Virus record (IMG/VR): IMGVR_UViG_3300035114_000005
Location: 1 to 46,560 of that record
Length of the DNA: 46,560 nt
From: a virus
Reading direction: 5' to 3' (one strand)
In this document: positions 1 to 46,560 of the stretch, in pieces
How the letters are laid out: each line of letters starts with the position of its first letter
Position numbering within the stretch: the stretch's first letter is position 1
Position numbers and translations under genes: made by a program
The notes under the pieces: generated by a model
Seen by the model: only the letters and a program-made list of their open reading frames with translations
Databases searched by the model: none
Told to the model about the DNA's origin: nothing

Positions 1-127
1 CCAACGTGTCTCCCCGCGGAATTGATATTCATCCCACCCGGCAACCTGGGTCCATCCCAACACTCTCGCGTCAGTAAGCAGAATTGCAGTGCCATCTTTC
101 GGCGCCGTCTCGATTGGGCGCCACAGG
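1..127. repeat. Left copy of exact 127-bp terminal overlap
   Basis: Bases 1-127 are identical to 46434-46560. The overlap lies inside one open reading frame that reads through both copies in phase, so the contig closes into a 46,433-bp circle. A length of exactly 127 equals a common largest k-mer of short-read assemblers, so this is most simply an assembly overlap of a circular or terminally redundant molecule, not a biological direct terminal repeat. Confidence 0.93.
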
Positions 128-306
128 TCCGGACATTGGGCAAGACCGGGCTTTGCGGCAGGCGCGATGCCGGGCAACCGGCAGAAAACGGCGACGATTT
201 CGCGAAGCTCATGCTCTTTGAATTGCGTGATGCCGCTCTTGATAAAATCGCGCATTCGAACAGGGAGCGGAACAGTTTCGGTCTCGGGAGAAGTCTGGTC
301 AGTCAT
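1..306 (-). CDS. DUF551-type protein, N-terminal part (gene crosses contig ends)
   Basis: ATG at 306; the frame is open to base 1 and continues in phase at 46433 down to the stop at 46152, giving 195 residues in all. The middle contains a W-R-P-I-E-T-A-P-K-D-G-T signature followed by I-L-L, and a later H-W-M-P-I-P: the pattern of the DUF551 family of small phage and prophage proteins of unknown function. The start overlaps the stop of the upstream 36-residue gene by 8 bases, indicating translational coupling. It belongs to the leftward early operon. Family assignment is from motif memory; biochemical role unknown. Confidence 0.75.
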   Translation of the reverse strand, partial: MTDQTSPETETVPLPVRMRDFIKSGITQFKEHELREIVAVFCRLPGIAPAAKPGLAQCPDLWRPIETAPKDGTAILLTDARVLGWTQVAGWDEYQFRGETRW

Positions 307-409
307 GCGGCACTCCGTAATAGATGTAGTTGCGTGGCGCGGTCAGCGTGTTAGCGAACCAGACAATGCCGGCGCCGATCAGAAAGGCGTAGATCGCGGC
401 GCGGATCAT
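299..409 (-). CDS. Small single-span membrane protein (36 aa)
   Basis: The ATG at 409 overlaps the TGA of the lipoprotein-like gene upstream (ATGA). The product starts MIRAAIYAFLIGAGIVWF, a single hydrophobic segment at residues 4-18, followed by a polar tail rich in tyrosine. It sits in a chain of overlapping small genes, the main reason to believe it despite its length. Function unknown; inner-membrane location inferred. Confidence 0.6.
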   Translation of the reverse strand: MIRAAIYAFLIGAGIVWFANTLTAPRNYIYYGVPHD

Positions 410-621
410 TTGCCGCGCTCCATTTCCCGCTTGTCGATCTCTTCGTTGATAATCTCTCGACGTACTTCGTCAGTCGGACGATATCGGCCCTGCTTGTCGC
501 TCCACGTTGACGCCGGCTCGTAGCAGCCTGACAGCAGGATACAGACAGCGACCAGTGCTGTGATTGGAAGCCAGCGCCATGCGAGGCGGCAGCCCCAGGC
601 GAATCCATCATCGTGGGTCAT
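406..621 (-). CDS. Small lipoprotein-like protein (71 aa)
   Basis: ATG at 621 overlaps the preceding TGA (ATGA). After a tryptophan-rich N terminus comes a hydrophobic stretch (about residues 18-31) ending in a lipobox-like I-L-L-S-G-C with Cys at about 33, then a charged, helical C-terminal half. That is the layout of a lipoprotein with a short periplasmic domain. Phage lipoproteins of this size include superinfection-exclusion factors and outer-membrane spanins, but the early, non-lysis position favours the former or another envelope role. Function is inference only. Confidence 0.7.
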   Translation of the reverse strand: MTHDDGFAWGCRLAWRWLPITALVAVCILLSGCYEPASTWSDKQGRYRPTDEVRREIINEEIDKREMERGK

Positions 622-764
622 GTCTTCCGCTCCAACCGCCTGAGATGCGACTTGATGATGACCGGCTCAACCGGTGTCTTATCCTCAGCCGGCAGCTTGC
701 GTTGGCGCTTTTCCTTGGCTCGCGCGGCCTTCAGGGAATCTATCTTTGGTCCGCGCGTGCTCAT
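618..764 (-). CDS. Small basic protein (48 aa)
   Basis: The ATG at 764 overlaps the TGA of the upstream gene (ATGA). The 48-residue product is strongly basic (runs such as K-A-A-R-A-K-E-K-R-Q-R-K and a C-terminal R-R-L-E-R-K-T). It has no cysteine and no hydrophobic segment, so it is probably cytoplasmic and may bind nucleic acid. A longer reading from 881 exists, but it would overlap the upstream gene completely. No family recognised. Confidence 0.6.
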   Translation of the reverse strand: MSTRGPKIDSLKAARAKEKRQRKLPAEDKTPVEPVIIKSHLRRLERKT

Positions 765-952
765 CTGCGTGCCTGATCCAGTTTCAAATGATTGAGCTCG
801 GTCTTCGCGTCGTTTGGCGAATAGCCAAGGATCTGGAGCGATACCAGGTAAGTCCGTTCGCCAATCACGCCACGCAACCACTCGGCATCGCGCTGGCGCT
901 TGCGGTCGTCAAGGATCTGGCGGGCTTCCTGGTCGGAGAAATGGGGTCTCAT
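761..952 (-). CDS. Hypothetical small early protein (63 aa)
   Basis: Start chosen at ATG 952 because it overlaps the TGA of the upstream 31-residue gene (ATGA), as at neighbouring junctions; an in-frame ATG at 973 is the alternative. The product begins MRPHFSDQEARQILDDR and is charged and probably helical (acidic/basic heptad-like N-terminal half, then L-x-S-L-Q-I-L-G-Y). No known domain recognised. Part of the coupled early chain. Confidence 0.6.
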   Translation of the reverse strand: MRPHFSDQEARQILDDRKRQRDAEWLRGVIGERTYLVSLQILGYSPNDAKTELNHLKLDQARR

Positions 953-1044
953 GGATGCAGCACCATCAGCCATTTGATGAGGACGATATTGACCAGCGCG
1001 AACGCGGCTACGCGCAGCAGGCGGGTATGGAGAGTTGGTCTCAC
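949..1044 (-). CDS. Very small membrane protein (31 aa, GTG start)
   Basis: GTG at 1044 overlaps the stop of the upstream secreted-type gene (GTGA), and its own TGA overlaps the next ATG (ATGA). The product has a basic N terminus (R-P-T-L-H-T-R-L-L-R) and one hydrophobic segment (V-A-A-F-A-L-V-N-I-V-L-I). Coupling at both ends is the main evidence. Probably a single-span inner-membrane peptide; role unknown. Confidence 0.55.
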   Translation of the reverse strand: MRPTLHTRLLRVAAFALVNIVLIKWLMVLHP

Positions 1045-1220
1045 GGCTTCACCATGCAATCCGTCTTGAAAAACATGATCGAGTTGGCGCGCAGCCGATC
1101 GGCGCTCGCCTTGCAGCTTTCGTAAGAAGGAAAAACCACGGGCTCACGCGCCACGTCCGCCATTGCCCAATAGCATTGCTGGGAGTTGCACAGCATTCCA
1201 ATCACCACGAAAGTAAGCAT
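1041..1220 (-). CDS. Small secreted cysteine-containing protein (59 aa)
   Basis: ATG at 1220 is preceded by an AAGGGGAT ribosome site. The N terminus MLTFVVIGMLCNSQQCYWAM is short and hydrophobic, like an export signal or membrane anchor. Four cysteines (about 11, 16, 43 and 55) could form disulfides outside the cytoplasm. A sharp hairpin with 7-bp stem (1243-1261) lies just upstream of the ribosome site. Envelope targeting is inferred; function unknown. Confidence 0.65.
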   Translation of the reverse strand: MLTFVVIGMLCNSQQCYWAMADVAREPVVFPSYESCKASADRLRANSIMFFKTDCMVKP

Positions 1221-1389
1221 CTTTATCCCCTTAAGCAGTGGTGGCCGGGCGTTACCCGGCCTGTGTCCACGGCTCGCTCCTGTGCTTCGGTAAGTTATGG
1301 CCAGCCCTGCCGGCCATCGGCTCAGTGCTTGCGAGTCTACGCTACCTTTGACAACTCGCAAGCGGTTTTTGAGCAACAATCTTGCGTTT
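1221..1389 (-). other. Structured non-coding leader with three inverted repeats
   Basis: No convincing gene. Read leftward it contains GCTTGCGAGT paired with ACTCGCAAGC (arms near 1329-1362), ATGGCC paired with GGCCAT (near 1297-1317), and GGCCGGG-TAACG-CCCGGCC (1243-1261), the last about 20 bases before the start codon at 1220. It may be a structured 5' leader of gene 1041-1220 or a small RNA. An open frame through it exists only as an upstream extension of that gene and has poor codon character. Confidence 0.45.
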
Positions 1390-1569
1390 TTACAGCAGCC
1401 TCAAACTGAGGTGCGGGGCAAGCCCGTTCTCGGTAATGGTATCGCCCGTGTCAGGGTCCGGCGTGTCCCACTCCACGCGCACGATATCATTCGGCAGTAA
1501 TTCGATGATGGTGCCACGCGAATCATCAGGTGCCCATTGCACGCGCTGGCCTACCTTTGGCTTGCTCAT
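1390..1569 (-). CDS. Small beta-rich early protein (59 aa)
   Basis: ATG at 1569, ribosome site GAAAGGGAA; it is the first gene after the perfect sigma70 promoter at 1601-1629. The product (starts MSKPKVGQRVQWAPDD) has the alternating pattern V-G-Q-R-V-x-W, G-T-I-I-E-L, I-V-R-V-E-W-D of a small SH3/KOW-like barrel. Such folds often bind nucleic acid or protein; no precise family is claimed. An in-frame extension to 1728 would cover the promoter and is rejected. Confidence 0.7.
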   Translation of the reverse strand: MSKPKVGQRVQWAPDDSRGTIIELLPNDIVRVEWDTPDPDTGDTITENGLAPHLSLRLL

Positions 1570-1600
1570 AGTGTTCCCTTTCGAGTTGTTGAATGTGTCA

Positions 1601-1629
1601 ATTATAACACACTTGTCAACGATTGTCAA
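1601..1629 (-). promoter_or_regulatory. Perfect consensus sigma70 early promoter
   Basis: On the minus strand TTGACA (1629-1624) is followed by exactly 17 bases and TATAAT (1606-1601), with TG one base upstream of the -10 (extended -10). Start of transcription expected near 1594, leading directly into gene 1390-1569 and the chain of early genes running through base 1. It matches the bacterial consensus at all 12 positions, so host RNA polymerase is expected to use it strongly. Confidence 0.9.
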
Positions 1630-1676
1630 GTGGCCTGTTTTTAGCCGAGCGGTTTTTGAGATATAAAGTTGCGAAT

Positions 1677-1877
1677 TTAGTCCGAAGTCTCGATGCCGTA
1701 GCGCAACCCACTGTCCACGAAGCACCACCGCTCCTTGCCAGCTTTGAGCGGTGGCGCGCCAATGTGGATCAGGCCCTCATCTAGCTTTCGCTCGATGTCA
1801 GCCATGGTGGCGGACTCATATGCGTAGTAGCGCAAGGCTTTTGCTTTGCTCGGAAAGTAGCTCGTGCCAATAATCAT
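1677..1877 (-). CDS. Hypothetical small early protein (66 aa)
   Basis: ATG at 1877 has a good ribosome site (AAGGGGAAG) and is preceded by a double-hairpin leader (1906-1941). The product has an aromatic N-terminal part (Y-F-P-S-K-A-K-A-L-R-Y-Y-A-Y-E), a charged helix M-A-D-I-E-R-K-L-D-E-G and a C-terminal W-C-F-V-D-S-G-L-R-Y-G-I. It has no membrane segment. No family recognised. It ends about 48 bases before the -35 of the strong promoter. Confidence 0.7.
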   Translation of the reverse strand: MIIGTSYFPSKAKALRYYAYESATMADIERKLDEGLIHIGAPPLKAGKERWCFVDSGLRYGIETSD

Positions 1878-1882
1878 CTCGC

Positions 1883-1946
1883 TTCCCCTTGTTTGAACTC
1901 CTCAGCGCCGGCCTGACCGGCGGACACCTCTTGCGAGGTGTTTCGT
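1883..1946 (-). promoter_or_regulatory. Double-hairpin RNA leader, copy 1
   Basis: Reading leftward: ACGAA, hairpin ACACCTC-GCAA-GAGGTGT (1941-1924), a single C, hairpin CGCCGG-TCAGG-CCGGCG (1922-1906), then CTGAGGAGTTCAAACAAGG ending in the ribosome site of gene 1677-1877. A second copy with different stem sequence but the same layout is at 2502-2565. Read on the plus strand the outer hairpin is followed by TTCGTTCTTT and could act as a terminator of rightward antisense transcription. Confidence 0.6.
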
Positions 1947-1949
1947 TCT

Positions 1950-2120
1950 TTATTCATGTTCACGGTCAACAATGCGCCACGTATCGCCATCGCTGATTTC
2001 CGTGCCTTCAATCATGTCCTGCAATTTCTCTTTTGCCTCATCCGGAGTATCGGCGAAGCGTTCGTCCAGCTTGCCCCATGTATTTTCCATAATCAGGTGG
2101 AAACGCGGTTTATGTGCCAT
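1950..2120 (-). CDS. Hypothetical small early protein (56 aa)
   Basis: ATG at 2120, ribosome site GAAAGGGA. The 56-residue product (starts MAHKPRFHLIMENTWGKLDE) is acidic, with a helix E-A-K-E-K-L-Q-D-M-I and the C-terminal motif G-D-T-W-R-I-V-D. It reads as a soluble alpha/beta protein. No family recognised. Its stop lies directly beside the double-hairpin leader of the next gene. Confidence 0.65.
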   Translation of the reverse strand: MAHKPRFHLIMENTWGKLDERFADTPDEAKEKLQDMIEGTEISDGDTWRIVDREHE

Positions 2121-2147
2121 TTTCAGTCCCTTTCGTCTTGAGTTCCA

Positions 2148-2161
2148 GCCACAGCCGTGGC
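2148..2161 (-). promoter_or_regulatory. Single-hairpin leader before gene 1950-2120
   Basis: GCCAC-GGCT-GTGGC read leftward, followed by GGAACTCAAGACGAAAGG, which resembles the GAGTTCAAACAAAGGGG tract after the double hairpins at 2502-2565 and 1883-1946. It is a reduced version of that leader. The surrounding 2121-2228 has no gene. Confidence 0.4.
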
Positions 2162-2228
2162 GCGTGGTGAGTTATTTTTGAGGTGGTGTCACTTGGTAGC
2201 TTGGAAGTTTGCGGCTCTCAGTGAGGCT

Positions 2229-2402
2229 CTAATCGTCGTGGTCTTTTTCCAATTCGTTGGAAATCCATACCCACGCGGCAACCCAGCAACCATCTTCGGA
2301 TGGCGAGATTTTCGGGTTATCGTCAATCTCAACATCGTCGGTTTGATACTCGCGGCGTGCCACGGTGACGAAGTGCTTTTGGCGTTTTGATCTGGCTTTC
2401 AT
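2229..2402 (-). CDS. Hypothetical small early protein (57 aa)
   Basis: ATG at 2402, one base after the TGA of the upstream membrane peptide gene, so probably translated by coupling. The product has a basic start (M-K-A-R-S-K-R-Q-K-H), an acidic middle (D-D-V-E-I-D-D-N-P) and a tryptophan-rich motif C-W-V-A-A-W-V-W-I-S. Aromatic pairs of this type occur in many small phage proteins of unknown function. Soluble. Confidence 0.65.
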   Translation of the reverse strand: MKARSKRQKHFVTVARREYQTDDVEIDDNPKISPSEDGCWVAAWVWISNELEKDHDD

Positions 2403-2403
2403 T

Positions 2404-2499
2404 TCAAAATATCCAGGTTGAGACGACTGCGAGCGGTGCGGCCATCAGGAGGGCGCACAAATACAGAAGCACGCGATCGATAGTGTCAAAGTCAGCCAT
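2404..2499 (-). CDS. Very small membrane protein (31 aa)
   Basis: ATG at 2499 with a strong AAAGGGGAAAA site and a double-hairpin leader upstream. The product begins MADFDTIDRVLLYLCALLMA and is one hydrophobic segment from residue 10 to the end (V-L-L-Y-L-C-A-L-L-M-A-A-P-L-A-V-V). Probably a single-span inner-membrane peptide. The ribosome site and the tight spacing to the next start make it credible. Confidence 0.6.
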   Translation of the reverse strand: MADFDTIDRVLLYLCALLMAAPLAVVSTWIF

Positions 2500-2501
2500 T
2501 G

Positions 2502-2565
2502 GTTTTCCCCTTTGTTTGAACTCATCAGGTGCAGCTTGACTGCACGACCCCGTCAGGGGTTTCGT
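2502..2565 (-). promoter_or_regulatory. Double-hairpin RNA leader, copy 2
   Basis: Reading leftward: AAGAACGAA, hairpin ACCCC-TGAC-GGGGT (2560-2547), a single C, hairpin GTGCAG-TCAAG-CTGCAC (2545-2529), then CTGATGAGTTCAAACAAAGG into the ribosome site of gene 2404-2499. Layout, the one-base spacer and the TCARG loop of the second hairpin agree with the copy at 1883-1946 while the stems differ, which supports a folded RNA. Confidence 0.6.
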
Positions 2566-2567
2566 TC

Positions 2568-2765
2568 TTAGTCGGGGTGGTTGGTAGGATCTAGACGCGC
2601 GAATGTGGCGTTGTCCCTCGCCATGGTCTCAGTCATCCTGGCCATGGCATCCTTGACCGGAATGGCCTTGTGGCCGTTAAGGCTGACCATTTGCTTGCGC
2701 GGGTAGTAGAACGCGCATCGGCCAGATGCTTTGTAGGCTTCCAGCAATTTTTCGAGTTGTTTCAT
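2568..2765 (-). CDS. Hypothetical small early protein (65 aa)
   Basis: Start chosen at ATG 2765, which leaves 25 bases after the regulator gene; an in-frame ATG at 2825 would overlap that gene by 35 bases and lacks a ribosome site. The product begins MKQLEKLLEAYKASGRCAFY and continues with basic and methionine-rich segments (M-A-R-M-T-E-T-M-A-R-D-N). Soluble, mixed helix. No family recognised. Second gene of the leftward early operon. Confidence 0.65.
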   Translation of the reverse strand: MKQLEKLLEAYKASGRCAFYYPRKQMVSLNGHKAIPVKDAMARMTETMARDNATFARLDPTNHPD

Positions 2766-2790
2766 GTTCTCAGCCTTTCGGGGTTGGTTG

Positions 2791-3378
2791 TCAGGTTCCA
2801 ATAGTGTCGTCTGTGACTTCGCCATCAGTCAATTCGGCCATACTGATTCGCGGCGGTTCGACCGTTCCAGGCAGCGGCGAGCGCATCCATGCGAGATACC
2901 GGCGCGCAGCTGCATCGCTGATGCCTCGCGTCACCATGGCATCGTAAGCCTGTTGCGCCGTCGGGGGCACATAGGCCTTTAGATCGAGTGCAGTGACCTG
3001 CTTGGTGTATTCCACATTCCATTGCTCTTCGCTGCACAGGGTGTGAAAAGGCGATCCGGGCCCCGCCCACCAGCGAGGATGGGCCAATGTGCGAGCCGTG
3101 CGACCATTTTTGCCACCTTCAAGCCAGAAACATTGCGGGTGCGACTGGCGCGTTACAAATTTTACTGCCTCAGCCTGTTGCGCCGGCGCGGTCAAATTGG
3201 CTTTAGCCAAGCGTTCCACAATGTCATGCGGGAGCGGGTGGTTGCCCTTTTCCCAATTGATGACCGCTTGGCGCGAGAAGCCTAATTGCTTGCCAATCTC
3301 AGCTTGCGTCAGACTGAATGACTTTCGAAGTACTTTAAAACTGTCTTTATCCACTCTGTTTGTCCTTTTGGCTGACAT
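2791..3378 (-). CDS. XRE-type helix-turn-helix regulator (195 aa)
   Basis: Residues about 14-60 form a Cro/C1-type helix-turn-helix: F-K-V-L-R-K-S-F-S-L-T-Q-A-E-I-G-K-Q-L-G, then S-R-Q-A-V-I-N-W-E-K-G. The rest (60-195) is not a recognised repressor effector domain; a second charged region near 135-160 (A-Y-D-A-M-V-T-R-G-I-S-D-A-A-A-R-R-Y-L) may be a further helical domain. It is first in the leftward operon, and the imperfect palindrome TGGGTAACATGTAACCCA lies just upstream of its start. It is likely a DNA-binding regulator of the divergent control region and of itself. No integrase is present, so a lysogeny repressor is not established. Confidence 0.85.
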   Translation of the reverse strand: MSAKRTNRVDKDSFKVLRKSFSLTQAEIGKQLGFSRQAVINWEKGNHPLPHDIVERLAKANLTAPAQQAEAVKFVTRQSHPQCFWLEGGKNGRTARTLAHPRWWAGPGSPFHTLCSEEQWNVEYTKQVTALDLKAYVPPTAQQAYDAMVTRGISDAAARRYLAWMRSPLPGTVEPPRISMAELTDGEVTDDTIGT

Positions 3379-3433
3379 TTACTGGGTAACATGTAACCCA
3401 AATGTCAGTTCAAATGGGTTACAATAGGGTTAC

Positions 3434-3462
3434 ATGTAAGGCGTGTTTTGTCAGGCTGTCAA
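3434..3462 (-). promoter_or_regulatory. Putative leftward promoter of the regulator operon
   Basis: On the minus strand TTGACA (3462-3457), 17 bases, then TTACAT (3439-3434) at the -10 position. The -10 is weak (three of six) but coincides exactly with a palindromic operator copy, so bound regulator would block the promoter. Start expected near 3427, about 50 bases before the regulator start codon. Confidence 0.5.
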
Positions 3463-3579
3463 CGATAATGTAACCCATTTGACCCACATTTTTGCATATC
3501 GCATGTGCGAAGCTATGCAAGCATTGCATGGATAAACTACTATTGTTCCACTATTAAGTATATGGGAATATTGAGGTAA

Positions 3580-3609
3580 TTGGAAAGTGTTCACGTTATG
3601 GGCTATAAT
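3580..3609 (+). promoter_or_regulatory. Putative rightward promoter in the divergent region
   Basis: TTGGAA (3580-3585), 18 bases, TATAAT (3604-3609); perfect -10, four of six at -35. It lies in the AT-rich centre between operator copies and would transcribe toward the late block. An inverted repeat TAGTAGTATT (3609-3618) / AATACTACTA (3707-3716) lies just downstream. Confidence 0.45.
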
Positions 3610-3757
3610 AGTAGTATTTCCGAAAACATAAAAACAATGTAAGGCTGACCATGTAAGGCGAGGTGGGTTACATGCCAAAACGCTTAAGAGCATCCTATTT
3701 CAAAATAATACTACTACTTTCTTACATTGTCTTACATTTGGCCGATTTGGTAATGAT

Positions 3758-3830
3758 CCCAATGGATGAATGCTAGTAATGTCAGGCTGACATTGGACAT
3801 ATGTAACCTGACATGGCTACTAGCATTGGG
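3758..3830. promoter_or_regulatory. Large dyad-symmetric site
   Basis: Inverted arms CCCAATG (3758-3764) / CATTGGG (3824-3830) and AATGCTAGTA (3769-3778) / TACTAGCATT (3819-3828), then ATGTCAGG / CCTGACAT, frame one ATGTAA box at 3801. The dyad spans 73 bases with one 3-base asymmetry. It could be a cooperative operator, a replication-initiator site or a cruciform. Confidence 0.5.
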
Positions 3831-4050
3831 AACCAGGCGTGCAGGCTTACATGTAAGGCAGTGTGGGCCCATGTGCACACCCCCCACACGCGAAACAATA
3901 TTGTGTGCGACACATTATTGCTTAACTCAGGGTTTTGCGCGGGGGACGGGCGAAATTTGATTTTTTATGATCCACGCCAAATACCGCGTGCAAAATTTTA
4001 AAAACTCCCCCACTAATACTTCGGGCATTCAGCCCACCTCCCAAGACTTA

Positions 4051-4074
4051 TCCGGCGAAGCCACCGGACTTTTT
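4051..4074 (+). terminator. Weak intrinsic terminator or attenuator
   Basis: TCC-GGC-GAA-GCC-ACC-GGA (4051-4068) can fold as a short interrupted stem and is followed by CTTTTT (4069-4074). It lies between the divergent control region and the first rightward genes. The short stem makes it a weak candidate. Confidence 0.35.
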
Positions 4075-4084
4075 GGAACCTCAT

Positions 4085-4186
4085 ATGCCCCGCCGTGCGT
4101 ACCGCACCCACGACTTCCTACGGCGAACCTATCACCGCCATGGCGGTCAGTGGCAGTGGCGACTGTATACCCGCGAAACATTCTGA
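4085..4186 (+). CDS. Possible small aromatic-basic peptide (33 aa)
   Basis: ATG at 4085 reads 33 codons to TGA at 4184-4186, giving a peptide that starts MPRRAYRTHDFLRRTYHRHG and continues with W-Q-W-R-L-Y. Codons are GC-rich like the late genes. The ribosome site (GGAA, 10 bases upstream) is weak and no family is known, so it may be chance. An overlapping longer frame from 3967 is considered an upstream extension of the next gene. Confidence 0.3.
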   Translation: MPRRAYRTHDFLRRTYHRHGGQWQWRLYTRETF

Positions 4187-4227
4187 CCCGTCTTGCAACC
4201 TTCACGCCGTCAGCGTACTTGTTCCGC

Positions 4228-4695
4228 ATGGCTCATCAAGACCGCAGCATGCGCTCCATCCGGGTTATCCTCGAACGGGGAGACGATCCGGCCCTGGTCA
4301 CATGGTTATCGAGCCAGTTCGCCGCGGTGTTCCAGAGACTGGACAATCTCGGTAAGCGCTTCGATCAGATTGACACCCGCCTTGACCTCATGGAGAAGAA
4401 CATCATGGCAACCCTCGACCAGGTACTTCAGGACATCGCCGACGAGAAGACCGCGATCGCCTCGGTCTCCGAACTGATCGCCGGCCTGCGCAAGCAGGTG
4501 GAAGACGCCCTCGCTGGCGTGACGCTGCCCCCGGCCGTGCAGGCCAAGATCGATCAGGTCTTCGAGGGCGCAGAGGCCAACAAGAAGGCCCTGGCGGACG
4601 CACTGGCGGCGAATGTGCCACCGGCTCCCGTACCATCCCCGCCTGTCGATGGTGGCTCCACGCCCCCCGCAGCCAATCCTGCGGCCGGTCTGTAG
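4228..4695 (+). CDS. Hypothetical coiled-coil late protein (155 aa)
   Basis: The first part (M-R-S-I-R-V-I-L-E-R-G-D-D-P-A-L-V-x-W-L, then F-Q-R-L-D-N-L-G-K-R-F-D-Q-I-D) and the second (M-A-T-L-D-Q-V-L-Q-D-I-A-D-E) read as helical coiled coils, ending in a Pro/Ala-rich tail. The start is uncertain: ATG 4228 or 4249 includes all of the coding-like sequence, but ATG 4405 has the best ribosome site (GGAGAA) and would give a 96-residue protein; both could be made. Similar short helical proteins occur in phage structural regions. Function unknown; a small-terminase role cannot be excluded. Confidence 0.65.
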   Translation: MAHQDRSMRSIRVILERGDDPALVTWLSSQFAAVFQRLDNLGKRFDQIDTRLDLMEKNIMATLDQVLQDIADEKTAIASVSELIAGLRKQVEDALAGVTLPPAVQAKIDQVFEGAEANKKALADALAANVPPAPVPSPPVDGGSTPPAANPAAGL

Positions 4696-4709
4696 GCCCT
4701 CCGGCTAAC

Positions 4710-4757
4710 GGTGGCCACCAGCCCCTCACCGTGGGGGCGTAAGGACCTGTGGCCACC
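4710..4757 (+). other. Nested hairpin after gene 4228-4695
   Basis: Outer arms GGTGGCCAC (4710-4718) and GTGGCCACC (4749-4757), inner arms GCCCC (4721-4725) and GGGGC (4734-4738). The fold is strong but no T tract follows, so it is not a classical terminator. It may be an RNA processing or stabilising structure upstream of the 4788 promoter. Confidence 0.45.
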
Positions 4758-4787
4758 GGCGCCGTGAAAGGGGAATAACCCGGCGCA

Positions 4788-4816
4788 TTGACACATCACC
4801 ACACCGGCCCTAGCTT
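4788..4816 (+). promoter_or_regulatory. Putative late promoter 1
   Basis: TTGACA (4788-4793), 17 bases, TAGCTT (4811-4816), inside CGCATTGACACA (4784-4795), which matches CGCGTTGACACA at 20356-20367 in 11 of 12 bases. Transcription would start near 4823, ahead of the gene at 4875. The -35 is perfect and the -10 poor, which would suit an activated promoter. Confidence 0.45.
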
Positions 4817-4874
4817 GGCAACAAGGGTTGCGTCCCGCAACGCCTACGCCTGCCCAACACCACTGGAGGCTACC

Positions 4875-5531
4875 ATGTTCGCCATTCATTCACCGCAGAC
4901 CGTCGAGCTCAAGACCGATGACGCCGACGAGGCTGCGCGCATCAATTTCTCCTACGCCGGCGCGGATACCTCGCGCTGCAAGATGGAGATCATTTCCAAG
5001 GGGCGGATCTGGACCATCATCTTCAACCAGCGCGGCTACGTCGTCGACCAGAGTTTTGTCAACCCCGATGGCGAGCCGGACCCCGAAGCGCCGGTGCTGT
5101 CCGAGGCCGACTACATGGTCAACGGCGTGGATACCCGTAGCTTCAACCCTTACACCCACAAGGCGCCGGTGGATGCGGACACCGCCTACCGCGACGGTCT
5201 GAACCCCGGTGGCAAGCAGCCGGGCTGGGACGCGGCCGCCGCCCGCGAAGAGCGCGCCGCCGCGATCGAGGCAGCCCATGGCAAGGCGCAGGAGGCCATT
5301 GACGAGCAGCGCAAGCGCATGGACGAGACCCCGGAGGCCCGTGTCGAGCGCGAGCGCAAGGAGCGCGACGAGAAGCTGGAGGCGCTGTCGAAGCAGCTGG
5401 CGAAGGACCAGGCTTCGCTCAACCAGCCGGCTCAGCAGCCCACACCCCCGGTTCCCACCCCGCCTGCTCCGGCGCCGGGCGTGGTCAACACCACCGAGAA
5501 CATGGGCCGTCCGACCCCAGATCGGGTGTAG
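4875..5531 (+). CDS. Hypothetical late protein (218 aa)
   Basis: Start at ATG 4875 behind TGGAGG; the in-frame ATG at 4788 lies on the promoter. Residues 1-90 look globular with beta strands (M-E-I-I-S-K-G-R-I-W-T-I-I-F-N-Q). Residues about 115-180 are a highly charged helix (E-E-R-A-A-A-I-E-A-A, then R-V-E-R-E-R-K-E-R-D-E-K-L) likely to be a coiled coil. The tail is Pro-rich. Position immediately upstream of the terminase operon fits a packaging or head-assembly accessory role, but no family is recognised. Confidence 0.75.
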   Translation: MFAIHSPQTVELKTDDADEAARINFSYAGADTSRCKMEIISKGRIWTIIFNQRGYVVDQSFVNPDGEPDPEAPVLSEADYMVNGVDTRSFNPYTHKAPVDADTAYRDGLNPGGKQPGWDAAAAREERAAAIEAAHGKAQEAIDEQRKRMDETPEARVERERKERDEKLEALSKQLAKDQASLNQPAQQPTPPVPTPPAPAPGVVNTTENMGRPTPDRV

Positions 5532-5533
5532 CC

Positions 5534-5725
5534 ATGGCCAACGACTACGGCAGGGACTATCTCGGGCGCGCGATGAACGGCACGCATGACAACGACACGC
5601 CGCCTGGCGTTGGTCGCGCGGCGCGCAAGGCACAGGAGACTGCCAACGGTTACCGCGCTGGTGACGAGTGGCATGACGGCCCCAACGCCATGGTGGACTA
5701 CACCAAACCGGTGAAGGGCAAGTAG
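5534..5725 (+). CDS. Hypothetical small late protein (63 aa)
   Basis: ATG at 5534, two bases after the preceding stop; its own stop abuts the next ATG at 5726. The product is hydrophilic, rich in Gly, Asp and Asn (starts MANDYGRDYLGRAMNG) and without predicted membrane segments. No family recognised. Tight packing in the pre-terminase cluster supports translation. Confidence 0.65.
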   Translation: MANDYGRDYLGRAMNGTHDNDTPPGVGRAARKAQETANGYRAGDEWHDGPNAMVDYTKPVKGK

Positions 5726-5929
5726 ATGGACTGGACCCCGCTCTCCTCTTCCAACCTCGCTGCCTGCAGGTACGACGAGGAGACGCGGGTGCTCCAGATC
5801 CGCTTCCAGTCGGGTCGGTCCTACAGTTACAAGGATGTTGACCCGACGGTGGTTGACGGGCTCAAGCAAGCCTCTTCGCCGGGGGCCTATTTCAACAGCA
5901 ACATCAAGGGTATCTTTGAAGAAGGTTAA
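5726..5929 (+). CDS. KTSC-domain protein (67 aa)
   Basis: The whole product matches the KTSC domain pattern: S-S-N-L-A-A-C-R-Y-D-E-E, L-x-I-R-F-Q-S-G-R-S-Y-S-Y, then A-Y-F-N-S-N-I-K-G. The family is named for similarity to the C-terminal part of a lysyl-tRNA synthetase form, and stand-alone copies are common in phages; their role is not established. It lies 3 bases before the terminase start. Confidence 0.85.
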   Translation: MDWTPLSSSNLAACRYDEETRVLQIRFQSGRSYSYKDVDPTVVDGLKQASSPGAYFNSNIKGIFEEG

Positions 5930-5932
5930 CCC

Positions 5933-7909
5933 GTGGCTGAACCTTCTGCAGACCCTAGAGACGCTCTGATCGAACGGCTGGCGCGCAACCCGCGCCTTGC
6001 TCACGCAACTTTATTTCCCCACCGCCATCCCGACGAGACGCCGGCGTTTCATCTCGAGATGATTGATGCCTGGCACTCCGATGATGCCCATGTCGGCACC
6101 GAGGCGTTCCGCGGCGGCGCCAAGTCGACGGTGGCCGAGGAGGCCATCGCCATCCTCGCCTGCCTGCGCAAGTTTCGGAACGGCGTGATCCTGGGGGACA
6201 ATGAGACCCGGGCCAAGGAGCGCCTGACCTCCATCAAGCACGAGCTCGAGACCAACGAGTTCATCGAGGAGCTGTTCGGCAACCAGGTCGGCGACACCTG
6301 GACCGAGACAAAGATCGTCCTGAAGAATGGTGTTGCGCTGCACGCGATCGGCCGTGGCCAGTCCATGCGCGGTACAAAACACCTTACCGAGCGGCCGGAC
6401 ATGGCGTTCGGGGACGACATGGAGAGTGAGGACGACATTTCCTCGCCGGAGAACCGGGAGAAGTTCAAGGCCTGGTTCCTCAAGGTGGTGCTGCCCGCGC
6501 TCAATCCCAAGCACAAGTTCCGCGTCGCCGGCACGCCGTTGCACCCTGAGAGCTGGCTGGTGCGGCTGAAGAAGTCGGCTGGCTGGAAGTTCCGGACCTA
6601 TCCGATCAAGTACCGCAACGCCGATGGCGAGTGGGTGGCGACCTGGCCGAGCCGGTTCCCGCTGGAGAAGATCGACGAGATCGAGAACGGGTACATCGAG
6701 GCCGGCGGCACCCAGGAGTTTGCCCAGGAGTACATGTGCCAAGCCGAAGACCCCGCGGTGAAGTCGTTCACCGCCGACCTGATTCGGGTCGAGCCGACGG
6801 TGCGGACCTGGCATGCCACCTACGCCATGTACGACCCGGCGCGCACCGTGAAGACGACATCGGCCACCACGGGCAAGGCGGTCTGGAGCTGGATCAACAA
6901 CAAGTTGATTGTCTGGGACACCAGCGGCAGGCGCTGGAAGCCGGACGAGATCATTGCCGACATGTTTGCAACCGACAACGAATTCGCCCCCATTACCATC
7001 GGGGTCGAACGCGACGGGCTGGAGGAGTTCATCCTGCAGCCGCTGCGGCAGGAGCAGGTCCGACGCGGCTATGCTATCCCGATACGGCCGATGAAGGCGC
7101 CGAAGGGGAAGATGGACTTCATCCGCTCGATGCAACCCTTCTTCAAGGCTGGTGAGGTGATCTTTGCCAAGGACCAGCCGGAGGCTCGCGCCCAGCTGCT
7201 TGGGTTCCCGACCGGCGCGATCGACATCCCCAACGCGCTGGCCTACGCCATGCTGCTGCGGCCGGGCCAGCCGATTTATGACGGCTTCTCCGGGCTGAAC
7301 GTGGTCGAGGAAATCTTCAAGCTGCCGCGGCAGCCGGTCTATCTGGCGGTCAACGCGACGCCGATGTTCACCACGGCTGCGATGGTGCAGATCAACGATG
7401 GAGCGTTCAATGTCCTCTGGGATGCCGTGCGTGAAGGCGATCCGGGTGCAGTGCTCGCGGGCATTGTGGCCGATGCTGGGCTGGAGGCAGGAACTCGACC
7501 CAAATTATATTGCCCCCCAGAACATTTCGGCAATTACGATACCGTGGGTATACGAGGGGCTGCCCGTAAGATTCCTATTGACCTCAGTCAGTCAGGGCTG
7601 GGGCTCGATGGCCGTGACGAGATACGTGGCCTCCTGCGACGCACGATCCGCTCTCTTCCTGCCCTCAAGATCTCCTCCAAAGCGCGCTGGACCTTGAACG
7701 GGTTCGCTGGCGGTTATTGCAAAGAGGTGTTGAAAAACGGCATACTTTCGGAATTTCCGAGCGAAGGACCCTACAAAACCCTCTTCGAGGGGCTGGAAAG
7801 CTTTGCATCCTTGCTGAAAATGGGGTCTATTGGCGAAGACCAGCCCATAAATTGGCAGACCACATCCGATGGCCGAAGATACATCTCGTCAAGAGTCGGC
7901 CGCCGATGA
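5933..7909 (+). CDS. terL: Terminase large subunit (658 aa)
   Basis: GTG start at 5933 after an AAGAAGG site. The ATPase carries a Walker A-like E-A-F-R-G-G-A-K-S-T (residues 57-66) and a Walker B region D-M-A-F-G-D-D-M-E-S (156-165). The nuclease domain begins near Y-A-M-Y-D-P-A-R (Asp301), with acidic residues in G-V-E-R-D-G (Glu359) and near 395. It pumps genomic DNA into the prohead at the portal and cuts it. At 658 residues it is longer than most; the extra C-terminal part (about 440-658) ends in G-L-E-S-F-A-S-L-L and G-R-R-Y-I-S-S. It overlaps the portal gene by 41 bases. No small terminase was identified nearby. Confidence 0.93.
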   Translation: MAEPSADPRDALIERLARNPRLAHATLFPHRHPDETPAFHLEMIDAWHSDDAHVGTEAFRGGAKSTVAEEAIAILACLRKFRNGVILGDNETRAKERLTSIKHELETNEFIEELFGNQVGDTWTETKIVLKNGVALHAIGRGQSMRGTKHLTERPDMAFGDDMESEDDISSPENREKFKAWFLKVVLPALNPKHKFRVAGTPLHPESWLVRLKKSAGWKFRTYPIKYRNADGEWVATWPSRFPLEKIDEIENGYIEAGGTQEFAQEYMCQAEDPAVKSFTADLIRVEPTVRTWHATYAMYDPARTVKTTSATTGKAVWSWINNKLIVWDTSGRRWKPDEIIADMFATDNEFAPITIGVERDGLEEFILQPLRQEQVRRGYAIPIRPMKAPKGKMDFIRSMQPFFKAGEVIFAKDQPEARAQLLGFPTGAIDIPNALAYAMLLRPGQPIYDGFSGLNVVEEIFKLPRQPVYLAVNATPMFTTAAMVQINDGAFNVLWDAVREGDPGAVLAGIVADAGLEAGTRPKLYCPPEHFGNYDTVGIRGAARKIPIDLSQSGLGLDGRDEIRGLLRRTIRSLPALKISSKARWTLNGFAGGYCKEVLKNGILSEFPSEGPYKTLFEGLESFASLLKMGSIGEDQPINWQTTSDGRRYISSRVGRR

Positions 7910-10070
7910 TGACGATCGGGACGAAACCAGTGAGGACGTTCCTGCCAAGGAACCGGAACCGCGGGCCAAAGACATTTCCAAGCGCGCCGGTGTGCGCAAG
8001 CAGCTGCTGGAACTCTTCGCCGAAGTCGAGGCCGGGTTCCAGGATCAGTCCGAGCGCGCTGACGACCAGCAGGACTTCTGGGACGTCTACAACTGCAAGC
8101 TGACCGGCAAGCAGTTCTACGATGGCAACTCCCAGATCTTCGTTCCCATCGTCCACAACGCCGTCAATGCCCGCAAGACCCGGTTCACCAACCAGATTTT
8201 CCCGACCAATGGCCGCAACGTCGAGGTGGTGTCCCAGGATGGCGAGCTGCCTTATGCCACCATGTCGCTGCTGGAGCACTACATCCACAAGGCTCAGCTA
8301 CGCACCCAGGTGATGCCGGCCCTGGTGCGCAATGGTGACATCGAGGGTCAGTACAACATCTATGTCAGCTGGGAGAAGCGTGAGCGCCATGTCACTTGGA
8401 AGACCACTGAGGCGCCGGCGATGGAAGGTTCTGAGGAGCCCAACCCGGCCGCGGAGCCGGTTGCGACCATCAAGCACGAGACCATTACTGATAGCTATCC
8501 TTGCGTCGAGGTCTTAAAGGATGCTGATGTTCTTGTTTTGCCCCAGACGGCGGACAGCATTCAGGACGCGATCTCGTCAGGCGGTTCGGTCACCATCATC
8601 CGGCGCTGGACCAAGGCCAAGGTTCGCGCAATGATTCGCGACAAGATGATTCGTGAGGACGCCGGCGAGGCGTTGATCGGAATGATGTCGACCGAGGCCA
8701 AGGAGCCGGGCAAGAAGGTTCACCTCGAGGCTGCGGGCATTAAACATGAGGGCGGCTTGGCGTTCGCGCTGGTCTATCAGACCTGGTCGGAGTTGAAGGT
8801 CAAGGGTGAACGGCGGGTGTGCGAAGCCTTTTACGGAGGCGAACAACAGGTGCTCGGCGCGCGGCGCAACCCGTTGTGGTCGGACAAGGTGCCGGTCCTG
8901 AGCGTACCGGTGGAGAAGGTAGCGGGGGCGTTCAAGGGCATCTCAAAGGTGAAGCCATGCTGCGACATCCAGTATTTTGCAAACGACGCCGTGAACGAAG
9001 CCGCCGACTCTGCAGCCTACGCCTTGCTGCCGATCGTGATGACCGATCCGCAGAAGAATCCGCGGGTAGGTTCCATGGTCTTGTCCCTGGCGGCCGTGTG
9101 GGAGACTTCGCCACAGGACACCCAATTCGCCCAATTCCCGCAGCTATGGCAGCACGGGTTCGAGATGGTAGCTGCGGCGAAGGCGGAGATTGGCCAGACC
9201 CTCTCGGTGTCTCCCGCGGCTATTACGGGTGGTGGAGCCTCAAGTAAATCCAAGCCGTCGCAGGCCGAGGTGGCGCAGGAGCAGCAGATCGATATCCTCA
9301 ACACCGCGGACGCAGTGACTACGATCGAGCAGGGGGTGCTGACGCCGCTGCTCGAGCTGTTCGTCGAGATGGATCACCAGTACCGTGACGACGACATCAT
9401 GGTGAAACAATACGGCAAGATGGGTCTGGAGGCCCAGATGGAAGCAGTGCCGCCGACCCAGTTCGATACCCGCTACACCTACAAATGGTTCGGCGTCGAG
9501 CAGGCGCGCTCAGCCCAGCAGATCCAGCAGCAGATCGCCATGGTCAACGTGCTGCGCGGCATCCCGCCGCAGCAGATGAACGGCTACAAGTTGAACATCG
9601 CCCCGCTGGCGGTGCAGCTGGCAGAGAACGCCTTCGGCCCGCGGCTGGCGCCGCAGATCCTGGTCTCACCGGAGCAGCAGATGCCGGTGCCGGTCGACCA
9701 GGAGAACACGCTGTTGCTGTCAGGTTTCGAGGTGCCAACGCACGAGATGGACGATGACGCGCAGCACATCAAGGCGCATGCGCTGATCCTGCAGGATGCG
9801 GAAGGGAAGAACGCGCCGAACGCCAAGAAGACTCAGGCGCACATCTTCGCCCACATGCAGCAGATGCAGTTGAAGCAACAGGCACAGGTGCAGGCGGGGC
9901 AGGGCGCACCGGGCATTCCCGGCGGCGCCATGGGTGGTGAGCCGCAGCCGGGCGTTGCCGGCACACCGCGACAAGGGGCACAACCGGCGCAAGCCACCGG
10001 TGGGCAGGGACCACCGGGTATGATCCCGCACGATCAGCTGAAAGATCCCTCCGTGCCACCGAGGCTATGA
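7869..10070 (+). CDS. Portal protein (733 aa)
   Basis: Large acidic-N-terminal protein directly after terminase, the usual place for the portal. Residues about 55-120 (F-Q-D-Q-S-E-R-A-D-D-Q-Q-D-F-W-D-V-Y, then V-P-I-V-H-N-A-V-N-A-R-K-T-R-F-T-N-Q-I-F) look like the clip/wing part of podovirus portals. Length is close to the P22 portal (725 aa). The C terminus (about 655-733) is rich in Gln, Gly and Pro and probably flexible. It forms the dodecameric ring at one capsid vertex, through which DNA enters and leaves. Assigned by position, size and sequence character. Confidence 0.88.
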   Translation: MAEDTSRQESAADDDDRDETSEDVPAKEPEPRAKDISKRAGVRKQLLELFAEVEAGFQDQSERADDQQDFWDVYNCKLTGKQFYDGNSQIFVPIVHNAVNARKTRFTNQIFPTNGRNVEVVSQDGELPYATMSLLEHYIHKAQLRTQVMPALVRNGDIEGQYNIYVSWEKRERHVTWKTTEAPAMEGSEEPNPAAEPVATIKHETITDSYPCVEVLKDADVLVLPQTADSIQDAISSGGSVTIIRRWTKAKVRAMIRDKMIREDAGEALIGMMSTEAKEPGKKVHLEAAGIKHEGGLAFALVYQTWSELKVKGERRVCEAFYGGEQQVLGARRNPLWSDKVPVLSVPVEKVAGAFKGISKVKPCCDIQYFANDAVNEAADSAAYALLPIVMTDPQKNPRVGSMVLSLAAVWETSPQDTQFAQFPQLWQHGFEMVAAAKAEIGQTLSVSPAAITGGGASSKSKPSQAEVAQEQQIDILNTADAVTTIEQGVLTPLLELFVEMDHQYRDDDIMVKQYGKMGLEAQMEAVPPTQFDTRYTYKWFGVEQARSAQQIQQQIAMVNVLRGIPPQQMNGYKLNIAPLAVQLAENAFGPRLAPQILVSPEQQMPVPVDQENTLLLSGFEVPTHEMDDDAQHIKAHALILQDAEGKNAPNAKKTQAHIFAHMQQMQLKQQAQVQAGQGAPGIPGGAMGGEPQPGVAGTPRQGAQPAQATGGQGPPGMIPHDQLKDPSVPPRL

Positions 10071-11110
10071 CCATGAAAAATTTAGCTGCGCGTCTATTGC
10101 TAGCCTTTCTTTTTCTGGCGCCTCTACCGGCACTGGCGCAGAACGGTAACCGGATCGTAGCCGACTGCACCACGGGTGTGCCGTTGCCCTATGGGCTGGG
10201 GTCGACGTCAATTCCGACGGCGTTGCCGACTGGAGCCGCTTGCGTCGTCGCGTCAGTCTCGGCGTCGATCACGGGCTTCCCGACGGTACAGTCCACCGGC
10301 ACCCCGATCTCGGTGACGACGTCGAGCTCGACCGGGACGCTGCCGACCGGAACCGTGGTTGTTGCCAGCAACGTTGGTGCCACCAACGGCGCTTACTGCA
10401 AGCTCGGCGCAACGGCTACCGTCAACGACCAGCTGATCCCGCCGAATTCATGGTTCGCGTTTACGGTTGGCGGCAACACGCAGTTGAGCTGCATCACTTC
10501 GACGTCGACCACAACCGTCAATATGGTCGGTGGCTCGGGCCTGCCAACGGGTTCCGGTGGAGGCGGCGGAGCAGGCGGAGGCGGCGGAGCTGTCACCGTT
10601 GCCGATGGCGCCGACGTCACGCAGGGCGCAAAGGCAGATGCTTCTTGCGGTACAGCCACCGGCACTTGCTCGATTGCGGCCCTGATCAAATTCCTCAACA
10701 CGGCGGCCACGGCCGCGACGCCTGCAGGTACCAATACGATCGGCACGACGGGATCGCTGCCCTATCCCGTCGGAGCTGTCCCATATACCGCAACGGCTAC
10801 CGGCACCACAGCGGCAACGACAGCAACTCTAGCGGGGGCGGCGTCCGTCACCACCTACATCTGCGGCTTCTCGATTCGGGCCAATGCTACGGCGGCGGCT
10901 ACAGGCAACGCCACGGTGACTGGCGTGATCACGGCCACGATGAATTTCACTCAGTGGACCGCTCCTCTCGCGTCGGGCCTCGGTATTACCGAGATGATCT
11001 TCTCGCCGTGCATTCCAGCCTCCGCCACCAACACATCGATAGCGGTTGTGTCGGCAGCGCCAGGCTCTGGAGGGACTGTTTCAGTTTCAGCTTGGGGGTA
11101 TAAGCTGTGA
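10067..11110 (+). CDS. Exported-type Gly/Thr-rich virion protein (347 aa)
   Basis: ATG 10067 overlaps the portal stop (ATGA). The N terminus has a classic Sec signal: K-N-L-A-A-R, a hydrophobic core L-L-L-A-F-L-F-L-A, and an A-L-A cleavage site before Gln (about residue 25). The mature part is Thr/Ser/Ala-rich beta sequence with a Gly run near 163-175 (G-S-G-G-G-G-G-A-G-G-G-G-G) that may be a hinge. The C terminus resembles a fibre head. It begins a block of five export-signal proteins ending at 17971. Probable adsorption structure or decoration; the signal peptide is unusual for a virion part. Confidence 0.75.
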   Translation: MTMKNLAARLLLAFLFLAPLPALAQNGNRIVADCTTGVPLPYGLGSTSIPTALPTGAACVVASVSASITGFPTVQSTGTPISVTTSSSTGTLPTGTVVVASNVGATNGAYCKLGATATVNDQLIPPNSWFAFTVGGNTQLSCITSTSTTTVNMVGGSGLPTGSGGGGGAGGGGGAVTVADGADVTQGAKADASCGTATGTCSIAALIKFLNTAATAATPAGTNTIGTTGSLPYPVGAVPYTATATGTTAATTATLAGAASVTTYICGFSIRANATAAATGNATVTGVITATMNFTQWTAPLASGLGITEMIFSPCIPASATNTSIAVVSAAPGSGGTVSVSAWGYKL

Positions 11111-11928
11111 GCCTGATCAAGCCGTCTCGGCGGCTATTCCTTGTGCGGGCTGCCCTTGCAGCTCCCGCACTGATCACCTGTCCAAAGCTGTTAGAGGCTG
11201 GGTGGCAGTCGCGTGACTCGAATTACAATCAGAATATCGCGGCGGGTGGCTCGCTCGGCCTCCAGACCAACCTCGGCTCCTTCTTCAGCCTCGACAACAC
11301 GCTGGCTGACGCAACCGGCTCCGTCACCAACCTGACGAACAACAACACGGTGACGTTCGTCACCACAGCCGCGACCAGCGGTCCTTCCGCCAACACTAAC
11401 TGCGCAAATTTCGTTACAGCGTCGTCCCAGTATTTGAGCCATGCCGATGCAACGGGCATCAACGTGGCTGCAATCGACTTTTCGCTTCAAGTTTGGTTTC
11501 GCAGCACTGCTAGCACCATGTTTTTCGCATCCAAGGCAACGGGTGGCTTCGGATCGCGCGAGTATCAACTATCGTACGGATTTGGAACGGGCTCTTCAAA
11601 TCCGATCACCTTTGACGCAAACAACGGGACCACCCTTACTTCAGGTAACGTCACGAATAGCGCTTGGCATCATATGGTGATCACCAGAAACAACGCGACT
11701 AACGCGCAGATCATGTACATTGACGGGTCTTCTTTTGCGTCCAATACGGGAAGCTCAGACCCAGCAGGTACAAGCCAATTGAACATCGGAGCCGATCCCG
11801 CCCCTGGTACTTTTTGGGGCGGGCAACTTTGTATGTTCGGCACGTGGCGAAACCGCATCCTTTCAGCCGGTGATGTGACGTTGCTCTACAACAGCGGCAA
11901 CGGCCTATCTTACGCAGCGATGGCGTAA
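11107..11928 (+). CDS. LamG/ConA-lectin-like protein with Tat-like signal (273 aa)
   Basis: GTG start at 11107 overlaps the previous stop. The N terminus has S-R-R-L-F-L-V (residues 7-13) followed by a hydrophobic stretch A-A-L-A-A-P-A-L-I, matching the twin-arginine export consensus S-R-R-x-F-L-K at six positions. Residues about 60-268 show the LamG/concanavalin-like jelly-roll pattern: F-S-L-Q-V-W-F-R, W-H-H-M-V-I-T-R, I-M-Y-I-D-G, L-N-I-G, then F-G-T-W-R-N-R-I-L-S. Such domains bind carbohydrate or protein. Likely a surface-binding component of the adsorption set. Cofactor-free substrates rarely need Tat, so a folded export route would be notable. Confidence 0.8.
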   Translation: MSLIKPSRRLFLVRAALAAPALITCPKLLEAGWQSRDSNYNQNIAAGGSLGLQTNLGSFFSLDNTLADATGSVTNLTNNNTVTFVTTAATSGPSANTNCANFVTASSQYLSHADATGINVAAIDFSLQVWFRSTASTMFFASKATGGFGSREYQLSYGFGTGSSNPITFDANNGTTLTSGNVTNSAWHHMVITRNNATNAQIMYIDGSSFASNTGSSDPAGTSQLNIGADPAPGTFWGGQLCMFGTWRNRILSAGDVTLLYNSGNGLSYAAMA

Positions 11929-11929
11929 C

Positions 11930-14062
11930 ATGCGTACGCTGCTTGCCCTCATTCTGGCGCTATATGTCGGGGCTGCTGAGGCTCATGTCAGCGCGGTGCC
12001 GTCCCCTGGGGTCGGCAGCCTTAGCGATGTGGTCGAGGCCCGTTTCCCTCGCGGTACGCCCAATCAGATCACCTGCAATCTCGTCACCGGCGTTGCCAGT
12101 GTTGGGGGGCCCTGCACGTCAGGCGCTACCTGCAACGGCGTTGCCGATGCCGCTCCTGCATTCTGGGCTTTCCGCACATGGGCGCTTGCTAACCAAGGAT
12201 CCAGCAGTCTAGTCGTCCTCACGGTCCCTCCCGGCAGCGACTGCTTATTCAACACCAATGCGGGCACGGTCGGCGGCAGGCTTGCCGGTGTTCAAAATAC
12301 GTTCGTCGCGGGTATCAATAATCTCAGGGTTGAAGGTACCGGGGCGATCTTGCGTGCCGGTGCCGCAGGCTACTGGCTCGGCACCGGGGGCGTCTGCCAA
12401 GTCGGCCTGACGTCCGTAAGTGGTTGCTCTGCGCGCATTCAGACGGCAAACCCAAGCGATGGCGTGGTGACGCTAACCGCGGCGTCGCTCGCCGCCGGCT
12501 ACGTCAGCCGCTTCAATAGCGGCGACTGGATTATGGTCGGCGGCCTCGACGTCCAAGGGCAGTATAACTATGCCTGCGGCTACCCGCCGAACCCAACCTA
12601 TTTCGAATGGCGGCAGATCACGAACGTCAATGCTGGAACTGGAGTGCTCACGCTCGACCGGCCGCTGACCAAGACGTTCCTTTCCACATGGCCGAATTAC
12701 AATTCTGGCTCGCCTCCAGGTGTATCGCCCGGAACGGGCTGCAGCAACACGGAGGCGGACAACGGCGGTCCTGCCACGATTTGGACGGTGGGTGCTGGTG
12801 TTGCCAACAGCTCTTGGAATACCACCCTCGAATACGTCGGGTTGACTTTCTATCAAAGCGGCCAGCTCTACGCGAACGGGCGCAATGTCACCTATCGCAA
12901 CGTCACGTTCCCCGCCGGCACCGGCCTCGGCGCGATCCCGACGCAGAACGAGACTTTTACCGCATACAATACGACGTGGAATGCCGTCATCGAAGTAGAC
13001 AAGATGATCGGCACGTTCACGCTGGACAATTCGTCGCTGACATTGCTCCAGTTCCAAAGCAACAGCGTTGATCTATTCATAGCTCGAAATGGAACGACGT
13101 TTTCCAGCGGCCTACAAGGTGGGGGTAAGCGGTCTGAGCTGACAGATGTGTCGCTAGGCGACTACCGCCCAGGCTCGTACTCGTACGGCAACACACAGAC
13201 CGTGATCTGCACTCGCTGCAACGTGACGACGTGGCAGAACGGCGGCATACTCCAGAACGACGTTGCCGGAACATATTCCATGGCCAGCGGCGTCATTTCG
13301 TTCGCGAACACCGCTGCAACTGGGAGCGGGCCGTCGCAGCGCTGGGCTTCAACCATCGGTAAAACCATCTGGTTTTCTGCCAGCGGTTTTGGCAGTCTCG
13401 GCCAATTCACTGTATTGGGTATCACGCAAGACCCAACTAATACTTACGTTCAAACTGACACTGCGGGGGGGTTCCCGAATTTTGCCACGCTTGGCGGCGG
13501 CACTGCCCCGCAGTTCACGACCAACGGCGCGCAACAATTCACTTGCGACGCTTGTACTGGAGATGCCAGCTTTACGGCAATGAACGTACAGGCCGGCGCG
13601 ACGCCACTGACCCCGATGATGACCAGTTCTAGTCGGGTCTTTACGCCGTCAACGGCTCCCACTTCCCTAGGCAGCCTCTTCGGCATTGGGAAGCTGACGA
13701 GCCTAACTATTGATGTGACGACGGCCTTTGCCGGTACCGGAACAGCGACCCTCAACCCAACTGGACAGTTTCATAACTTCACGATCAACCAATCGACATG
13801 GACGCAGTTCGATTGGTTCCCGACAATCAATTTGAAACAAGCTGGGAAGCGCGTCATCTCGTCGGGAGGCGTGACTTGTGACACGGGTGGCGGCCCCGTG
13901 GGAGGCGCATGTTCGGGCGACACGATCAACAGTACAAACGGTTTCCCACCGAATGCTGTGTGGGTGCAATCTGCACTGGCTCCGTGGACTGGCGGTAACT
14001 TCAGCGGCATGACGACGCCCCCGCAATTCACAATTACCATCAAGACGGACCAAACACCATGA
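11930..14062 (+). CDS. Tailspike-like beta-helix protein with signal peptide (710 aa)
   Basis: ATG 11930 lies one base after the previous stop. The Sec-like signal is R-T-L-L-A-L-I-L-A-L-Y-V, cleaved after A-E-A (about residue 18). A-R-F-P-R-G-T-P follows at 37-44 and recurs just after the signal of the next gene. The body has beta-helix character: D-A-A-P-A-F-W-A-F-R-T-W-A near the start and repeated strands with N-L-R-V-E-G-T-G-A-I, as in pectate-lyase-like phage tailspikes. These usually bind or cleave surface polysaccharide. No catalytic residues can be assigned with confidence. Confidence 0.78.
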   Translation: MRTLLALILALYVGAAEAHVSAVPSPGVGSLSDVVEARFPRGTPNQITCNLVTGVASVGGPCTSGATCNGVADAAPAFWAFRTWALANQGSSSLVVLTVPPGSDCLFNTNAGTVGGRLAGVQNTFVAGINNLRVEGTGAILRAGAAGYWLGTGGVCQVGLTSVSGCSARIQTANPSDGVVTLTAASLAAGYVSRFNSGDWIMVGGLDVQGQYNYACGYPPNPTYFEWRQITNVNAGTGVLTLDRPLTKTFLSTWPNYNSGSPPGVSPGTGCSNTEADNGGPATIWTVGAGVANSSWNTTLEYVGLTFYQSGQLYANGRNVTYRNVTFPAGTGLGAIPTQNETFTAYNTTWNAVIEVDKMIGTFTLDNSSLTLLQFQSNSVDLFIARNGTTFSSGLQGGGKRSELTDVSLGDYRPGSYSYGNTQTVICTRCNVTTWQNGGILQNDVAGTYSMASGVISFANTAATGSGPSQRWASTIGKTIWFSASGFGSLGQFTVLGITQDPTNTYVQTDTAGGFPNFATLGGGTAPQFTTNGAQQFTCDACTGDASFTAMNVQAGATPLTPMMTSSSRVFTPSTAPTSLGSLFGIGKLTSLTIDVTTAFAGTGTATLNPTGQFHNFTINQSTWTQFDWFPTINLKQAGKRVISSGGVTCDTGGGPVGGACSGDTINSTNGFPPNAVWVQSALAPWTGGNFSGMTTPPQFTITIKTDQTP

Positions 14063-16653
14063 AGCGCTTTGTTGCAGCGATCCTGACGCTTGTTTCGCTG
14101 TGCTGGGCGATAGATGCGGGAGCGAGATTCCCGCGGGGCACGCCGACCGCGTCCAATCTAAATTTGCTACAGGAGAACATCTTCGGTCTGACCGGCTCCG
14201 CATGGCAGACTCCAAGTGGCTACTACGCGCCCGGGGTTGGCAGCCCGGCTGTCAGCACAGCGGACTATTATCATCTCAACGGAATGTCATGGGCGCGCTT
14301 CTATGATCTGACAGCCACAGCATGTGGGTCGGCTGGCGCATCAATTGCGGCTGCCAACGGCAGGTATTTGTTTGTCACGGCACCGGATCACCCCGGCGGA
14401 AATTATAATTTCAACGGCGGTTATGATTTTCGTATTGGTTTCAGCAACGATCCAGGCGTGCTGCCGTCTACACTAAGGAACATATACTCTGGCGCAGTCA
14501 CTGCGGCTGCGCAGATCGCCAGCTTTACCGGCACAATATCGGGCACGACGCTTACCGTGGCGTCGATTTCCGGGTATCTGACGTTCGACAACCACGCAAC
14601 TTTGACCGGCGCGGGGGTGACAGCGAACACTTCCATAACGGCTCAATTGACCGGAACAGAAGGCGGTAACGGCACCTATACCGTCAACAATTCGCAGTCA
14701 GTCGGCCCGGTAGCGATGACTGCAGTACAGACCAACTATAGTATTTATCAAAATCCATTCTTTGTCTGCAATCCAGATGATGCCTCGTTTCCGTTTTATC
14801 TGTACGCAGAGGGCTCGGCGTCCGGCATTCAACACGAAGAAGGCGTAATCAAATCGGCCGACCTCATAACATGGACGTCGCCGCAACCAACGCACATCAC
14901 GCCGACATTTGGCAGTTGGTCAAGCTACCAGCGTCCGGTGCGCGATGGTGCCAATTCGTGGCATTCGACAGGCTTTGAGGTAGGGTATTTCCTAAACGGT
15001 AACGTCTTTGCGCGGTCTAAGTGGATAAGCACGGATGGTTTAAAATGGTCTCCGGCGTCGACAACGATCAATTCTTGCCTCCCAACTTCCGCCCAATCGC
15101 CAGCTGGGTCGACCAGTTGTGCTGGCACTAACGTACTTGCTGTTGGGGCGGAGGCCGCCCCGGATACGGTGACTATTGGCGCCACTGCGTGGCAGATAGG
15201 AAAATTCGACACGTTCACGGGCGGTGTCCGCGTTGGCTCGCAGTGGGTAGGCAGGGCTCCCATTGACGCGAATTTCAACAATCTCAACAGCCCGGCGCAA
15301 GTTAACGTCTCCGCAGCATACGGGGGCGTGTATCCCGGTCCGGGTTATTTGCAGGCAGCGTCTGCATTCATTGAGGACGGCATAGCCCACTATTGGGGGC
15401 TAACCGGGTTCTTCCCTAGCAGTTCGCTTTTTGGTCTGGTAGACGCCGCCACATACGCCAATGGTGGGGGTCTCTGGCAGCAAGGTCTCGATTATTATAC
15501 GGAGATTATTGACAGCAGCGCTGCAGCTACGGCTGCGCCGATCGGCGTCAAAGCAACCTGCGCCAGTTCCGTCGCGTCTCTGACTTGGTTCAACGCCCTG
15601 CCGCAACAGACCTATCGCCTATACCGGGGGACGACAGCCGGAACGCAGGCGACCTTGGTCGGCGACTTCACAGGTACGAGCGCCACCGATAGTGGCATGA
15701 CGTTGAACGCGGTGACCTATTATAAGCTGGTGTACCTCCAAAGCGGCGTCGAACAGAAAAACCGGGTCGTCAGCACTTGGTGTTCAAGCGATTCCGCATT
15801 CGTCAACGCGCATTATACCCGCGCTTCGGCAGGCGGTGCGGATATGACCACCTGCAATCGAACGATGATTAATGCGTTCGATGCATGGCTTGTCTCTAAC
15901 AGCCTCTCCAACAATCTGCTCTTTGCCACGATGCCCGATTTCTGCGTCGCCAAAAGTGGCAGCGTCATCACCAAAATATTCGATATGGGGACGACGCGGC
16001 TACCGCGCGGCGGAGACTACACACCTCTAACATCTGGGACTACCTACAGTGCGACCGGCATAAGCAGCAAGCCGGCATGGCTCAATGCTGCGAACACGGA
16101 TGGAGGCTACTACGGCGGAGGTCCTCAGGGGCTCAACAACATCCGCCGCAAGACGCAGATCACGGTTTTTGCTGCTTATCAAAAGCCTGGAACAGCGCAA
16201 GCAAGTGCATTCGTCATAAATCAGTTTGGCGCTCGCATGATGCTGACCCATACGGCCGGGACGCCGGGGGCTGTGAATTTTCTCTTGGCTGACGCGACGC
16301 AGCAGAAGACCGCTACGGCGACCCTTTCTTCGGCTACGGCCTTTAATTCGATGGCTGGTACGTTTGATGGCACCACGGCGATTGCTTATGGAAATGCTGT
16401 AGCGGGAAGCGGGCAGACCGGGCTTGTCATCCCCAGCCCAAACCTAAATCCACCAGATGTTCTGACCGGCGATGTGGGGTTTGCGAGCCTCATACCGGTC
16501 CTGATGTCAGGTACGGATTCTGGTCTCTACAATTCTAGTACAGCGTCGTACGGTGGTGCCAATCAGGCGCTCTACAATGGCCGCGCTCAGATGGTCTTCG
16601 ACAAGGCCCTTTCCGGGGCTCAGATCACGTCCCTCGATGCACTCGTACGGTAG
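14059..16653 (+). CDS. Multi-domain adsorption protein with signal peptide (864 aa)
   Basis: ATG 14059 overlaps the previous stop. The signal ([14 protein letters not shown]) is followed at once by A-R-F-P-R-G-T-P (22-29), shared with the upstream tailspike. Residues about 60-480 resemble a beta-propeller of the glycosidase type (Y-L-Y-A-E-G, then S-A-D-L-I-T-W-T-S and S-T-D-G-L-K-W-S), interrupted at about 153-222 by a small repeat module ([10 protein letters not shown] ... [10 protein letters not shown]) common in phage fibres. A fibronectin-III-like domain lies at about 492-575 and a LamG-like domain at the C terminus. Probable receptor-binding or glycan-processing spike; the enzymatic activity is unproven. 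Confidence 0.75.
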
Positions 16654-16663
16654 GAGCAGTACC

Positions 16664-17971
16664 ATGAAACGCATCCTGTTAGCCCTCGCGTTGCTCCTGC
16701 CGGTTCACGCGCACGCGCAGACTACCAAGGCAGCGCTCGTCACCGAGATCAACACCAACCTCGCCAGCGGGCAGTCTGGTGGCATCACAGCGCTGCAGCT
16801 GCGCACCACCATGCTCGACGTGGTCAACTCGATCATGCCGACGGCGCCGGTGGTGACGGGCAATTTCGCCTGCTTCAACGGCACCACGGGGCTGCTGCAG
16901 GATTGCGTCAAGGTGCCTCCGGCCGGAGCTGTCGTCGGCACCACCGATTCGCAGGTGCTTACCAACAAGACAATTTCCGGCGCGAGCAACACGCTGACCG
17001 TTCGGCTGGCAAATGACGTCACGGGTAACCTGCCGGTCACCAACCTCAACAGTGGCACCAGCGCGTCGGCGGCGACCTTCTGGCGCGGCGATGGATCGTG
17101 GGCAACGCCCGCGGGAGGTGGTAACGTAAATGTCAGCGGCACTGCTACGGTTGGGGATTTGATCCAGGCCACGAACGCGACAGCCACAACGGTCGTCAGC
17201 ACTGGCTACAGCGCCACCCAGATCCCCGGACTGATCCCGACGACGTCGACCGTGACGATCACCAATGCCTCACCGGGTATTGTGTCGTGGACCTCGCATG
17301 GCCTGACAGTCGGCACCGTTGTGTTCTTCTGCACTACGGGCGCACTGCCGACCGGCTTGACGGCGTGCGTGCCGGGTATTGGCCCGGCGCTCTCAGCGAA
17401 CACCTATATGTCGAACCCGACGCTTTACTATGTTTGCTCGGGCGCGACGCTCCTCACAAACAGTTTTGCCGTCGCCACTTCGATGGCGAATGCCAAGGCC
17501 GGTACCTGCCTCAACACGTCTTCCGCTGGCTCCGGCACGCACACAGCGTTCGCCAACGCGATGGCCTGTGCGGGCTGCATCGGGGAACTGATCTGGAACA
17601 CTGTTGTTTCGGGCGCCCCGGTGAACATAGTGACCACCGGCGTCAGCCAGGTATGGCAGAGCATCACGGTTCCGGCGGGGATCTGGGAGCTGGGTGGCAA
17701 CACTTCGGTCATCGGCACCAGCGGCACCACGGTGTTCACGCACATGCATGCCGGCATTGTGTACGGGTTCAGCAGCACGCCTACTGCGCCGTTCAACGGG
17801 AGCACAGCAGCGCATATCACGTCCAATTCCCCGAACGGTTGGGTCTTGCCCAACACGACAGAAATTGCGCCATTGTTCGGCAGCACGACGGTGAATGCTG
17901 TCGTCAATTCTGATTTCAGCGGCGGCGCAGCAGGTGCTTACGGAAGGACGTGGGCTAGACGAGTCAAATAG
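16664..17971 (+). CDS. Tail-fibre-like protein with signal peptide (435 aa)
   Basis: ATG 16664 follows TAGGAG; longer in-frame starts (16553) would overlap the previous gene. The Sec signal is [17 protein letters not shown], cleaved before Gln-Thr. The mature part starts with a short helical region ([13 protein letters not shown]) then the [13 protein letters not shown] motif typical of phage tail-fibre shafts, and [11 protein letters not shown]. The rest is beta-rich with many Thr and Ala residues. Last of the five-gene export-signal block before the lysis cassette. Confidence 0.78.
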
Positions 17972-17985
17972 AAAGGGAGAACGAC

Positions 17986-18471
17986 ATGCCTACTTGGCCG
18001 AAGGATACGATGCAGGCAAAGATTGCCTTCTACGGCGATCCGCGGGGCCCGCACGGGGTCAACGAGACCTGGTTCTCGAACAACGTGGTTCGGGTAGTGC
18101 CACCTTGGAAGATGACCTACGCGGGCAAGCCGATCGCCTCGATCGCTTTCCACAAGAAGTGCGCGCCGGCGCTCACAGCAGCCCTCAACGATATCTGGGA
18201 AGCCTGCGAGCATGACCAGAGCACGATCAAGAAGAACGGTCTTGACGAGTACGGCGGCTCATTTAATTACCGACTGATTCGCGGGCGGTCCGAGTTGTCG
18301 AATCATTCCTTCGCCATTGCCATCGACATCGCTCCGACAGGCAACGAATTAGGTAAGAAGGTAGGGAAGATGCCCGCCTTCGCCGTCAAGGCGTTCAAGG
18401 ATCAGGGGTTCCGGTGGGGTGGCGACTACAAAGGTCGCAAGGATTGGATGCACTTCGAGGCGGTTAGCTAG
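17986..18471 (+). CDS. Endolysin, M15-family peptidase (161 aa)
   Basis: The zinc-peptidase motifs of the VanY/M15 family are clear: S-N-H-S-F-A-I-A-I-D-I gives the S-x-H-x(6)-D signature (His107, Asp114), and D-W-M-H-F-E (153-158) supplies the second histidine (His156). Such enzymes cut peptide bonds in peptidoglycan stem peptides. There is no signal peptide, so it should accumulate in the cytoplasm and need the holin-like protein encoded next. Size matches single-domain phage endolysins. RBS is GAAAGGGAG before ATG 17986. Confidence 0.92.
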   Translation: MPTWPKDTMQAKIAFYGDPRGPHGVNETWFSNNVVRVVPPWKMTYAGKPIASIAFHKKCAPALTAALNDIWEACEHDQSTIKKNGLDEYGGSFNYRLIRGRSELSNHSFAIAIDIAPTGNELGKKVGKMPAFAVKAFKDQGFRWGGDYKGRKDWMHFEAVS

Positions 18472-18499
18472 TTGTAATTGTGGCAGAAGCCGCGTAACA

Positions 18500-18513
18500 A
18501 TGTTGCGCAACAT
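18500..18513. promoter_or_regulatory. 14-bp perfect palindrome before the holin-like gene
   Basis: ATGTTGCGCAACAT is a perfect palindrome, followed by AG and the ribosome site AAAGGGTG. A related element, ATGTTCCGCCTAACATAG, lies in the putative promoter at 20360-20388; the flanks also match (CCGCGT upstream in both). It could be an operator or a divergent promoter copy lacking the -35. Confidence 0.45.
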
Positions 18514-18527
18514 AGAAAGGGTGACCT

Positions 18528-18869
18528 ATGAACGATATTAACCTCAAAGCCATTTTGACCCCCCTCTTTGGGCTTGCAGCGACATGGTTGGCTACCAAAC
18601 TTAATTTTCTGGGCATTGACCAAGCTACCTGGACCACGATGGTGTCGGCAGCTGGTTTTGGCATTGTGGCTGCAGTACTCGGCCTGTTCACCAAGACATC
18701 CAACGTACTCGACACCGCCGGTGCCCAGCCGGGCACGACGGTGGTGACCACGAAGTTGATGGCAGACTCGCTTCCTAACAACAATGACGTGATCGCGGTG
18801 ACCCCGCAGATCGCCAATGCGATCGCCAACGCCACGCCACCGTCGCCGAACGCCGTTCCAAAAACGTGA
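18528..18869 (+). CDS. Holin-like membrane protein (113 aa)
   Basis: Directly after the endolysin. Two hydrophobic segments (about residues 8-27: A-I-L-T-P-L-F-G-L-A-A-T-W-L-A, and 34-54: M-V-S-A-A-G-F-G-I-V-A-A-V-L-G-L) are followed by a polar tail rich in Asn, Pro and Thr. Size and topology suit a class II holin that would permeabilise the inner membrane and release the M15 endolysin. Assignment rests on position and topology, not on sequence similarity. Confidence 0.65.
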   Translation: MNDINLKAILTPLFGLAATWLATKLNFLGIDQATWTTMVSAAGFGIVAAVLGLFTKTSNVLDTAGAQPGTTVVTTKLMADSLPNNNDVIAVTPQIANAIANATPPSPNAVPKT

Positions 18870-19135
18870 TCTTTTCGTGGATCGAGTTCGCGGTCCAGGC
18901 ACTTAAGGTGCTCAACGCGCTCATAAACTGGGCGCACGACCGCGGCATGATCGACGAGGGGCGCCGGCAGGTGATCGCCGAGTACGCGATGAAGATCGCG
19001 GCCAAGGTCGAGACCCGAGACAAGTTGAGGGAGCGAATCGATGCAATGTCTGAACCCGAGGTGGATCAGGAATTGCGCGACCTTGTCCGTCCTCCTAGTG
19101 GTGCCCCCAAGCCAGTGCACCCCCGAACAGATTGA
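18866..19135 (+). CDS. Small membrane-associated protein, possible i-spanin (89 aa)
   Basis: GTG 18866 overlaps the holin-like stop. A moderately hydrophobic N terminus (I-F-S-W-I-E-F-A-V-Q-A-L-K-V-L-N-A-L-I) is followed by a charged helix (R-R-Q-V-I-A-E-Y-A-M-K-I-A-A-K-V-E-T-R-D-K-L-R-E-R). The next gene begins inside it in another frame, as with Rz/Rz1 pairs, so an inner-membrane spanin role is suggested. The N-terminal segment is weak for a membrane span, so the role is uncertain. Confidence 0.55.
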   Translation: MIFSWIEFAVQALKVLNALINWAHDRGMIDEGRRQVIAEYAMKIAAKVETRDKLRERIDAMSEPEVDQELRDLVRPPSGAPKPVHPRTD

Positions 19136-19277
19136 TAGTTTCTGCAAGATTTACACGCAGATGCTGGTTGAAGAAAAGGACGCCGAAGCCGTAGTCAAGC
19201 TACCGTTATCGATCAAAAAACGTTTGCTTACGAATGAAAAGTTCTATCGACAGAATTGTCCGCAGCCGGAAGTGTGA
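19041..19277 (+). CDS. Small Cys-containing exported protein, possible o-spanin (78 aa)
   Basis: ATG 19041 has a good GAGGGAG site and lies inside the preceding gene in another frame (95 bases of overlap). The sequence has a short hydrophobic stretch (A-T-L-S-V-L-L-V-V-P-P-S-Q-C) with Cys26 at its end, then a helical region with two more Cys. This resembles a Rz1-like outer-membrane lipoprotein, but the lipobox is not canonical. Nested position and lysis context are the main evidence. Confidence 0.55.
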   Translation: MQCLNPRWIRNCATLSVLLVVPPSQCTPEQIDSFCKIYTQMLVEEKDAEAVVKLPLSIKKRLLTNEKFYRQNCPQPEV

Positions 19278-19314
19278 TCTGAATTATACAGCGGGGGCGA
19301 CAGATTGGTGATAG

Positions 19315-19527
19315 ATGACACTGCCGGAGATTTTGGAATACGTGAAGGCCGGCGGCGGCATCCTCGCCCCGGTTTTCGCCATTCTCTGGTGGTTAGAGCG
19401 AGGAGAGCGCCAGGATTCGCAGACGGAGCTGAAACAAGTTTCGGAGAAGTCTGTTGTGGCTATAACCGAGCTCAAGTCTTTGATTGGCCAACTAGCAACC
19501 ATTTTCAAGCCCAATGGCGGGCCGTGA
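19315..19527 (+). CDS. Small membrane protein (70 aa)
   Basis: ATG 19315. Residues 12-27 (A-G-G-G-I-L-A-P-V-F-A-I-L-W-W-L) form one hydrophobic segment, followed by a charged helix (S-E-K-S-V-V-A-I-T-E-L-K-S-L-I). One-span proteins of this type sit in many lysis cassettes as holin or antiholin candidates. The stop overlaps the next ATG (TGATG). Confidence 0.6.
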   Translation: MTLPEILEYVKAGGGILAPVFAILWWLERGERQDSQTELKQVSEKSVVAITELKSLIGQLATIFKPNGGP

Positions 19528-19751
19528 TGGGATGGGCCATGCGGCTGTACGAAAAATTGACAGGCATTGCCCACCGTCATGACGACGCTGATCGCGTTGC
19601 TCGGGCGGCCGATGGCCTGACTGACAGCATCAGGGAACTTTCTGCAACCTTGAAGCCCTACCGCGAATCTGATGACCCTTTGGTGGCGTTGATGACCGAT
19701 GTGTTCAATCGACGACAGTTAAGGGATGAACGTGACAAGCTTCATTCTTGA
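19527..19751 (+). CDS. Hypothetical small protein (74 aa)
   Basis: Start at ATG 19527 overlaps the previous stop; an upstream in-frame ATG at 19305 would make the gene overlap its neighbour entirely. The product is helical and charged (H-D-D-A-D-R-V-A-R-A-A-D-G-L-T-D-S-I-R-E-L) and ends with L-M-T-D-V-F-N-R-R-Q-L-R-D-E-R. No membrane segment or known family. Confidence 0.6.
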   Translation: MGWAMRLYEKLTGIAHRHDDADRVARAADGLTDSIRELSATLKPYRESDDPLVALMTDVFNRRQLRDERDKLHS

Positions 19752-20157
19752 ACAGGTCAATGGGGTCGCATCGATTCTGACCTTTTGCCTGCTCGTATTC
19801 CTTACCTTTTATCTCTGGGACTGGCTGATCTACAAGCATACTTCTGTATGGAAGGCGTTGTGGATCGGCTTGCCCCCCGCGATCGCGCTCGCTGGAGTCA
19901 TGTATCTCGAGAAGATGGGCACGCTGATGACGCGCGCGGTGGTTTGGACCTGGCGCATGGTGTCCGATGGTGCTGTGCCGTTCACGAGTGTTGAGATGTT
20001 CTTCTTGCTGCTGGGTGCGCTAACGACTTCCGCAGCGCTGCTTCTGATGATTCGCCTGCTTAGCCGGCCGCGGTTCGGTGAATGGCCTTGGGTTGTTTCC
20101 TTGGTCCTTGCTGTCGGATTTGTGCTAGTTTCCACCGGCGCGCACCTGTGGAGCTGA
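19726..20157 (+). CDS. Four-span integral membrane protein (143 aa)
   Basis: ATG 19726 overlaps the previous gene by 26 bases. Hydrophobic segments lie at about 16-35, 45-60, 88-108 and 120-140 with short loops (for example W-R-M-V-S-D-G-A-V-P-F). No enzymatic motif. The position at the end of the lysis set suggests a second holin or an antiholin, but such topology also fits superinfection-exclusion proteins. Function unknown. Confidence 0.65.
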   Translation: MNVTSFILEQVNGVASILTFCLLVFLTFYLWDWLIYKHTSVWKALWIGLPPAIALAGVMYLEKMGTLMTRAVVWTWRMVSDGAVPFTSVEMFFLLLGALTTSAALLLMIRLLSRPRFGEWPWVVSLVLAVGFVLVSTGAHLWS

Positions 20158-20159
20158 AC

Positions 20160-20363
20160 ATGATCGACGCAATTCTTCTTTCCGTTCTCATGGCGATCAT
20201 GGTGGGCCTTAATATCTATACGGCGTTTGTTGCGCGGCGAACCCGCAAAGATATGCAGCTCTTGGAGCAGAACACGAATTCCAAAATGGATGCGATCCTG
20301 GCACTCACAGCAAAAGCTTCTAGGGCTGCGGGTTTACAGGAGGGGCGTGACGAACCGCGTTGA
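20160..20363 (+). CDS. Small membrane plus coiled-coil protein (67 aa)
   Basis: ATG 20160 starts 2 bases after the previous stop. A hydrophobic segment (A-I-L-L-S-V-L-M-A-I-M-V-G-L-N-I) is followed by a basic turn (R-R-T-R-K) and a charged helix (M-Q-L-L-E-Q-N-T-N-S-K-M-D-A). Last gene of the lysis-region operon; the next transcription unit probably starts at the promoter overlapping its stop. Confidence 0.6.
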   Translation: MIDAILLSVLMAIMVGLNIYTAFVARRTRKDMQLLEQNTNSKMDAILALTAKASRAAGLQEGRDEPR

Positions 20364-20388
20364 CACAATGTTCCGCCTAACATAGTCT
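20360..20388 (+). promoter_or_regulatory. Putative late promoter 2 (scaffold-coat operon)
   Basis: TTGACA (20360-20365), 17 bases, TAGTCT (20383-20388). The extended block CGCGTTGACACA matches the one at 4784-4795 in 11 of 12 bases. The spacer contains ATGTT-CCGCCT-AACAT, related to the palindrome at 18500. Start expected near 20395, just before the triple-hairpin leader. Confidence 0.5.
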
Positions 20389-20404
20389 GCGCGCAATTAA
20401 GTTT

Positions 20405-20476
20405 CGACTTGCTGCCGTAAGCAGCTGCCGACTTGCACCCGGAAGGTGCTGCCGACTAGTGGCCGTAAGCCCACCG
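20405..20476 (+). repeat. Three tandem 24-bp hairpin units in the scaffold leader
   Basis: Units at 20405-20428, 20429-20452 and 20453-20476 each start CGACT and fold: GCTGC-CGTAA-GCAGC (20411-20425), GCACC-CGGAA-GGTGC (20435-20449), and GTGGCC-GTAA-GCCCAC (20459-20474, one C-C mismatch). Stems differ but both arms change together, and all loops contain GNAA. The array ends one base before the scaffold ribosome site AAGGAG, so in the mRNA it is positioned to control translation, stability or packaging. Confidence 0.75.
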
Positions 20477-20488
20477 AAGGAGAGTAGA

Positions 20489-21253
20489 ATGGACCCGCGA
20501 GATCCGGTTGAAGGGGAAGCTCATGTCGAAGACGACTTTGAAGAAGTCCAGTCAGCCGATGAAACCGAGCAAGCAGGGGAACAAGATGCCGCCGCTGACG
20601 AAGGGGCGGATGAAACCGAAGGTTCGGAAGGGGATGGCGAGGGGTCGGTAGACGACGAACCTCCAGCGCGGCGGCCCAACCGGGCGCAATCGCGTATCCA
20701 GTCCCTTACCCAGACGCTCGCGCAGGAGAAGGCGGAGCGACAGAGAATTGACCGGGAGCTGATGGAGCTCCGCGCTGAGCAGCGCGCCCGTCAGCAGCCG
20801 CAAGGAGAAAGCCAGGAGGCCAAGGCGGCGCGTCGCGCCCTCATGGACCCGATGGAAGTGATGCGGGAAGACCTGAAGGACTCGGAGCAGCGCACTGCAG
20901 CATTGCTCCGCCAGCAGGCGATCCAGCAGCAGGAGACCAGCGATAAGCTGTTGTATAACAGCATCTTACGAGACGCGCCGCATTTGAAGAAGTACGACGC
21001 CGAGGTCGAGAAGATTCGGAAGGAGCAGGAAGATCGCGGCGTGTTCGTGCCGCGGGAAGTTCTGCTCGATCTGGCCATCGGGCGCGCGGCGCGCGCGGCG
21101 GCAACCAAAGCGGCGCCGAAGGCAAAGGCTCAGGGGCAGCAGCGCATTGCAGCGCAGCAGTCCAAGCCAGCCGGGGCTCGAGGAGATACTGCTACCGCTC
21201 GCGGGAAGCAGGGAGACAGCCCGGAGAGCCGGCTGCTGAACGTGCCAATTTAA
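20489..21253 (+). CDS. Capsid scaffolding protein (254 aa)
   Basis: ATG 20489 with AAGGAG. The product is extremely charged: an acidic N terminus (E-D-D-F-E-E-V, E-T-E-G-S-E-G-D-G-E), a central coiled coil (I-Q-S-L-T-Q-T-L-A-Q-E-K-A-E-R, then M-E-L-R-A-E-Q-R-A-R-Q-Q) and a Lys/Arg-rich C terminus suited to bind coat. It stands just before the coat gene, as in P22-like and N4-like heads. It would form the internal core of the prohead and leave before packaging. Assigned by composition and position. Confidence 0.82.
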   Translation: MDPRDPVEGEAHVEDDFEEVQSADETEQAGEQDAAADEGADETEGSEGDGEGSVDDEPPARRPNRAQSRIQSLTQTLAQEKAERQRIDRELMELRAEQRARQQPQGESQEAKAARRALMDPMEVMREDLKDSEQRTAALLRQQAIQQQETSDKLLYNSILRDAPHLKKYDAEVEKIRKEQEDRGVFVPREVLLDLAIGRAARAAATKAAPKAKAQGQQRIAAQQSKPAGARGDTATARGKQGDSPESRLLNVPI

Positions 21254-21274
21254 GGCAACGCACTACGCGTTGCC
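21254..21274 (+). other. Hairpin between scaffold and coat genes
   Basis: GGCAACGC-ACTAC-GCGTTGCC (8-bp stem, 5-base loop) followed by ATTTTA, 20 bases before the coat start. It could act as a partial terminator or as a processing/stability element that raises coat over scaffold expression. Confidence 0.6.
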
Positions 21275-21293
21275 ATTTTAGGAGACGACTGGA

Positions 21294-22646
21294 ATGGCAA
21301 CGAACGTAGCTGCCTCTTTTTCCGCCGATATCGAAAACTACATCGCGGACAAAACCCTCCCCCTCGCCCGCAAGCAACTCGTCGCCTATCAGTTCGGCGA
21401 CCCGCTCCGCCTCCCCAAGGGACGCGGCACCACCTACACCGCAACCCGCTACCTCCGTGTTCCCCTCCCGTTCGCGCCGCTGTCGGAAGGTGTGCCGCCG
21501 GTTGGCCAGAACATGACCATCCAGCAGGTGTCGGCGACCGCTCAGCAATGGGGCGACAAGGTCACCATCACTGACGTAGCTGAGATGACGATCAAGCACC
21601 CGCTGTTCGTCAAGGCTACCGAGCTCGTGGCGCTGCAGATCGCCGAGACTCTAGAACGCAACACGTTCAACACTTTGAACTCAGGTACCCAGGTCAACTA
21701 CGTCAACTCACGCGGCGCCCGTGCTTCCCTGGTGGCCGGCGACGTCATCAACCCACACGAGATCAACCGGGCTTACGGTATCCTCAACACCCTCGGCGCG
21801 CCGCGCTATATGGGCGACGAGATGACCGACACCAAGTTGGAGGTCAACGCCGGCGGCGCCAAGGCGTCCTCGAACCCGCGGGCGATGCCGCACTATGCGG
21901 CGATCATGCACCCGCTGGTGGCGCAGGACTTCCGTGAGAACTCCACTGTTGTAACTGCTTGGTCCTACTCGGATATCAACCGCCTTTACAATTACGAGGC
22001 TGGTGAGTGGGGTGGCATCCGGTTCTGCCTGAGCAACATGGTCCCGACCTGGACTGGCATCGCCCAGATCACTGGTACCCCCGGCACCGCCGGCGCGCTG
22101 GCGACCAACGCCAACTACTTCATCAAGGTCACAGCGTCCGATACCCAGAACCAGTTCGAGAGCCAGATCTACCAGGCCTCGGGTGCGCTCTCGGTCACCG
22201 GCCCGAACGGCTCGATCTCGGTGGTGCTGCCGACCCTCGCCGGCTACACCTTCAGCGTCTACATCGGCACTGGCACGGCGGCTGCGGTTCTCAACCTCGG
22301 CCTCTCCGCCGCAGGCCCGACCGTCGGCCCGCAGGCGGGTCAGGCGACGCAGATGGCCGGCGGCCAGACCGTGATTATCACTGGCATCGGCGCCGCACAG
22401 ACCCCGCCCGCCCCGCCGGCGACCGGCCTCACCGTGTACCCGACCTACATCTTCGGGCGCGGCGCTTACGGCCAGGTGATGCTCGACGACGCACGCTTCA
22501 CTTACCTGAAGGAAGCCGACAAGTCCGACCCGCTCAATCAATTGAGGGTGGTCGGGTGGAAGGTCTTCTACGGCACCCTGATCCAGAACCAGCAGTTCTT
22601 CATGCGGATCGAATCACTGTCTGCCTTCAGCACGACCTTCGGGTAA
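21294..22646 (+). CDS. Major capsid protein, N4-gp56-like, with inserted domain (450 aa)
   Basis: The N-terminal part (A-D-I-E-N-Y-I-A-D-K-T-L-P-L-A-R-K-Q-L, then G-D-K-V-T-I-T-D-V-A-E) and the C-terminal D-P-L-N-Q-L-R-V-V-G-W-K-V-F-Y-G-T-L-I fit the N4-gp56 family of HK97-fold coat proteins. Between about residues 255 and 378 lies a Thr/Ala/Gly-rich beta domain (A-N-Y-F-I-K-V-T-A-S-D, V-V-L-P-T-L-A-G-Y-T-F-S-V-Y-I-G) that resembles a fibronectin/Ig-like surface domain. After it the coat sequence resumes at Y-P-T-Y-I-F-G-R-G-A-Y-G. RBS TAGGAG upstream. Confidence 0.9.
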   Translation: MATNVAASFSADIENYIADKTLPLARKQLVAYQFGDPLRLPKGRGTTYTATRYLRVPLPFAPLSEGVPPVGQNMTIQQVSATAQQWGDKVTITDVAEMTIKHPLFVKATELVALQIAETLERNTFNTLNSGTQVNYVNSRGARASLVAGDVINPHEINRAYGILNTLGAPRYMGDEMTDTKLEVNAGGAKASSNPRAMPHYAAIMHPLVAQDFRENSTVVTAWSYSDINRLYNYEAGEWGGIRFCLSNMVPTWTGIAQITGTPGTAGALATNANYFIKVTASDTQNQFESQIYQASGALSVTGPNGSISVVLPTLAGYTFSVYIGTGTAAAVLNLGLSAAGPTVGPQAGQATQMAGGQTVIITGIGAAQTPPAPPATGLTVYPTYIFGRGAYGQVMLDDARFTYLKEADKSDPLNQLRVVGWKVFYGTLIQNQQFFMRIESLSAFSTTFG

Positions 22647-22657
22647 CGAACAATCCG

Positions 22658-22684
22658 GCGGGGCTTCGGCCCCGCTTCTCTCTT
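22658..22684 (+). terminator. Intrinsic terminator after the coat gene
   Basis: GCGGGGC-TTCG-GCCCCGC (22658-22675), a 7-bp GC stem with a stable UUCG loop, followed by TTCTCTCTTT. The T tract is interrupted, so it probably terminates part of the transcripts and lets the tail genes be read at a lower level. Confidence 0.75.
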
Positions 22685-22700
22685 TCAGGGATCTGATCCT

Positions 22701-22997
22701 ATGGCGCTGATCACGGGCGGCACTACCGGCACCACTGTCCTGAACGGGATGGCGTGGAACCCCTCCAAGCTTCAGGCAGACATCGCGGCGATCAACAACG
22801 CCATCAAGTACCAGATCAACCCCGCGCATCCGATCTTCCCGGGCGGCTTGATCAACGGCATCGTCGATTTCCCGGATCGCCTCGGGCAGATCAACCTGTT
22901 GCCCGGTGACTACGTTTTCTACGACAGCTTCGGCTGGCCGATCGTCGTGTCGCGCGAATCAATCGCGGCCGGCGGCACCAGCTGGGCGCACTCCTGA
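22701..22997 (+). CDS. Hypothetical small structural-region protein (98 aa)
   Basis: ATG 22701. A soluble beta-rich product with no charge bias; recognisable segments include I-T-G-G-T-T-G-T-T-V-L-N-G-M-A-W-N-P and L-L-P-G-D-Y-V-F-Y-D-S-F-G-W-P. It lies between coat and neck genes, so it may be a head decoration or head-closure protein. No family recognised. Confidence 0.7.
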   Translation: MALITGGTTGTTVLNGMAWNPSKLQADIAAINNAIKYQINPAHPIFPGGLINGIVDFPDRLGQINLLPGDYVFYDSFGWPIVVSRESIAAGGTSWAHS

Positions 22998-23008
22998 AGG
23001 GGGACTAC

Positions 23009-23455
23009 ATGGCTGACGACAAGAAGACCAAGGGTCCGCAAAAGCCCAAGGCGATCGTGGACACCTCCATCATCGGAGAGGAGCGAATCAAGGCGCTGCG
23101 CCTCAAGGCCAAGAACAAGATCGACGCCGAGCGCACCAAGGCCGCCGAAGAGAAGATGCTCGAGGAGTTCGAGAACGAGGAGCGCCAGGCTGGCGGCCTC
23201 GACGAGCCCATGGTGGACGTCTACATCGACTTCGCCCCTTACGCCGATCGCGCCATGATCGACGGCGTGATCTACTTCGCCGGCCAGACCAAGACGGTGC
23301 GCGAGAGCGTGGCTCTCCTCTTGCAGGAGATGATGTCGGCCACCTGGAAGCACCAGTCGATTGTTGACGGCAAGCCCGAGGACTTCTACCGTCAGGGTCG
23401 CGGCACCAGGGTCGCAGCCAATGGAGGGGTTTCTTCCAATATATTGAGGGCTTAA
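23009..23455 (+). CDS. Hypothetical charged structural-region protein (148 aa)
   Basis: ATG 23009 after AAGGGGGA. The N-terminal third is basic and helical (I-K-A-L-R-L-K-A-K-N-K-I-D-A-E-R-T-K-A-A-E), the second half globular (V-D-V-Y-I-D-F-A-P-Y-A-D-R-A-M-I-D-G). Often found in this position in related uncultured podovirus genomes, without assigned function. Its stop abuts the next ATG. Confidence 0.7.
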   Translation: MADDKKTKGPQKPKAIVDTSIIGEERIKALRLKAKNKIDAERTKAAEEKMLEEFENEERQAGGLDEPMVDVYIDFAPYADRAMIDGVIYFAGQTKTVRESVALLLQEMMSATWKHQSIVDGKPEDFYRQGRGTRVAANGGVSSNILRA

Positions 23456-23917
23456 ATGGACGATTTGAAAGGGGAAACGGCGCCGGCGCTTGGCATCTCG
23501 ATCAATGCGCAGGTGGCGGCAGCACGCCAGATTACGATGCAGAGCTTCATCGATCGCGACGCCTCCGGGGCCGAGATCGACAAGCTACTGGACAAGCTGA
23601 ACGCTTCGCTGGATCGGCAGGTGGCGTTCTACGAGATCGAGGAAGAAGAGAAGCGGATCGAAGTCGACAGGAACGTGCTGACGAATGTCAGCAAGCGGCT
23701 TGCCGAAGTCGAAGACAACATCCGCCTCAAGGCTGGATCTGCGGAGGGGCGGCGCAACCCGCTCAAGCTGTCCACGCAGGAAGAGGTGCAGAAGAAGCAG
23801 GCGTACGATAGCCTCGAGGAGGCCAAGCGGCGCGTAGCGGTCGGCGAAGCTCGGCTGGTCGAGCTGAGAAAGAAGGCAGGCAACCGGGATGTCGCTTCAA
23901 GCCCAGCAGATCGTTAG
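23456..23917 (+). CDS. Coiled-coil structural-region protein (153 aa)
   Basis: ATG 23456 immediately follows the previous stop. The middle and C-terminal parts are one long charged helix (Y-E-I-E-E-E-E-K-R-I-E-V-D-R-N-V-L, then Y-D-S-L-E-E-A-K-R-R-V-A). It overlaps the next gene by 29 bases. Could be an assembly chaperone or internal protein; no family recognised. Confidence 0.7.
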   Translation: MDDLKGETAPALGISINAQVAAARQITMQSFIDRDASGAEIDKLLDKLNASLDRQVAFYEIEEEEKRIEVDRNVLTNVSKRLAEVEDNIRLKAGSAEGRRNPLKLSTQEEVQKKQAYDSLEEAKRRVAVGEARLVELRKKAGNRDVASSPADR

Positions 23918-24629
23918 CCTCGCCTGTCAGATCGCCAAGTGCCCCGGCTACGTCGTTCAGGCGGGGCAGTTTCTCAACAACGCCCTGCAGACGCTTGCGC
24001 AAGACTATGACTTCATGGTCATCCGCAAGACGTTCAATTTCAACTTCAACACCTCCGCAACCGGTAACGGGTACGTCGCCGGTTGCGGCCCCAATCTGAT
24101 GCCGACGGACTTTTTGCGCGCACACCGCAACGGCGCGTTCTACACGATCAACGGTGTGCCCTACACCATGATCGGTTATGAGCAGGCGGAGTTCGATCGT
24201 TTCGTCCAACAGGCAGGCAACGCGGCTTATCCTTCTGCCTTCTATGTGGACGTCTCCAAGACCCCGATGGAGCTTTACGTTTGGGTGCCGGCCGGTGGCG
24301 CCTATGCGGCGACGGTGCGCTACAACCCGCAGATGCCTGATATCACCACGCCGGAGACCAGCACCACGGTCCCCTGGTTCCCCAACAGCGACATCCTGAT
24401 CACTTATGTGGCAGGCTCGCTGATGAACATCACCGACGATGCCCGCGCGCCGTCGTTCCTTGGCGAGCCGGACAACGCGCCCAACGGCTATAAGGCGCAG
24501 CTGCGCAGCTACCTGAAGATGAAGGACGACCCCGAGAGCGCGGGCGTCAAGACTGTGAAACTGGACCGCCGCCTGTTCGGCCAGACGTCATGGTCGCATT
24601 TGAAGAACACCAAGACGATCGGGTGGTGA
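23889..24629 (+). CDS. Tail adaptor / tubular-A-like protein (246 aa)
   Basis: The pattern fits the podovirus head-tail adaptor family: an N-terminal helical pair (I-V-S-L-A-C-Q-I-A-K-C-P-G, F-L-N-N-A-L-Q-T-L-A-Q-D-Y-D-F), a beta part with Y-T-I-N-G-V-P-Y, then a helical C-terminal part (L-I-T-Y-V-A-G-S-L-M-N-I-T-D-D-A-R, S-Y-L-K-M-K-D-D). Equivalent in role to T7 gp11 or P22 gp4, docking under the portal. The large nozzle gene follows directly, the usual order. Confidence 0.78.
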   Translation: MSLQAQQIVSLACQIAKCPGYVVQAGQFLNNALQTLAQDYDFMVIRKTFNFNFNTSATGNGYVAGCGPNLMPTDFLRAHRNGAFYTINGVPYTMIGYEQAEFDRFVQQAGNAAYPSAFYVDVSKTPMELYVWVPAGGAYAATVRYNPQMPDITTPETSTTVPWFPNSDILITYVAGSLMNITDDARAPSFLGEPDNAPNGYKAQLRSYLKMKDDPESAGVKTVKLDRRLFGQTSWSHLKNTKTIGW

Positions 24630-24632
24630 GTC

Positions 24633-26333
24633 GTGACCCTTCGCAACGGCACGCCGATCAAGTTCTCACCGGTGGGAGTATCGGACGCGCTTGATTCGTC
24701 CAATGTCTTCCCGGGCGCGATGGCGCAGCTGAGCAATTTGATCCCCGATCCCACCACCAAGAACCTGTGGCAGTGCCGGCCGGCGGCGATCGCGTTTGCA
24801 GACTTCGCCACGCAGGGCGGTGACTTCGATCCTGATGACTTTGGGCCCGACTTCTACACCGGCTTCAATCTGGGCGCGACTGGGGGCTTCATCTCGGCTC
24901 TGAAGATCGTGGGCGACCGTGTCTTCGGCATGATCGCCACGAGCCTCAACCCGGGTCACGACCAGCCATTTTGCTACGACCTGATCACTGGGGCGTTCGT
25001 CTTTATCAGTGGTGTCACATCTGCCAATACGCCGTTCAGCCCCACTACGTCGGGCGACTGGGTGCCCCCGACGATGGACCTGATCGGCGTCAACCTGGTG
25101 GTGACTCATCCCGGCTATACCGGCGCCGGCGGCATCATGTTCGGCTGGTTCAATATCTCCGATCCAAACGCCATCACTTGGAATGCGGGCAACACGGTTA
25201 CGACGTTGCTGCCGTGCCCGCCGACGGCGGTGAAGCAGTTTTTCAATCGCGCCTACTTCCTGGTCAACCCGCCAACTGGGCAGCCGGGGGCATACTTCAC
25301 CGATGTGCTGACGCTGACGATCACCGATCCGACCCACATCATCACCTTCAACGACAACGTCAAGCTGACGGCGATCGGCGCGCTGCCGTTGAACTCGCAG
25401 CTAACCGGCGGCACCATCCAGTCCCTGATCGTATTCAAGGGTGCCGCGCAGATGTGGCAGATCACGGGTGACGCCGCGATTGCCAGCAATCCACTTAGCG
25501 TCAACGCCATGAACGTGGCGACCGGGACCAATGCGCCATTGTCGATCGTGGCGACGTCCAAGGGACTTGCCTTCATCGCGCCGGACGGCCTGCGCGTGAT
25601 CATGTTCAATGGCACGATCTCCGACCCGATCGGGGATGCCGGCTCGGGCGTCACGCTGCCCTTCATCTTCGCCATTGCGCCTTCGCGCATCGCGGCGGCC
25701 TGCACGGCCAAGGTATTGCGAATCAGTGTGCAGAACGGTTTTGCAGTGGGGACACCGAATCAGGAGTGGTGGTACGACATCCCGCGCGGTTGCTGGAGTG
25801 GCCCGCATACCTTTCCGGCCTCGCAGATCCAGCCTTACAACAACACCTTCATCGAGGCGCCGATCGGCGTGCTCGGCAAGTTGTTCCAGTCTGACAGTGT
25901 GCAGGGCAACACGTCCACCTATGTCGAGAATGGCAACCAGATGTCATTCACCTGGGCAACGTCGATGCTGCCGTCGACGCAGCAGATGTCCGAGAACGCG
26001 ATGGTGGAGACCACGCTGAACATCGGCTTCCCCGACGGGCAGCAGGTCGCGATCTATGCGGTCGACGAGAACGGGGCAGTCTTCTCAAGCGTGGTGCTGG
26101 CGGCGACGATACCTTCGACTGTGTGGGGTTCCTTTGTCTGGGGGCAGGCGCTGTGGCAGGGTGCGTCAAACGCGCTCGCGCCGCGGCAGATGAAATGGCC
26201 TATACCGATCGTATTCCAGCGGCTGGCGATCATCGCGACGGGCAACTGCGCGCAGAACCTGAAGCTCGGCGATCTCTTCATGCGCTACCAGCAGCTGGGC
26301 TATCTCCTGCAACAAGACGCCAACGTGGCGTAG
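24633..26333 (+). CDS. Tail nozzle protein (tubular-B / P22 gp10-like) (566 aa)
   Basis: GTG start at 24633, three bases after the adaptor stop. Size and sequence (repeated short beta strands such as V-G-D-R-V-F-G-M-I, F-N-R-A-Y-F-L-V-N, L-A-F-I-A-P-D-G-L-R-V-I) suggest the beta-propeller nozzle that closes short tails. The early L-S-N-L-I-P-D-P and later W-Y-D-I-P-R-G-C-W-S segments fit such nozzles. No signal peptide, unlike its downstream neighbours. Assigned by position, length and fold pattern. Confidence 0.75.
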   Translation: MTLRNGTPIKFSPVGVSDALDSSNVFPGAMAQLSNLIPDPTTKNLWQCRPAAIAFADFATQGGDFDPDDFGPDFYTGFNLGATGGFISALKIVGDRVFGMIATSLNPGHDQPFCYDLITGAFVFISGVTSANTPFSPTTSGDWVPPTMDLIGVNLVVTHPGYTGAGGIMFGWFNISDPNAITWNAGNTVTTLLPCPPTAVKQFFNRAYFLVNPPTGQPGAYFTDVLTLTITDPTHIITFNDNVKLTAIGALPLNSQLTGGTIQSLIVFKGAAQMWQITGDAAIASNPLSVNAMNVATGTNAPLSIVATSKGLAFIAPDGLRVIMFNGTISDPIGDAGSGVTLPFIFAIAPSRIAAACTAKVLRISVQNGFAVGTPNQEWWYDIPRGCWSGPHTFPASQIQPYNNTFIEAPIGVLGKLFQSDSVQGNTSTYVENGNQMSFTWATSMLPSTQQMSENAMVETTLNIGFPDGQQVAIYAVDENGAVFSSVVLAATIPSTVWGSFVWGQALWQGASNALAPRQMKWPIPIVFQRLAIIATGNCAQNLKLGDLFMRYQQLGYLLQQDANVA

Positions 26334-26342
26334 GTGGGTAAA

Positions 26343-27791
26343 ATGAAAAAGTTGGCCTCTATACTGTTGATGTCGTTGGGGTTCCTGTGCGGGCCCGCCG
26401 CTGCCCAAATCGTCGGTACGTTGCCCTTCCAGCTGCAGAATGGCACCACGGCCGATGCCACCCAGGTGATGGCGGACTTCAACAAGATCCTGACCGACGT
26501 CAACGCCAACGCCGCCAAGAAGGGGATCAACACTGACATCACGGCGCTGATCGCGCTGACGACGCCGATCACGCCGGTACAGGGTGGCACGACGATTTAT
26601 TACGCCGCGACGTCCGGGGGCACGGCGAACGCCCAGACTGTGGCTACGCCCGCGCCGACAGGCTTTACGCTGGCGACCGGCAAGCGCGCAACCTTCGTGG
26701 CGGGCTTCACCAATACAGGCCCGATGACGCTGAACGTTAACTCGACTGGCGCTACCGCGGTGACGCGGATGACGCCGGCGGGGCCGGTCGCGCTGATCGG
26801 CGGCGAGGTGGTTGCCAACAACTACATCGAAGTGGTCTTTGACGGCACTCAGTTCCAGCTTTACACGGACGCTTCGACGCCGACGTTTGGCCCGCTGACG
26901 ACGATCGCCGCTAGTGGCACGGTCGATCTTGGCACGATATCCAGCCACAACGCTTTGATCAGCGGCACCACAACGGTCACTTCGTTTGGCTCCAGCGCGT
27001 TGACGACTTATCCGATCTACCGAATCAAGTTCGACAACGCCCTGACGCTGACGCACAACGGCACCAGTTTGATCCTGCCGGGCACGGCAAACATCGTAAC
27101 TGCAGCCAATGACACGGCTGTGGCGCAGTATCTCGGCAGCGGAAACTGGCTGGTCAGCAACTACTCCAAGGCCAATGGCGCGGCGGTCGCCAGTGCAGTG
27201 CCCACGCGGCAAGTCGTCACGACGGCGCAGGCTGGCACTTACACCACGCCGGCCAATGTGCGCTGGATACGCATCCGCCTGGTCGGCGGTGGAGGTGGAG
27301 GCGGTGGGGGTAACAATGGTGCGGTATCAACGGCAGGCAACAACTCCACCTTTAGCGGAGGCTCGCTGGTCGCAGGTGGTGGCGGGTTCGCAGGCACGGC
27401 GACGCAAGGTGCAGCTGGTTCTGCCAGTAACGGCAACATCATGAATATTGCAGGTGGCTCGGGTAACGGCTCCAACGGGTCGACCAATGGTTCAGGCGCC
27501 GGCGGCGGTAATTCGTGCCTGGGCGGTGCAGGTGGCGGCGGCCTTGCTGCCACGGGTGCGGGGCTTTCGGCGGCAGCTAACAGCGGTTCGGGTGGTGGTG
27601 GTGGCGCGTTCTCGGTGAACAGTGCGGGTGGCGGTGGCGCAGGTGGTTGCGTGGAGCATGTCATTACGTCACCAGCGGCCAGCTATACTTACGCGGTCGG
27701 TGCGGGTGGTGCTGGCGCTGCTGGCTCAGGTGGTGGGGGCAACGGGGGCAACGGGGCTACCGGCATCATGATCGTCGAGGAATACTACTGA
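26343..27791 (+). CDS. Tail fibre with signal peptide and polyglycine tip (482 aa)
   Basis: ATG 26343 follows TAGGTGGG; GTG 26334 is an in-frame alternative. The Sec-like signal is K-K-L-A-S-I-L-L-M-S-L-G-F-L, cleaved after A-A-A before Gln. The start of the mature part (L-P-F-Q-L-Q-N-G-T-T-A-D-A-T-Q-V-M-A-D-F-N) is typical of short tail fibres. Residues about 313-480 are extremely glycine-rich with repeated G-G-G-G-G blocks separated by short Ser/Ala/Asn loops, like the polyglycine-sandwich tips of gp38-type adhesins, so the loops may contact the receptor. Confidence 0.82.
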   Translation: MKKLASILLMSLGFLCGPAAAQIVGTLPFQLQNGTTADATQVMADFNKILTDVNANAAKKGINTDITALIALTTPITPVQGGTTIYYAATSGGTANAQTVATPAPTGFTLATGKRATFVAGFTNTGPMTLNVNSTGATAVTRMTPAGPVALIGGEVVANNYIEVVFDGTQFQLYTDASTPTFGPLTTIAASGTVDLGTISSHNALISGTTTVTSFGSSALTTYPIYRIKFDNALTLTHNGTSLILPGTANIVTAANDTAVAQYLGSGNWLVSNYSKANGAAVASAVPTRQVVTTAQAGTYTTPANVRWIRIRLVGGGGGGGGGNNGAVSTAGNNSTFSGGSLVAGGGGFAGTATQGAAGSASNGNIMNIAGGSGNGSNGSTNGSGAGGGNSCLGGAGGGGLAATGAGLSAAANSGSGGGGGAFSVNSAGGGGAGGCVEHVITSPAASYTYAVGAGGAGAAGSGGGGNGGNGATGIMIVEEYY

Positions 27792-27852
27792 TTGAGTTTT
27801 AAAGGGGAACTGTTAGTGTGAACCGCCCATGAGGGCCTTGAGGGAGACTACC

Positions 27853-28356
27853 ATGCTGAAACGAATCGCCTATGCCCTCACGGGCCTGATTTTCTCGGCC
27901 GTGCTGGCCATCGGCGCTACTATCCCGCTGCTGCCGTCGACCTCGCAATACAGCGAACCGTCGCAGATCGTTGGCACCATCAACGCGCTGATCCAACAGC
28001 TCAACGGACAGGCCGGCTATGCTACGGCCAACCCGGTTATCAGCATTGGCAGTTTCTGCTCGGTGTCTGGAACGGGTACCCAGATCTGCAACGGCCAGCG
28101 TGGGCAGGTTGCTTATACCAGCGGCATTACAATTGCTGCGACTGGCACCAACCAGACTTTTACCGTGACCAACAGCGCCGTGGCGGCCAACTCGTCATGC
28201 TCGGCGACGTGGAGCACGGCATTTACAGCTGGTTCAGCAGTCACGGTAGCCACCGTGGTCCCGACAGCGGGCTCCCTGTCCATCATTGGGGTCAATGCGG
28301 GCACCACCACCAATGCGGTGACCGCGGGTACACTCAGCTTCAATTGCTACAACTAG
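27853..28356 (+). CDS. Small fibre-like protein with signal peptide (167 aa)
   Basis: ATG 27853 follows AGGGAG. The Sec-like signal is K-R-I-A-Y-A-L-T-G-L-I-F-S-A-V-L-A-I-G-A. The mature domain has a short helix (I-V-G-T-I-N-A-L-I-Q-Q-L-N-G) resembling the start of the upstream fibre, followed by a Thr/Ala-rich beta domain with four cysteines (about 69, 78, 115 and 165) that may form disulfides after export. Probable fibre partner or tip protein. Confidence 0.72.
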   Translation: MLKRIAYALTGLIFSAVLAIGATIPLLPSTSQYSEPSQIVGTINALIQQLNGQAGYATANPVISIGSFCSVSGTGTQICNGQRGQVAYTSGITIAATGTNQTFTVTNSAVAANSSCSATWSTAFTAGSAVTVATVVPTAGSLSIIGVNAGTTTNAVTAGTLSFNCYN

Positions 28357-28365
28357 GAGATCAGC

Positions 28366-28533
28366 ATGGCCAAGCAAGGACCGCCCTCGGGCGATATTCT
28401 GAAGGGGCTGACCAATGACAGTGCCAGCTCCAGTGACGCCTCCACGAAGCTCCCCAAGAGCCCGAGCGTCAACACTCCGACTCGTACCGACGTCGCTTCC
28501 AGCCCTGGCACCCTCGGCCCCCGCTGCGCCTGA
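28366..28533 (+). CDS. Small hydrophilic protein overlapping the GNAT gene (55 aa)
   Basis: ATG 28366 has a good TAGGAG site 6 bases upstream and reads 55 codons to TGA 28531. The product begins MAKQGPPSGDILKGLTNDSA and is rich in Ser, Thr and Pro. It overlaps the following gene in another frame for 119 bases. Either both are translated or the GNAT protein starts later (ATG 28588). No family recognised. Confidence 0.55.
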   Translation: MAKQGPPSGDILKGLTNDSASSSDASTKLPKSPSVNTPTRTDVASSPGTLGPRCA

Positions 28534-28984
28534 GTTTGCCTGGGAGAGGTTCAACGCGATCGCCCACGAGCTCCCGCCGCTGTTCATGGAACACTGGCGG
28601 GAGCTGGCGTTGCACAAAGACGTGTTTGTCTGCGCGCCGGACTGGGATCGGTACTACGCTCTCGACGTCAGCGGCGCGCTGCGCATCCTCACCGTGCGGT
28701 TTGAAGGGCAGCTGATCGGGTATTTGTTCGCGCTCTACGTCACCCATCCGCATTCCATGTCTACCCACGTTGCCCGTGTCGATACCTATTGGCTCGACCC
28801 GGTGCACCGGCAGGGTTGGACTGGCGTGCGCATGTTCAAGGAACTTTTGCGCCAGTCGAAGGAATGGGGTAGCCTGTTTGTGGTCGCTTCGATTGAGTGC
28901 CATTTCATGGGCATGCGCGCAGGCAAATTATTGGAACGGCTGGGCTTTGAACAAACCGAGATCGTCTATTCGAGGAAACTGTAA
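28415..28984 (+). CDS. GNAT-fold acetyltransferase-like protein (189 aa)
   Basis: ATG 28415 with GAAGGGG; the first 40 residues are low-complexity (Pro/Ala/Arg) and overlap the 55-residue gene. The rest has GNAT order: strands L-R-I-L-T-V-R-F and Q-L-I-G-Y-L-F-A-L-Y-V, strand Y-W-L-D-P with H-R-Q-G-W-T-G-V-R-M-F (acetyl-CoA loop, replacing the usual Q/R-x-x-G-x-G/A), and a C-terminal M-R-A-G-K-L-L-E-R-L-G-F-E-Q-T-E. GNAT-like genes beside internal-protein genes are common in podoviruses; substrate unknown. Confidence 0.75.
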   Translation: MTVPAPVTPPRSSPRARASTLRLVPTSLPALAPSAPAAPEFAWERFNAIAHELPPLFMEHWRELALHKDVFVCAPDWDRYYALDVSGALRILTVRFEGQLIGYLFALYVTHPHSMSTHVARVDTYWLDPVHRQGWTGVRMFKELLRQSKEWGSLFVVASIECHFMGMRAGKLLERLGFEQTEIVYSRKL

Positions 28985-29973
28985 TGGGTTTTGATCCTCT
29001 CACGATCGGCGCTGCAGCCAGCATTGGCGGCTCACTGTTTGGCATGCTTGGTGGGGGCAACAACCAACCTGCGCCCCCGCCGCCCAGCTACCAGCCCCAG
29101 TTTCAGGGACAGGCCGACCAAGGCGCGATCGCCGGGATTGGTAATCTGGCGGGTTACAACGCCTATGGCCAGAATTACGGACAGGCTTCCGGCATCGCCC
29201 AGAACATGGTCAACAACCCCTATGCAGGGCTGTACCAGCAGGGGGCGAACACCACGGCCGGCGCGGGCTGGGGCGTAGGCGGCGGCCAGATCGGTGCCGG
29301 CATGGACCTGATGAACGCGGGGCAGGGCATGCTGCCCTACGCGCAGTCCATCCTGCAGACCGGCTTCGACCCTCAGAACGCATTGCGCGACCGTACCCAA
29401 CAGCAATTGACCGATTCGATTCGTGCCGGCGAGAGCGCGCGAGGCATCGCGATGTCGCCTTACGGCGCCGGGATCGAGAACAAGGGGCTGTCGGACTTTA
29501 ACATTGACTGGCAGAATCAGCAGCTTCAGCGGCAGAACACCGCCGCCCAAGGGGCTGGTTACCTCGCCAACTCCGGTGGCAACGCCATCAACCTCGGCCA
29601 GAATGTCTCGACGCTGGGCCTGCAAACTCTGCAGAACGCTTCGGCGCTACCCTATTCGACGGCCAACACCATCAGCGGCAACCAACTGGGTGCGCTGCAG
29701 AACTTCGGACAGTATGGGGCTGGGGCGACGAACACTGCGCAGCAGGCGATTGCAGACTATCTGCAGTACCTGGGTGTTGGCAACCAGTCAGCCGGGGTGG
29801 CGAATCAGGCGTACGCGAATCAGATCACTGCTCAGAACAACCAGTTCAACCAGAACCAGAAACTGGGGGCTAACCTCGGTGCCGGACTTTCGGGGCTGGG
29901 GCGATTGTCTGGAGGTAGCAGTGGGCCGACCAGTTACATGAACATTGGTGGCTACTCCATGCCGCAATTTTAG
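28984..29973 (+). CDS. Internal virion / ejection protein A (329 aa)
   Basis: Starts MGFDPLTIGAAASIGGSLFG, a short hydrophobic glycine-rich segment, then is Gly/Gln/Asn-rich through its length (A-G-Y-N-A-Y-G-Q-N-Y-G-Q-A-S-G, T-I-S-G-N-Q-L-G). This composition and position, first of three genes after the tail, match the smallest ejection protein of P22-like (gp7) and T7-like (gp14) phages, which inserts in the host envelope on infection. Overlaps the GNAT stop by one base. Confidence 0.72.
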   Translation: MGFDPLTIGAAASIGGSLFGMLGGGNNQPAPPPPSYQPQFQGQADQGAIAGIGNLAGYNAYGQNYGQASGIAQNMVNNPYAGLYQQGANTTAGAGWGVGGGQIGAGMDLMNAGQGMLPYAQSILQTGFDPQNALRDRTQQQLTDSIRAGESARGIAMSPYGAGIENKGLSDFNIDWQNQQLQRQNTAAQGAGYLANSGGNAINLGQNVSTLGLQTLQNASALPYSTANTISGNQLGALQNFGQYGAGATNTAQQAIADYLQYLGVGNQSAGVANQAYANQITAQNNQFNQNQKLGANLGAGLSGLGRLSGGSSGPTSYMNIGGYSMPQF

Positions 29974-29983
29974 GTGATGCCTG

Positions 29984-31066
29984 ATGAACCTCTCCGGCTT
30001 CTCAGCGGTCTACCCCGGCTATCAGGCGGCGGAGAACACGCAGGCTGACGTCGAGAAGAATCAGGCTGCCGCTAAGGAGGCGGCCAACAAGCTACTGGGC
30101 GCGCAAGTGCTCGGCCGCGCGCTGACCGGGGCGCAACCTCCGCCAGCCCCGAACCCCGGTCAGCCGCTCGCCCCTCCGCCAGGGCAGGCATCCGTTCCGA
30201 ACGCTCCTTCGCCGGGGCAGGTGCCAACTCCTCAGGCACCGGTACCTGTCCAGCAAGCACCCCCCGCTGCCGGACCGCCGGGCGCCCCTGTCGCGCAAGG
30301 TGGCGGGGGCCTGCCGGAGATCAGTTTGGAGGCCTTGACCAAGCGCATCCTGCAGACCACGCCGCAGGTGCAAGGCCACCCGGAGATCCTGATGGCGGCG
30401 CTGGAGCGCGCCGCGCCGCTGCTCGACCGGCAGTCCAAGGAGGACCTGGCCGAGTTGCGCAAGAAGATGCAGGAGCAGCGTCTGCAGCAGACCGGAGAAC
30501 TGGCGCAGGCGCGCATCGAGGCCGCGAAAGCGGCCGAGGCCGGCAAGCAGGGACGGTTCGACGCGCGCGAAGCGCGGCTGGCTGCGAGCACTGCCGTGCG
30601 GCAAGATCAAGGCTACCAGCGGCTCCAGCTGCAGGCGGACGCACTGGCGCAGCGGGCTCAGCAAACCGGCGACAGGCAGGCATTGGGGCAGTGGCGCGCG
30701 ACGGTCGACGCATTGCACAAGCGCGCCACTGAGATCATTCAGTCCAACTCGGTCAACTCCAACCTGTCGAAGGCGGACAAGGATGCTCTGTTGGCGGAGC
30801 AACGTTCAGCGTATGAAGCGCAGATCAGCGCAATGCGCGACCGGATAGGGGCATCCACGCCCACCGGCGGAACGGCAGCACCCGGCGCACCGGCAGCGCC
30901 CAAAGTGCAAGGCCAGGTCCCGCAGAACGCCCCACTGGTCACCGGTGGCGCACCCGCGGCCGACACGCCGCCGCTCGCCATGCTCAAGCCGGGCACCATC
31001 ACCACCTTTGCCAACGGCCAGAAATGGACTGTTGGACCTGATGGGCAGCCCAAGAAGGTAGACTGA
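29984..31066 (+). CDS. Internal virion / ejection protein B (360 aa)
   Basis: Second of three internal-type genes. A helical start (Y-Q-A-A-E-N-T-Q-A-D-V-E-K-N), a Pro/Gly/Ala-rich middle (about 50-105), then a long charged coiled coil (S-K-E-D-L-A-E-L-R-K-K-M-Q-E-Q-R, then A-R-I-E-A-A-K-A-A) and a short C-terminal beta segment (F-A-N-G-Q-K-W-T-V-G-P-D-G). It probably forms part of the ejectosome. Overlaps the next ATG by one base. Confidence 0.68.
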   Translation: MNLSGFSAVYPGYQAAENTQADVEKNQAAAKEAANKLLGAQVLGRALTGAQPPPAPNPGQPLAPPPGQASVPNAPSPGQVPTPQAPVPVQQAPPAAGPPGAPVAQGGGGLPEISLEALTKRILQTTPQVQGHPEILMAALERAAPLLDRQSKEDLAELRKKMQEQRLQQTGELAQARIEAAKAAEAGKQGRFDAREARLAASTAVRQDQGYQRLQLQADALAQRAQQTGDRQALGQWRATVDALHKRATEIIQSNSVNSNLSKADKDALLAEQRSAYEAQISAMRDRIGASTPTGGTAAPGAPAAPKVQGQVPQNAPLVTGGAPAADTPPLAMLKPGTITTFANGQKWTVGPDGQPKKVD

Positions 31067-33795
31067 TGGCCGGATGGGAGGTTGTCAGCCAGGAACCAGC
31101 CTCGCCACAGTTCGAGGATCGCTGGGCCGTGGTCGAGGAGACCACGCAGCAGGACCCCTGGAAGCCGGTGTCGCAGACCCCCATCCAGGCAGCAGTCGCT
31201 CCACAAACCGCGCCAACGGCCAGTTCTGAGCCTACCTTCCTGCAGAAGGTGCATGAGAAGATCGACCCGGAGCCGATCATTGGCGGCGTGGGCGCCAGTG
31301 TTGGGCGCATGCTGACGTCGCTGCTGGGCTTGCCGCAGCGCGCGATCGAGGGGAGCCAAGAGGACGTCGCCACCATGGGCAGTGGCGAACCCAAGGCATC
31401 CGTAGAGCCGGCGGCCGAGGCCGCGCTGGCAACGGCTCAGCTGCGCAAGACGGTGGGCGGCGCGCGGGCGCACCCGACTGATTCGGTCAAGCCGGTAGAA
31501 CCGAGTGTGACGGCGCCGTCACAGAAGGCAGACCCACTGGCACCGCCGGAGCCCGCTAAAATCGCGGAACCCGTGACCGAAATCGATGTCAATAAGCCAA
31601 AGATTGAAGCTTTGGAAGCAGCACTCGCCCACCCCGAGCCCAGTCCGCAGCAGCTGACCGGCGCCCGCAAGGCTGCGCGCGTCGTCCAGAACATTCTCAA
31701 CCCCGATGAAGTCTCACCGATGGCGCAGTCCGCCGCGGCCGACATCCGGCAGGCCGGTGGCAAGGCCGCACGCGACACCGAGACCACGCGCGCCGCGCTC
31801 GACGCCGAGAGCCAGAAGGTCTCCCGGCTGCCGGATGAAGAGAAGCTGCGCTTGATCGACTACATCGAGACCCGGTCCAAGGAAGGCACCGCGCCGCTGC
31901 GCGAGGATCTGATGCCCGTAGCCGACGCCGTCAAGAAGTCGATGGACCTGCGCCGCTCTAAGATCGAAGCGCTCGACTCGACCGAGAAGGCCCAATTCGT
32001 CCAGGACTACTACACCCATCTGTGGAAAGACCCGGAGGCCGCTGCGCAGGCGTTTACGGGTCCCGCCAAGGAAGGCACAGGGCGCTTCCTGAAAGAGCGC
32101 TCCGTGCCGACAGTTGCGGAGGGCATTGCGCGAGGGCTCGAGCCGGTCAGCCTCAACCCGCTCGAAGTCACCATGCGCTACGTCCAGTCGATGGACCGCT
32201 TCATCGCGACCAAGCAGGTGCTGGACAAGGGTCTGAAGGAAGGCACGCTCAAGCACTATACACCCGGCGAACAGCCGCCTGGCTGGGTCGAAGTCAATAC
32301 CCGCAAGGCAGGCGGTCCCGTCTACGCGCCGGCCGACTGGGCCCGGGTCTACAACAACTTTGTGGATCGCGGCATCCACGGGTGGAACGAAGATCTCGGC
32401 ATGGTTTACGACGCCGCGCGCAAGGCGACCAACTCCGTCACTGCGCTCGAGCTCGGCATCTCCGGCTTCCACATGTCGACCATGGCGCAGGAGGCGGTGG
32501 TCAACGGCGTGGCCAAGGCGATCGGCGAGCTCGCCGCCGGCAAGCCGATCAGCGCAGTGAAGTCACTGGTCGTGACACCGGTCAAACCGGTCACCAACGT
32601 GGTACGTGGCCGCGAGCTCGAGCACGTCTATCTCGGCAAGAAGCAGGGCACGCCCTTGATGCGCGAGATCACGGATCTCCTCACCGAGGCCGGCGGCCGC
32701 GCCAAGGGGATGAAGCACGCGCCGGAGTACGAATACTCGGCTGGTGGTTCCTACTGGGACAGTTTCAAGCATGGCACCGCGCTGATGGAAGTGAAGGCGC
32801 TGGGCAAGGAGTTTACTCAGGCGCCGCTGAAGACCGCGGCGATCTACCCGTTCCGTCAGGTCGGCCGCATTCTGCAGACCTTTGCCAAACCGTTGTTTGA
32901 GTACACCATCCCGAAGCTGAAGAACGGTGCGTTCTACGACAACATGGCCTCGTGGATGGAGGCCAACCCGGGCGCACCCCGTGCTGAACAGCTCAAGGCC
33001 GCGCGAAAAATCTGGAACTCGATCGACAACCGGTTCGGCGAGACCGTGCAGGACAACATCTTCTGGAACAAGACGCTCAAGCAGGCGCTGCAAATCTCGC
33101 TGCGGTCTTATTCGTGGACGTTCGGCACCATCCAGGAGATCGGCGGCGGAGCTAAATCGCTGGTGCGGCATCCTTCCAGCCTGTCGCCGAAGTCGAAGCA
33201 CTATGATCCGAAGGCTGCCTATGTCATCGCGCTGCCGATCGTCTACGCCACGCTGAATGCGGTCTACCAGAAGCTGAAGACTGGCAAGGACCCGGAGAGC
33301 ATCGAGGAGTTGATGCGCGGTGGGCTGACCGGCGGCACGGCGCCCGGCGTCGGCGGCAGAGGTGAAGTTAAGGAACGGGCGATGATGCCCGGCTACATGA
33401 AAGACGTGTTCGGCTGGTATCACCACCCGGTGCAGGAGGCCAAGAACAAGATGGCCACCCTGCCGCGCATGGTGGGTGAGACCATCACCAACAAGGACTG
33501 GCGTGACAAGCCCATTCGTGACGAGAACGCGCCGACGCCTGACCAGGTGCGGCAGTATTTCGAATACGTCTACCGTTCATTGGGCCCGATTTCGCTCAAG
33601 CAGATCGCGCAGGGCCAGAAGAGGGGATCGAATATCGGGGTTGGCGAATCTCTGCTAGGGCTGCGGCCGGCGCCGGCGTTCCTGCAGGACCCGGAGGGTT
33701 ATGAGAAGATGAAGAAAGGGATCGGACAGCGGGACTGGAAGTCCAAAGTCCGGGCTGATAAAAAACAGGAACGACAGTACGGAGGGCCGCAGTGA
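31066..33795 (+). CDS. Large internal virion protein with LPD38-like region (909 aa)
   Basis: Third and largest of the internal set, like P22 gp16 or T7 gp16. The N terminus is disordered (repeats of V-V-S-Q-E, W-A-V-V-E-E). Residues about 640-700 (I-W-N-S-I-D-N-R-F-G-E-T-V-Q-D-N-I-F-W, then L-R-S-Y-S-W-T-F-G-T) match the LPD38-type domain found at the ends of phage polyvalent/internal proteins. Long helices predominate; no lytic transglycosylase motif was found. Probably enters the host cell with the DNA. Confidence 0.75.
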   Translation: MAGWEVVSQEPASPQFEDRWAVVEETTQQDPWKPVSQTPIQAAVAPQTAPTASSEPTFLQKVHEKIDPEPIIGGVGASVGRMLTSLLGLPQRAIEGSQEDVATMGSGEPKASVEPAAEAALATAQLRKTVGGARAHPTDSVKPVEPSVTAPSQKADPLAPPEPAKIAEPVTEIDVNKPKIEALEAALAHPEPSPQQLTGARKAARVVQNILNPDEVSPMAQSAAADIRQAGGKAARDTETTRAALDAESQKVSRLPDEEKLRLIDYIETRSKEGTAPLREDLMPVADAVKKSMDLRRSKIEALDSTEKAQFVQDYYTHLWKDPEAAAQAFTGPAKEGTGRFLKERSVPTVAEGIARGLEPVSLNPLEVTMRYVQSMDRFIATKQVLDKGLKEGTLKHYTPGEQPPGWVEVNTRKAGGPVYAPADWARVYNNFVDRGIHGWNEDLGMVYDAARKATNSVTALELGISGFHMSTMAQEAVVNGVAKAIGELAAGKPISAVKSLVVTPVKPVTNVVRGRELEHVYLGKKQGTPLMREITDLLTEAGGRAKGMKHAPEYEYSAGGSYWDSFKHGTALMEVKALGKEFTQAPLKTAAIYPFRQVGRILQTFAKPLFEYTIPKLKNGAFYDNMASWMEANPGAPRAEQLKAARKIWNSIDNRFGETVQDNIFWNKTLKQALQISLRSYSWTFGTIQEIGGGAKSLVRHPSSLSPKSKHYDPKAAYVIALPIVYATLNAVYQKLKTGKDPESIEELMRGGLTGGTAPGVGGRGEVKERAMMPGYMKDVFGWYHHPVQEAKNKMATLPRMVGETITNKDWRDKPIRDENAPTPDQVRQYFEYVYRSLGPISLKQIAQGQKRGSNIGVGESLLGLRPAPAFLQDPEGYEKMKKGIGQRDWKSKVRADKKQERQYGGPQ

Positions 33796-34187
33796 TGTTC
33801 GGCGAGATGCCAGAGTACCTGCGCAAGCGACACAAGAACGACGTCCCCTCGATCGGGTCGCTCGACGACATCTGTCTGCCCGCAGCGCCGGTGCACTATG
33901 CCAGTGTGGAGATCGTCAAGGAAGCGCGCGACGCGGTGCTGGACAACTCGGCAGTGCTGGACGACATCACCAACAAGGCGCTGACGCGATTGTCGGAAGT
34001 ACTCGATGAAGACTGGACCGGAGACCCCAAGGCTGACGCCATCATGATGGATGCCGTTCGCCTGACGCTGACCACCCAGTTGCGTGTCGATGATTCGCGT
34101 TTGAAGAAACGAACCACCGACACTTTGGCGCAACTCCTCGCACGGATGGATCGCGAGGATGCGAACCTGAAAGTTATTAACGCCTGA
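33795..34187 (+). CDS. Hypothetical late protein, last of rightward block (130 aa)
   Basis: ATG 33795 overlaps the previous stop (TGATG); GTG 33792 is an alternative. The product is acidic and helical (M-P-E-Y-L-R-K-R-H-K-N-D start, E-I-V-K-E-A-R-D-A-V-L-D-N-S, L-A-R-M-D-R-E-D-A-N). No family recognised. Its stop codon (34185-34187) is immediately adjacent to the stop of the opposing leftward gene, so the two blocks meet without a spacer. Confidence 0.7.
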   Translation: MFGEMPEYLRKRHKNDVPSIGSLDDICLPAAPVHYASVEIVKEARDAVLDNSAVLDDITNKALTRLSEVLDEDWTGDPKADAIMMDAVRLTLTTQLRVDDSRLKKRTTDTLAQLLARMDREDANLKVINA

Positions 34188-34271
34188 TTACTTCTTTTTC
34201 TTCGGCGGCAGCTTCTTGTCGTCTTTTTTATCGCCCTTCTTGAACGGCATTGGCTTCATTTTCTTGGCCAT
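34188..34271 (-). CDS. Tiny lysine-rich protein (27 aa)
   Basis: ATG 34271 follows a strong GGAGGG ribosome site and reads 27 codons with 13 lysines: M-A-K-K-M-K-P-M-P-F-K-K-G-D, ending L-P-P-K-K-K-K. It is probably unstructured and nucleic-acid binding. Its stop abuts the stop of the rightward late block. A hairpin leader (34287-34301) precedes it. Very basic peptides of this kind occur in other phages, but their role is unknown. Confidence 0.6.
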   Translation of the reverse strand: MAKKMKPMPFKKGDKKDDKKLPPKKKK

Positions 34272-34286
34272 GTGGCCCTCCTTTAG

Positions 34287-34308
34287 CCCGCTGAATGCGG
34301 GGGTTTCG
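34287..34308 (+). terminator. Hairpin at the convergent junction
   Basis: CCCGC-TGAAT-GCGGG (34287-34301) followed on the plus strand by GGTTTCG. It could stop rightward late transcripts running into the early block. Read leftward it is the leader of the lysine-rich gene and is preceded by ACGAAAC, like the double-hairpin leaders at 1883 and 2502. The T tract is short, so the terminator role is tentative. Confidence 0.45.
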
Positions 34309-34329
34309 TACTCTACCGATGACCGGGCC

Positions 34330-34611
34330 TTACTGAGTTTGCGACGCCAAAGATTGAATCTGCTCGGCAGATGCCGGGAAGCCGTTGACAGTAACGGTTT
34401 CCATCACCTTGAACCCCGTGGGGGCGTAGCCAGACTTTTCGATCTGGTCCTTGGTGAGGGCACCATCAAACCACGACATCGCACCAACTTTCCAATCATC
34501 TGTGCGCCAGATGACTAGCGTTTTCCAATTCTTTGGTTCTGGATTCGGGCGGTCTAAATATATTGTCAGGGCACCAACCGCGATCAGAAAAAGGCCAATA
34601 TAGCTGTTCAT
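34330..34611 (-). CDS. Small membrane-anchored protein (93 aa)
   Basis: ATG 34611 with AGGAGAA site. Residues 4-19 (Y-I-G-L-F-L-I-A-V-G-A-L-T-I-Y-L) form one membrane span; the soluble C-terminal part (W-K-T-L-V-I-W-R-T-D-D-W-K-V-G) is mixed alpha/beta, probably facing the periplasm or cytoplasm. No family recognised. Near the end of the leftward block. Confidence 0.65.
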   Translation of the reverse strand: MNSYIGLFLIAVGALTIYLDRPNPEPKNWKTLVIWRTDDWKVGAMSWFDGALTKDQIEKSGYAPTGFKVMETVTVNGFPASAEQIQSLASQTQ

Positions 34612-34655
34612 AGTCGTTCTCCTGTTAATTTGGCGGTCTCCTTGCCAGTCCGGGC

Positions 34656-34826
34656 CTATGCGACCTCGACAACTTCACAGCCCCATGCCTTGCAAAGGGT
34701 AGTTTCGTGGGCCGCTTCCATGGCCTCTGGCTCCGTTTCAAACTCCGCCGCGTAATCGTCGTCCTCGTTCGTGATGATAAGCAGCTTTTTGCTCTTAGGA
34801 TTCCGCGTCGTGATAATGAACGTCAT
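34656..34826 (-). CDS. Hypothetical small acidic protein (56 aa)
   Basis: ATG 34826 after TTGGAGA. The product starts MTFIITTRNPKSKKLLIITN and continues with an acidic segment (E-D-D-D-Y-A-A-E-F-E-T-E) and ends C-K-A-W-G-C-E-V-V-E-V. The two nearby cysteines (45 and 50) may bind a metal. Soluble, unknown function. Confidence 0.6.
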   Translation of the reverse strand: MTFIITTRNPKSKKLLIITNEDDDYAAEFETEPEAMEAAHETTLCKAWGCEVVEVA

Positions 34827-34863
34827 GTTGTCTCCAATGTTTCGGACAGCCGGCCAGACCGGG

Positions 34864-35307
34864 CTATGTTGCGCGCCGCAGCATCACCCAAGACGTGCCT
34901 TTTTGTTGATGTGTGACGCCGTGACCAAATAGCGGCTCCCAAAATGGTGCCAGTAGCTCCAACACACCGGAAAGACGGATGTGGCCTTCATGCCACTTGA
35001 ACGCCATCAGGGCGTCATCGCGGGCCACTCGGTGAGCCTCTTTTGCCGTCCCCTTAATAGTTGCCCTGATCTCGTCGTGGCTAAAGCTGCCGTAGCTACG
35101 AACCATTCCGAAATTCTGGCCATTGTTCTTATGCGGCGGGTCAAAAACGATCAGGTCATACCCGTCGCCGATCTCCGCCGGCAGCGCCCGGGTATCTGCA
35201 ATGAAGTCGGGGTTAACCTCCGGTCTGATATCGACAAACGTCGCGCATGGGTGCGCCTTGTCGAACCAGATGCCGCGGTTGCCGGCGGATAGATCAAGCA
35301 CCTTCAT
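34864..35307 (-). CDS. SAM-dependent DNA methyltransferase-like protein (147 aa)
   Basis: A class I methyltransferase core: motif I-like V-L-D-L-S-A-G-N-R-G (3-12), acidic D-I-R-P (26-29) after the second strand, and motif IV D-P-P-H (56-59), the amino-methylating (N6A/N4C) type signature with His replacing the usual Tyr. At 147 residues it lacks an obvious target-recognition domain. There is no partner nuclease, so it is an orphan enzyme that may protect phage DNA. Substrate (DNA) is inferred from motif IV. Confidence 0.78.
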   Translation of the reverse strand: MKVLDLSAGNRGIWFDKAHPCATFVDIRPEVNPDFIADTRALPAEIGDGYDLIVFDPPHKNNGQNFGMVRSYGSFSHDEIRATIKGTAKEAHRVARDDALMAFKWHEGHIRLSGVLELLAPFWEPLFGHGVTHQQKGTSWVMLRRAT

Positions 35308-35348
35308 GTTCTGTCTCGTTCATGTGGCGGACTGTTTGAAACTCTGGG

Positions 35349-38201
35349 CTATGCGCGCTTCACCGCTGGCGAAACGATCGTCTCCACGGCAGCCAGGTGC
35401 CCCGACATCAGTGGGTGGTTGGCAATGATCTCGAGTGCAGTTACCTGGCCGGTTGAGTGTGGTGTGCCGGCGCCCAAGGTGATCCGTCTCGAAGTGCCCA
35501 GGATGCCCTTGTCCTTGAGATCCCGATAGAAGCCCTCGGTGTTGACGCCGACCTTGACCAGCCACTTCTTCAGTGTCTGCTCCTCGATATAGATCCGATG
35601 GTCGGTCAGCTCATGACGAACCAGGAGGTTCCGTCTTGGCTCTAGCAGCACGTGCGAGGTCTGATTCGGGCCAGGCTTGAAGCTCTTCGGCACTACAATA
35701 GTATCGAGCAAGTGCTGATCCAAGAAAGAGACCAGCATCGAAATAGGGTTCCTGTGCCCACTCAGCTCCGAGTGCAGCGTCCGTTTGCTCTGCACTTGCT
35801 CGATCGCCCATCCCGTGATCCGGTCGACCGAAAAGTCCAGCAGTCCGGCATGCTTCACAATGACGCCAGCTGCCATAACGCTCGCGATCGTCCGTACCCA
35901 GAAGCGATGCTCCTTGTCCAGCCCCGTCCGTTGCCACACGTTGTCGGTCCATTTGGGGAGTGCCTCCTTGATGTAGTTCAGGGTCTGGGGCTGGACGAGG
36001 TTTCGTAGGTACAGATCGGCAGCGTAACCGGAATTAGCATCGAGTTGTTGCTTAAGGACATCGCCTCGTCGCTTGTCCATGGTGGCTGGCGTGTCCATGA
36101 TAAATTCCAGTACACGGTAGGCCGGCGCGTCTGTTCCATCCATCGAAGAAAGGATGTCAACAATTGAGTTGTTGGAGGCGAGTAGCAGGATGGTTTGCCA
36201 CTCAGCACGCACATGACGCAGAGTGCCATCAGCTGTGCCACGGTCTTTGTCCCTTCCATTGGTGAACATCAGCACGAACCGGCGGATGCTCTCGGGGTCG
36301 CGGTTGTAGAGCTCGTCATAGGTGCAGGCGATGTTGCCGAACACGCCGAGCTTCAGTCCCTTGGCGACGGCAGTGTCGTCGTCGATGATTTGCGTCCCTT
36401 TGAGACGACCCCACACCGAAGCAGCCGCCTCAAGCGCAGTAGTTTTACCAGTGCCTGATTTGTCAGAGACGAGGCTAACGATTGCCCCGCCCTCTCCCGA
36501 AGAATGAAATCGCATGAGAGGTGCAGCGAATGAGCTAAGGAGAGCAAAAGCTTGAACTTCATGGCCCAGGGTAAATAACTTGTTAGCCGCACTAGACCAA
36601 GCTCCAATCGAACCATTTCGGCGTGGCCCAAGGTATTGGGAGCGTGATTGTACTTCATCAGAACCGATGACAGGTCGAACAGATGTTGCTGTATAGAGTT
36701 GCGTTCCGTAGAGGAATGCGCTGTCTTCGTCTTTCCATCCGAACTGGTCATACCTGCGCTCCAATTTATTTGCTCCGTTCCACATGTCGACCGAGTCGCG
36801 CACGAACTTCTTGAACAGGTCCGGCGAGTGCACCATCACACCCTGGCCGGCGATTTCGCTCAGGCCTGACGCCGAGAAGAACGTCTTCGCCGACATAATG
36901 ATCGACTGCACCGGTTCATGTGGCAGCTCCAGCTTCATCGAGAGACTGTAGCCACCGGCCACCTCGCCGGTCTGTACCGCGTCGAGGTAGATCGGGTAGG
37001 TCGATATTACTTCAGAGAGCGGGACGCCTTCTTTCTTTTCGAGCTCGAGGACGAGACTGCGGCCTTTCCACTGGTAGCCTTCGGGGAGGGTGGGCAAGCC
37101 GTTCCCTTCCACCCCGTCGTTTCCAAGATCCCTTCGTAATTCGTCCACGACGGGATTGTTTTCGATTCTACGCAGTGACGCTTGTACTCGTCCCAGCTGT
37201 ATCGGACTCGTGATTTTGCCGCGGAAGGGGCATCCTTGGCAGCCGGCTGGGTTGAGCCCTTCAAACTTTCCGCAAGTCGTAGGACCGAATTCTCGGCTTC
37301 GATCAAGTCGGGACTGCGTTTCGGCATGGGTGTAGCCGGCGTATCCTGAACTCCAGTGGTGGGCGTATGTTTCTCCATCTGTGCATGCCGATAGAACTCC
37401 CAATGCAGCGTACCAAGCTGGTTCATCAAGTCGACCAGCTGTAAGTGCAAGTCGTGCAACTTGCTTGCAAGCCCTAACAACAGGTTCGGTCCAGTGGGGC
37501 TCGTTGGCATAGATGTTGGCTGCGGCAGCGATGACGCTTGGGACAGAACTTCCAGTAGATCGCGGTTGTCTTCCGAGAATCGGCGGTTCATTTGCTTCCC
37601 CTTCCAAAAAACATTTGAAGTCCTCCAGGTCGTACGGGCCGACCAGCTCGCCGGCGCGGACTAGAGCGGCGTTCCCGCCCTTTCGGTTGTGGGTTCCGGG
37701 AGTTCGCAATACTGACGCGAGATCACAAGTCCTAGCCCCATCAATCGCCAAGCTGTGAAGGCGTGCAAGGTTTTTAAGTCCTGTTGAATATCGAAGCCAC
37801 TCGCGGCTGCCCAAGGTTTCGCTGAGAGGCCAGTACGTATGGATACCGTTACCTGATCCAACATATAGCGGTTTAGGTATCCCGATTTTTGAAACGAAGT
37901 TCTGAACAGCAAGCGCCGCATCAGTGGCGGTAGCGTAAGGCTTGCCTTCCCCGGCGTCGATGTCAAACCAGAAAGATCTGGCTCCAATGGCGTTGGACTG
38001 TTTGCGAGAGTCTGGTGTTCCGAAGACCCCGCACGCGTGGTAAACAGTTCGCTCCAGACCGTCCTGCTGGGTGATGAACTTCTCGAGCTCGCCCACCGTC
38101 GTAAAGAATTTGTTCCAGACTTTTCCTTCATTGAACACCGTCGCGCATTTGTAACCTTCGTGTGGCAGTATTCTTTCGAGAAACTGCAGCGCTGATGTCA
38201 T
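35349..38201 (-). CDS. Primase-helicase (AEP-like plus DUF927/P-loop) (950 aa)
   Basis: The N-terminal part matches archaeo-eukaryotic primase motifs: F-D-I-D (Asp80, Asp82), S-G-N-G-I-H (116-121) and L-R-T-P-G-T-H-N-R-K (165-174). A Cys-rich segment (Cys310, Cys321, Cys324, then G-K-I-T-S-P-I-Q-L-G) follows. The C-terminal half is a DUF927-like P-loop helicase with Walker A S-D-K-S-G-T-G-K-T-T (579-588) and Y-D-E-L (628-631). It would prime and unwind at the fork. No separate replicative helicase was seen. The gene overlaps the HTH-like gene upstream by 74 bases. Confidence 0.88.
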   Translation of the reverse strand: MTSALQFLERILPHEGYKCATVFNEGKVWNKFFTTVGELEKFITQQDGLERTVYHACGVFGTPDSRKQSNAIGARSFWFDIDAGEGKPYATATDAALAVQNFVSKIGIPKPLYVGSGNGIHTYWPLSETLGSREWLRYSTGLKNLARLHSLAIDGARTCDLASVLRTPGTHNRKGGNAALVRAGELVGPYDLEDFKCFLEGEANEPPILGRQPRSTGSSVPSVIAAAANIYANEPHWTEPVVRACKQVARLALTAGRLDEPAWYAALGVLSACTDGETYAHHWSSGYAGYTHAETQSRLDRSREFGPTTCGKFEGLNPAGCQGCPFRGKITSPIQLGRVQASLRRIENNPVVDELRRDLGNDGVEGNGLPTLPEGYQWKGRSLVLELEKKEGVPLSEVISTYPIYLDAVQTGEVAGGYSLSMKLELPHEPVQSIIMSAKTFFSASGLSEIAGQGVMVHSPDLFKKFVRDSVDMWNGANKLERRYDQFGWKDEDSAFLYGTQLYTATSVRPVIGSDEVQSRSQYLGPRRNGSIGAWSSAANKLFTLGHEVQAFALLSSFAAPLMRFHSSGEGGAIVSLVSDKSGTGKTTALEAAASVWGRLKGTQIIDDDTAVAKGLKLGVFGNIACTYDELYNRDPESIRRFVLMFTNGRDKDRGTADGTLRHVRAEWQTILLLASNNSIVDILSSMDGTDAPAYRVLEFIMDTPATMDKRRGDVLKQQLDANSGYAADLYLRNLVQPQTLNYIKEALPKWTDNVWQRTGLDKEHRFWVRTIASVMAAGVIVKHAGLLDFSVDRITGWAIEQVQSKRTLHSELSGHRNPISMLVSFLDQHLLDTIVVPKSFKPGPNQTSHVLLEPRRNLLVRHELTDHRIYIEEQTLKKWLVKVGVNTEGFYRDLKDKGILGTSRRITLGAGTPHSTGQVTALEIIANHPLMSGHLAAVETIVSPAVKRA

Positions 38202-38460
38202 GATAAAGTTTCTCGATGTGGCGAGGACGCTCCAGGTTCGACAGGTTGGCTGGGACGGGGAAGCCGCGGCCGGTAGCTATCCCCTTCTCCAGGAGGGCGA
38301 GGCGCCGCCGTGCCTCTTCCCCCGCCGGCCCCCTCGGCTCGCGACCGCGCACCCAGGTGGCGGTCGTAGCGTAGGGCCGATCGAACCACCAGCGCAAGTC
38401 GCCCGGCGTCATCTTCGCCTTTCGTAAACAGGCGATCAGCCGTTGAGAGAACGATTTCAT
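38128..38460 (-). CDS. Small DNA-binding-like protein (110 aa)
   Basis: ATG 38460 overlaps the previous stop (ATGA). The N-terminal region (F-S-Q-R-L-I-A-C-L-R-K-A-K-M-T-P-G-D-L-R-W-W-F-D, then T-T-A-T-W-V-R-G-R-E-P) has a helix-turn-helix rhythm ending in T-x-x-x-W-V-x-G, close to the recognition pattern of XRE-like domains. The rest is basic. A regulator or origin-binding role beside the primase is plausible but unproven. Confidence 0.65.
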   Translation of the reverse strand: MKSFSQRLIACLRKAKMTPGDLRWWFDRPYATTATWVRGREPRGPAGEEARRRLALLEKGIATGRGFPVPANLSNLERPRHIEKLYHDISAAVSRKNTATRRLQMRDGVQ

Positions 38461-38627
38461 TTGAAGACCACCTTCTCAACCACATGGTTGTCTAGGCCTA
38501 CCTCGTGGGGTTCCTTTATCGTGTAGACCCCACTGGCTGTGGCGATGACGATAAATCCACGGTAAAGCGTCATCGCCACGATGGGCATTTTGTCAGGCGG
38601 AGCCCAAAAGAATTCAGGCTGTTTCAC
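38457..38627 (-). CDS. Hypothetical small protein (56 aa, GTG start)
   Basis: GTG 38627 overlaps the stop of the upstream gene (GTGA) and its TGA overlaps the next ATG. The product begins MKQPEFFWAPPDKMPIVAMT and consists of short strands (L-Y-R-G-F-I-V-I-A-T-A-S-G-V-Y-T-I). It resembles a single beta sheet or propeller blade. Coupling at both ends supports it. No family recognised. Confidence 0.6.
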   Translation of the reverse strand: MKQPEFFWAPPDKMPIVAMTLYRGFIVIATASGVYTIKEPHEVGLDNHVVEKVVFK

Positions 38628-39799
38628 GTCGGCAGCCTGAATGCAGCGTCAAGCGCTGCTGCAATGCCCGCGTCAGGCGCCGCCGGCGAGGGGTCCATGC
38701 CGAAGGTATTCGGCGGTGGAGCTGTCGGCGCTGGTCCTGCTTCGTTCGACTGGTTCCGCAGGAACGGCGGGATGCCGTCATCATCCTTGCCGGGGAGGCC
38801 AACGGCTGCCGCTGCCTTGGAGCGCGGCTTGCGGGCCTTCGGTGATTCGGGGGCCGTCGCCGTCGCAAACCCCGCACCAGTATCCATTGGTGCAACGGGC
38901 TGCGCAGTCTGGGCAAAAGGGCTATTGGCCGGTCCAGGGGTTGGGGAGCCCCCGAAAGGGGCTGACTGATTCGCTGGTCCTCCGAACGGCTGCGGCGGAG
39001 GGGCCATTGTCGGGGCTGGCATGGCCCCCTGCTGCAGGTTGCCGACCGGAGGCGCCAGTGCCGCCCCGTTCTGCTGTTGCGCATAAGCGAGCTTCTGAGC
39101 GTCCGCCTGGCCCGTCCACGGCCGGTCGTTCTTCCCTACCAGCTGGTCGGTTCCCTTGCCTTCCCAGATCTTCTCGGTCAACGCCGCAGTCTCCGCGTCG
39201 ACATAGCCAACCGGCGAGAACTTCAGGATACCCTGGCTCTCGAACTCGATGCGCGTTACCGCATCCGGCAGATCGACCCCGTGACCGGCGAGGGTATTGC
39301 AATACTTGCCCCAGCCCTTCAGCGAGGCCGGCGGCACGCGCAGCAGGAACACCTGCGGGATGCCGGGAACCAGCACCGCGACCTTCTTGACGTCGTTGCA
39401 GGCCTTGGTATCGGCGCCGGTCGCCTTGGACTTCGCCGAGCCCCAGGCGTTGTGCGGGCAGATCTGGCACGTGGTGTGCTGCGGCTGCGAAGCCTGCGCG
39501 CTGGCGCCAATGCCATTGTCCGACCAGCAAATCGGCGGGTTGGAGTTATCGCCACCAGGCACGAACGGCTTGGACGGGTCGAAGTAGATCTTGGACACCG
39601 ACGGGTTGGCGTCGATCACGCAGACGTCGAGGTTCAAGGTCTGCACCGGCTTCTCGTTGCCGGCGTCGTCGACCAGGGTGAAGCGGTTGCCCGCGATCGA
39701 GATGTGGGCCGGCGAGCCGGCGTTGATGCCACCGAGGGCGGCGCCGACGAGATCGCGCTTCTGTCGCGCGAGGATGTGTGCGGGAACGTTTGAAGTCAT
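38624..39799 (-). CDS. Zn-ligand-containing replication-region protein, possible ssDNA binder (391 aa)
   Basis: ATG 39799 overlaps the previous stop (TAATG). The globular N-terminal part (1-230) has four Cys spaced like a zinc site (C-W-S-D-N, then T-C-Q-I-C-P-H and K-A-C-N-D-V-K-K). After 240 the chain is Pro/Gln/Ala-rich and low-complexity with a basic patch (K-A-R-K-P-R-S-K) near 330. A globular DNA-binding head with a flexible tail among fork proteins fits a single-stranded DNA-binding role; the acidic tip usual for such proteins is absent. Tentative. Confidence 0.6.
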   Translation of the reverse strand: MTSNVPAHILARQKRDLVGAALGGINAGSPAHISIAGNRFTLVDDAGNEKPVQTLNLDVCVIDANPSVSKIYFDPSKPFVPGGDNSNPPICWSDNGIGASAQASQPQHTTCQICPHNAWGSAKSKATGADTKACNDVKKVAVLVPGIPQVFLLRVPPASLKGWGKYCNTLAGHGVDLPDAVTRIEFESQGILKFSPVGYVDAETAALTEKIWEGKGTDQLVGKNDRPWTGQADAQKLAYAQQQNGAALAPPVGNLQQGAMPAPTMAPPPQPFGGPANQSAPFGGSPTPGPANSPFAQTAQPVAPMDTGAGFATATAPESPKARKPRSKAAAAVGLPGKDDDGIPPFLRNQSNEAGPAPTAPPPNTFGMDPSPAAPDAGIAAALDAAFRLPT

Positions 39800-40185
39800 T
39801 AAGCTCTCCTGAAGTTGGTCTTGTGGATGTAGGCGATGTCGAGGCCGGGTGGTTTCGAGTTGTTCTGTTCGATCCAGTCCTTCACCACGTCCTTGGTGAC
39901 GGCGGAAGTCAAGAAGGCTTCGCGCTCGCCCCAGTCCTGGGTGACGAACTCCATGAACGCCTGGCGGTCGGCCATCTTCACCGCCATCACAGTGGTGCGG
40001 TAGGCGGTGCCGAACTCGGTCTTGATTGACTCGCCACCCATCTCGATGATTTGCTGGCTGACGGCACTCTCGATCGCGGCCATGCCGTCACGGTACGGCT
40101 TCAGGCCGGCCTCGAACTCCTTGGTCTTGAGTTCGACGTGGTCACGCAGCTTAATGTATTGCTGGATCATTTCGCCAGTGTTCAT
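39799..40185 (-). CDS. Conserved phage coiled-coil protein (128 aa)
   Basis: A helical N-terminal half (I-Q-Q-Y-I-K-L-R-D-H-V-E-L-K-T-K-E-F), a conserved-looking K-T-E-F-G-T-A-Y-R-T-T-V core, then helices ending P-P-G-L-D-I-A-Y-I-H-K-T-N-F-R. This arrangement is shared by a widespread phage family that sits beside the single-stranded DNA-binding or recombination genes. The role is unknown; nuclease-inhibitor labels in databases should be treated with care. ATG overlaps the next stop by 4 bases. Confidence 0.7.
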   Translation of the reverse strand: MNTGEMIQQYIKLRDHVELKTKEFEAGLKPYRDGMAAIESAVSQQIIEMGGESIKTEFGTAYRTTVMAVKMADRQAFMEFVTQDWGEREAFLTSAVTKDVVKDWIEQNNSKPPGLDIAYIHKTNFRRA

Positions 40186-40364
40186 GACAGATACTCCGGC
40201 AGATCCTTGATCTTCTCCCAGAAGACCTTGGCTTCTTCGCGCGTTGGAAAGCGCTCAATACAATCCCACCTGGCATCGCGCCACATGCTTTCCTGTGCGG
40301 TCATTCGGTAGAGACCGAAGGGAGAATGAGCGCTGTCGTAGATATCAATTTTCCACTTGTTCAT
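40182..40364 (-). CDS. Hypothetical small protein (60 aa)
   Basis: ATG 40364 overlaps the helicase stop; its own stop overlaps the next ATG. The product (starts MNKWKIDIYDSAHSPFGLYR) contains M-W-R-D-A-R-W-D-C-I-E-R-F-P-T-R-E-E-A-K, a pattern seen in small phage proteins adjacent to replication genes. Soluble alpha/beta. No named family recognised. Confidence 0.65.
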   Translation of the reverse strand: MNKWKIDIYDSAHSPFGLYRMTAQESMWRDARWDCIERFPTREEAKVFWEKIKDLPEYLS

Positions 40365-41899
40365 CAGATCTTCCCCTTTGCCAGTGCGAGCACCAGCCCT
40401 TGCAGTGTCTCGTTGCTCTCTAGCCGCCGGTAGATTTCTCTTTCCACCGGCGTAGCCGCCAGCTGAACAATTGTCGTTGCATGAACCTGTCCAGGTCGGT
40501 CGATCCGTTTGTTGGCCTGTAGATAGGTTTCCGTCCTGTCCGTGGGCGCATACCAGACGATGGTCGACGCCGCCGTAAGGGTGAGGCCGTGGGACATGGT
40601 GCCGGGGTCGGCCACAAGGACGCGGGGATGTTGAGCTCCCATGAACGCAGCAAACACTTCGTTGCGCTTCGTGGCTGATACCTCGCCATTGATGATCTCC
40701 ACCGAGTAGTCCTTCTTCAACTCCCTATGTAGCATATGTACGACACTTGTAAAGGGTGCGAATATGATAATTTTCTCGTTGCACTGCTCGATGATCTCAC
40801 GCAACGCCTTCACGCGCGGTTGCGCCGAGACCATGTGGATTTCGCGGTTGGCGCCATAGACGGCGCCGCAGGCGATCTGCAGCAGCTTCAGACGCAATGC
40901 CGCTTCGTTGGCCGCGGTGATCGGCCCCTTGGCGGCCTGCAGCACCAGGTCACGCTTCATCTCCTTGTAGGCCTTGTTCTGCTCCGGCGAGAGATCGACA
41001 TCGCGCTGCTGCACGGTGCATGGCGGCAGATCGATGCAGTCGGAGATGGCGAAGCGAACGGCGGGCTGCATCAGTTTGTGTGCGGCCTCGTGCGCTCCCT
41101 GCTTGGGCACCCATTTCCACTGGGTGACCTTGACCATGACGCGATCGTGGAATGAACCCCAGCCTTCGCCGAAGGCGTTGTTGACCAGCTTGGCCATGCC
41201 GTAGGCGTCAGTGGGCCCGTTCGGTGTCGGCGTGCCAGTCATCAGCCAAAGATAGTCTTTCGGGACCAGGAGCTTCCGCGCCAATCGATGTCGTGCGGTT
41301 GTACGATTACGATAAGCGGACGCCTCGTCAACGATTGCCATTCGTATGTCACTGCGTGCCAATAAGTCTCGCTCCAGCACCTCCACACCATCGTAGTTAA
41401 CGATGTAGAAGTCAGCTTCTTGCGCGAGAAGTTCTCTTCGCTTAGCTGCTGATCCATGGAGTACAACACATCGTCGACGTCCGAGGAAATTCTGGAAGAT
41501 GGCATCTGCCCACACCCTCTCTAGCGTCGACAGGGGAGCGACAACCAGACAGCGCACCCCCACATTACAGCGCATAACAAAATCAGCAGCCCAGAGAGCG
41601 GCCAGAGTCTTGCCAGTACCCATATCGTTGAGCACGAAAGCCCGAGGATGCACGCTGAGAAAATTAGCAGTAACACGTTGCGCCTGAAACGGCACATATC
41701 GACCTGGCCAATCATAGGCGATGTCCATGGGTTGGATGGTGGGGAAGCCGAGGTAGCGCAACAGCTGGAGATTATAGAGCGTGGCCGGCGCCGCGACGAA
41801 GCCGTTGTGCAGGCGCACCGATCCCGGCACGCTCTCCGCGATCTCGGCGGCGCGCGGGGTATCGTAGACAATGACGTTGCGTTGGGCGTCAAACCACAT
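40364..41899 (-). CDS. SNF2-type DEAD/H helicase (511 aa)
   Basis: All SF2 landmarks are present: P-F-Q-A-Q-R (Q motif, 70-75), Walker A N-D-M-G-T-G-K-T (91-98), motif II as D-E-A-S (191-194), motif III T-G-T-P (221-224) and motif VI R-I-D-R-P-G-Q (465-471). The DEAS box and the arginine-finger sequence are typical of SNF2-family phage helicases. It translocates on double-stranded DNA and may assist replication, recombination or removal of bound proteins. It overlaps the upstream zinc/winged-helix gene by 11 bases. Confidence 0.9.
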   Translation of the reverse strand: MWFDAQRNVIVYDTPRAAEIAESVPGSVRLHNGFVAAPATLYNLQLLRYLGFPTIQPMDIAYDWPGRYVPFQAQRVTANFLSVHPRAFVLNDMGTGKTLAALWAADFVMRCNVGVRCLVVAPLSTLERVWADAIFQNFLGRRRCVVLHGSAAKRRELLAQEADFYIVNYDGVEVLERDLLARSDIRMAIVDEASAYRNRTTARHRLARKLLVPKDYLWLMTGTPTPNGPTDAYGMAKLVNNAFGEGWGSFHDRVMVKVTQWKWVPKQGAHEAAHKLMQPAVRFAISDCIDLPPCTVQQRDVDLSPEQNKAYKEMKRDLVLQAAKGPITAANEAALRLKLLQIACGAVYGANREIHMVSAQPRVKALREIIEQCNEKIIIFAPFTSVVHMLHRELKKDYSVEIINGEVSATKRNEVFAAFMGAQHPRVLVADPGTMSHGLTLTAASTIVWYAPTDRTETYLQANKRIDRPGQVHATTIVQLAATPVEREIYRRLESNETLQGLVLALAKGKI

Positions 41900-42191
41900 C
41901 TGATTGCTTTATTCGATAGATTGCTCCAGCGCCGCGGCGATTAGAGCACACACGTTGGCCAACAATCGCCAAGCGTTTGTTCATGTTGTAGATCGTAACG
42001 TGGATGGAATCCCAAGGCCAGTCAGGACCACCGTCGTAGCGATGGCCGTAGAGTATTCTAATCAGCTCCTCTCCGCCAATCCCCTTGGAGCTGTCACGAA
42101 TTGACTGGTAGATTTTCAGCTGCATGGGCGAAAGCAATGATTCCGGGATCTCGTCAATCTTTCCGGTTCCTTGGCAACACGGACATTTCAT
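41889..42191 (-). CDS. Zinc-ribbon plus winged-helix-like protein (100 aa)
   Basis: The N terminus M-K-C-P-C-C-Q-G-T-G-K is half of a zinc-binding knuckle; a winged-helix-like domain follows (L-S-P-M-Q-L-K-I-Y-Q-S-I-R, G-E-E-L-I-R-I-L-Y-G, then I-H-V-T-I-Y-N-M-N-K-R-L and a G-A-G-A-I-Y-R-I wing). Likely DNA-binding, perhaps a regulator of early or replication genes. ATG overlaps the previous stop (ATGA). Confidence 0.75.
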   Translation of the reverse strand: MKCPCCQGTGKIDEIPESLLSPMQLKIYQSIRDSSKGIGGEELIRILYGHRYDGGPDWPWDSIHVTIYNMNKRLAIVGQRVCSNRRGAGAIYRIKQSDVV

Positions 42192-42472
42192 AGCCCCGCC
42201 GCCTCCAGCATCTCTTTGGTGTAAGAAAGCGAATCAGTCCAGAACGCCACCCCGCCCGCCGCGATGATGCGCTCGAGGGTCTGCTGCTGGCGCGGCGTCG
42301 GGCGCTTGCCCGGCACCTTGACTTCGATCCCGACGAAGCGGCCCCCGATGCAGCAGAAGATGTCGACCCCGGCGATGCCCATGCCGTTCTGCACCGGCGC
42401 AAAGTAGTAGGCATGCTTCTCATCGACCAGGAAGGCGCGGATATGCTGCTTGATCAGGGCTTCGGGTTTCAT
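42188..42472 (-). CDS. VRR-NUC nuclease (94 aa)
   Basis: The complete minimal VRR-NUC fold is visible: helix I-K-Q-H-I-R-A-F-L, G-I-A-G-V-D (33-37; catalytic Asp37), I-E-V-K (49-52; Glu50 and Lys52), and T-P-R-Q-Q-Q-T-L (59-66) with the conserved Gln. Small phage VRR-NUC proteins act on branched DNA and may serve as Holliday junction resolvases. The position between helicase and polymerase genes fits that role. Confidence 0.9.
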   Translation of the reverse strand: MKPEALIKQHIRAFLVDEKHAYYFAPVQNGMGIAGVDIFCCIGGRFVGIEVKVPGKRPTPRQQQTLERIIAAGGVAFWTDSLSYTKEMLEAAGL

Positions 42473-42690
42473 TGCTTCGTCATCCCCGTCACAGCCGCGG
42501 GCGATGTCATGCCTTCAGCGGTGAACATCATGCCGACGATCGCAGCATGCTGGAGATACAGGTCCGGCGCCATGAAGAAGCCATCGGCGCGGATAGACTT
42601 GACTAGGGCGCCGAAGACGAAGGTGCCTTGGGCGTCGGGCGGCACCATCCATTCGATGAAGCCAGCGGGGAGGAAGAAGGTGACTTTCAC
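42469..42690 (-). CDS. Hypothetical small protein (73 aa, GTG start)
   Basis: GTG 42690 overlaps the previous TGA (GTGA). The product starts MKVTFFLPAGFIEWMVPPDA and is moderately hydrophobic with eight methionines. No clear membrane span or catalytic motif. Short junctions on both sides support it as a real gene. Confidence 0.6.
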   Translation of the reverse strand: MKVTFFLPAGFIEWMVPPDAQGTFVFGALVKSIRADGFFMAPDLYLQHAAIVGMMFTAEGMTSPAAVTGMTKQ

Positions 42691-42836
42691 TTCTTTGCTC
42701 CTTTTTCTTTATCCAGCCATTTTTGAGCAATAGCCAATGCACGGATTAGCCGTGCTATTCCTGCTGCGCCTATGTAGCTTACGTTAACGTCTACGCGAAC
42801 TTCAGGCGCTGATTGATGTGGTTTCAAAGTAATCAT
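42687..42836 (-). CDS. Hypothetical small protein (49 aa)
   Basis: ATG 42836 abuts the nuclease stop and has an AAAGGGGAAA site; the TGA overlaps the next GTG. A beta strand (V-R-V-D-V-N-V-S-Y-I) is followed by an amphipathic helix (I-A-R-L-I-R-A-L-A-I-A-Q-K-W-L) and a Lys-rich end. No family recognised. Confidence 0.6.
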   Translation of the reverse strand: MITLKPHQSAPEVRVDVNVSYIGAAGIARLIRALAIAQKWLDKEKGAKK

Positions 42837-43490
42837 CTATTTCCCCTTTGTGTTGTTCTCGCAGTCCAGTACGTCACACCATCCACAGAGCGGGTTTCGC
42901 CGCTTGGGGAAGTCCTCGATCTCCATGCAGTTTTTCACCGTGTTCATGGTCGACCGGATGTCTGCCAGCTTCTTCTCGGTGTCGGAGACGTCGTGCGCCT
43001 TCCCGACTTCATTGTCCTGGAGCCAGACGTAGTGCGCGACCACGCGCTGCACCGTCGGCTGCCATGCCTTCAATAGGACTGCGTGGACTTCGAGCTCTGA
43101 TTTGTCTTCACGGCGCTTGCCGGTCTTCCAGTCCCATATAGCAGCGACGCGATCGCGGATAACAGTAGAGTCGATTTTTCCGCGAAGCCAGGCATCCTTA
43201 GCAAAGAAGTCGCATAGGCTTCCCTCCACTGTGATGGCGAGCATCTTTTCCGCGATGGCGCCTGCCTGTACCAGGGGCGCAGCGATCGCTTCGAACTTCT
43301 CCATGCCTTCCGGCCACTTCGTGCCATGCTTGATCCTCACCTCGAAGGCTGAGTGGACCTCGTTGCCCCACTTCATCGCCTCGGTCTGGACGAACTTGCC
43401 CAGATCCTTCTTGATGTACTTCCGGTACGCCTTGTAGGGACAATTGTCCCAGTCGTTCAGGAAGGTGTGGCTCGCCACTGGTAATTTCAC
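42837..43490 (-). CDS. PD-(D/E)XK nuclease with Fe-S-type cysteines (217 aa)
   Basis: GTG 43490 follows GGGAGAG; an upstream ATG (43544) is in frame but covers the leader hairpin. RecB/Cas4-like features: C-P-Y-K-A-Y-R-K-Y (Cys17) at the start, G-N-E-V-H (His46), L-R-G-K-I-D (Asp107), W-D-W-K-T-G-K (Asp120, Lys122), and C-terminal C-G-W-C-D-V-L-D-C (Cys202, 205, 210). One Cys at the N side and three at the end is the layout of the Fe-S cluster of AddB, Cas4 and phage exonucleases. Probable recombination or end-processing exonuclease. Confidence 0.87.
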   Translation of the reverse strand: MKLPVASHTFLNDWDNCPYKAYRKYIKKDLGKFVQTEAMKWGNEVHSAFEVRIKHGTKWPEGMEKFEAIAAPLVQAGAIAEKMLAITVEGSLCDFFAKDAWLRGKIDSTVIRDRVAAIWDWKTGKRREDKSELEVHAVLLKAWQPTVQRVVAHYVWLQDNEVGKAHDVSDTEKKLADIRSTMNTVKNCMEIEDFPKRRNPLCGWCDVLDCENNTKGK

Positions 43491-43533
43491 ACGTCTCTCC
43501 CGCGGCGAAGGTGTTCCCAAATAAGGTAACGGT

Positions 43534-43558
43534 GCCAACCCCAATGTCCGGGGTTGGC
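43534..43558 (-). other. 9-bp intra-operon hairpin before the nuclease gene
   Basis: GCCAACCCC (43534-43542) and GGGGTTGGC (43550-43558) form a perfect 9-bp stem with a 7-base loop, 44 bases upstream of the GTG start. It has no T tract on either side, so it is more likely an RNA-processing or stability element than a terminator. Confidence 0.55.
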
Positions 43559-43575
43559 AAATGATGCTCGAACAA

Positions 43576-43890
43576 CTATTCCGCGGCCTTGTCCGCCACC
43601 GCCAGCCGCAGCGGAGGGGAAGTGGCGGTCGTCTCCAGCTCCGGCAGCTGTTCGTCGTGGTACTTACGGATGCCGCTGACCAGGAAGTTGCCGGCGCCGT
43701 CGAGCAGCGCTTTTAGTTCACCCTTCTTGATCATGTGGTGATCGCGTTCGGTCCTTGCTTGTCCCAGCGCCTTGGTAAGCTGGTCCTTCTCAAACTCCAG
43801 CATTTCGTTGGCGCGCTTGAGGACATGATTCTCGGCCCGCAGGCTCTCCACTTCCGAAACGATCGACGACACTTCGTTGGCAATATTCAT
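43576..43890 (-). CDS. Coiled-coil protein (104 aa)
   Basis: ATG 43890 overlaps the previous stop (ATGA). Residues about 5-55 are a clear heptad coiled coil (V-E-S-L-R-A-E-N-H-V-L-K-R-A-N-E-M-L-E-F). The C-terminal part is Ala/Leu/Thr-rich. No enzymatic motif. It may be an adaptor for replication or recombination proteins. Confidence 0.7.
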   Translation of the reverse strand: MNIANEVSSIVSEVESLRAENHVLKRANEMLEFEKDQLTKALGQARTERDHHMIKKGELKALLDGAGNFLVSGIRKYHDEQLPELETTATSPPLRLAVADKAAE

Positions 43891-44030
43891 TTCTTCTTCC
43901 TCTTGTCTGCGGCTGCGTACTCTTTAGCAACCTTCTTGGGGATCTTCGCCACCTTGCTCCCCTTTGGTGGTTTCCAGCCGTGGGCGATCGCGGCCATCGT
44001 GCGTTTTTGTGCGGGTGATTTGCTGGGCAT
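43887..44030 (-). CDS. Small basic protein, DUF3008-like (47 aa)
   Basis: ATG 44030 overlaps the previous stop (TAATG). The sequence (M-P-S-K-S-P-A-Q-K-R-T-M-A-A-I-A-H-G-W-K, then I-P-K-K-V-A-K-E-Y) has the M-P-x-K-S-x-A-Q-x-x-x-M start and K-V-A-K end of small DUF3008-type phage proteins. Very basic; probable nucleic-acid contact. Function unknown. Confidence 0.65.
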   Translation of the reverse strand: MPSKSPAQKRTMAAIAHGWKPPKGSKVAKIPKKVAKEYAAADKRKKK

Positions 44031-44215
44031 TACAGTTTTCCTTGCAAATGTTCGTCTATCATTTGAGCCATTTCAGAAGCCAGGATGTGGCTCCCGTTGC
44101 CCGCATAAGCAATTGGCTTGCGATCCAGGCTCTTCAAAACCTTGCGCGCTCGCGCTGCAACGGGGATTGCTTGAAATGCGGCTTGGCATAATACTAGAAG
44201 TTCTCTGTCCGTCAC
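44030..44215 (-). CDS. Hypothetical small protein (61 aa, GTG start)
   Basis: GTG 44215 overlaps the polymerase stop (GTGA) and its TAA overlaps the next ATG. The product (starts MTDRELLVLCQAAFQAIPVA) has helices and a C-terminal M-A-Q-M-I-D-E-H-L-Q. A longer frame upstream lies inside the polymerase gene and is not needed. No family recognised. Confidence 0.6.
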   Translation of the reverse strand: MTDRELLVLCQAAFQAIPVAARARKVLKSLDRKPIAYAGNGSHILASEMAQMIDEHLQGKL

Positions 44216-46011
44216 ATCGTCTCTCCCACTGAAATGTCGCATCCCAACGGGATGTTGGGCAACCAGGTCGGCGCCCGGGTCATTTCTTCTTGTACCACAG
44301 TTGTGAAAGGTACGACAAGGGCTTCCTTCACAACCCACACCGCGGCGTCGTGTTCCAACTGCGCCGGCCGGATGCCGGTACGCGCCAGGATGCGCAGCAA
44401 CGACTGTGACATGTCCACGCGCGACATGAACTGCACCACGTTCTCGACCAGCTTGCCGCCATACAGCTTGGCCCATCCTTTGCGGGTCTTGTAGCGCCAG
44501 TACTCCTCGCCGGTCTCCTCGTCGCGGTGGAAGTGGAGCTCGGGGTACCAGATCGGGATGCCTTGGCAACGGATTACTCCAGTGGAAACTTGTAGGGGTC
44601 CCCACTCAAGGGTAGCGCTGGTGCCAGCGAGCGCGCTAATAATTCGTCCTGCTTGTTTCCAGTAGGCGAGGACTCCAGGGTGTGTGCTGCGGTAGAGATC
44701 GCGCGCCGCAATGCCATCAGCCTCTGTAAGTACAATCTTTGGGCCATATGTACCTCGTGCAGCAGTACGTACGATGGATGGCCCACCGGCTCCAAATCCA
44801 CAAGACAGTTCAAGCTGCTTGCCAAATCCTCGCTCAGGAAGATCAGCTTTGGTAATTTCTCTTCCATAGAATTTTGAAGCCCCTGGAAGATAAGGGTCCT
44901 CACCTTTTCGGAATCGTTCGATGACATCCCATTGCTCCGCTACATAGTTGAGGATACGGCACTCGATCTGCGACTTGTCGGCCTTGACTATTTTGTAGCC
45001 GGCGGGAGCTCGAGCTCCCTTGCGGAGATCTGAGCCGCGCTTGAGATTCTGCCAGTTAAGCTTATCACCACCTGACCATCGGGTAGTGTGCGCACCGCAG
45101 TAGCTGAGATAGACAGGCATTGGTCCACGGGTAGCCATAAACCCAAGGCGTTCTGCGCGTGTCTGATCAAGCGTAGATTTGAGCCCAAGTCGAGCTTCGG
45201 CAAGTGTTCGAACGCGTTCGTCGTCATGCTCTAGCAGTCCCTGCATGAAGTCGTCGGTTTTTGCGAATGCTGGGATAGGTCCAGACTTACCGCTTTTAGT
45301 TTCTGGTTCAATTCCTTCTGCTCGGAGCAGTGCAGCAAATTTAACAGCTGATTGTAGATCTGCTGGGTCAATTGCCAGTTGGCGAAGGAGTAGTTCTTTT
45401 CTCTCTCGTTCGTATTTCCAGACTTTTCCGAAGACATCGATATCCCCTTCCAGTTGCGGCTCGGTGAACGTCCGAACCGTCATATCTATGACCTGATATT
45501 CTTCCTGCGGAAAGCCGGCGCCCAGACGCCTAAAGATGTCCCAGGTGAGTTCAACATCATGTAGACAGCCCGAGGCCAATGTGGCTCGAAGATCAGTATC
45601 CATGTCAGCCCAATGGCGGCCGCGCATGCGATCGTAAGGAACAGTTTTTGCGGCCAGTCCATAGTGTCGAGCCAGCGATTCCAGACCGACCGAGAGGTGG
45701 TTGCCGAGCTGTAACCTGGCCATGGAGAGGGTGTCGAGGATGAATTTTGGTCGTATGCCATAGTGGTGGCTCAGGATTAGCCCATCAAAGTGGGCGTGGT
45801 GCATGAGGACGGCAGTTTCATTCCAATCCCAGATCTTCAACCATTCCCTGAAGTCGCCGTCGTCCATCCATGCCAGATCGCCTTCAGGCATTCGTACGCC
45901 ACATCCATGCGCTTCAAACTTGGCATCCCTGACATAGTGCTCGGTGGTCAGCTTCTTCAGCGTGTACTCGTCGTCGAAGTAGGTCTCGAAGTCGAGGGTG
46001 AGGATGTTCAT
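44212..46011 (-). CDS. Family A DNA polymerase with 3'-5' exonuclease (599 aa)
   Basis: Exonuclease motifs: D-F-E (Asp7, Glu9), H-F-D-G (Asp76) and H-D-V-E-L-T (Asp152). Polymerase: H-T-T-R-W-S-G-G (308-315), motif A A-D-K-S-Q-I-E-C-R (344-352, Asp345), motif B R-G-F-G-K-Q-L-E-L (394-402) with G-F-G, and motif C as H-D-A (554-556) instead of the usual H-D-E; the catalytic Asp555 is kept. There is no 5'-3' exonuclease domain. This is the replicative polymerase, and its position among primase-helicase, SNF2 helicase and nucleases gives a near-complete replication set. Confidence 0.93.
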   Translation of the reverse strand: MNILTLDFETYFDDEYTLKKLTTEHYVRDAKFEAHGCGVRMPEGDLAWMDDGDFREWLKIWDWNETAVLMHHAHFDGLILSHHYGIRPKFILDTLSMARLQLGNHLSVGLESLARHYGLAAKTVPYDRMRGRHWADMDTDLRATLASGCLHDVELTWDIFRRLGAGFPQEEYQVIDMTVRTFTEPQLEGDIDVFGKVWKYERERKELLLRQLAIDPADLQSAVKFAALLRAEGIEPETKSGKSGPIPAFAKTDDFMQGLLEHDDERVRTLAEARLGLKSTLDQTRAERLGFMATRGPMPVYLSYCGAHTTRWSGGDKLNWQNLKRGSDLRKGARAPAGYKIVKADKSQIECRILNYVAEQWDVIERFRKGEDPYLPGASKFYGREITKADLPERGFGKQLELSCGFGAGGPSIVRTAARGTYGPKIVLTEADGIAARDLYRSTHPGVLAYWKQAGRIISALAGTSATLEWGPLQVSTGVIRCQGIPIWYPELHFHRDEETGEEYWRYKTRKGWAKLYGGKLVENVVQFMSRVDMSQSLLRILARTGIRPAQLEHDAAVWVVKEALVVPFTTVVQEEMTRAPTWLPNIPLGCDISVGETM

Positions 46012-46155
46012 TTATGATGCAATCGCCCAGGCCCAGCACCCGACAAACACCAGGAGGCCGATGCCAAAAGCCCATCCCTTGATGTCGGGGTTCTTGGGTA
46101 TCTCGCTCACGTTGATCACTGCGGCCACGATTGCCACGATCGCCAAGAATGTCAT
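46012..46155 (-). CDS. Small two-span membrane protein (47 aa)
   Basis: ATG 46155 overlaps the DUF551-gene stop (ATGA); its TAA ends at 46012, one base before the polymerase ATG. Two hydrophobic segments (about 3-14: F-L-A-I-V-A-I-V-A-A-V-I, and about 28-46: W-A-F-G-I-G-L-L-V-F-V-G-C-W-A) are separated by a polar loop S-E-I-P-K-N-P-D-I-K. Another member of the early set of tiny membrane proteins; function unknown. Confidence 0.65.
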   Translation of the reverse strand: MTFLAIVAIVAAVINVSEIPKNPDIKGWAFGIGLLVFVGCWAWAIAS

Positions 46156-46560
46156 TTCGCACCTCGATCAGGAGAGGTGTCCGGGCTTTCGGCAAGCGTG
46201 CGGATTTTAGTAGCGATGCCGATGCCGATTTTCGTGCCGTTGCTGGTGACCGCGCTGCTCTCCGCGATCTCGGCGCACCGTTCGATGGCTTCATTCCAGC
46301 CACGCAGATAGGTTCGCTCATGCGGCTCCCCCGAGGTGCAGACAGTCGATGTGTCCGGGCCTTGCGGTATCGGCATCCAGTGCGTGAACATCTCCGGGTG
46401 CCAATAGGTATCGCAATCGTCGCGGCCCCATCCCCAACGTGTCTCCCCGCGGAATTGATATTCATCCCACCCGGCAACCTGGGTCCATCCCAACACTCTC
46501 GCGTCAGTAAGCAGAATTGCAGTGCCATCTTTCGGCGCCGTCTCGATTGGGCGCCACAGG
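46152..46560 (-). CDS. DUF551-type protein, C-terminal part (gene crosses contig ends)
   Basis: Continuation of the gene starting at 306 (bases 46434-46560 repeat 1-127). This part carries W-T-Q-V-A-G-W-D-E-Y and H-W-M-P-I-P, which complete the DUF551 pattern, then Y-L-R-G-W-N-E-A-I-E-R-C-A-E-I, a helix common in small phage proteins of unknown function. An ATG at 46496 within the repeat is internal and not the start. Stop at 46152 overlaps the next ATG (ATGA). Confidence 0.75.
   Translation of the reverse strand, partial: LWRPIETAPKDGTAILLTDARVLGWTQVAGWDEYQFRGETRWGWGRDDCDTYWHPEMFTHWMPIPQGPDTSTVCTSGEPHERTYLRGWNEAIERCAEIAESSAVTSNGTKIGIGIATKIRTLAESPDTSPDRGAK
46434..46560. repeat. Right copy of exact 127-bp terminal overlap
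   Basis: Identical to bases 1-127. When one copy is removed the ends join and the DUF551-type gene is restored in frame, so the unit genome is 46,433 bp. Confidence 0.93.

Follow-up and report, generated by a model that had tools for sequence, protein, structure and literature searches.

The window, by which we mean the whole 46.6-kb virus record analyzed here, begins with genes for TerL (phrog_38), the portal and five proteins with predicted export signals, and these are followed in order by an M15 endolysin, a holin-like gene, a scaffold and the major capsid protein (MCP). Downstream of the MCP lie an SU10-type adaptor (PF24175), a nozzle-like protein and two further signal-bearing genes; after the last of these, 27853, come a GNAT acetyltransferase, internal proteins and then the replication genes on the minus strand. 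The genes concerned are as follows.

10067..11110, + strand: predicted Sec-type signal and a 323-aa mature fibre-like protein with 8 Cys
11107..11928, + strand: Tat-like signal (SRRLFL) and a LamG/concanavalin-A-like domain (PF13385, E 4e-14)
11930..14062, + strand: predicted Sec-type signal and a protein with 14 mature Cys
14059..16653, + strand: predicted Sec-type signal and a multidomain protein with 8 Cys in the mature part
16664..17971, + strand: predicted Sec-type signal and a fibre protein with the FWRGDGSW motif and 8 mature Cys
17986..18869, + strand: the lysis genes together (endolysin and holin-like gene)
17986-18471, + strand: M15 endolysin without signal (PF13539, E 1.7e-15)
18528-18869, + strand: putative holin, from hydrophobicity and position
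23889..24629, + strand: adaptor without signal (Pfam SU10_adaptor PF24175, E 2.9e-8)
24633..26333, + strand: nozzle-like protein without signal, adjoining the post-nozzle fibre on its upstream side; the name is taken from gene order beside the SU10-type adaptor
26343..27791, + strand: predicted Sec-type signal and post-nozzle tail fibre with module LPFQLQNGTTADATQVMADFN, then a Gly-rich tip; 2 mature Cys
27853..28356, + strand: predicted Sec-type signal and a small fibre-like protein with 4 mature Cys

The export-signal property is shared across a large group of soil phages of podovirus-like type, to which the window phage belongs. Relatives were collected by their capsid protein, which is 70-99% identical in the first 80 listed. 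No close isolate was present in the phage collection searched, but prophages of Paraburkholderia isolates stand at 55-61%. Among sampled genomes, the module of the post-nozzle gene was found in 8/398 Burkholderiaceae and 6/398 Pseudomonadota, partly outside prophages, and was not found in the other 384 sampled Alphaproteobacteria.

Signals were predicted on mechanical gene calls with a home-made scorer that combines a hydrophobic core, a basic n-region and a hand-entered von Heijne cleavage matrix. The scorer was positive for all seven genes (10067, 11107, 11930, 14059, 16664, 26343 and 27853), with N-termini at these coordinates, whereas of the 30 further genes in the window only 38624 was called, and that weakly. 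The predicted signals include MTMKNLAARLLLAFLFLAPLPALA/Q for 10067, MRTLLALILALYVGAAEA/H for 11930 (the scorer cut three residues earlier), MKKLASILLMSLGFLCGPAAA/Q for 26343 (one residue earlier) and MLKRIAYALTGLIFSAVLAIG/A for 27853. A basic n-region, a hydrophobic core and an A-x-A-like site are present in 6/7; in 27853 the site reads A-x-G and is predicted to be weaker. The product of 11107 begins MSLIKPSRRLFLVRAALAAPALIT... and carries the Tat motif S/T-R-R-x-F-L as SRRLFL before its hydrophobic core; its predicted cleavage site is uncertain, with Cys25 close by, and its mature Cys count hinges on that site. These results bear out the first-pass annotation, which had described Sec-like starts in six of these genes, most with an A-x-A-type site, and a twin-arginine start in 11107 (the sole Tat-like signal of the seven), and had proposed running signal predictors on all seven. 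A 4-nt overlap links the starts of 10067, 11107 and 14059 to the stop of the preceding gene (for 10067, an ATGA shared with the portal stop at 10070); 11930 starts 2 nt past the upstream stop, and 16664 and 26343 about 10 nt past. A G-rich stretch resembling a ribosome site precedes 26343 and 27853.

Signals recur among the relatives according to gene class. In the related loci, which are phylogenetically linked, 296/1913 called genes were scorer-positive, compared with 160/4024 overlapping shadow ORFs to which the same best-of-starts rule was applied, a rate that sets the scorer's background at about 4%. No signal was called in the portal (0/44), scaffold (0/51), adaptor (0/54), GNAT (0/15) or internal proteins (0/46), and few in the MCP (2/73) and nozzle (2/55), while the fibre-region genes of most relatives carry them. 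Tat-like fibre-region genes number five among the loci (window 11107, L009, L042, L064 and L104), and 27853 has signal-bearing orthologs in L015/L139, L045, L079, L123 and L130. The post-nozzle gene is signal-bearing also in two uncultured phages with capsid proteins only 27-29% identical. Comparison of these sequences supports the view that the signals are conserved and confined to the adsorption class. The earlier proposal that they mark one functional class thus stands, with essentially signal-free core virion proteins and a signal-rich fibre region, and the survey of related phage genomes that it called for found the signals again in that region, including the gene after the nozzle.

The post-nozzle gene shows the features expected of a tail fibre. 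In the window, 26343 combines its post-nozzle position with a conserved N-terminus, a variable C-terminus and tail-family profile matches (phrog_416, minor tail, and phrog_863, E 1e-4 to 7e-4); it has a Gly-rich tip and no Collar domain (PF07484). Among its orthologs, signal-bearing and signal-less ones alike hit the Pfam Collar family (PF07484) and numerous tail-fibre families of PHROGs. A predicted model of one signal-bearing ortholog (mean pLDDT 75) gave significant PDB matches exclusively to phage fibre or baseplate structures, namely a cyanophage tail fibre and the T4 short fibre, together with a baseplate complex from T4 and a baseplate/fibre complex from a Pseudomonas phage. An S74 fibre chaperone occurs in another signal-bearing protein. 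No signal-less fibre gene could be recognized in the window.

The remaining signal-bearing proteins are more varied. The 10067 product has no family match. The N-terminal region of 11930 resembles, by eye only, a pectate-lyase-3/tailspike beta-helix, and the protein has no PDB sequence match. Residues 489-569 of 14059 are Fn3-like (3mpc, E 1.5e-4); its predicted structure has a pLDDT of 28, and no fold was read from the model. Homologs of both proteins lie side by side in an unrelated phage, L274, in a block of signal-bearing genes that adjoins a different terminase type (Terminase_3): the 11930 homolog is 83% identical from residue 36 and the 14059 homolog 61%. A direct search for relatives of 14059 returned none. 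The homology of 11930 to its L274 counterpart begins just past the signal region, the two proteins having separate signals of their own.

The most informative comparison is offered by the post-nozzle gene, whose conserved module is LPFxLxNGTTADAxQVMANFN. Its orthologs either carry a signal ahead of the module or start right at it; the signal-less protein of L029 begins MTTIIGTLPFQLQNG where the window reads ...CGPAAA/QIVGTLPFQLQNG, and signal-less orthologs begin at the predicted mature N-terminus of the signal-bearing form. A nozzle homolog lies directly upstream in 126/131 module genes, signal-bearing and signal-less alike. The module is present as one strong copy in every one of 34 near-full-length records, three of which have a weak extra match; a further copy, lacking the signal and available to the virion, was not found in them. 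A pair of cysteines, one just ahead of the module and the other about 25 residues into it, accompanies the signal: in our curated table both are present in 68 of the 87 signal-bearing forms and absent from 19 (single, 0), whereas of the 42 signal-less forms none has both, 37 have neither and five have one (Fisher 1.8e-19). Window 26343 is among the 19. Total Cys number is even in 67/74 signal-bearing and 8/27 signal-less post-nozzle fibres. L063/L130 and L138 are examples of nested cases in which signal and both cysteines are missing although near relatives possess the full set. At least eight changes of signal state occur on the nozzle tree, and in six independent contrasts the Cys pair follows the signal in five to six and opposes it in none (p 0.03-0.06); Cys parity alone gives p 0.125. 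With ancestry controlled, the link between signal and cysteines amounts to about six contrasts. That signals and paired cysteines are gained and lost together suggests that the tail fibres mature outside the cytoplasm, and pairing within the module implies selection on the oxidized form.

The same tendency appears in the whole gene set. Among non-redundant proteins, the Cys number is even in 161/178 signal-bearing (90%) and 366/849 other proteins (43%), counted without mature Cys at +1 (lipoproteins); by homology cluster the figures are 52/61 and 136/319 (Fisher p 4e-10). Parity is an independent property, the scorer being blind to mature cysteines. Composition alone was rejected as its cause, since signal-less proteins of fibre-like composition are even in only 45%. 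As an outside control we took FWRGDGSW fibres of diverse phages, of which 65/70 have no signal. These 65 average 0.19 Cys per 100 aa, and 27 are closed and Cys-free; the five with a signal all have even Cys counts. In the C-terminal domain of Burkholderia phage BcepC6B gp19, two cysteines occupy, by eye, the positions of Phe and Ala in signal-less Pectobacterium fibres.

Taken on the sequence evidence, it is highly probable that evolution has shaped these tail fibres for export and for folding under oxidizing conditions. In the pathway we propose, Sec (Tat for the LamG protein) would carry the fibres across the inner membrane, with removal of the signal, and in the oxidizing periplasm they would fold with disulfide bonds, one of which, in many relatives, would fall within the post-nozzle fibre's N-terminal module. 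The first of these steps is strongly supported, as is the second through the covariation of signal and cysteines, and we hold the two jointly with great confidence. Capsids with portal, adaptor and nozzle may meanwhile be assembled, fibreless, in the cytoplasm, until holin and endolysin break the envelope and the particles come into contact with fibres stored in the periplasm, which could dock through their N-terminal modules. Loading of the exported fibres onto virions at lysis in this way is the reading we favour, at about even odds, and the four-step chain as a whole has an equal chance of being right or wrong. Likely gains would be disulfide-hardened fibres and a cytoplasm kept free of proteins that bind or cut glycans. 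P22 tailspikes can be added to finished particles in vitro. Delivering virion parts to a compartment that virions enter only at lysis would be costly, and we are aware of no tailed phage that does so.

The first-pass annotation had proposed that the adsorption apparatus is exported before lysis, perhaps to block receptors, trim glycans or join virions. The signals themselves are real, conserved, class-restricted and tied to Cys pairing. Of the three roles, joining virions is favoured by the Collar domain and by the single-copy orthologs of both kinds found after the same nozzle gene. Since the window has no recognizable signal-less fibre and the location of the post-nozzle gene is the same either way, the fibres would join virions, most simply at lysis. 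The fullest form of this reading, to which we give slightly less than an even chance, is assembly in two compartments: heads and tail core in the cytoplasm, the whole adsorption apparatus exported, given its disulfide bonds in the periplasm and attached to them only at lysis, with the signal as a module acquired and shed by fibre genes. Its chief rival is that the proteins are free secreted adhesins or enzymes, exported and never virion parts, which as lectins, decoys or glycan-cutting enzymes might, for example, occupy receptors to prevent superinfection, or loosen capsule or biofilm before release. The LamG and Fn3-like domains among the seven would suit such roles, as would a signal-bearing esterase that PBR31 encodes. 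Pantoea stewartii WceF is likewise a trimeric tailspike-like beta-helix with a Tat export signal that modifies exopolysaccharide, although it is a bacterial biofilm enzyme outside any phage or virion. A similar module also occurs in chromosomal, apparently non-phage secreted proteins (L261, L262, L264, L265 and L267), so that a docking role is not required of it and free secretion stays alive as an explanation. It would, however, strip the window of any recognizable fibre gene; Collar and S74 domains are characteristic of fibres, one strong copy of the post-nozzle gene is present in 34/34 records, and its position and module persist with or without a signal. We regard free secretion as unlikely, if still a serious contender.

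Less probable again is incomplete export, with a cytoplasmic pool building virions and an exported pool acting elsewhere. Signal-bearing and signal-less fibres are mixed in L094, a prophage of Paraburkholderia tropica LMG 22274, and in L087, so both kinds may need to reach one particle, but selection on the oxidized form speaks against such dual targeting, and internal starts were rejected as a source of the cytoplasmic form because those able to bypass the signal are rare (2/86). A hydrophobic N-terminus that is retained and serves the virion or inner membrane as an anchor or in assembly is, in our judgement, very improbable: the weaker site of 27853 and the anchor-like L242/L243 would fit, yet most sites are A-x-A, even Cys counts would go unexplained, and signal-less orthologs start exactly past the segment, which is therefore dispensable for fibre function. 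An artefact of wrong start codons or chance hydrophobic stretches is the least credible reading; a shadow-ORF background of this size leaves some room for it, but it is contradicted by the 4-nt start/stop overlaps, the shadow-ORF comparison, the family-wide recurrence and a Cys parity that lies outside the scorer's inputs.

Fibres and spikes are a known kind of protein; the proposed export route would be new. In the textbook view, tailed-phage assembly is wholly cytoplasmic, and T4 gp12 has no export signal and few cysteines. Post-nozzle orthologs share the Collar domain (PF07484) of T4 gp12-like collar-type short fibres, and their predicted fold matches phage fibres; the control fibres differ in generally having no export signal and few cysteines. 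The window adaptor is of the family found in SU10-type short-tailed phages (Kuravirus); in SU10 itself fibres sit on the adaptor and nozzle, and the accessible part of the SU10 paper does not mention disulfides. Host Sec is also used by the signal-peptide and SAR endolysins of tailed phages (fOg44 Lys44, P1 Lyz), although these are lysis enzymes rather than adsorption proteins. The suggestion that the system is undescribed agrees with the open literature, mostly outside subscription journals, in which we found no exported tail fibres in tailed phages.

If correct, the proposal would mean a different assembly logic and oxidized fibres in a large soil-phage group, and a periplasmic pool could block receptors or serve co-infecting phages. 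A signal with even cysteines would be a simple sequence rule for finding such phages, and recombinant production of their fibres would be affected, calling for periplasmic, oxidizing expression. The idea is testable in cultured phages: BcepC6B gp19 and Xanthomonas phage PBR31 gp35, annotated as fibre or structural proteins, have strong Sec-type signals and even mature Cys counts (4 and 2), and the accessible parts of the papers on these phages make no remark on export or virion proteomics of either protein. Signal and cysteines (18) also occur together in the tail fibre of Bradyrhizobium phage ppBdUSDA122-1 (WAX24263), although its genome is of the long-tailed type with a tape measure gene.

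Homologs of the signal-bearing genes at 11930..14062 (+) and 14059..16653 (+) lie, in the compared locus L274, within a fibre cassette that likewise carries predicted export signals and is adjoined by a terminase of a different type, which suggests that the cassette has moved between phage lineages.

Signal-bearing proteins also occur in other phages, including the long-tailed Bradyrhizobium phage ppBdUSDA122-1 (L083):

L083, 13131-15728: protein annotated as a tail fibre; it carries a signal and contains 18 cysteines

In Shewanella phage vB_Sb_QDWS (L356), an unannotated ORF that opens with a Sec-type signal runs from about 2967 into the hypothetical protein annotated at 3754, and the existing annotation instead places a gene on the opposite strand of this region. 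The hypothetical protein looks like the truncated beta-helix part of the longer signal-bearing ORF.

The N-terminal module of the post-nozzle fibre (26343) is shared by secreted proteins of chromosomal, bacterial and apparently non-phage genes (L261, L262, L264, L265 and L267; genomic contexts, L268-L273). Two of these proteins, from Burkholderiaceae, have the signal and both cysteines; very large genes adjoin both of their genes, and YD-repeat-like sequence lies near one.

Two further features of the window concern other gene classes.

28415-28984: GNAT acetyltransferase gene, between the fibre genes and the internal virion protein genes
35349-38201, minus strand: DUF927 gene; part of its product weakly resembles LigD primase

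The acetyltransferase has 15 homologs among the genes of related loci, and an N-acyltransferase gene follows the nozzle-position gene of Rhizobium phage RHph_N2. Genes for an SNF2 helicase and a family A polymerase share the minus strand with the DUF927 gene. Three relatives of the window phage (L089, L095 and L096) sit in assembly bins labelled Elusimicrobia, Eremiobacterota and Micrarchaeota, placements that are probably binning errors.
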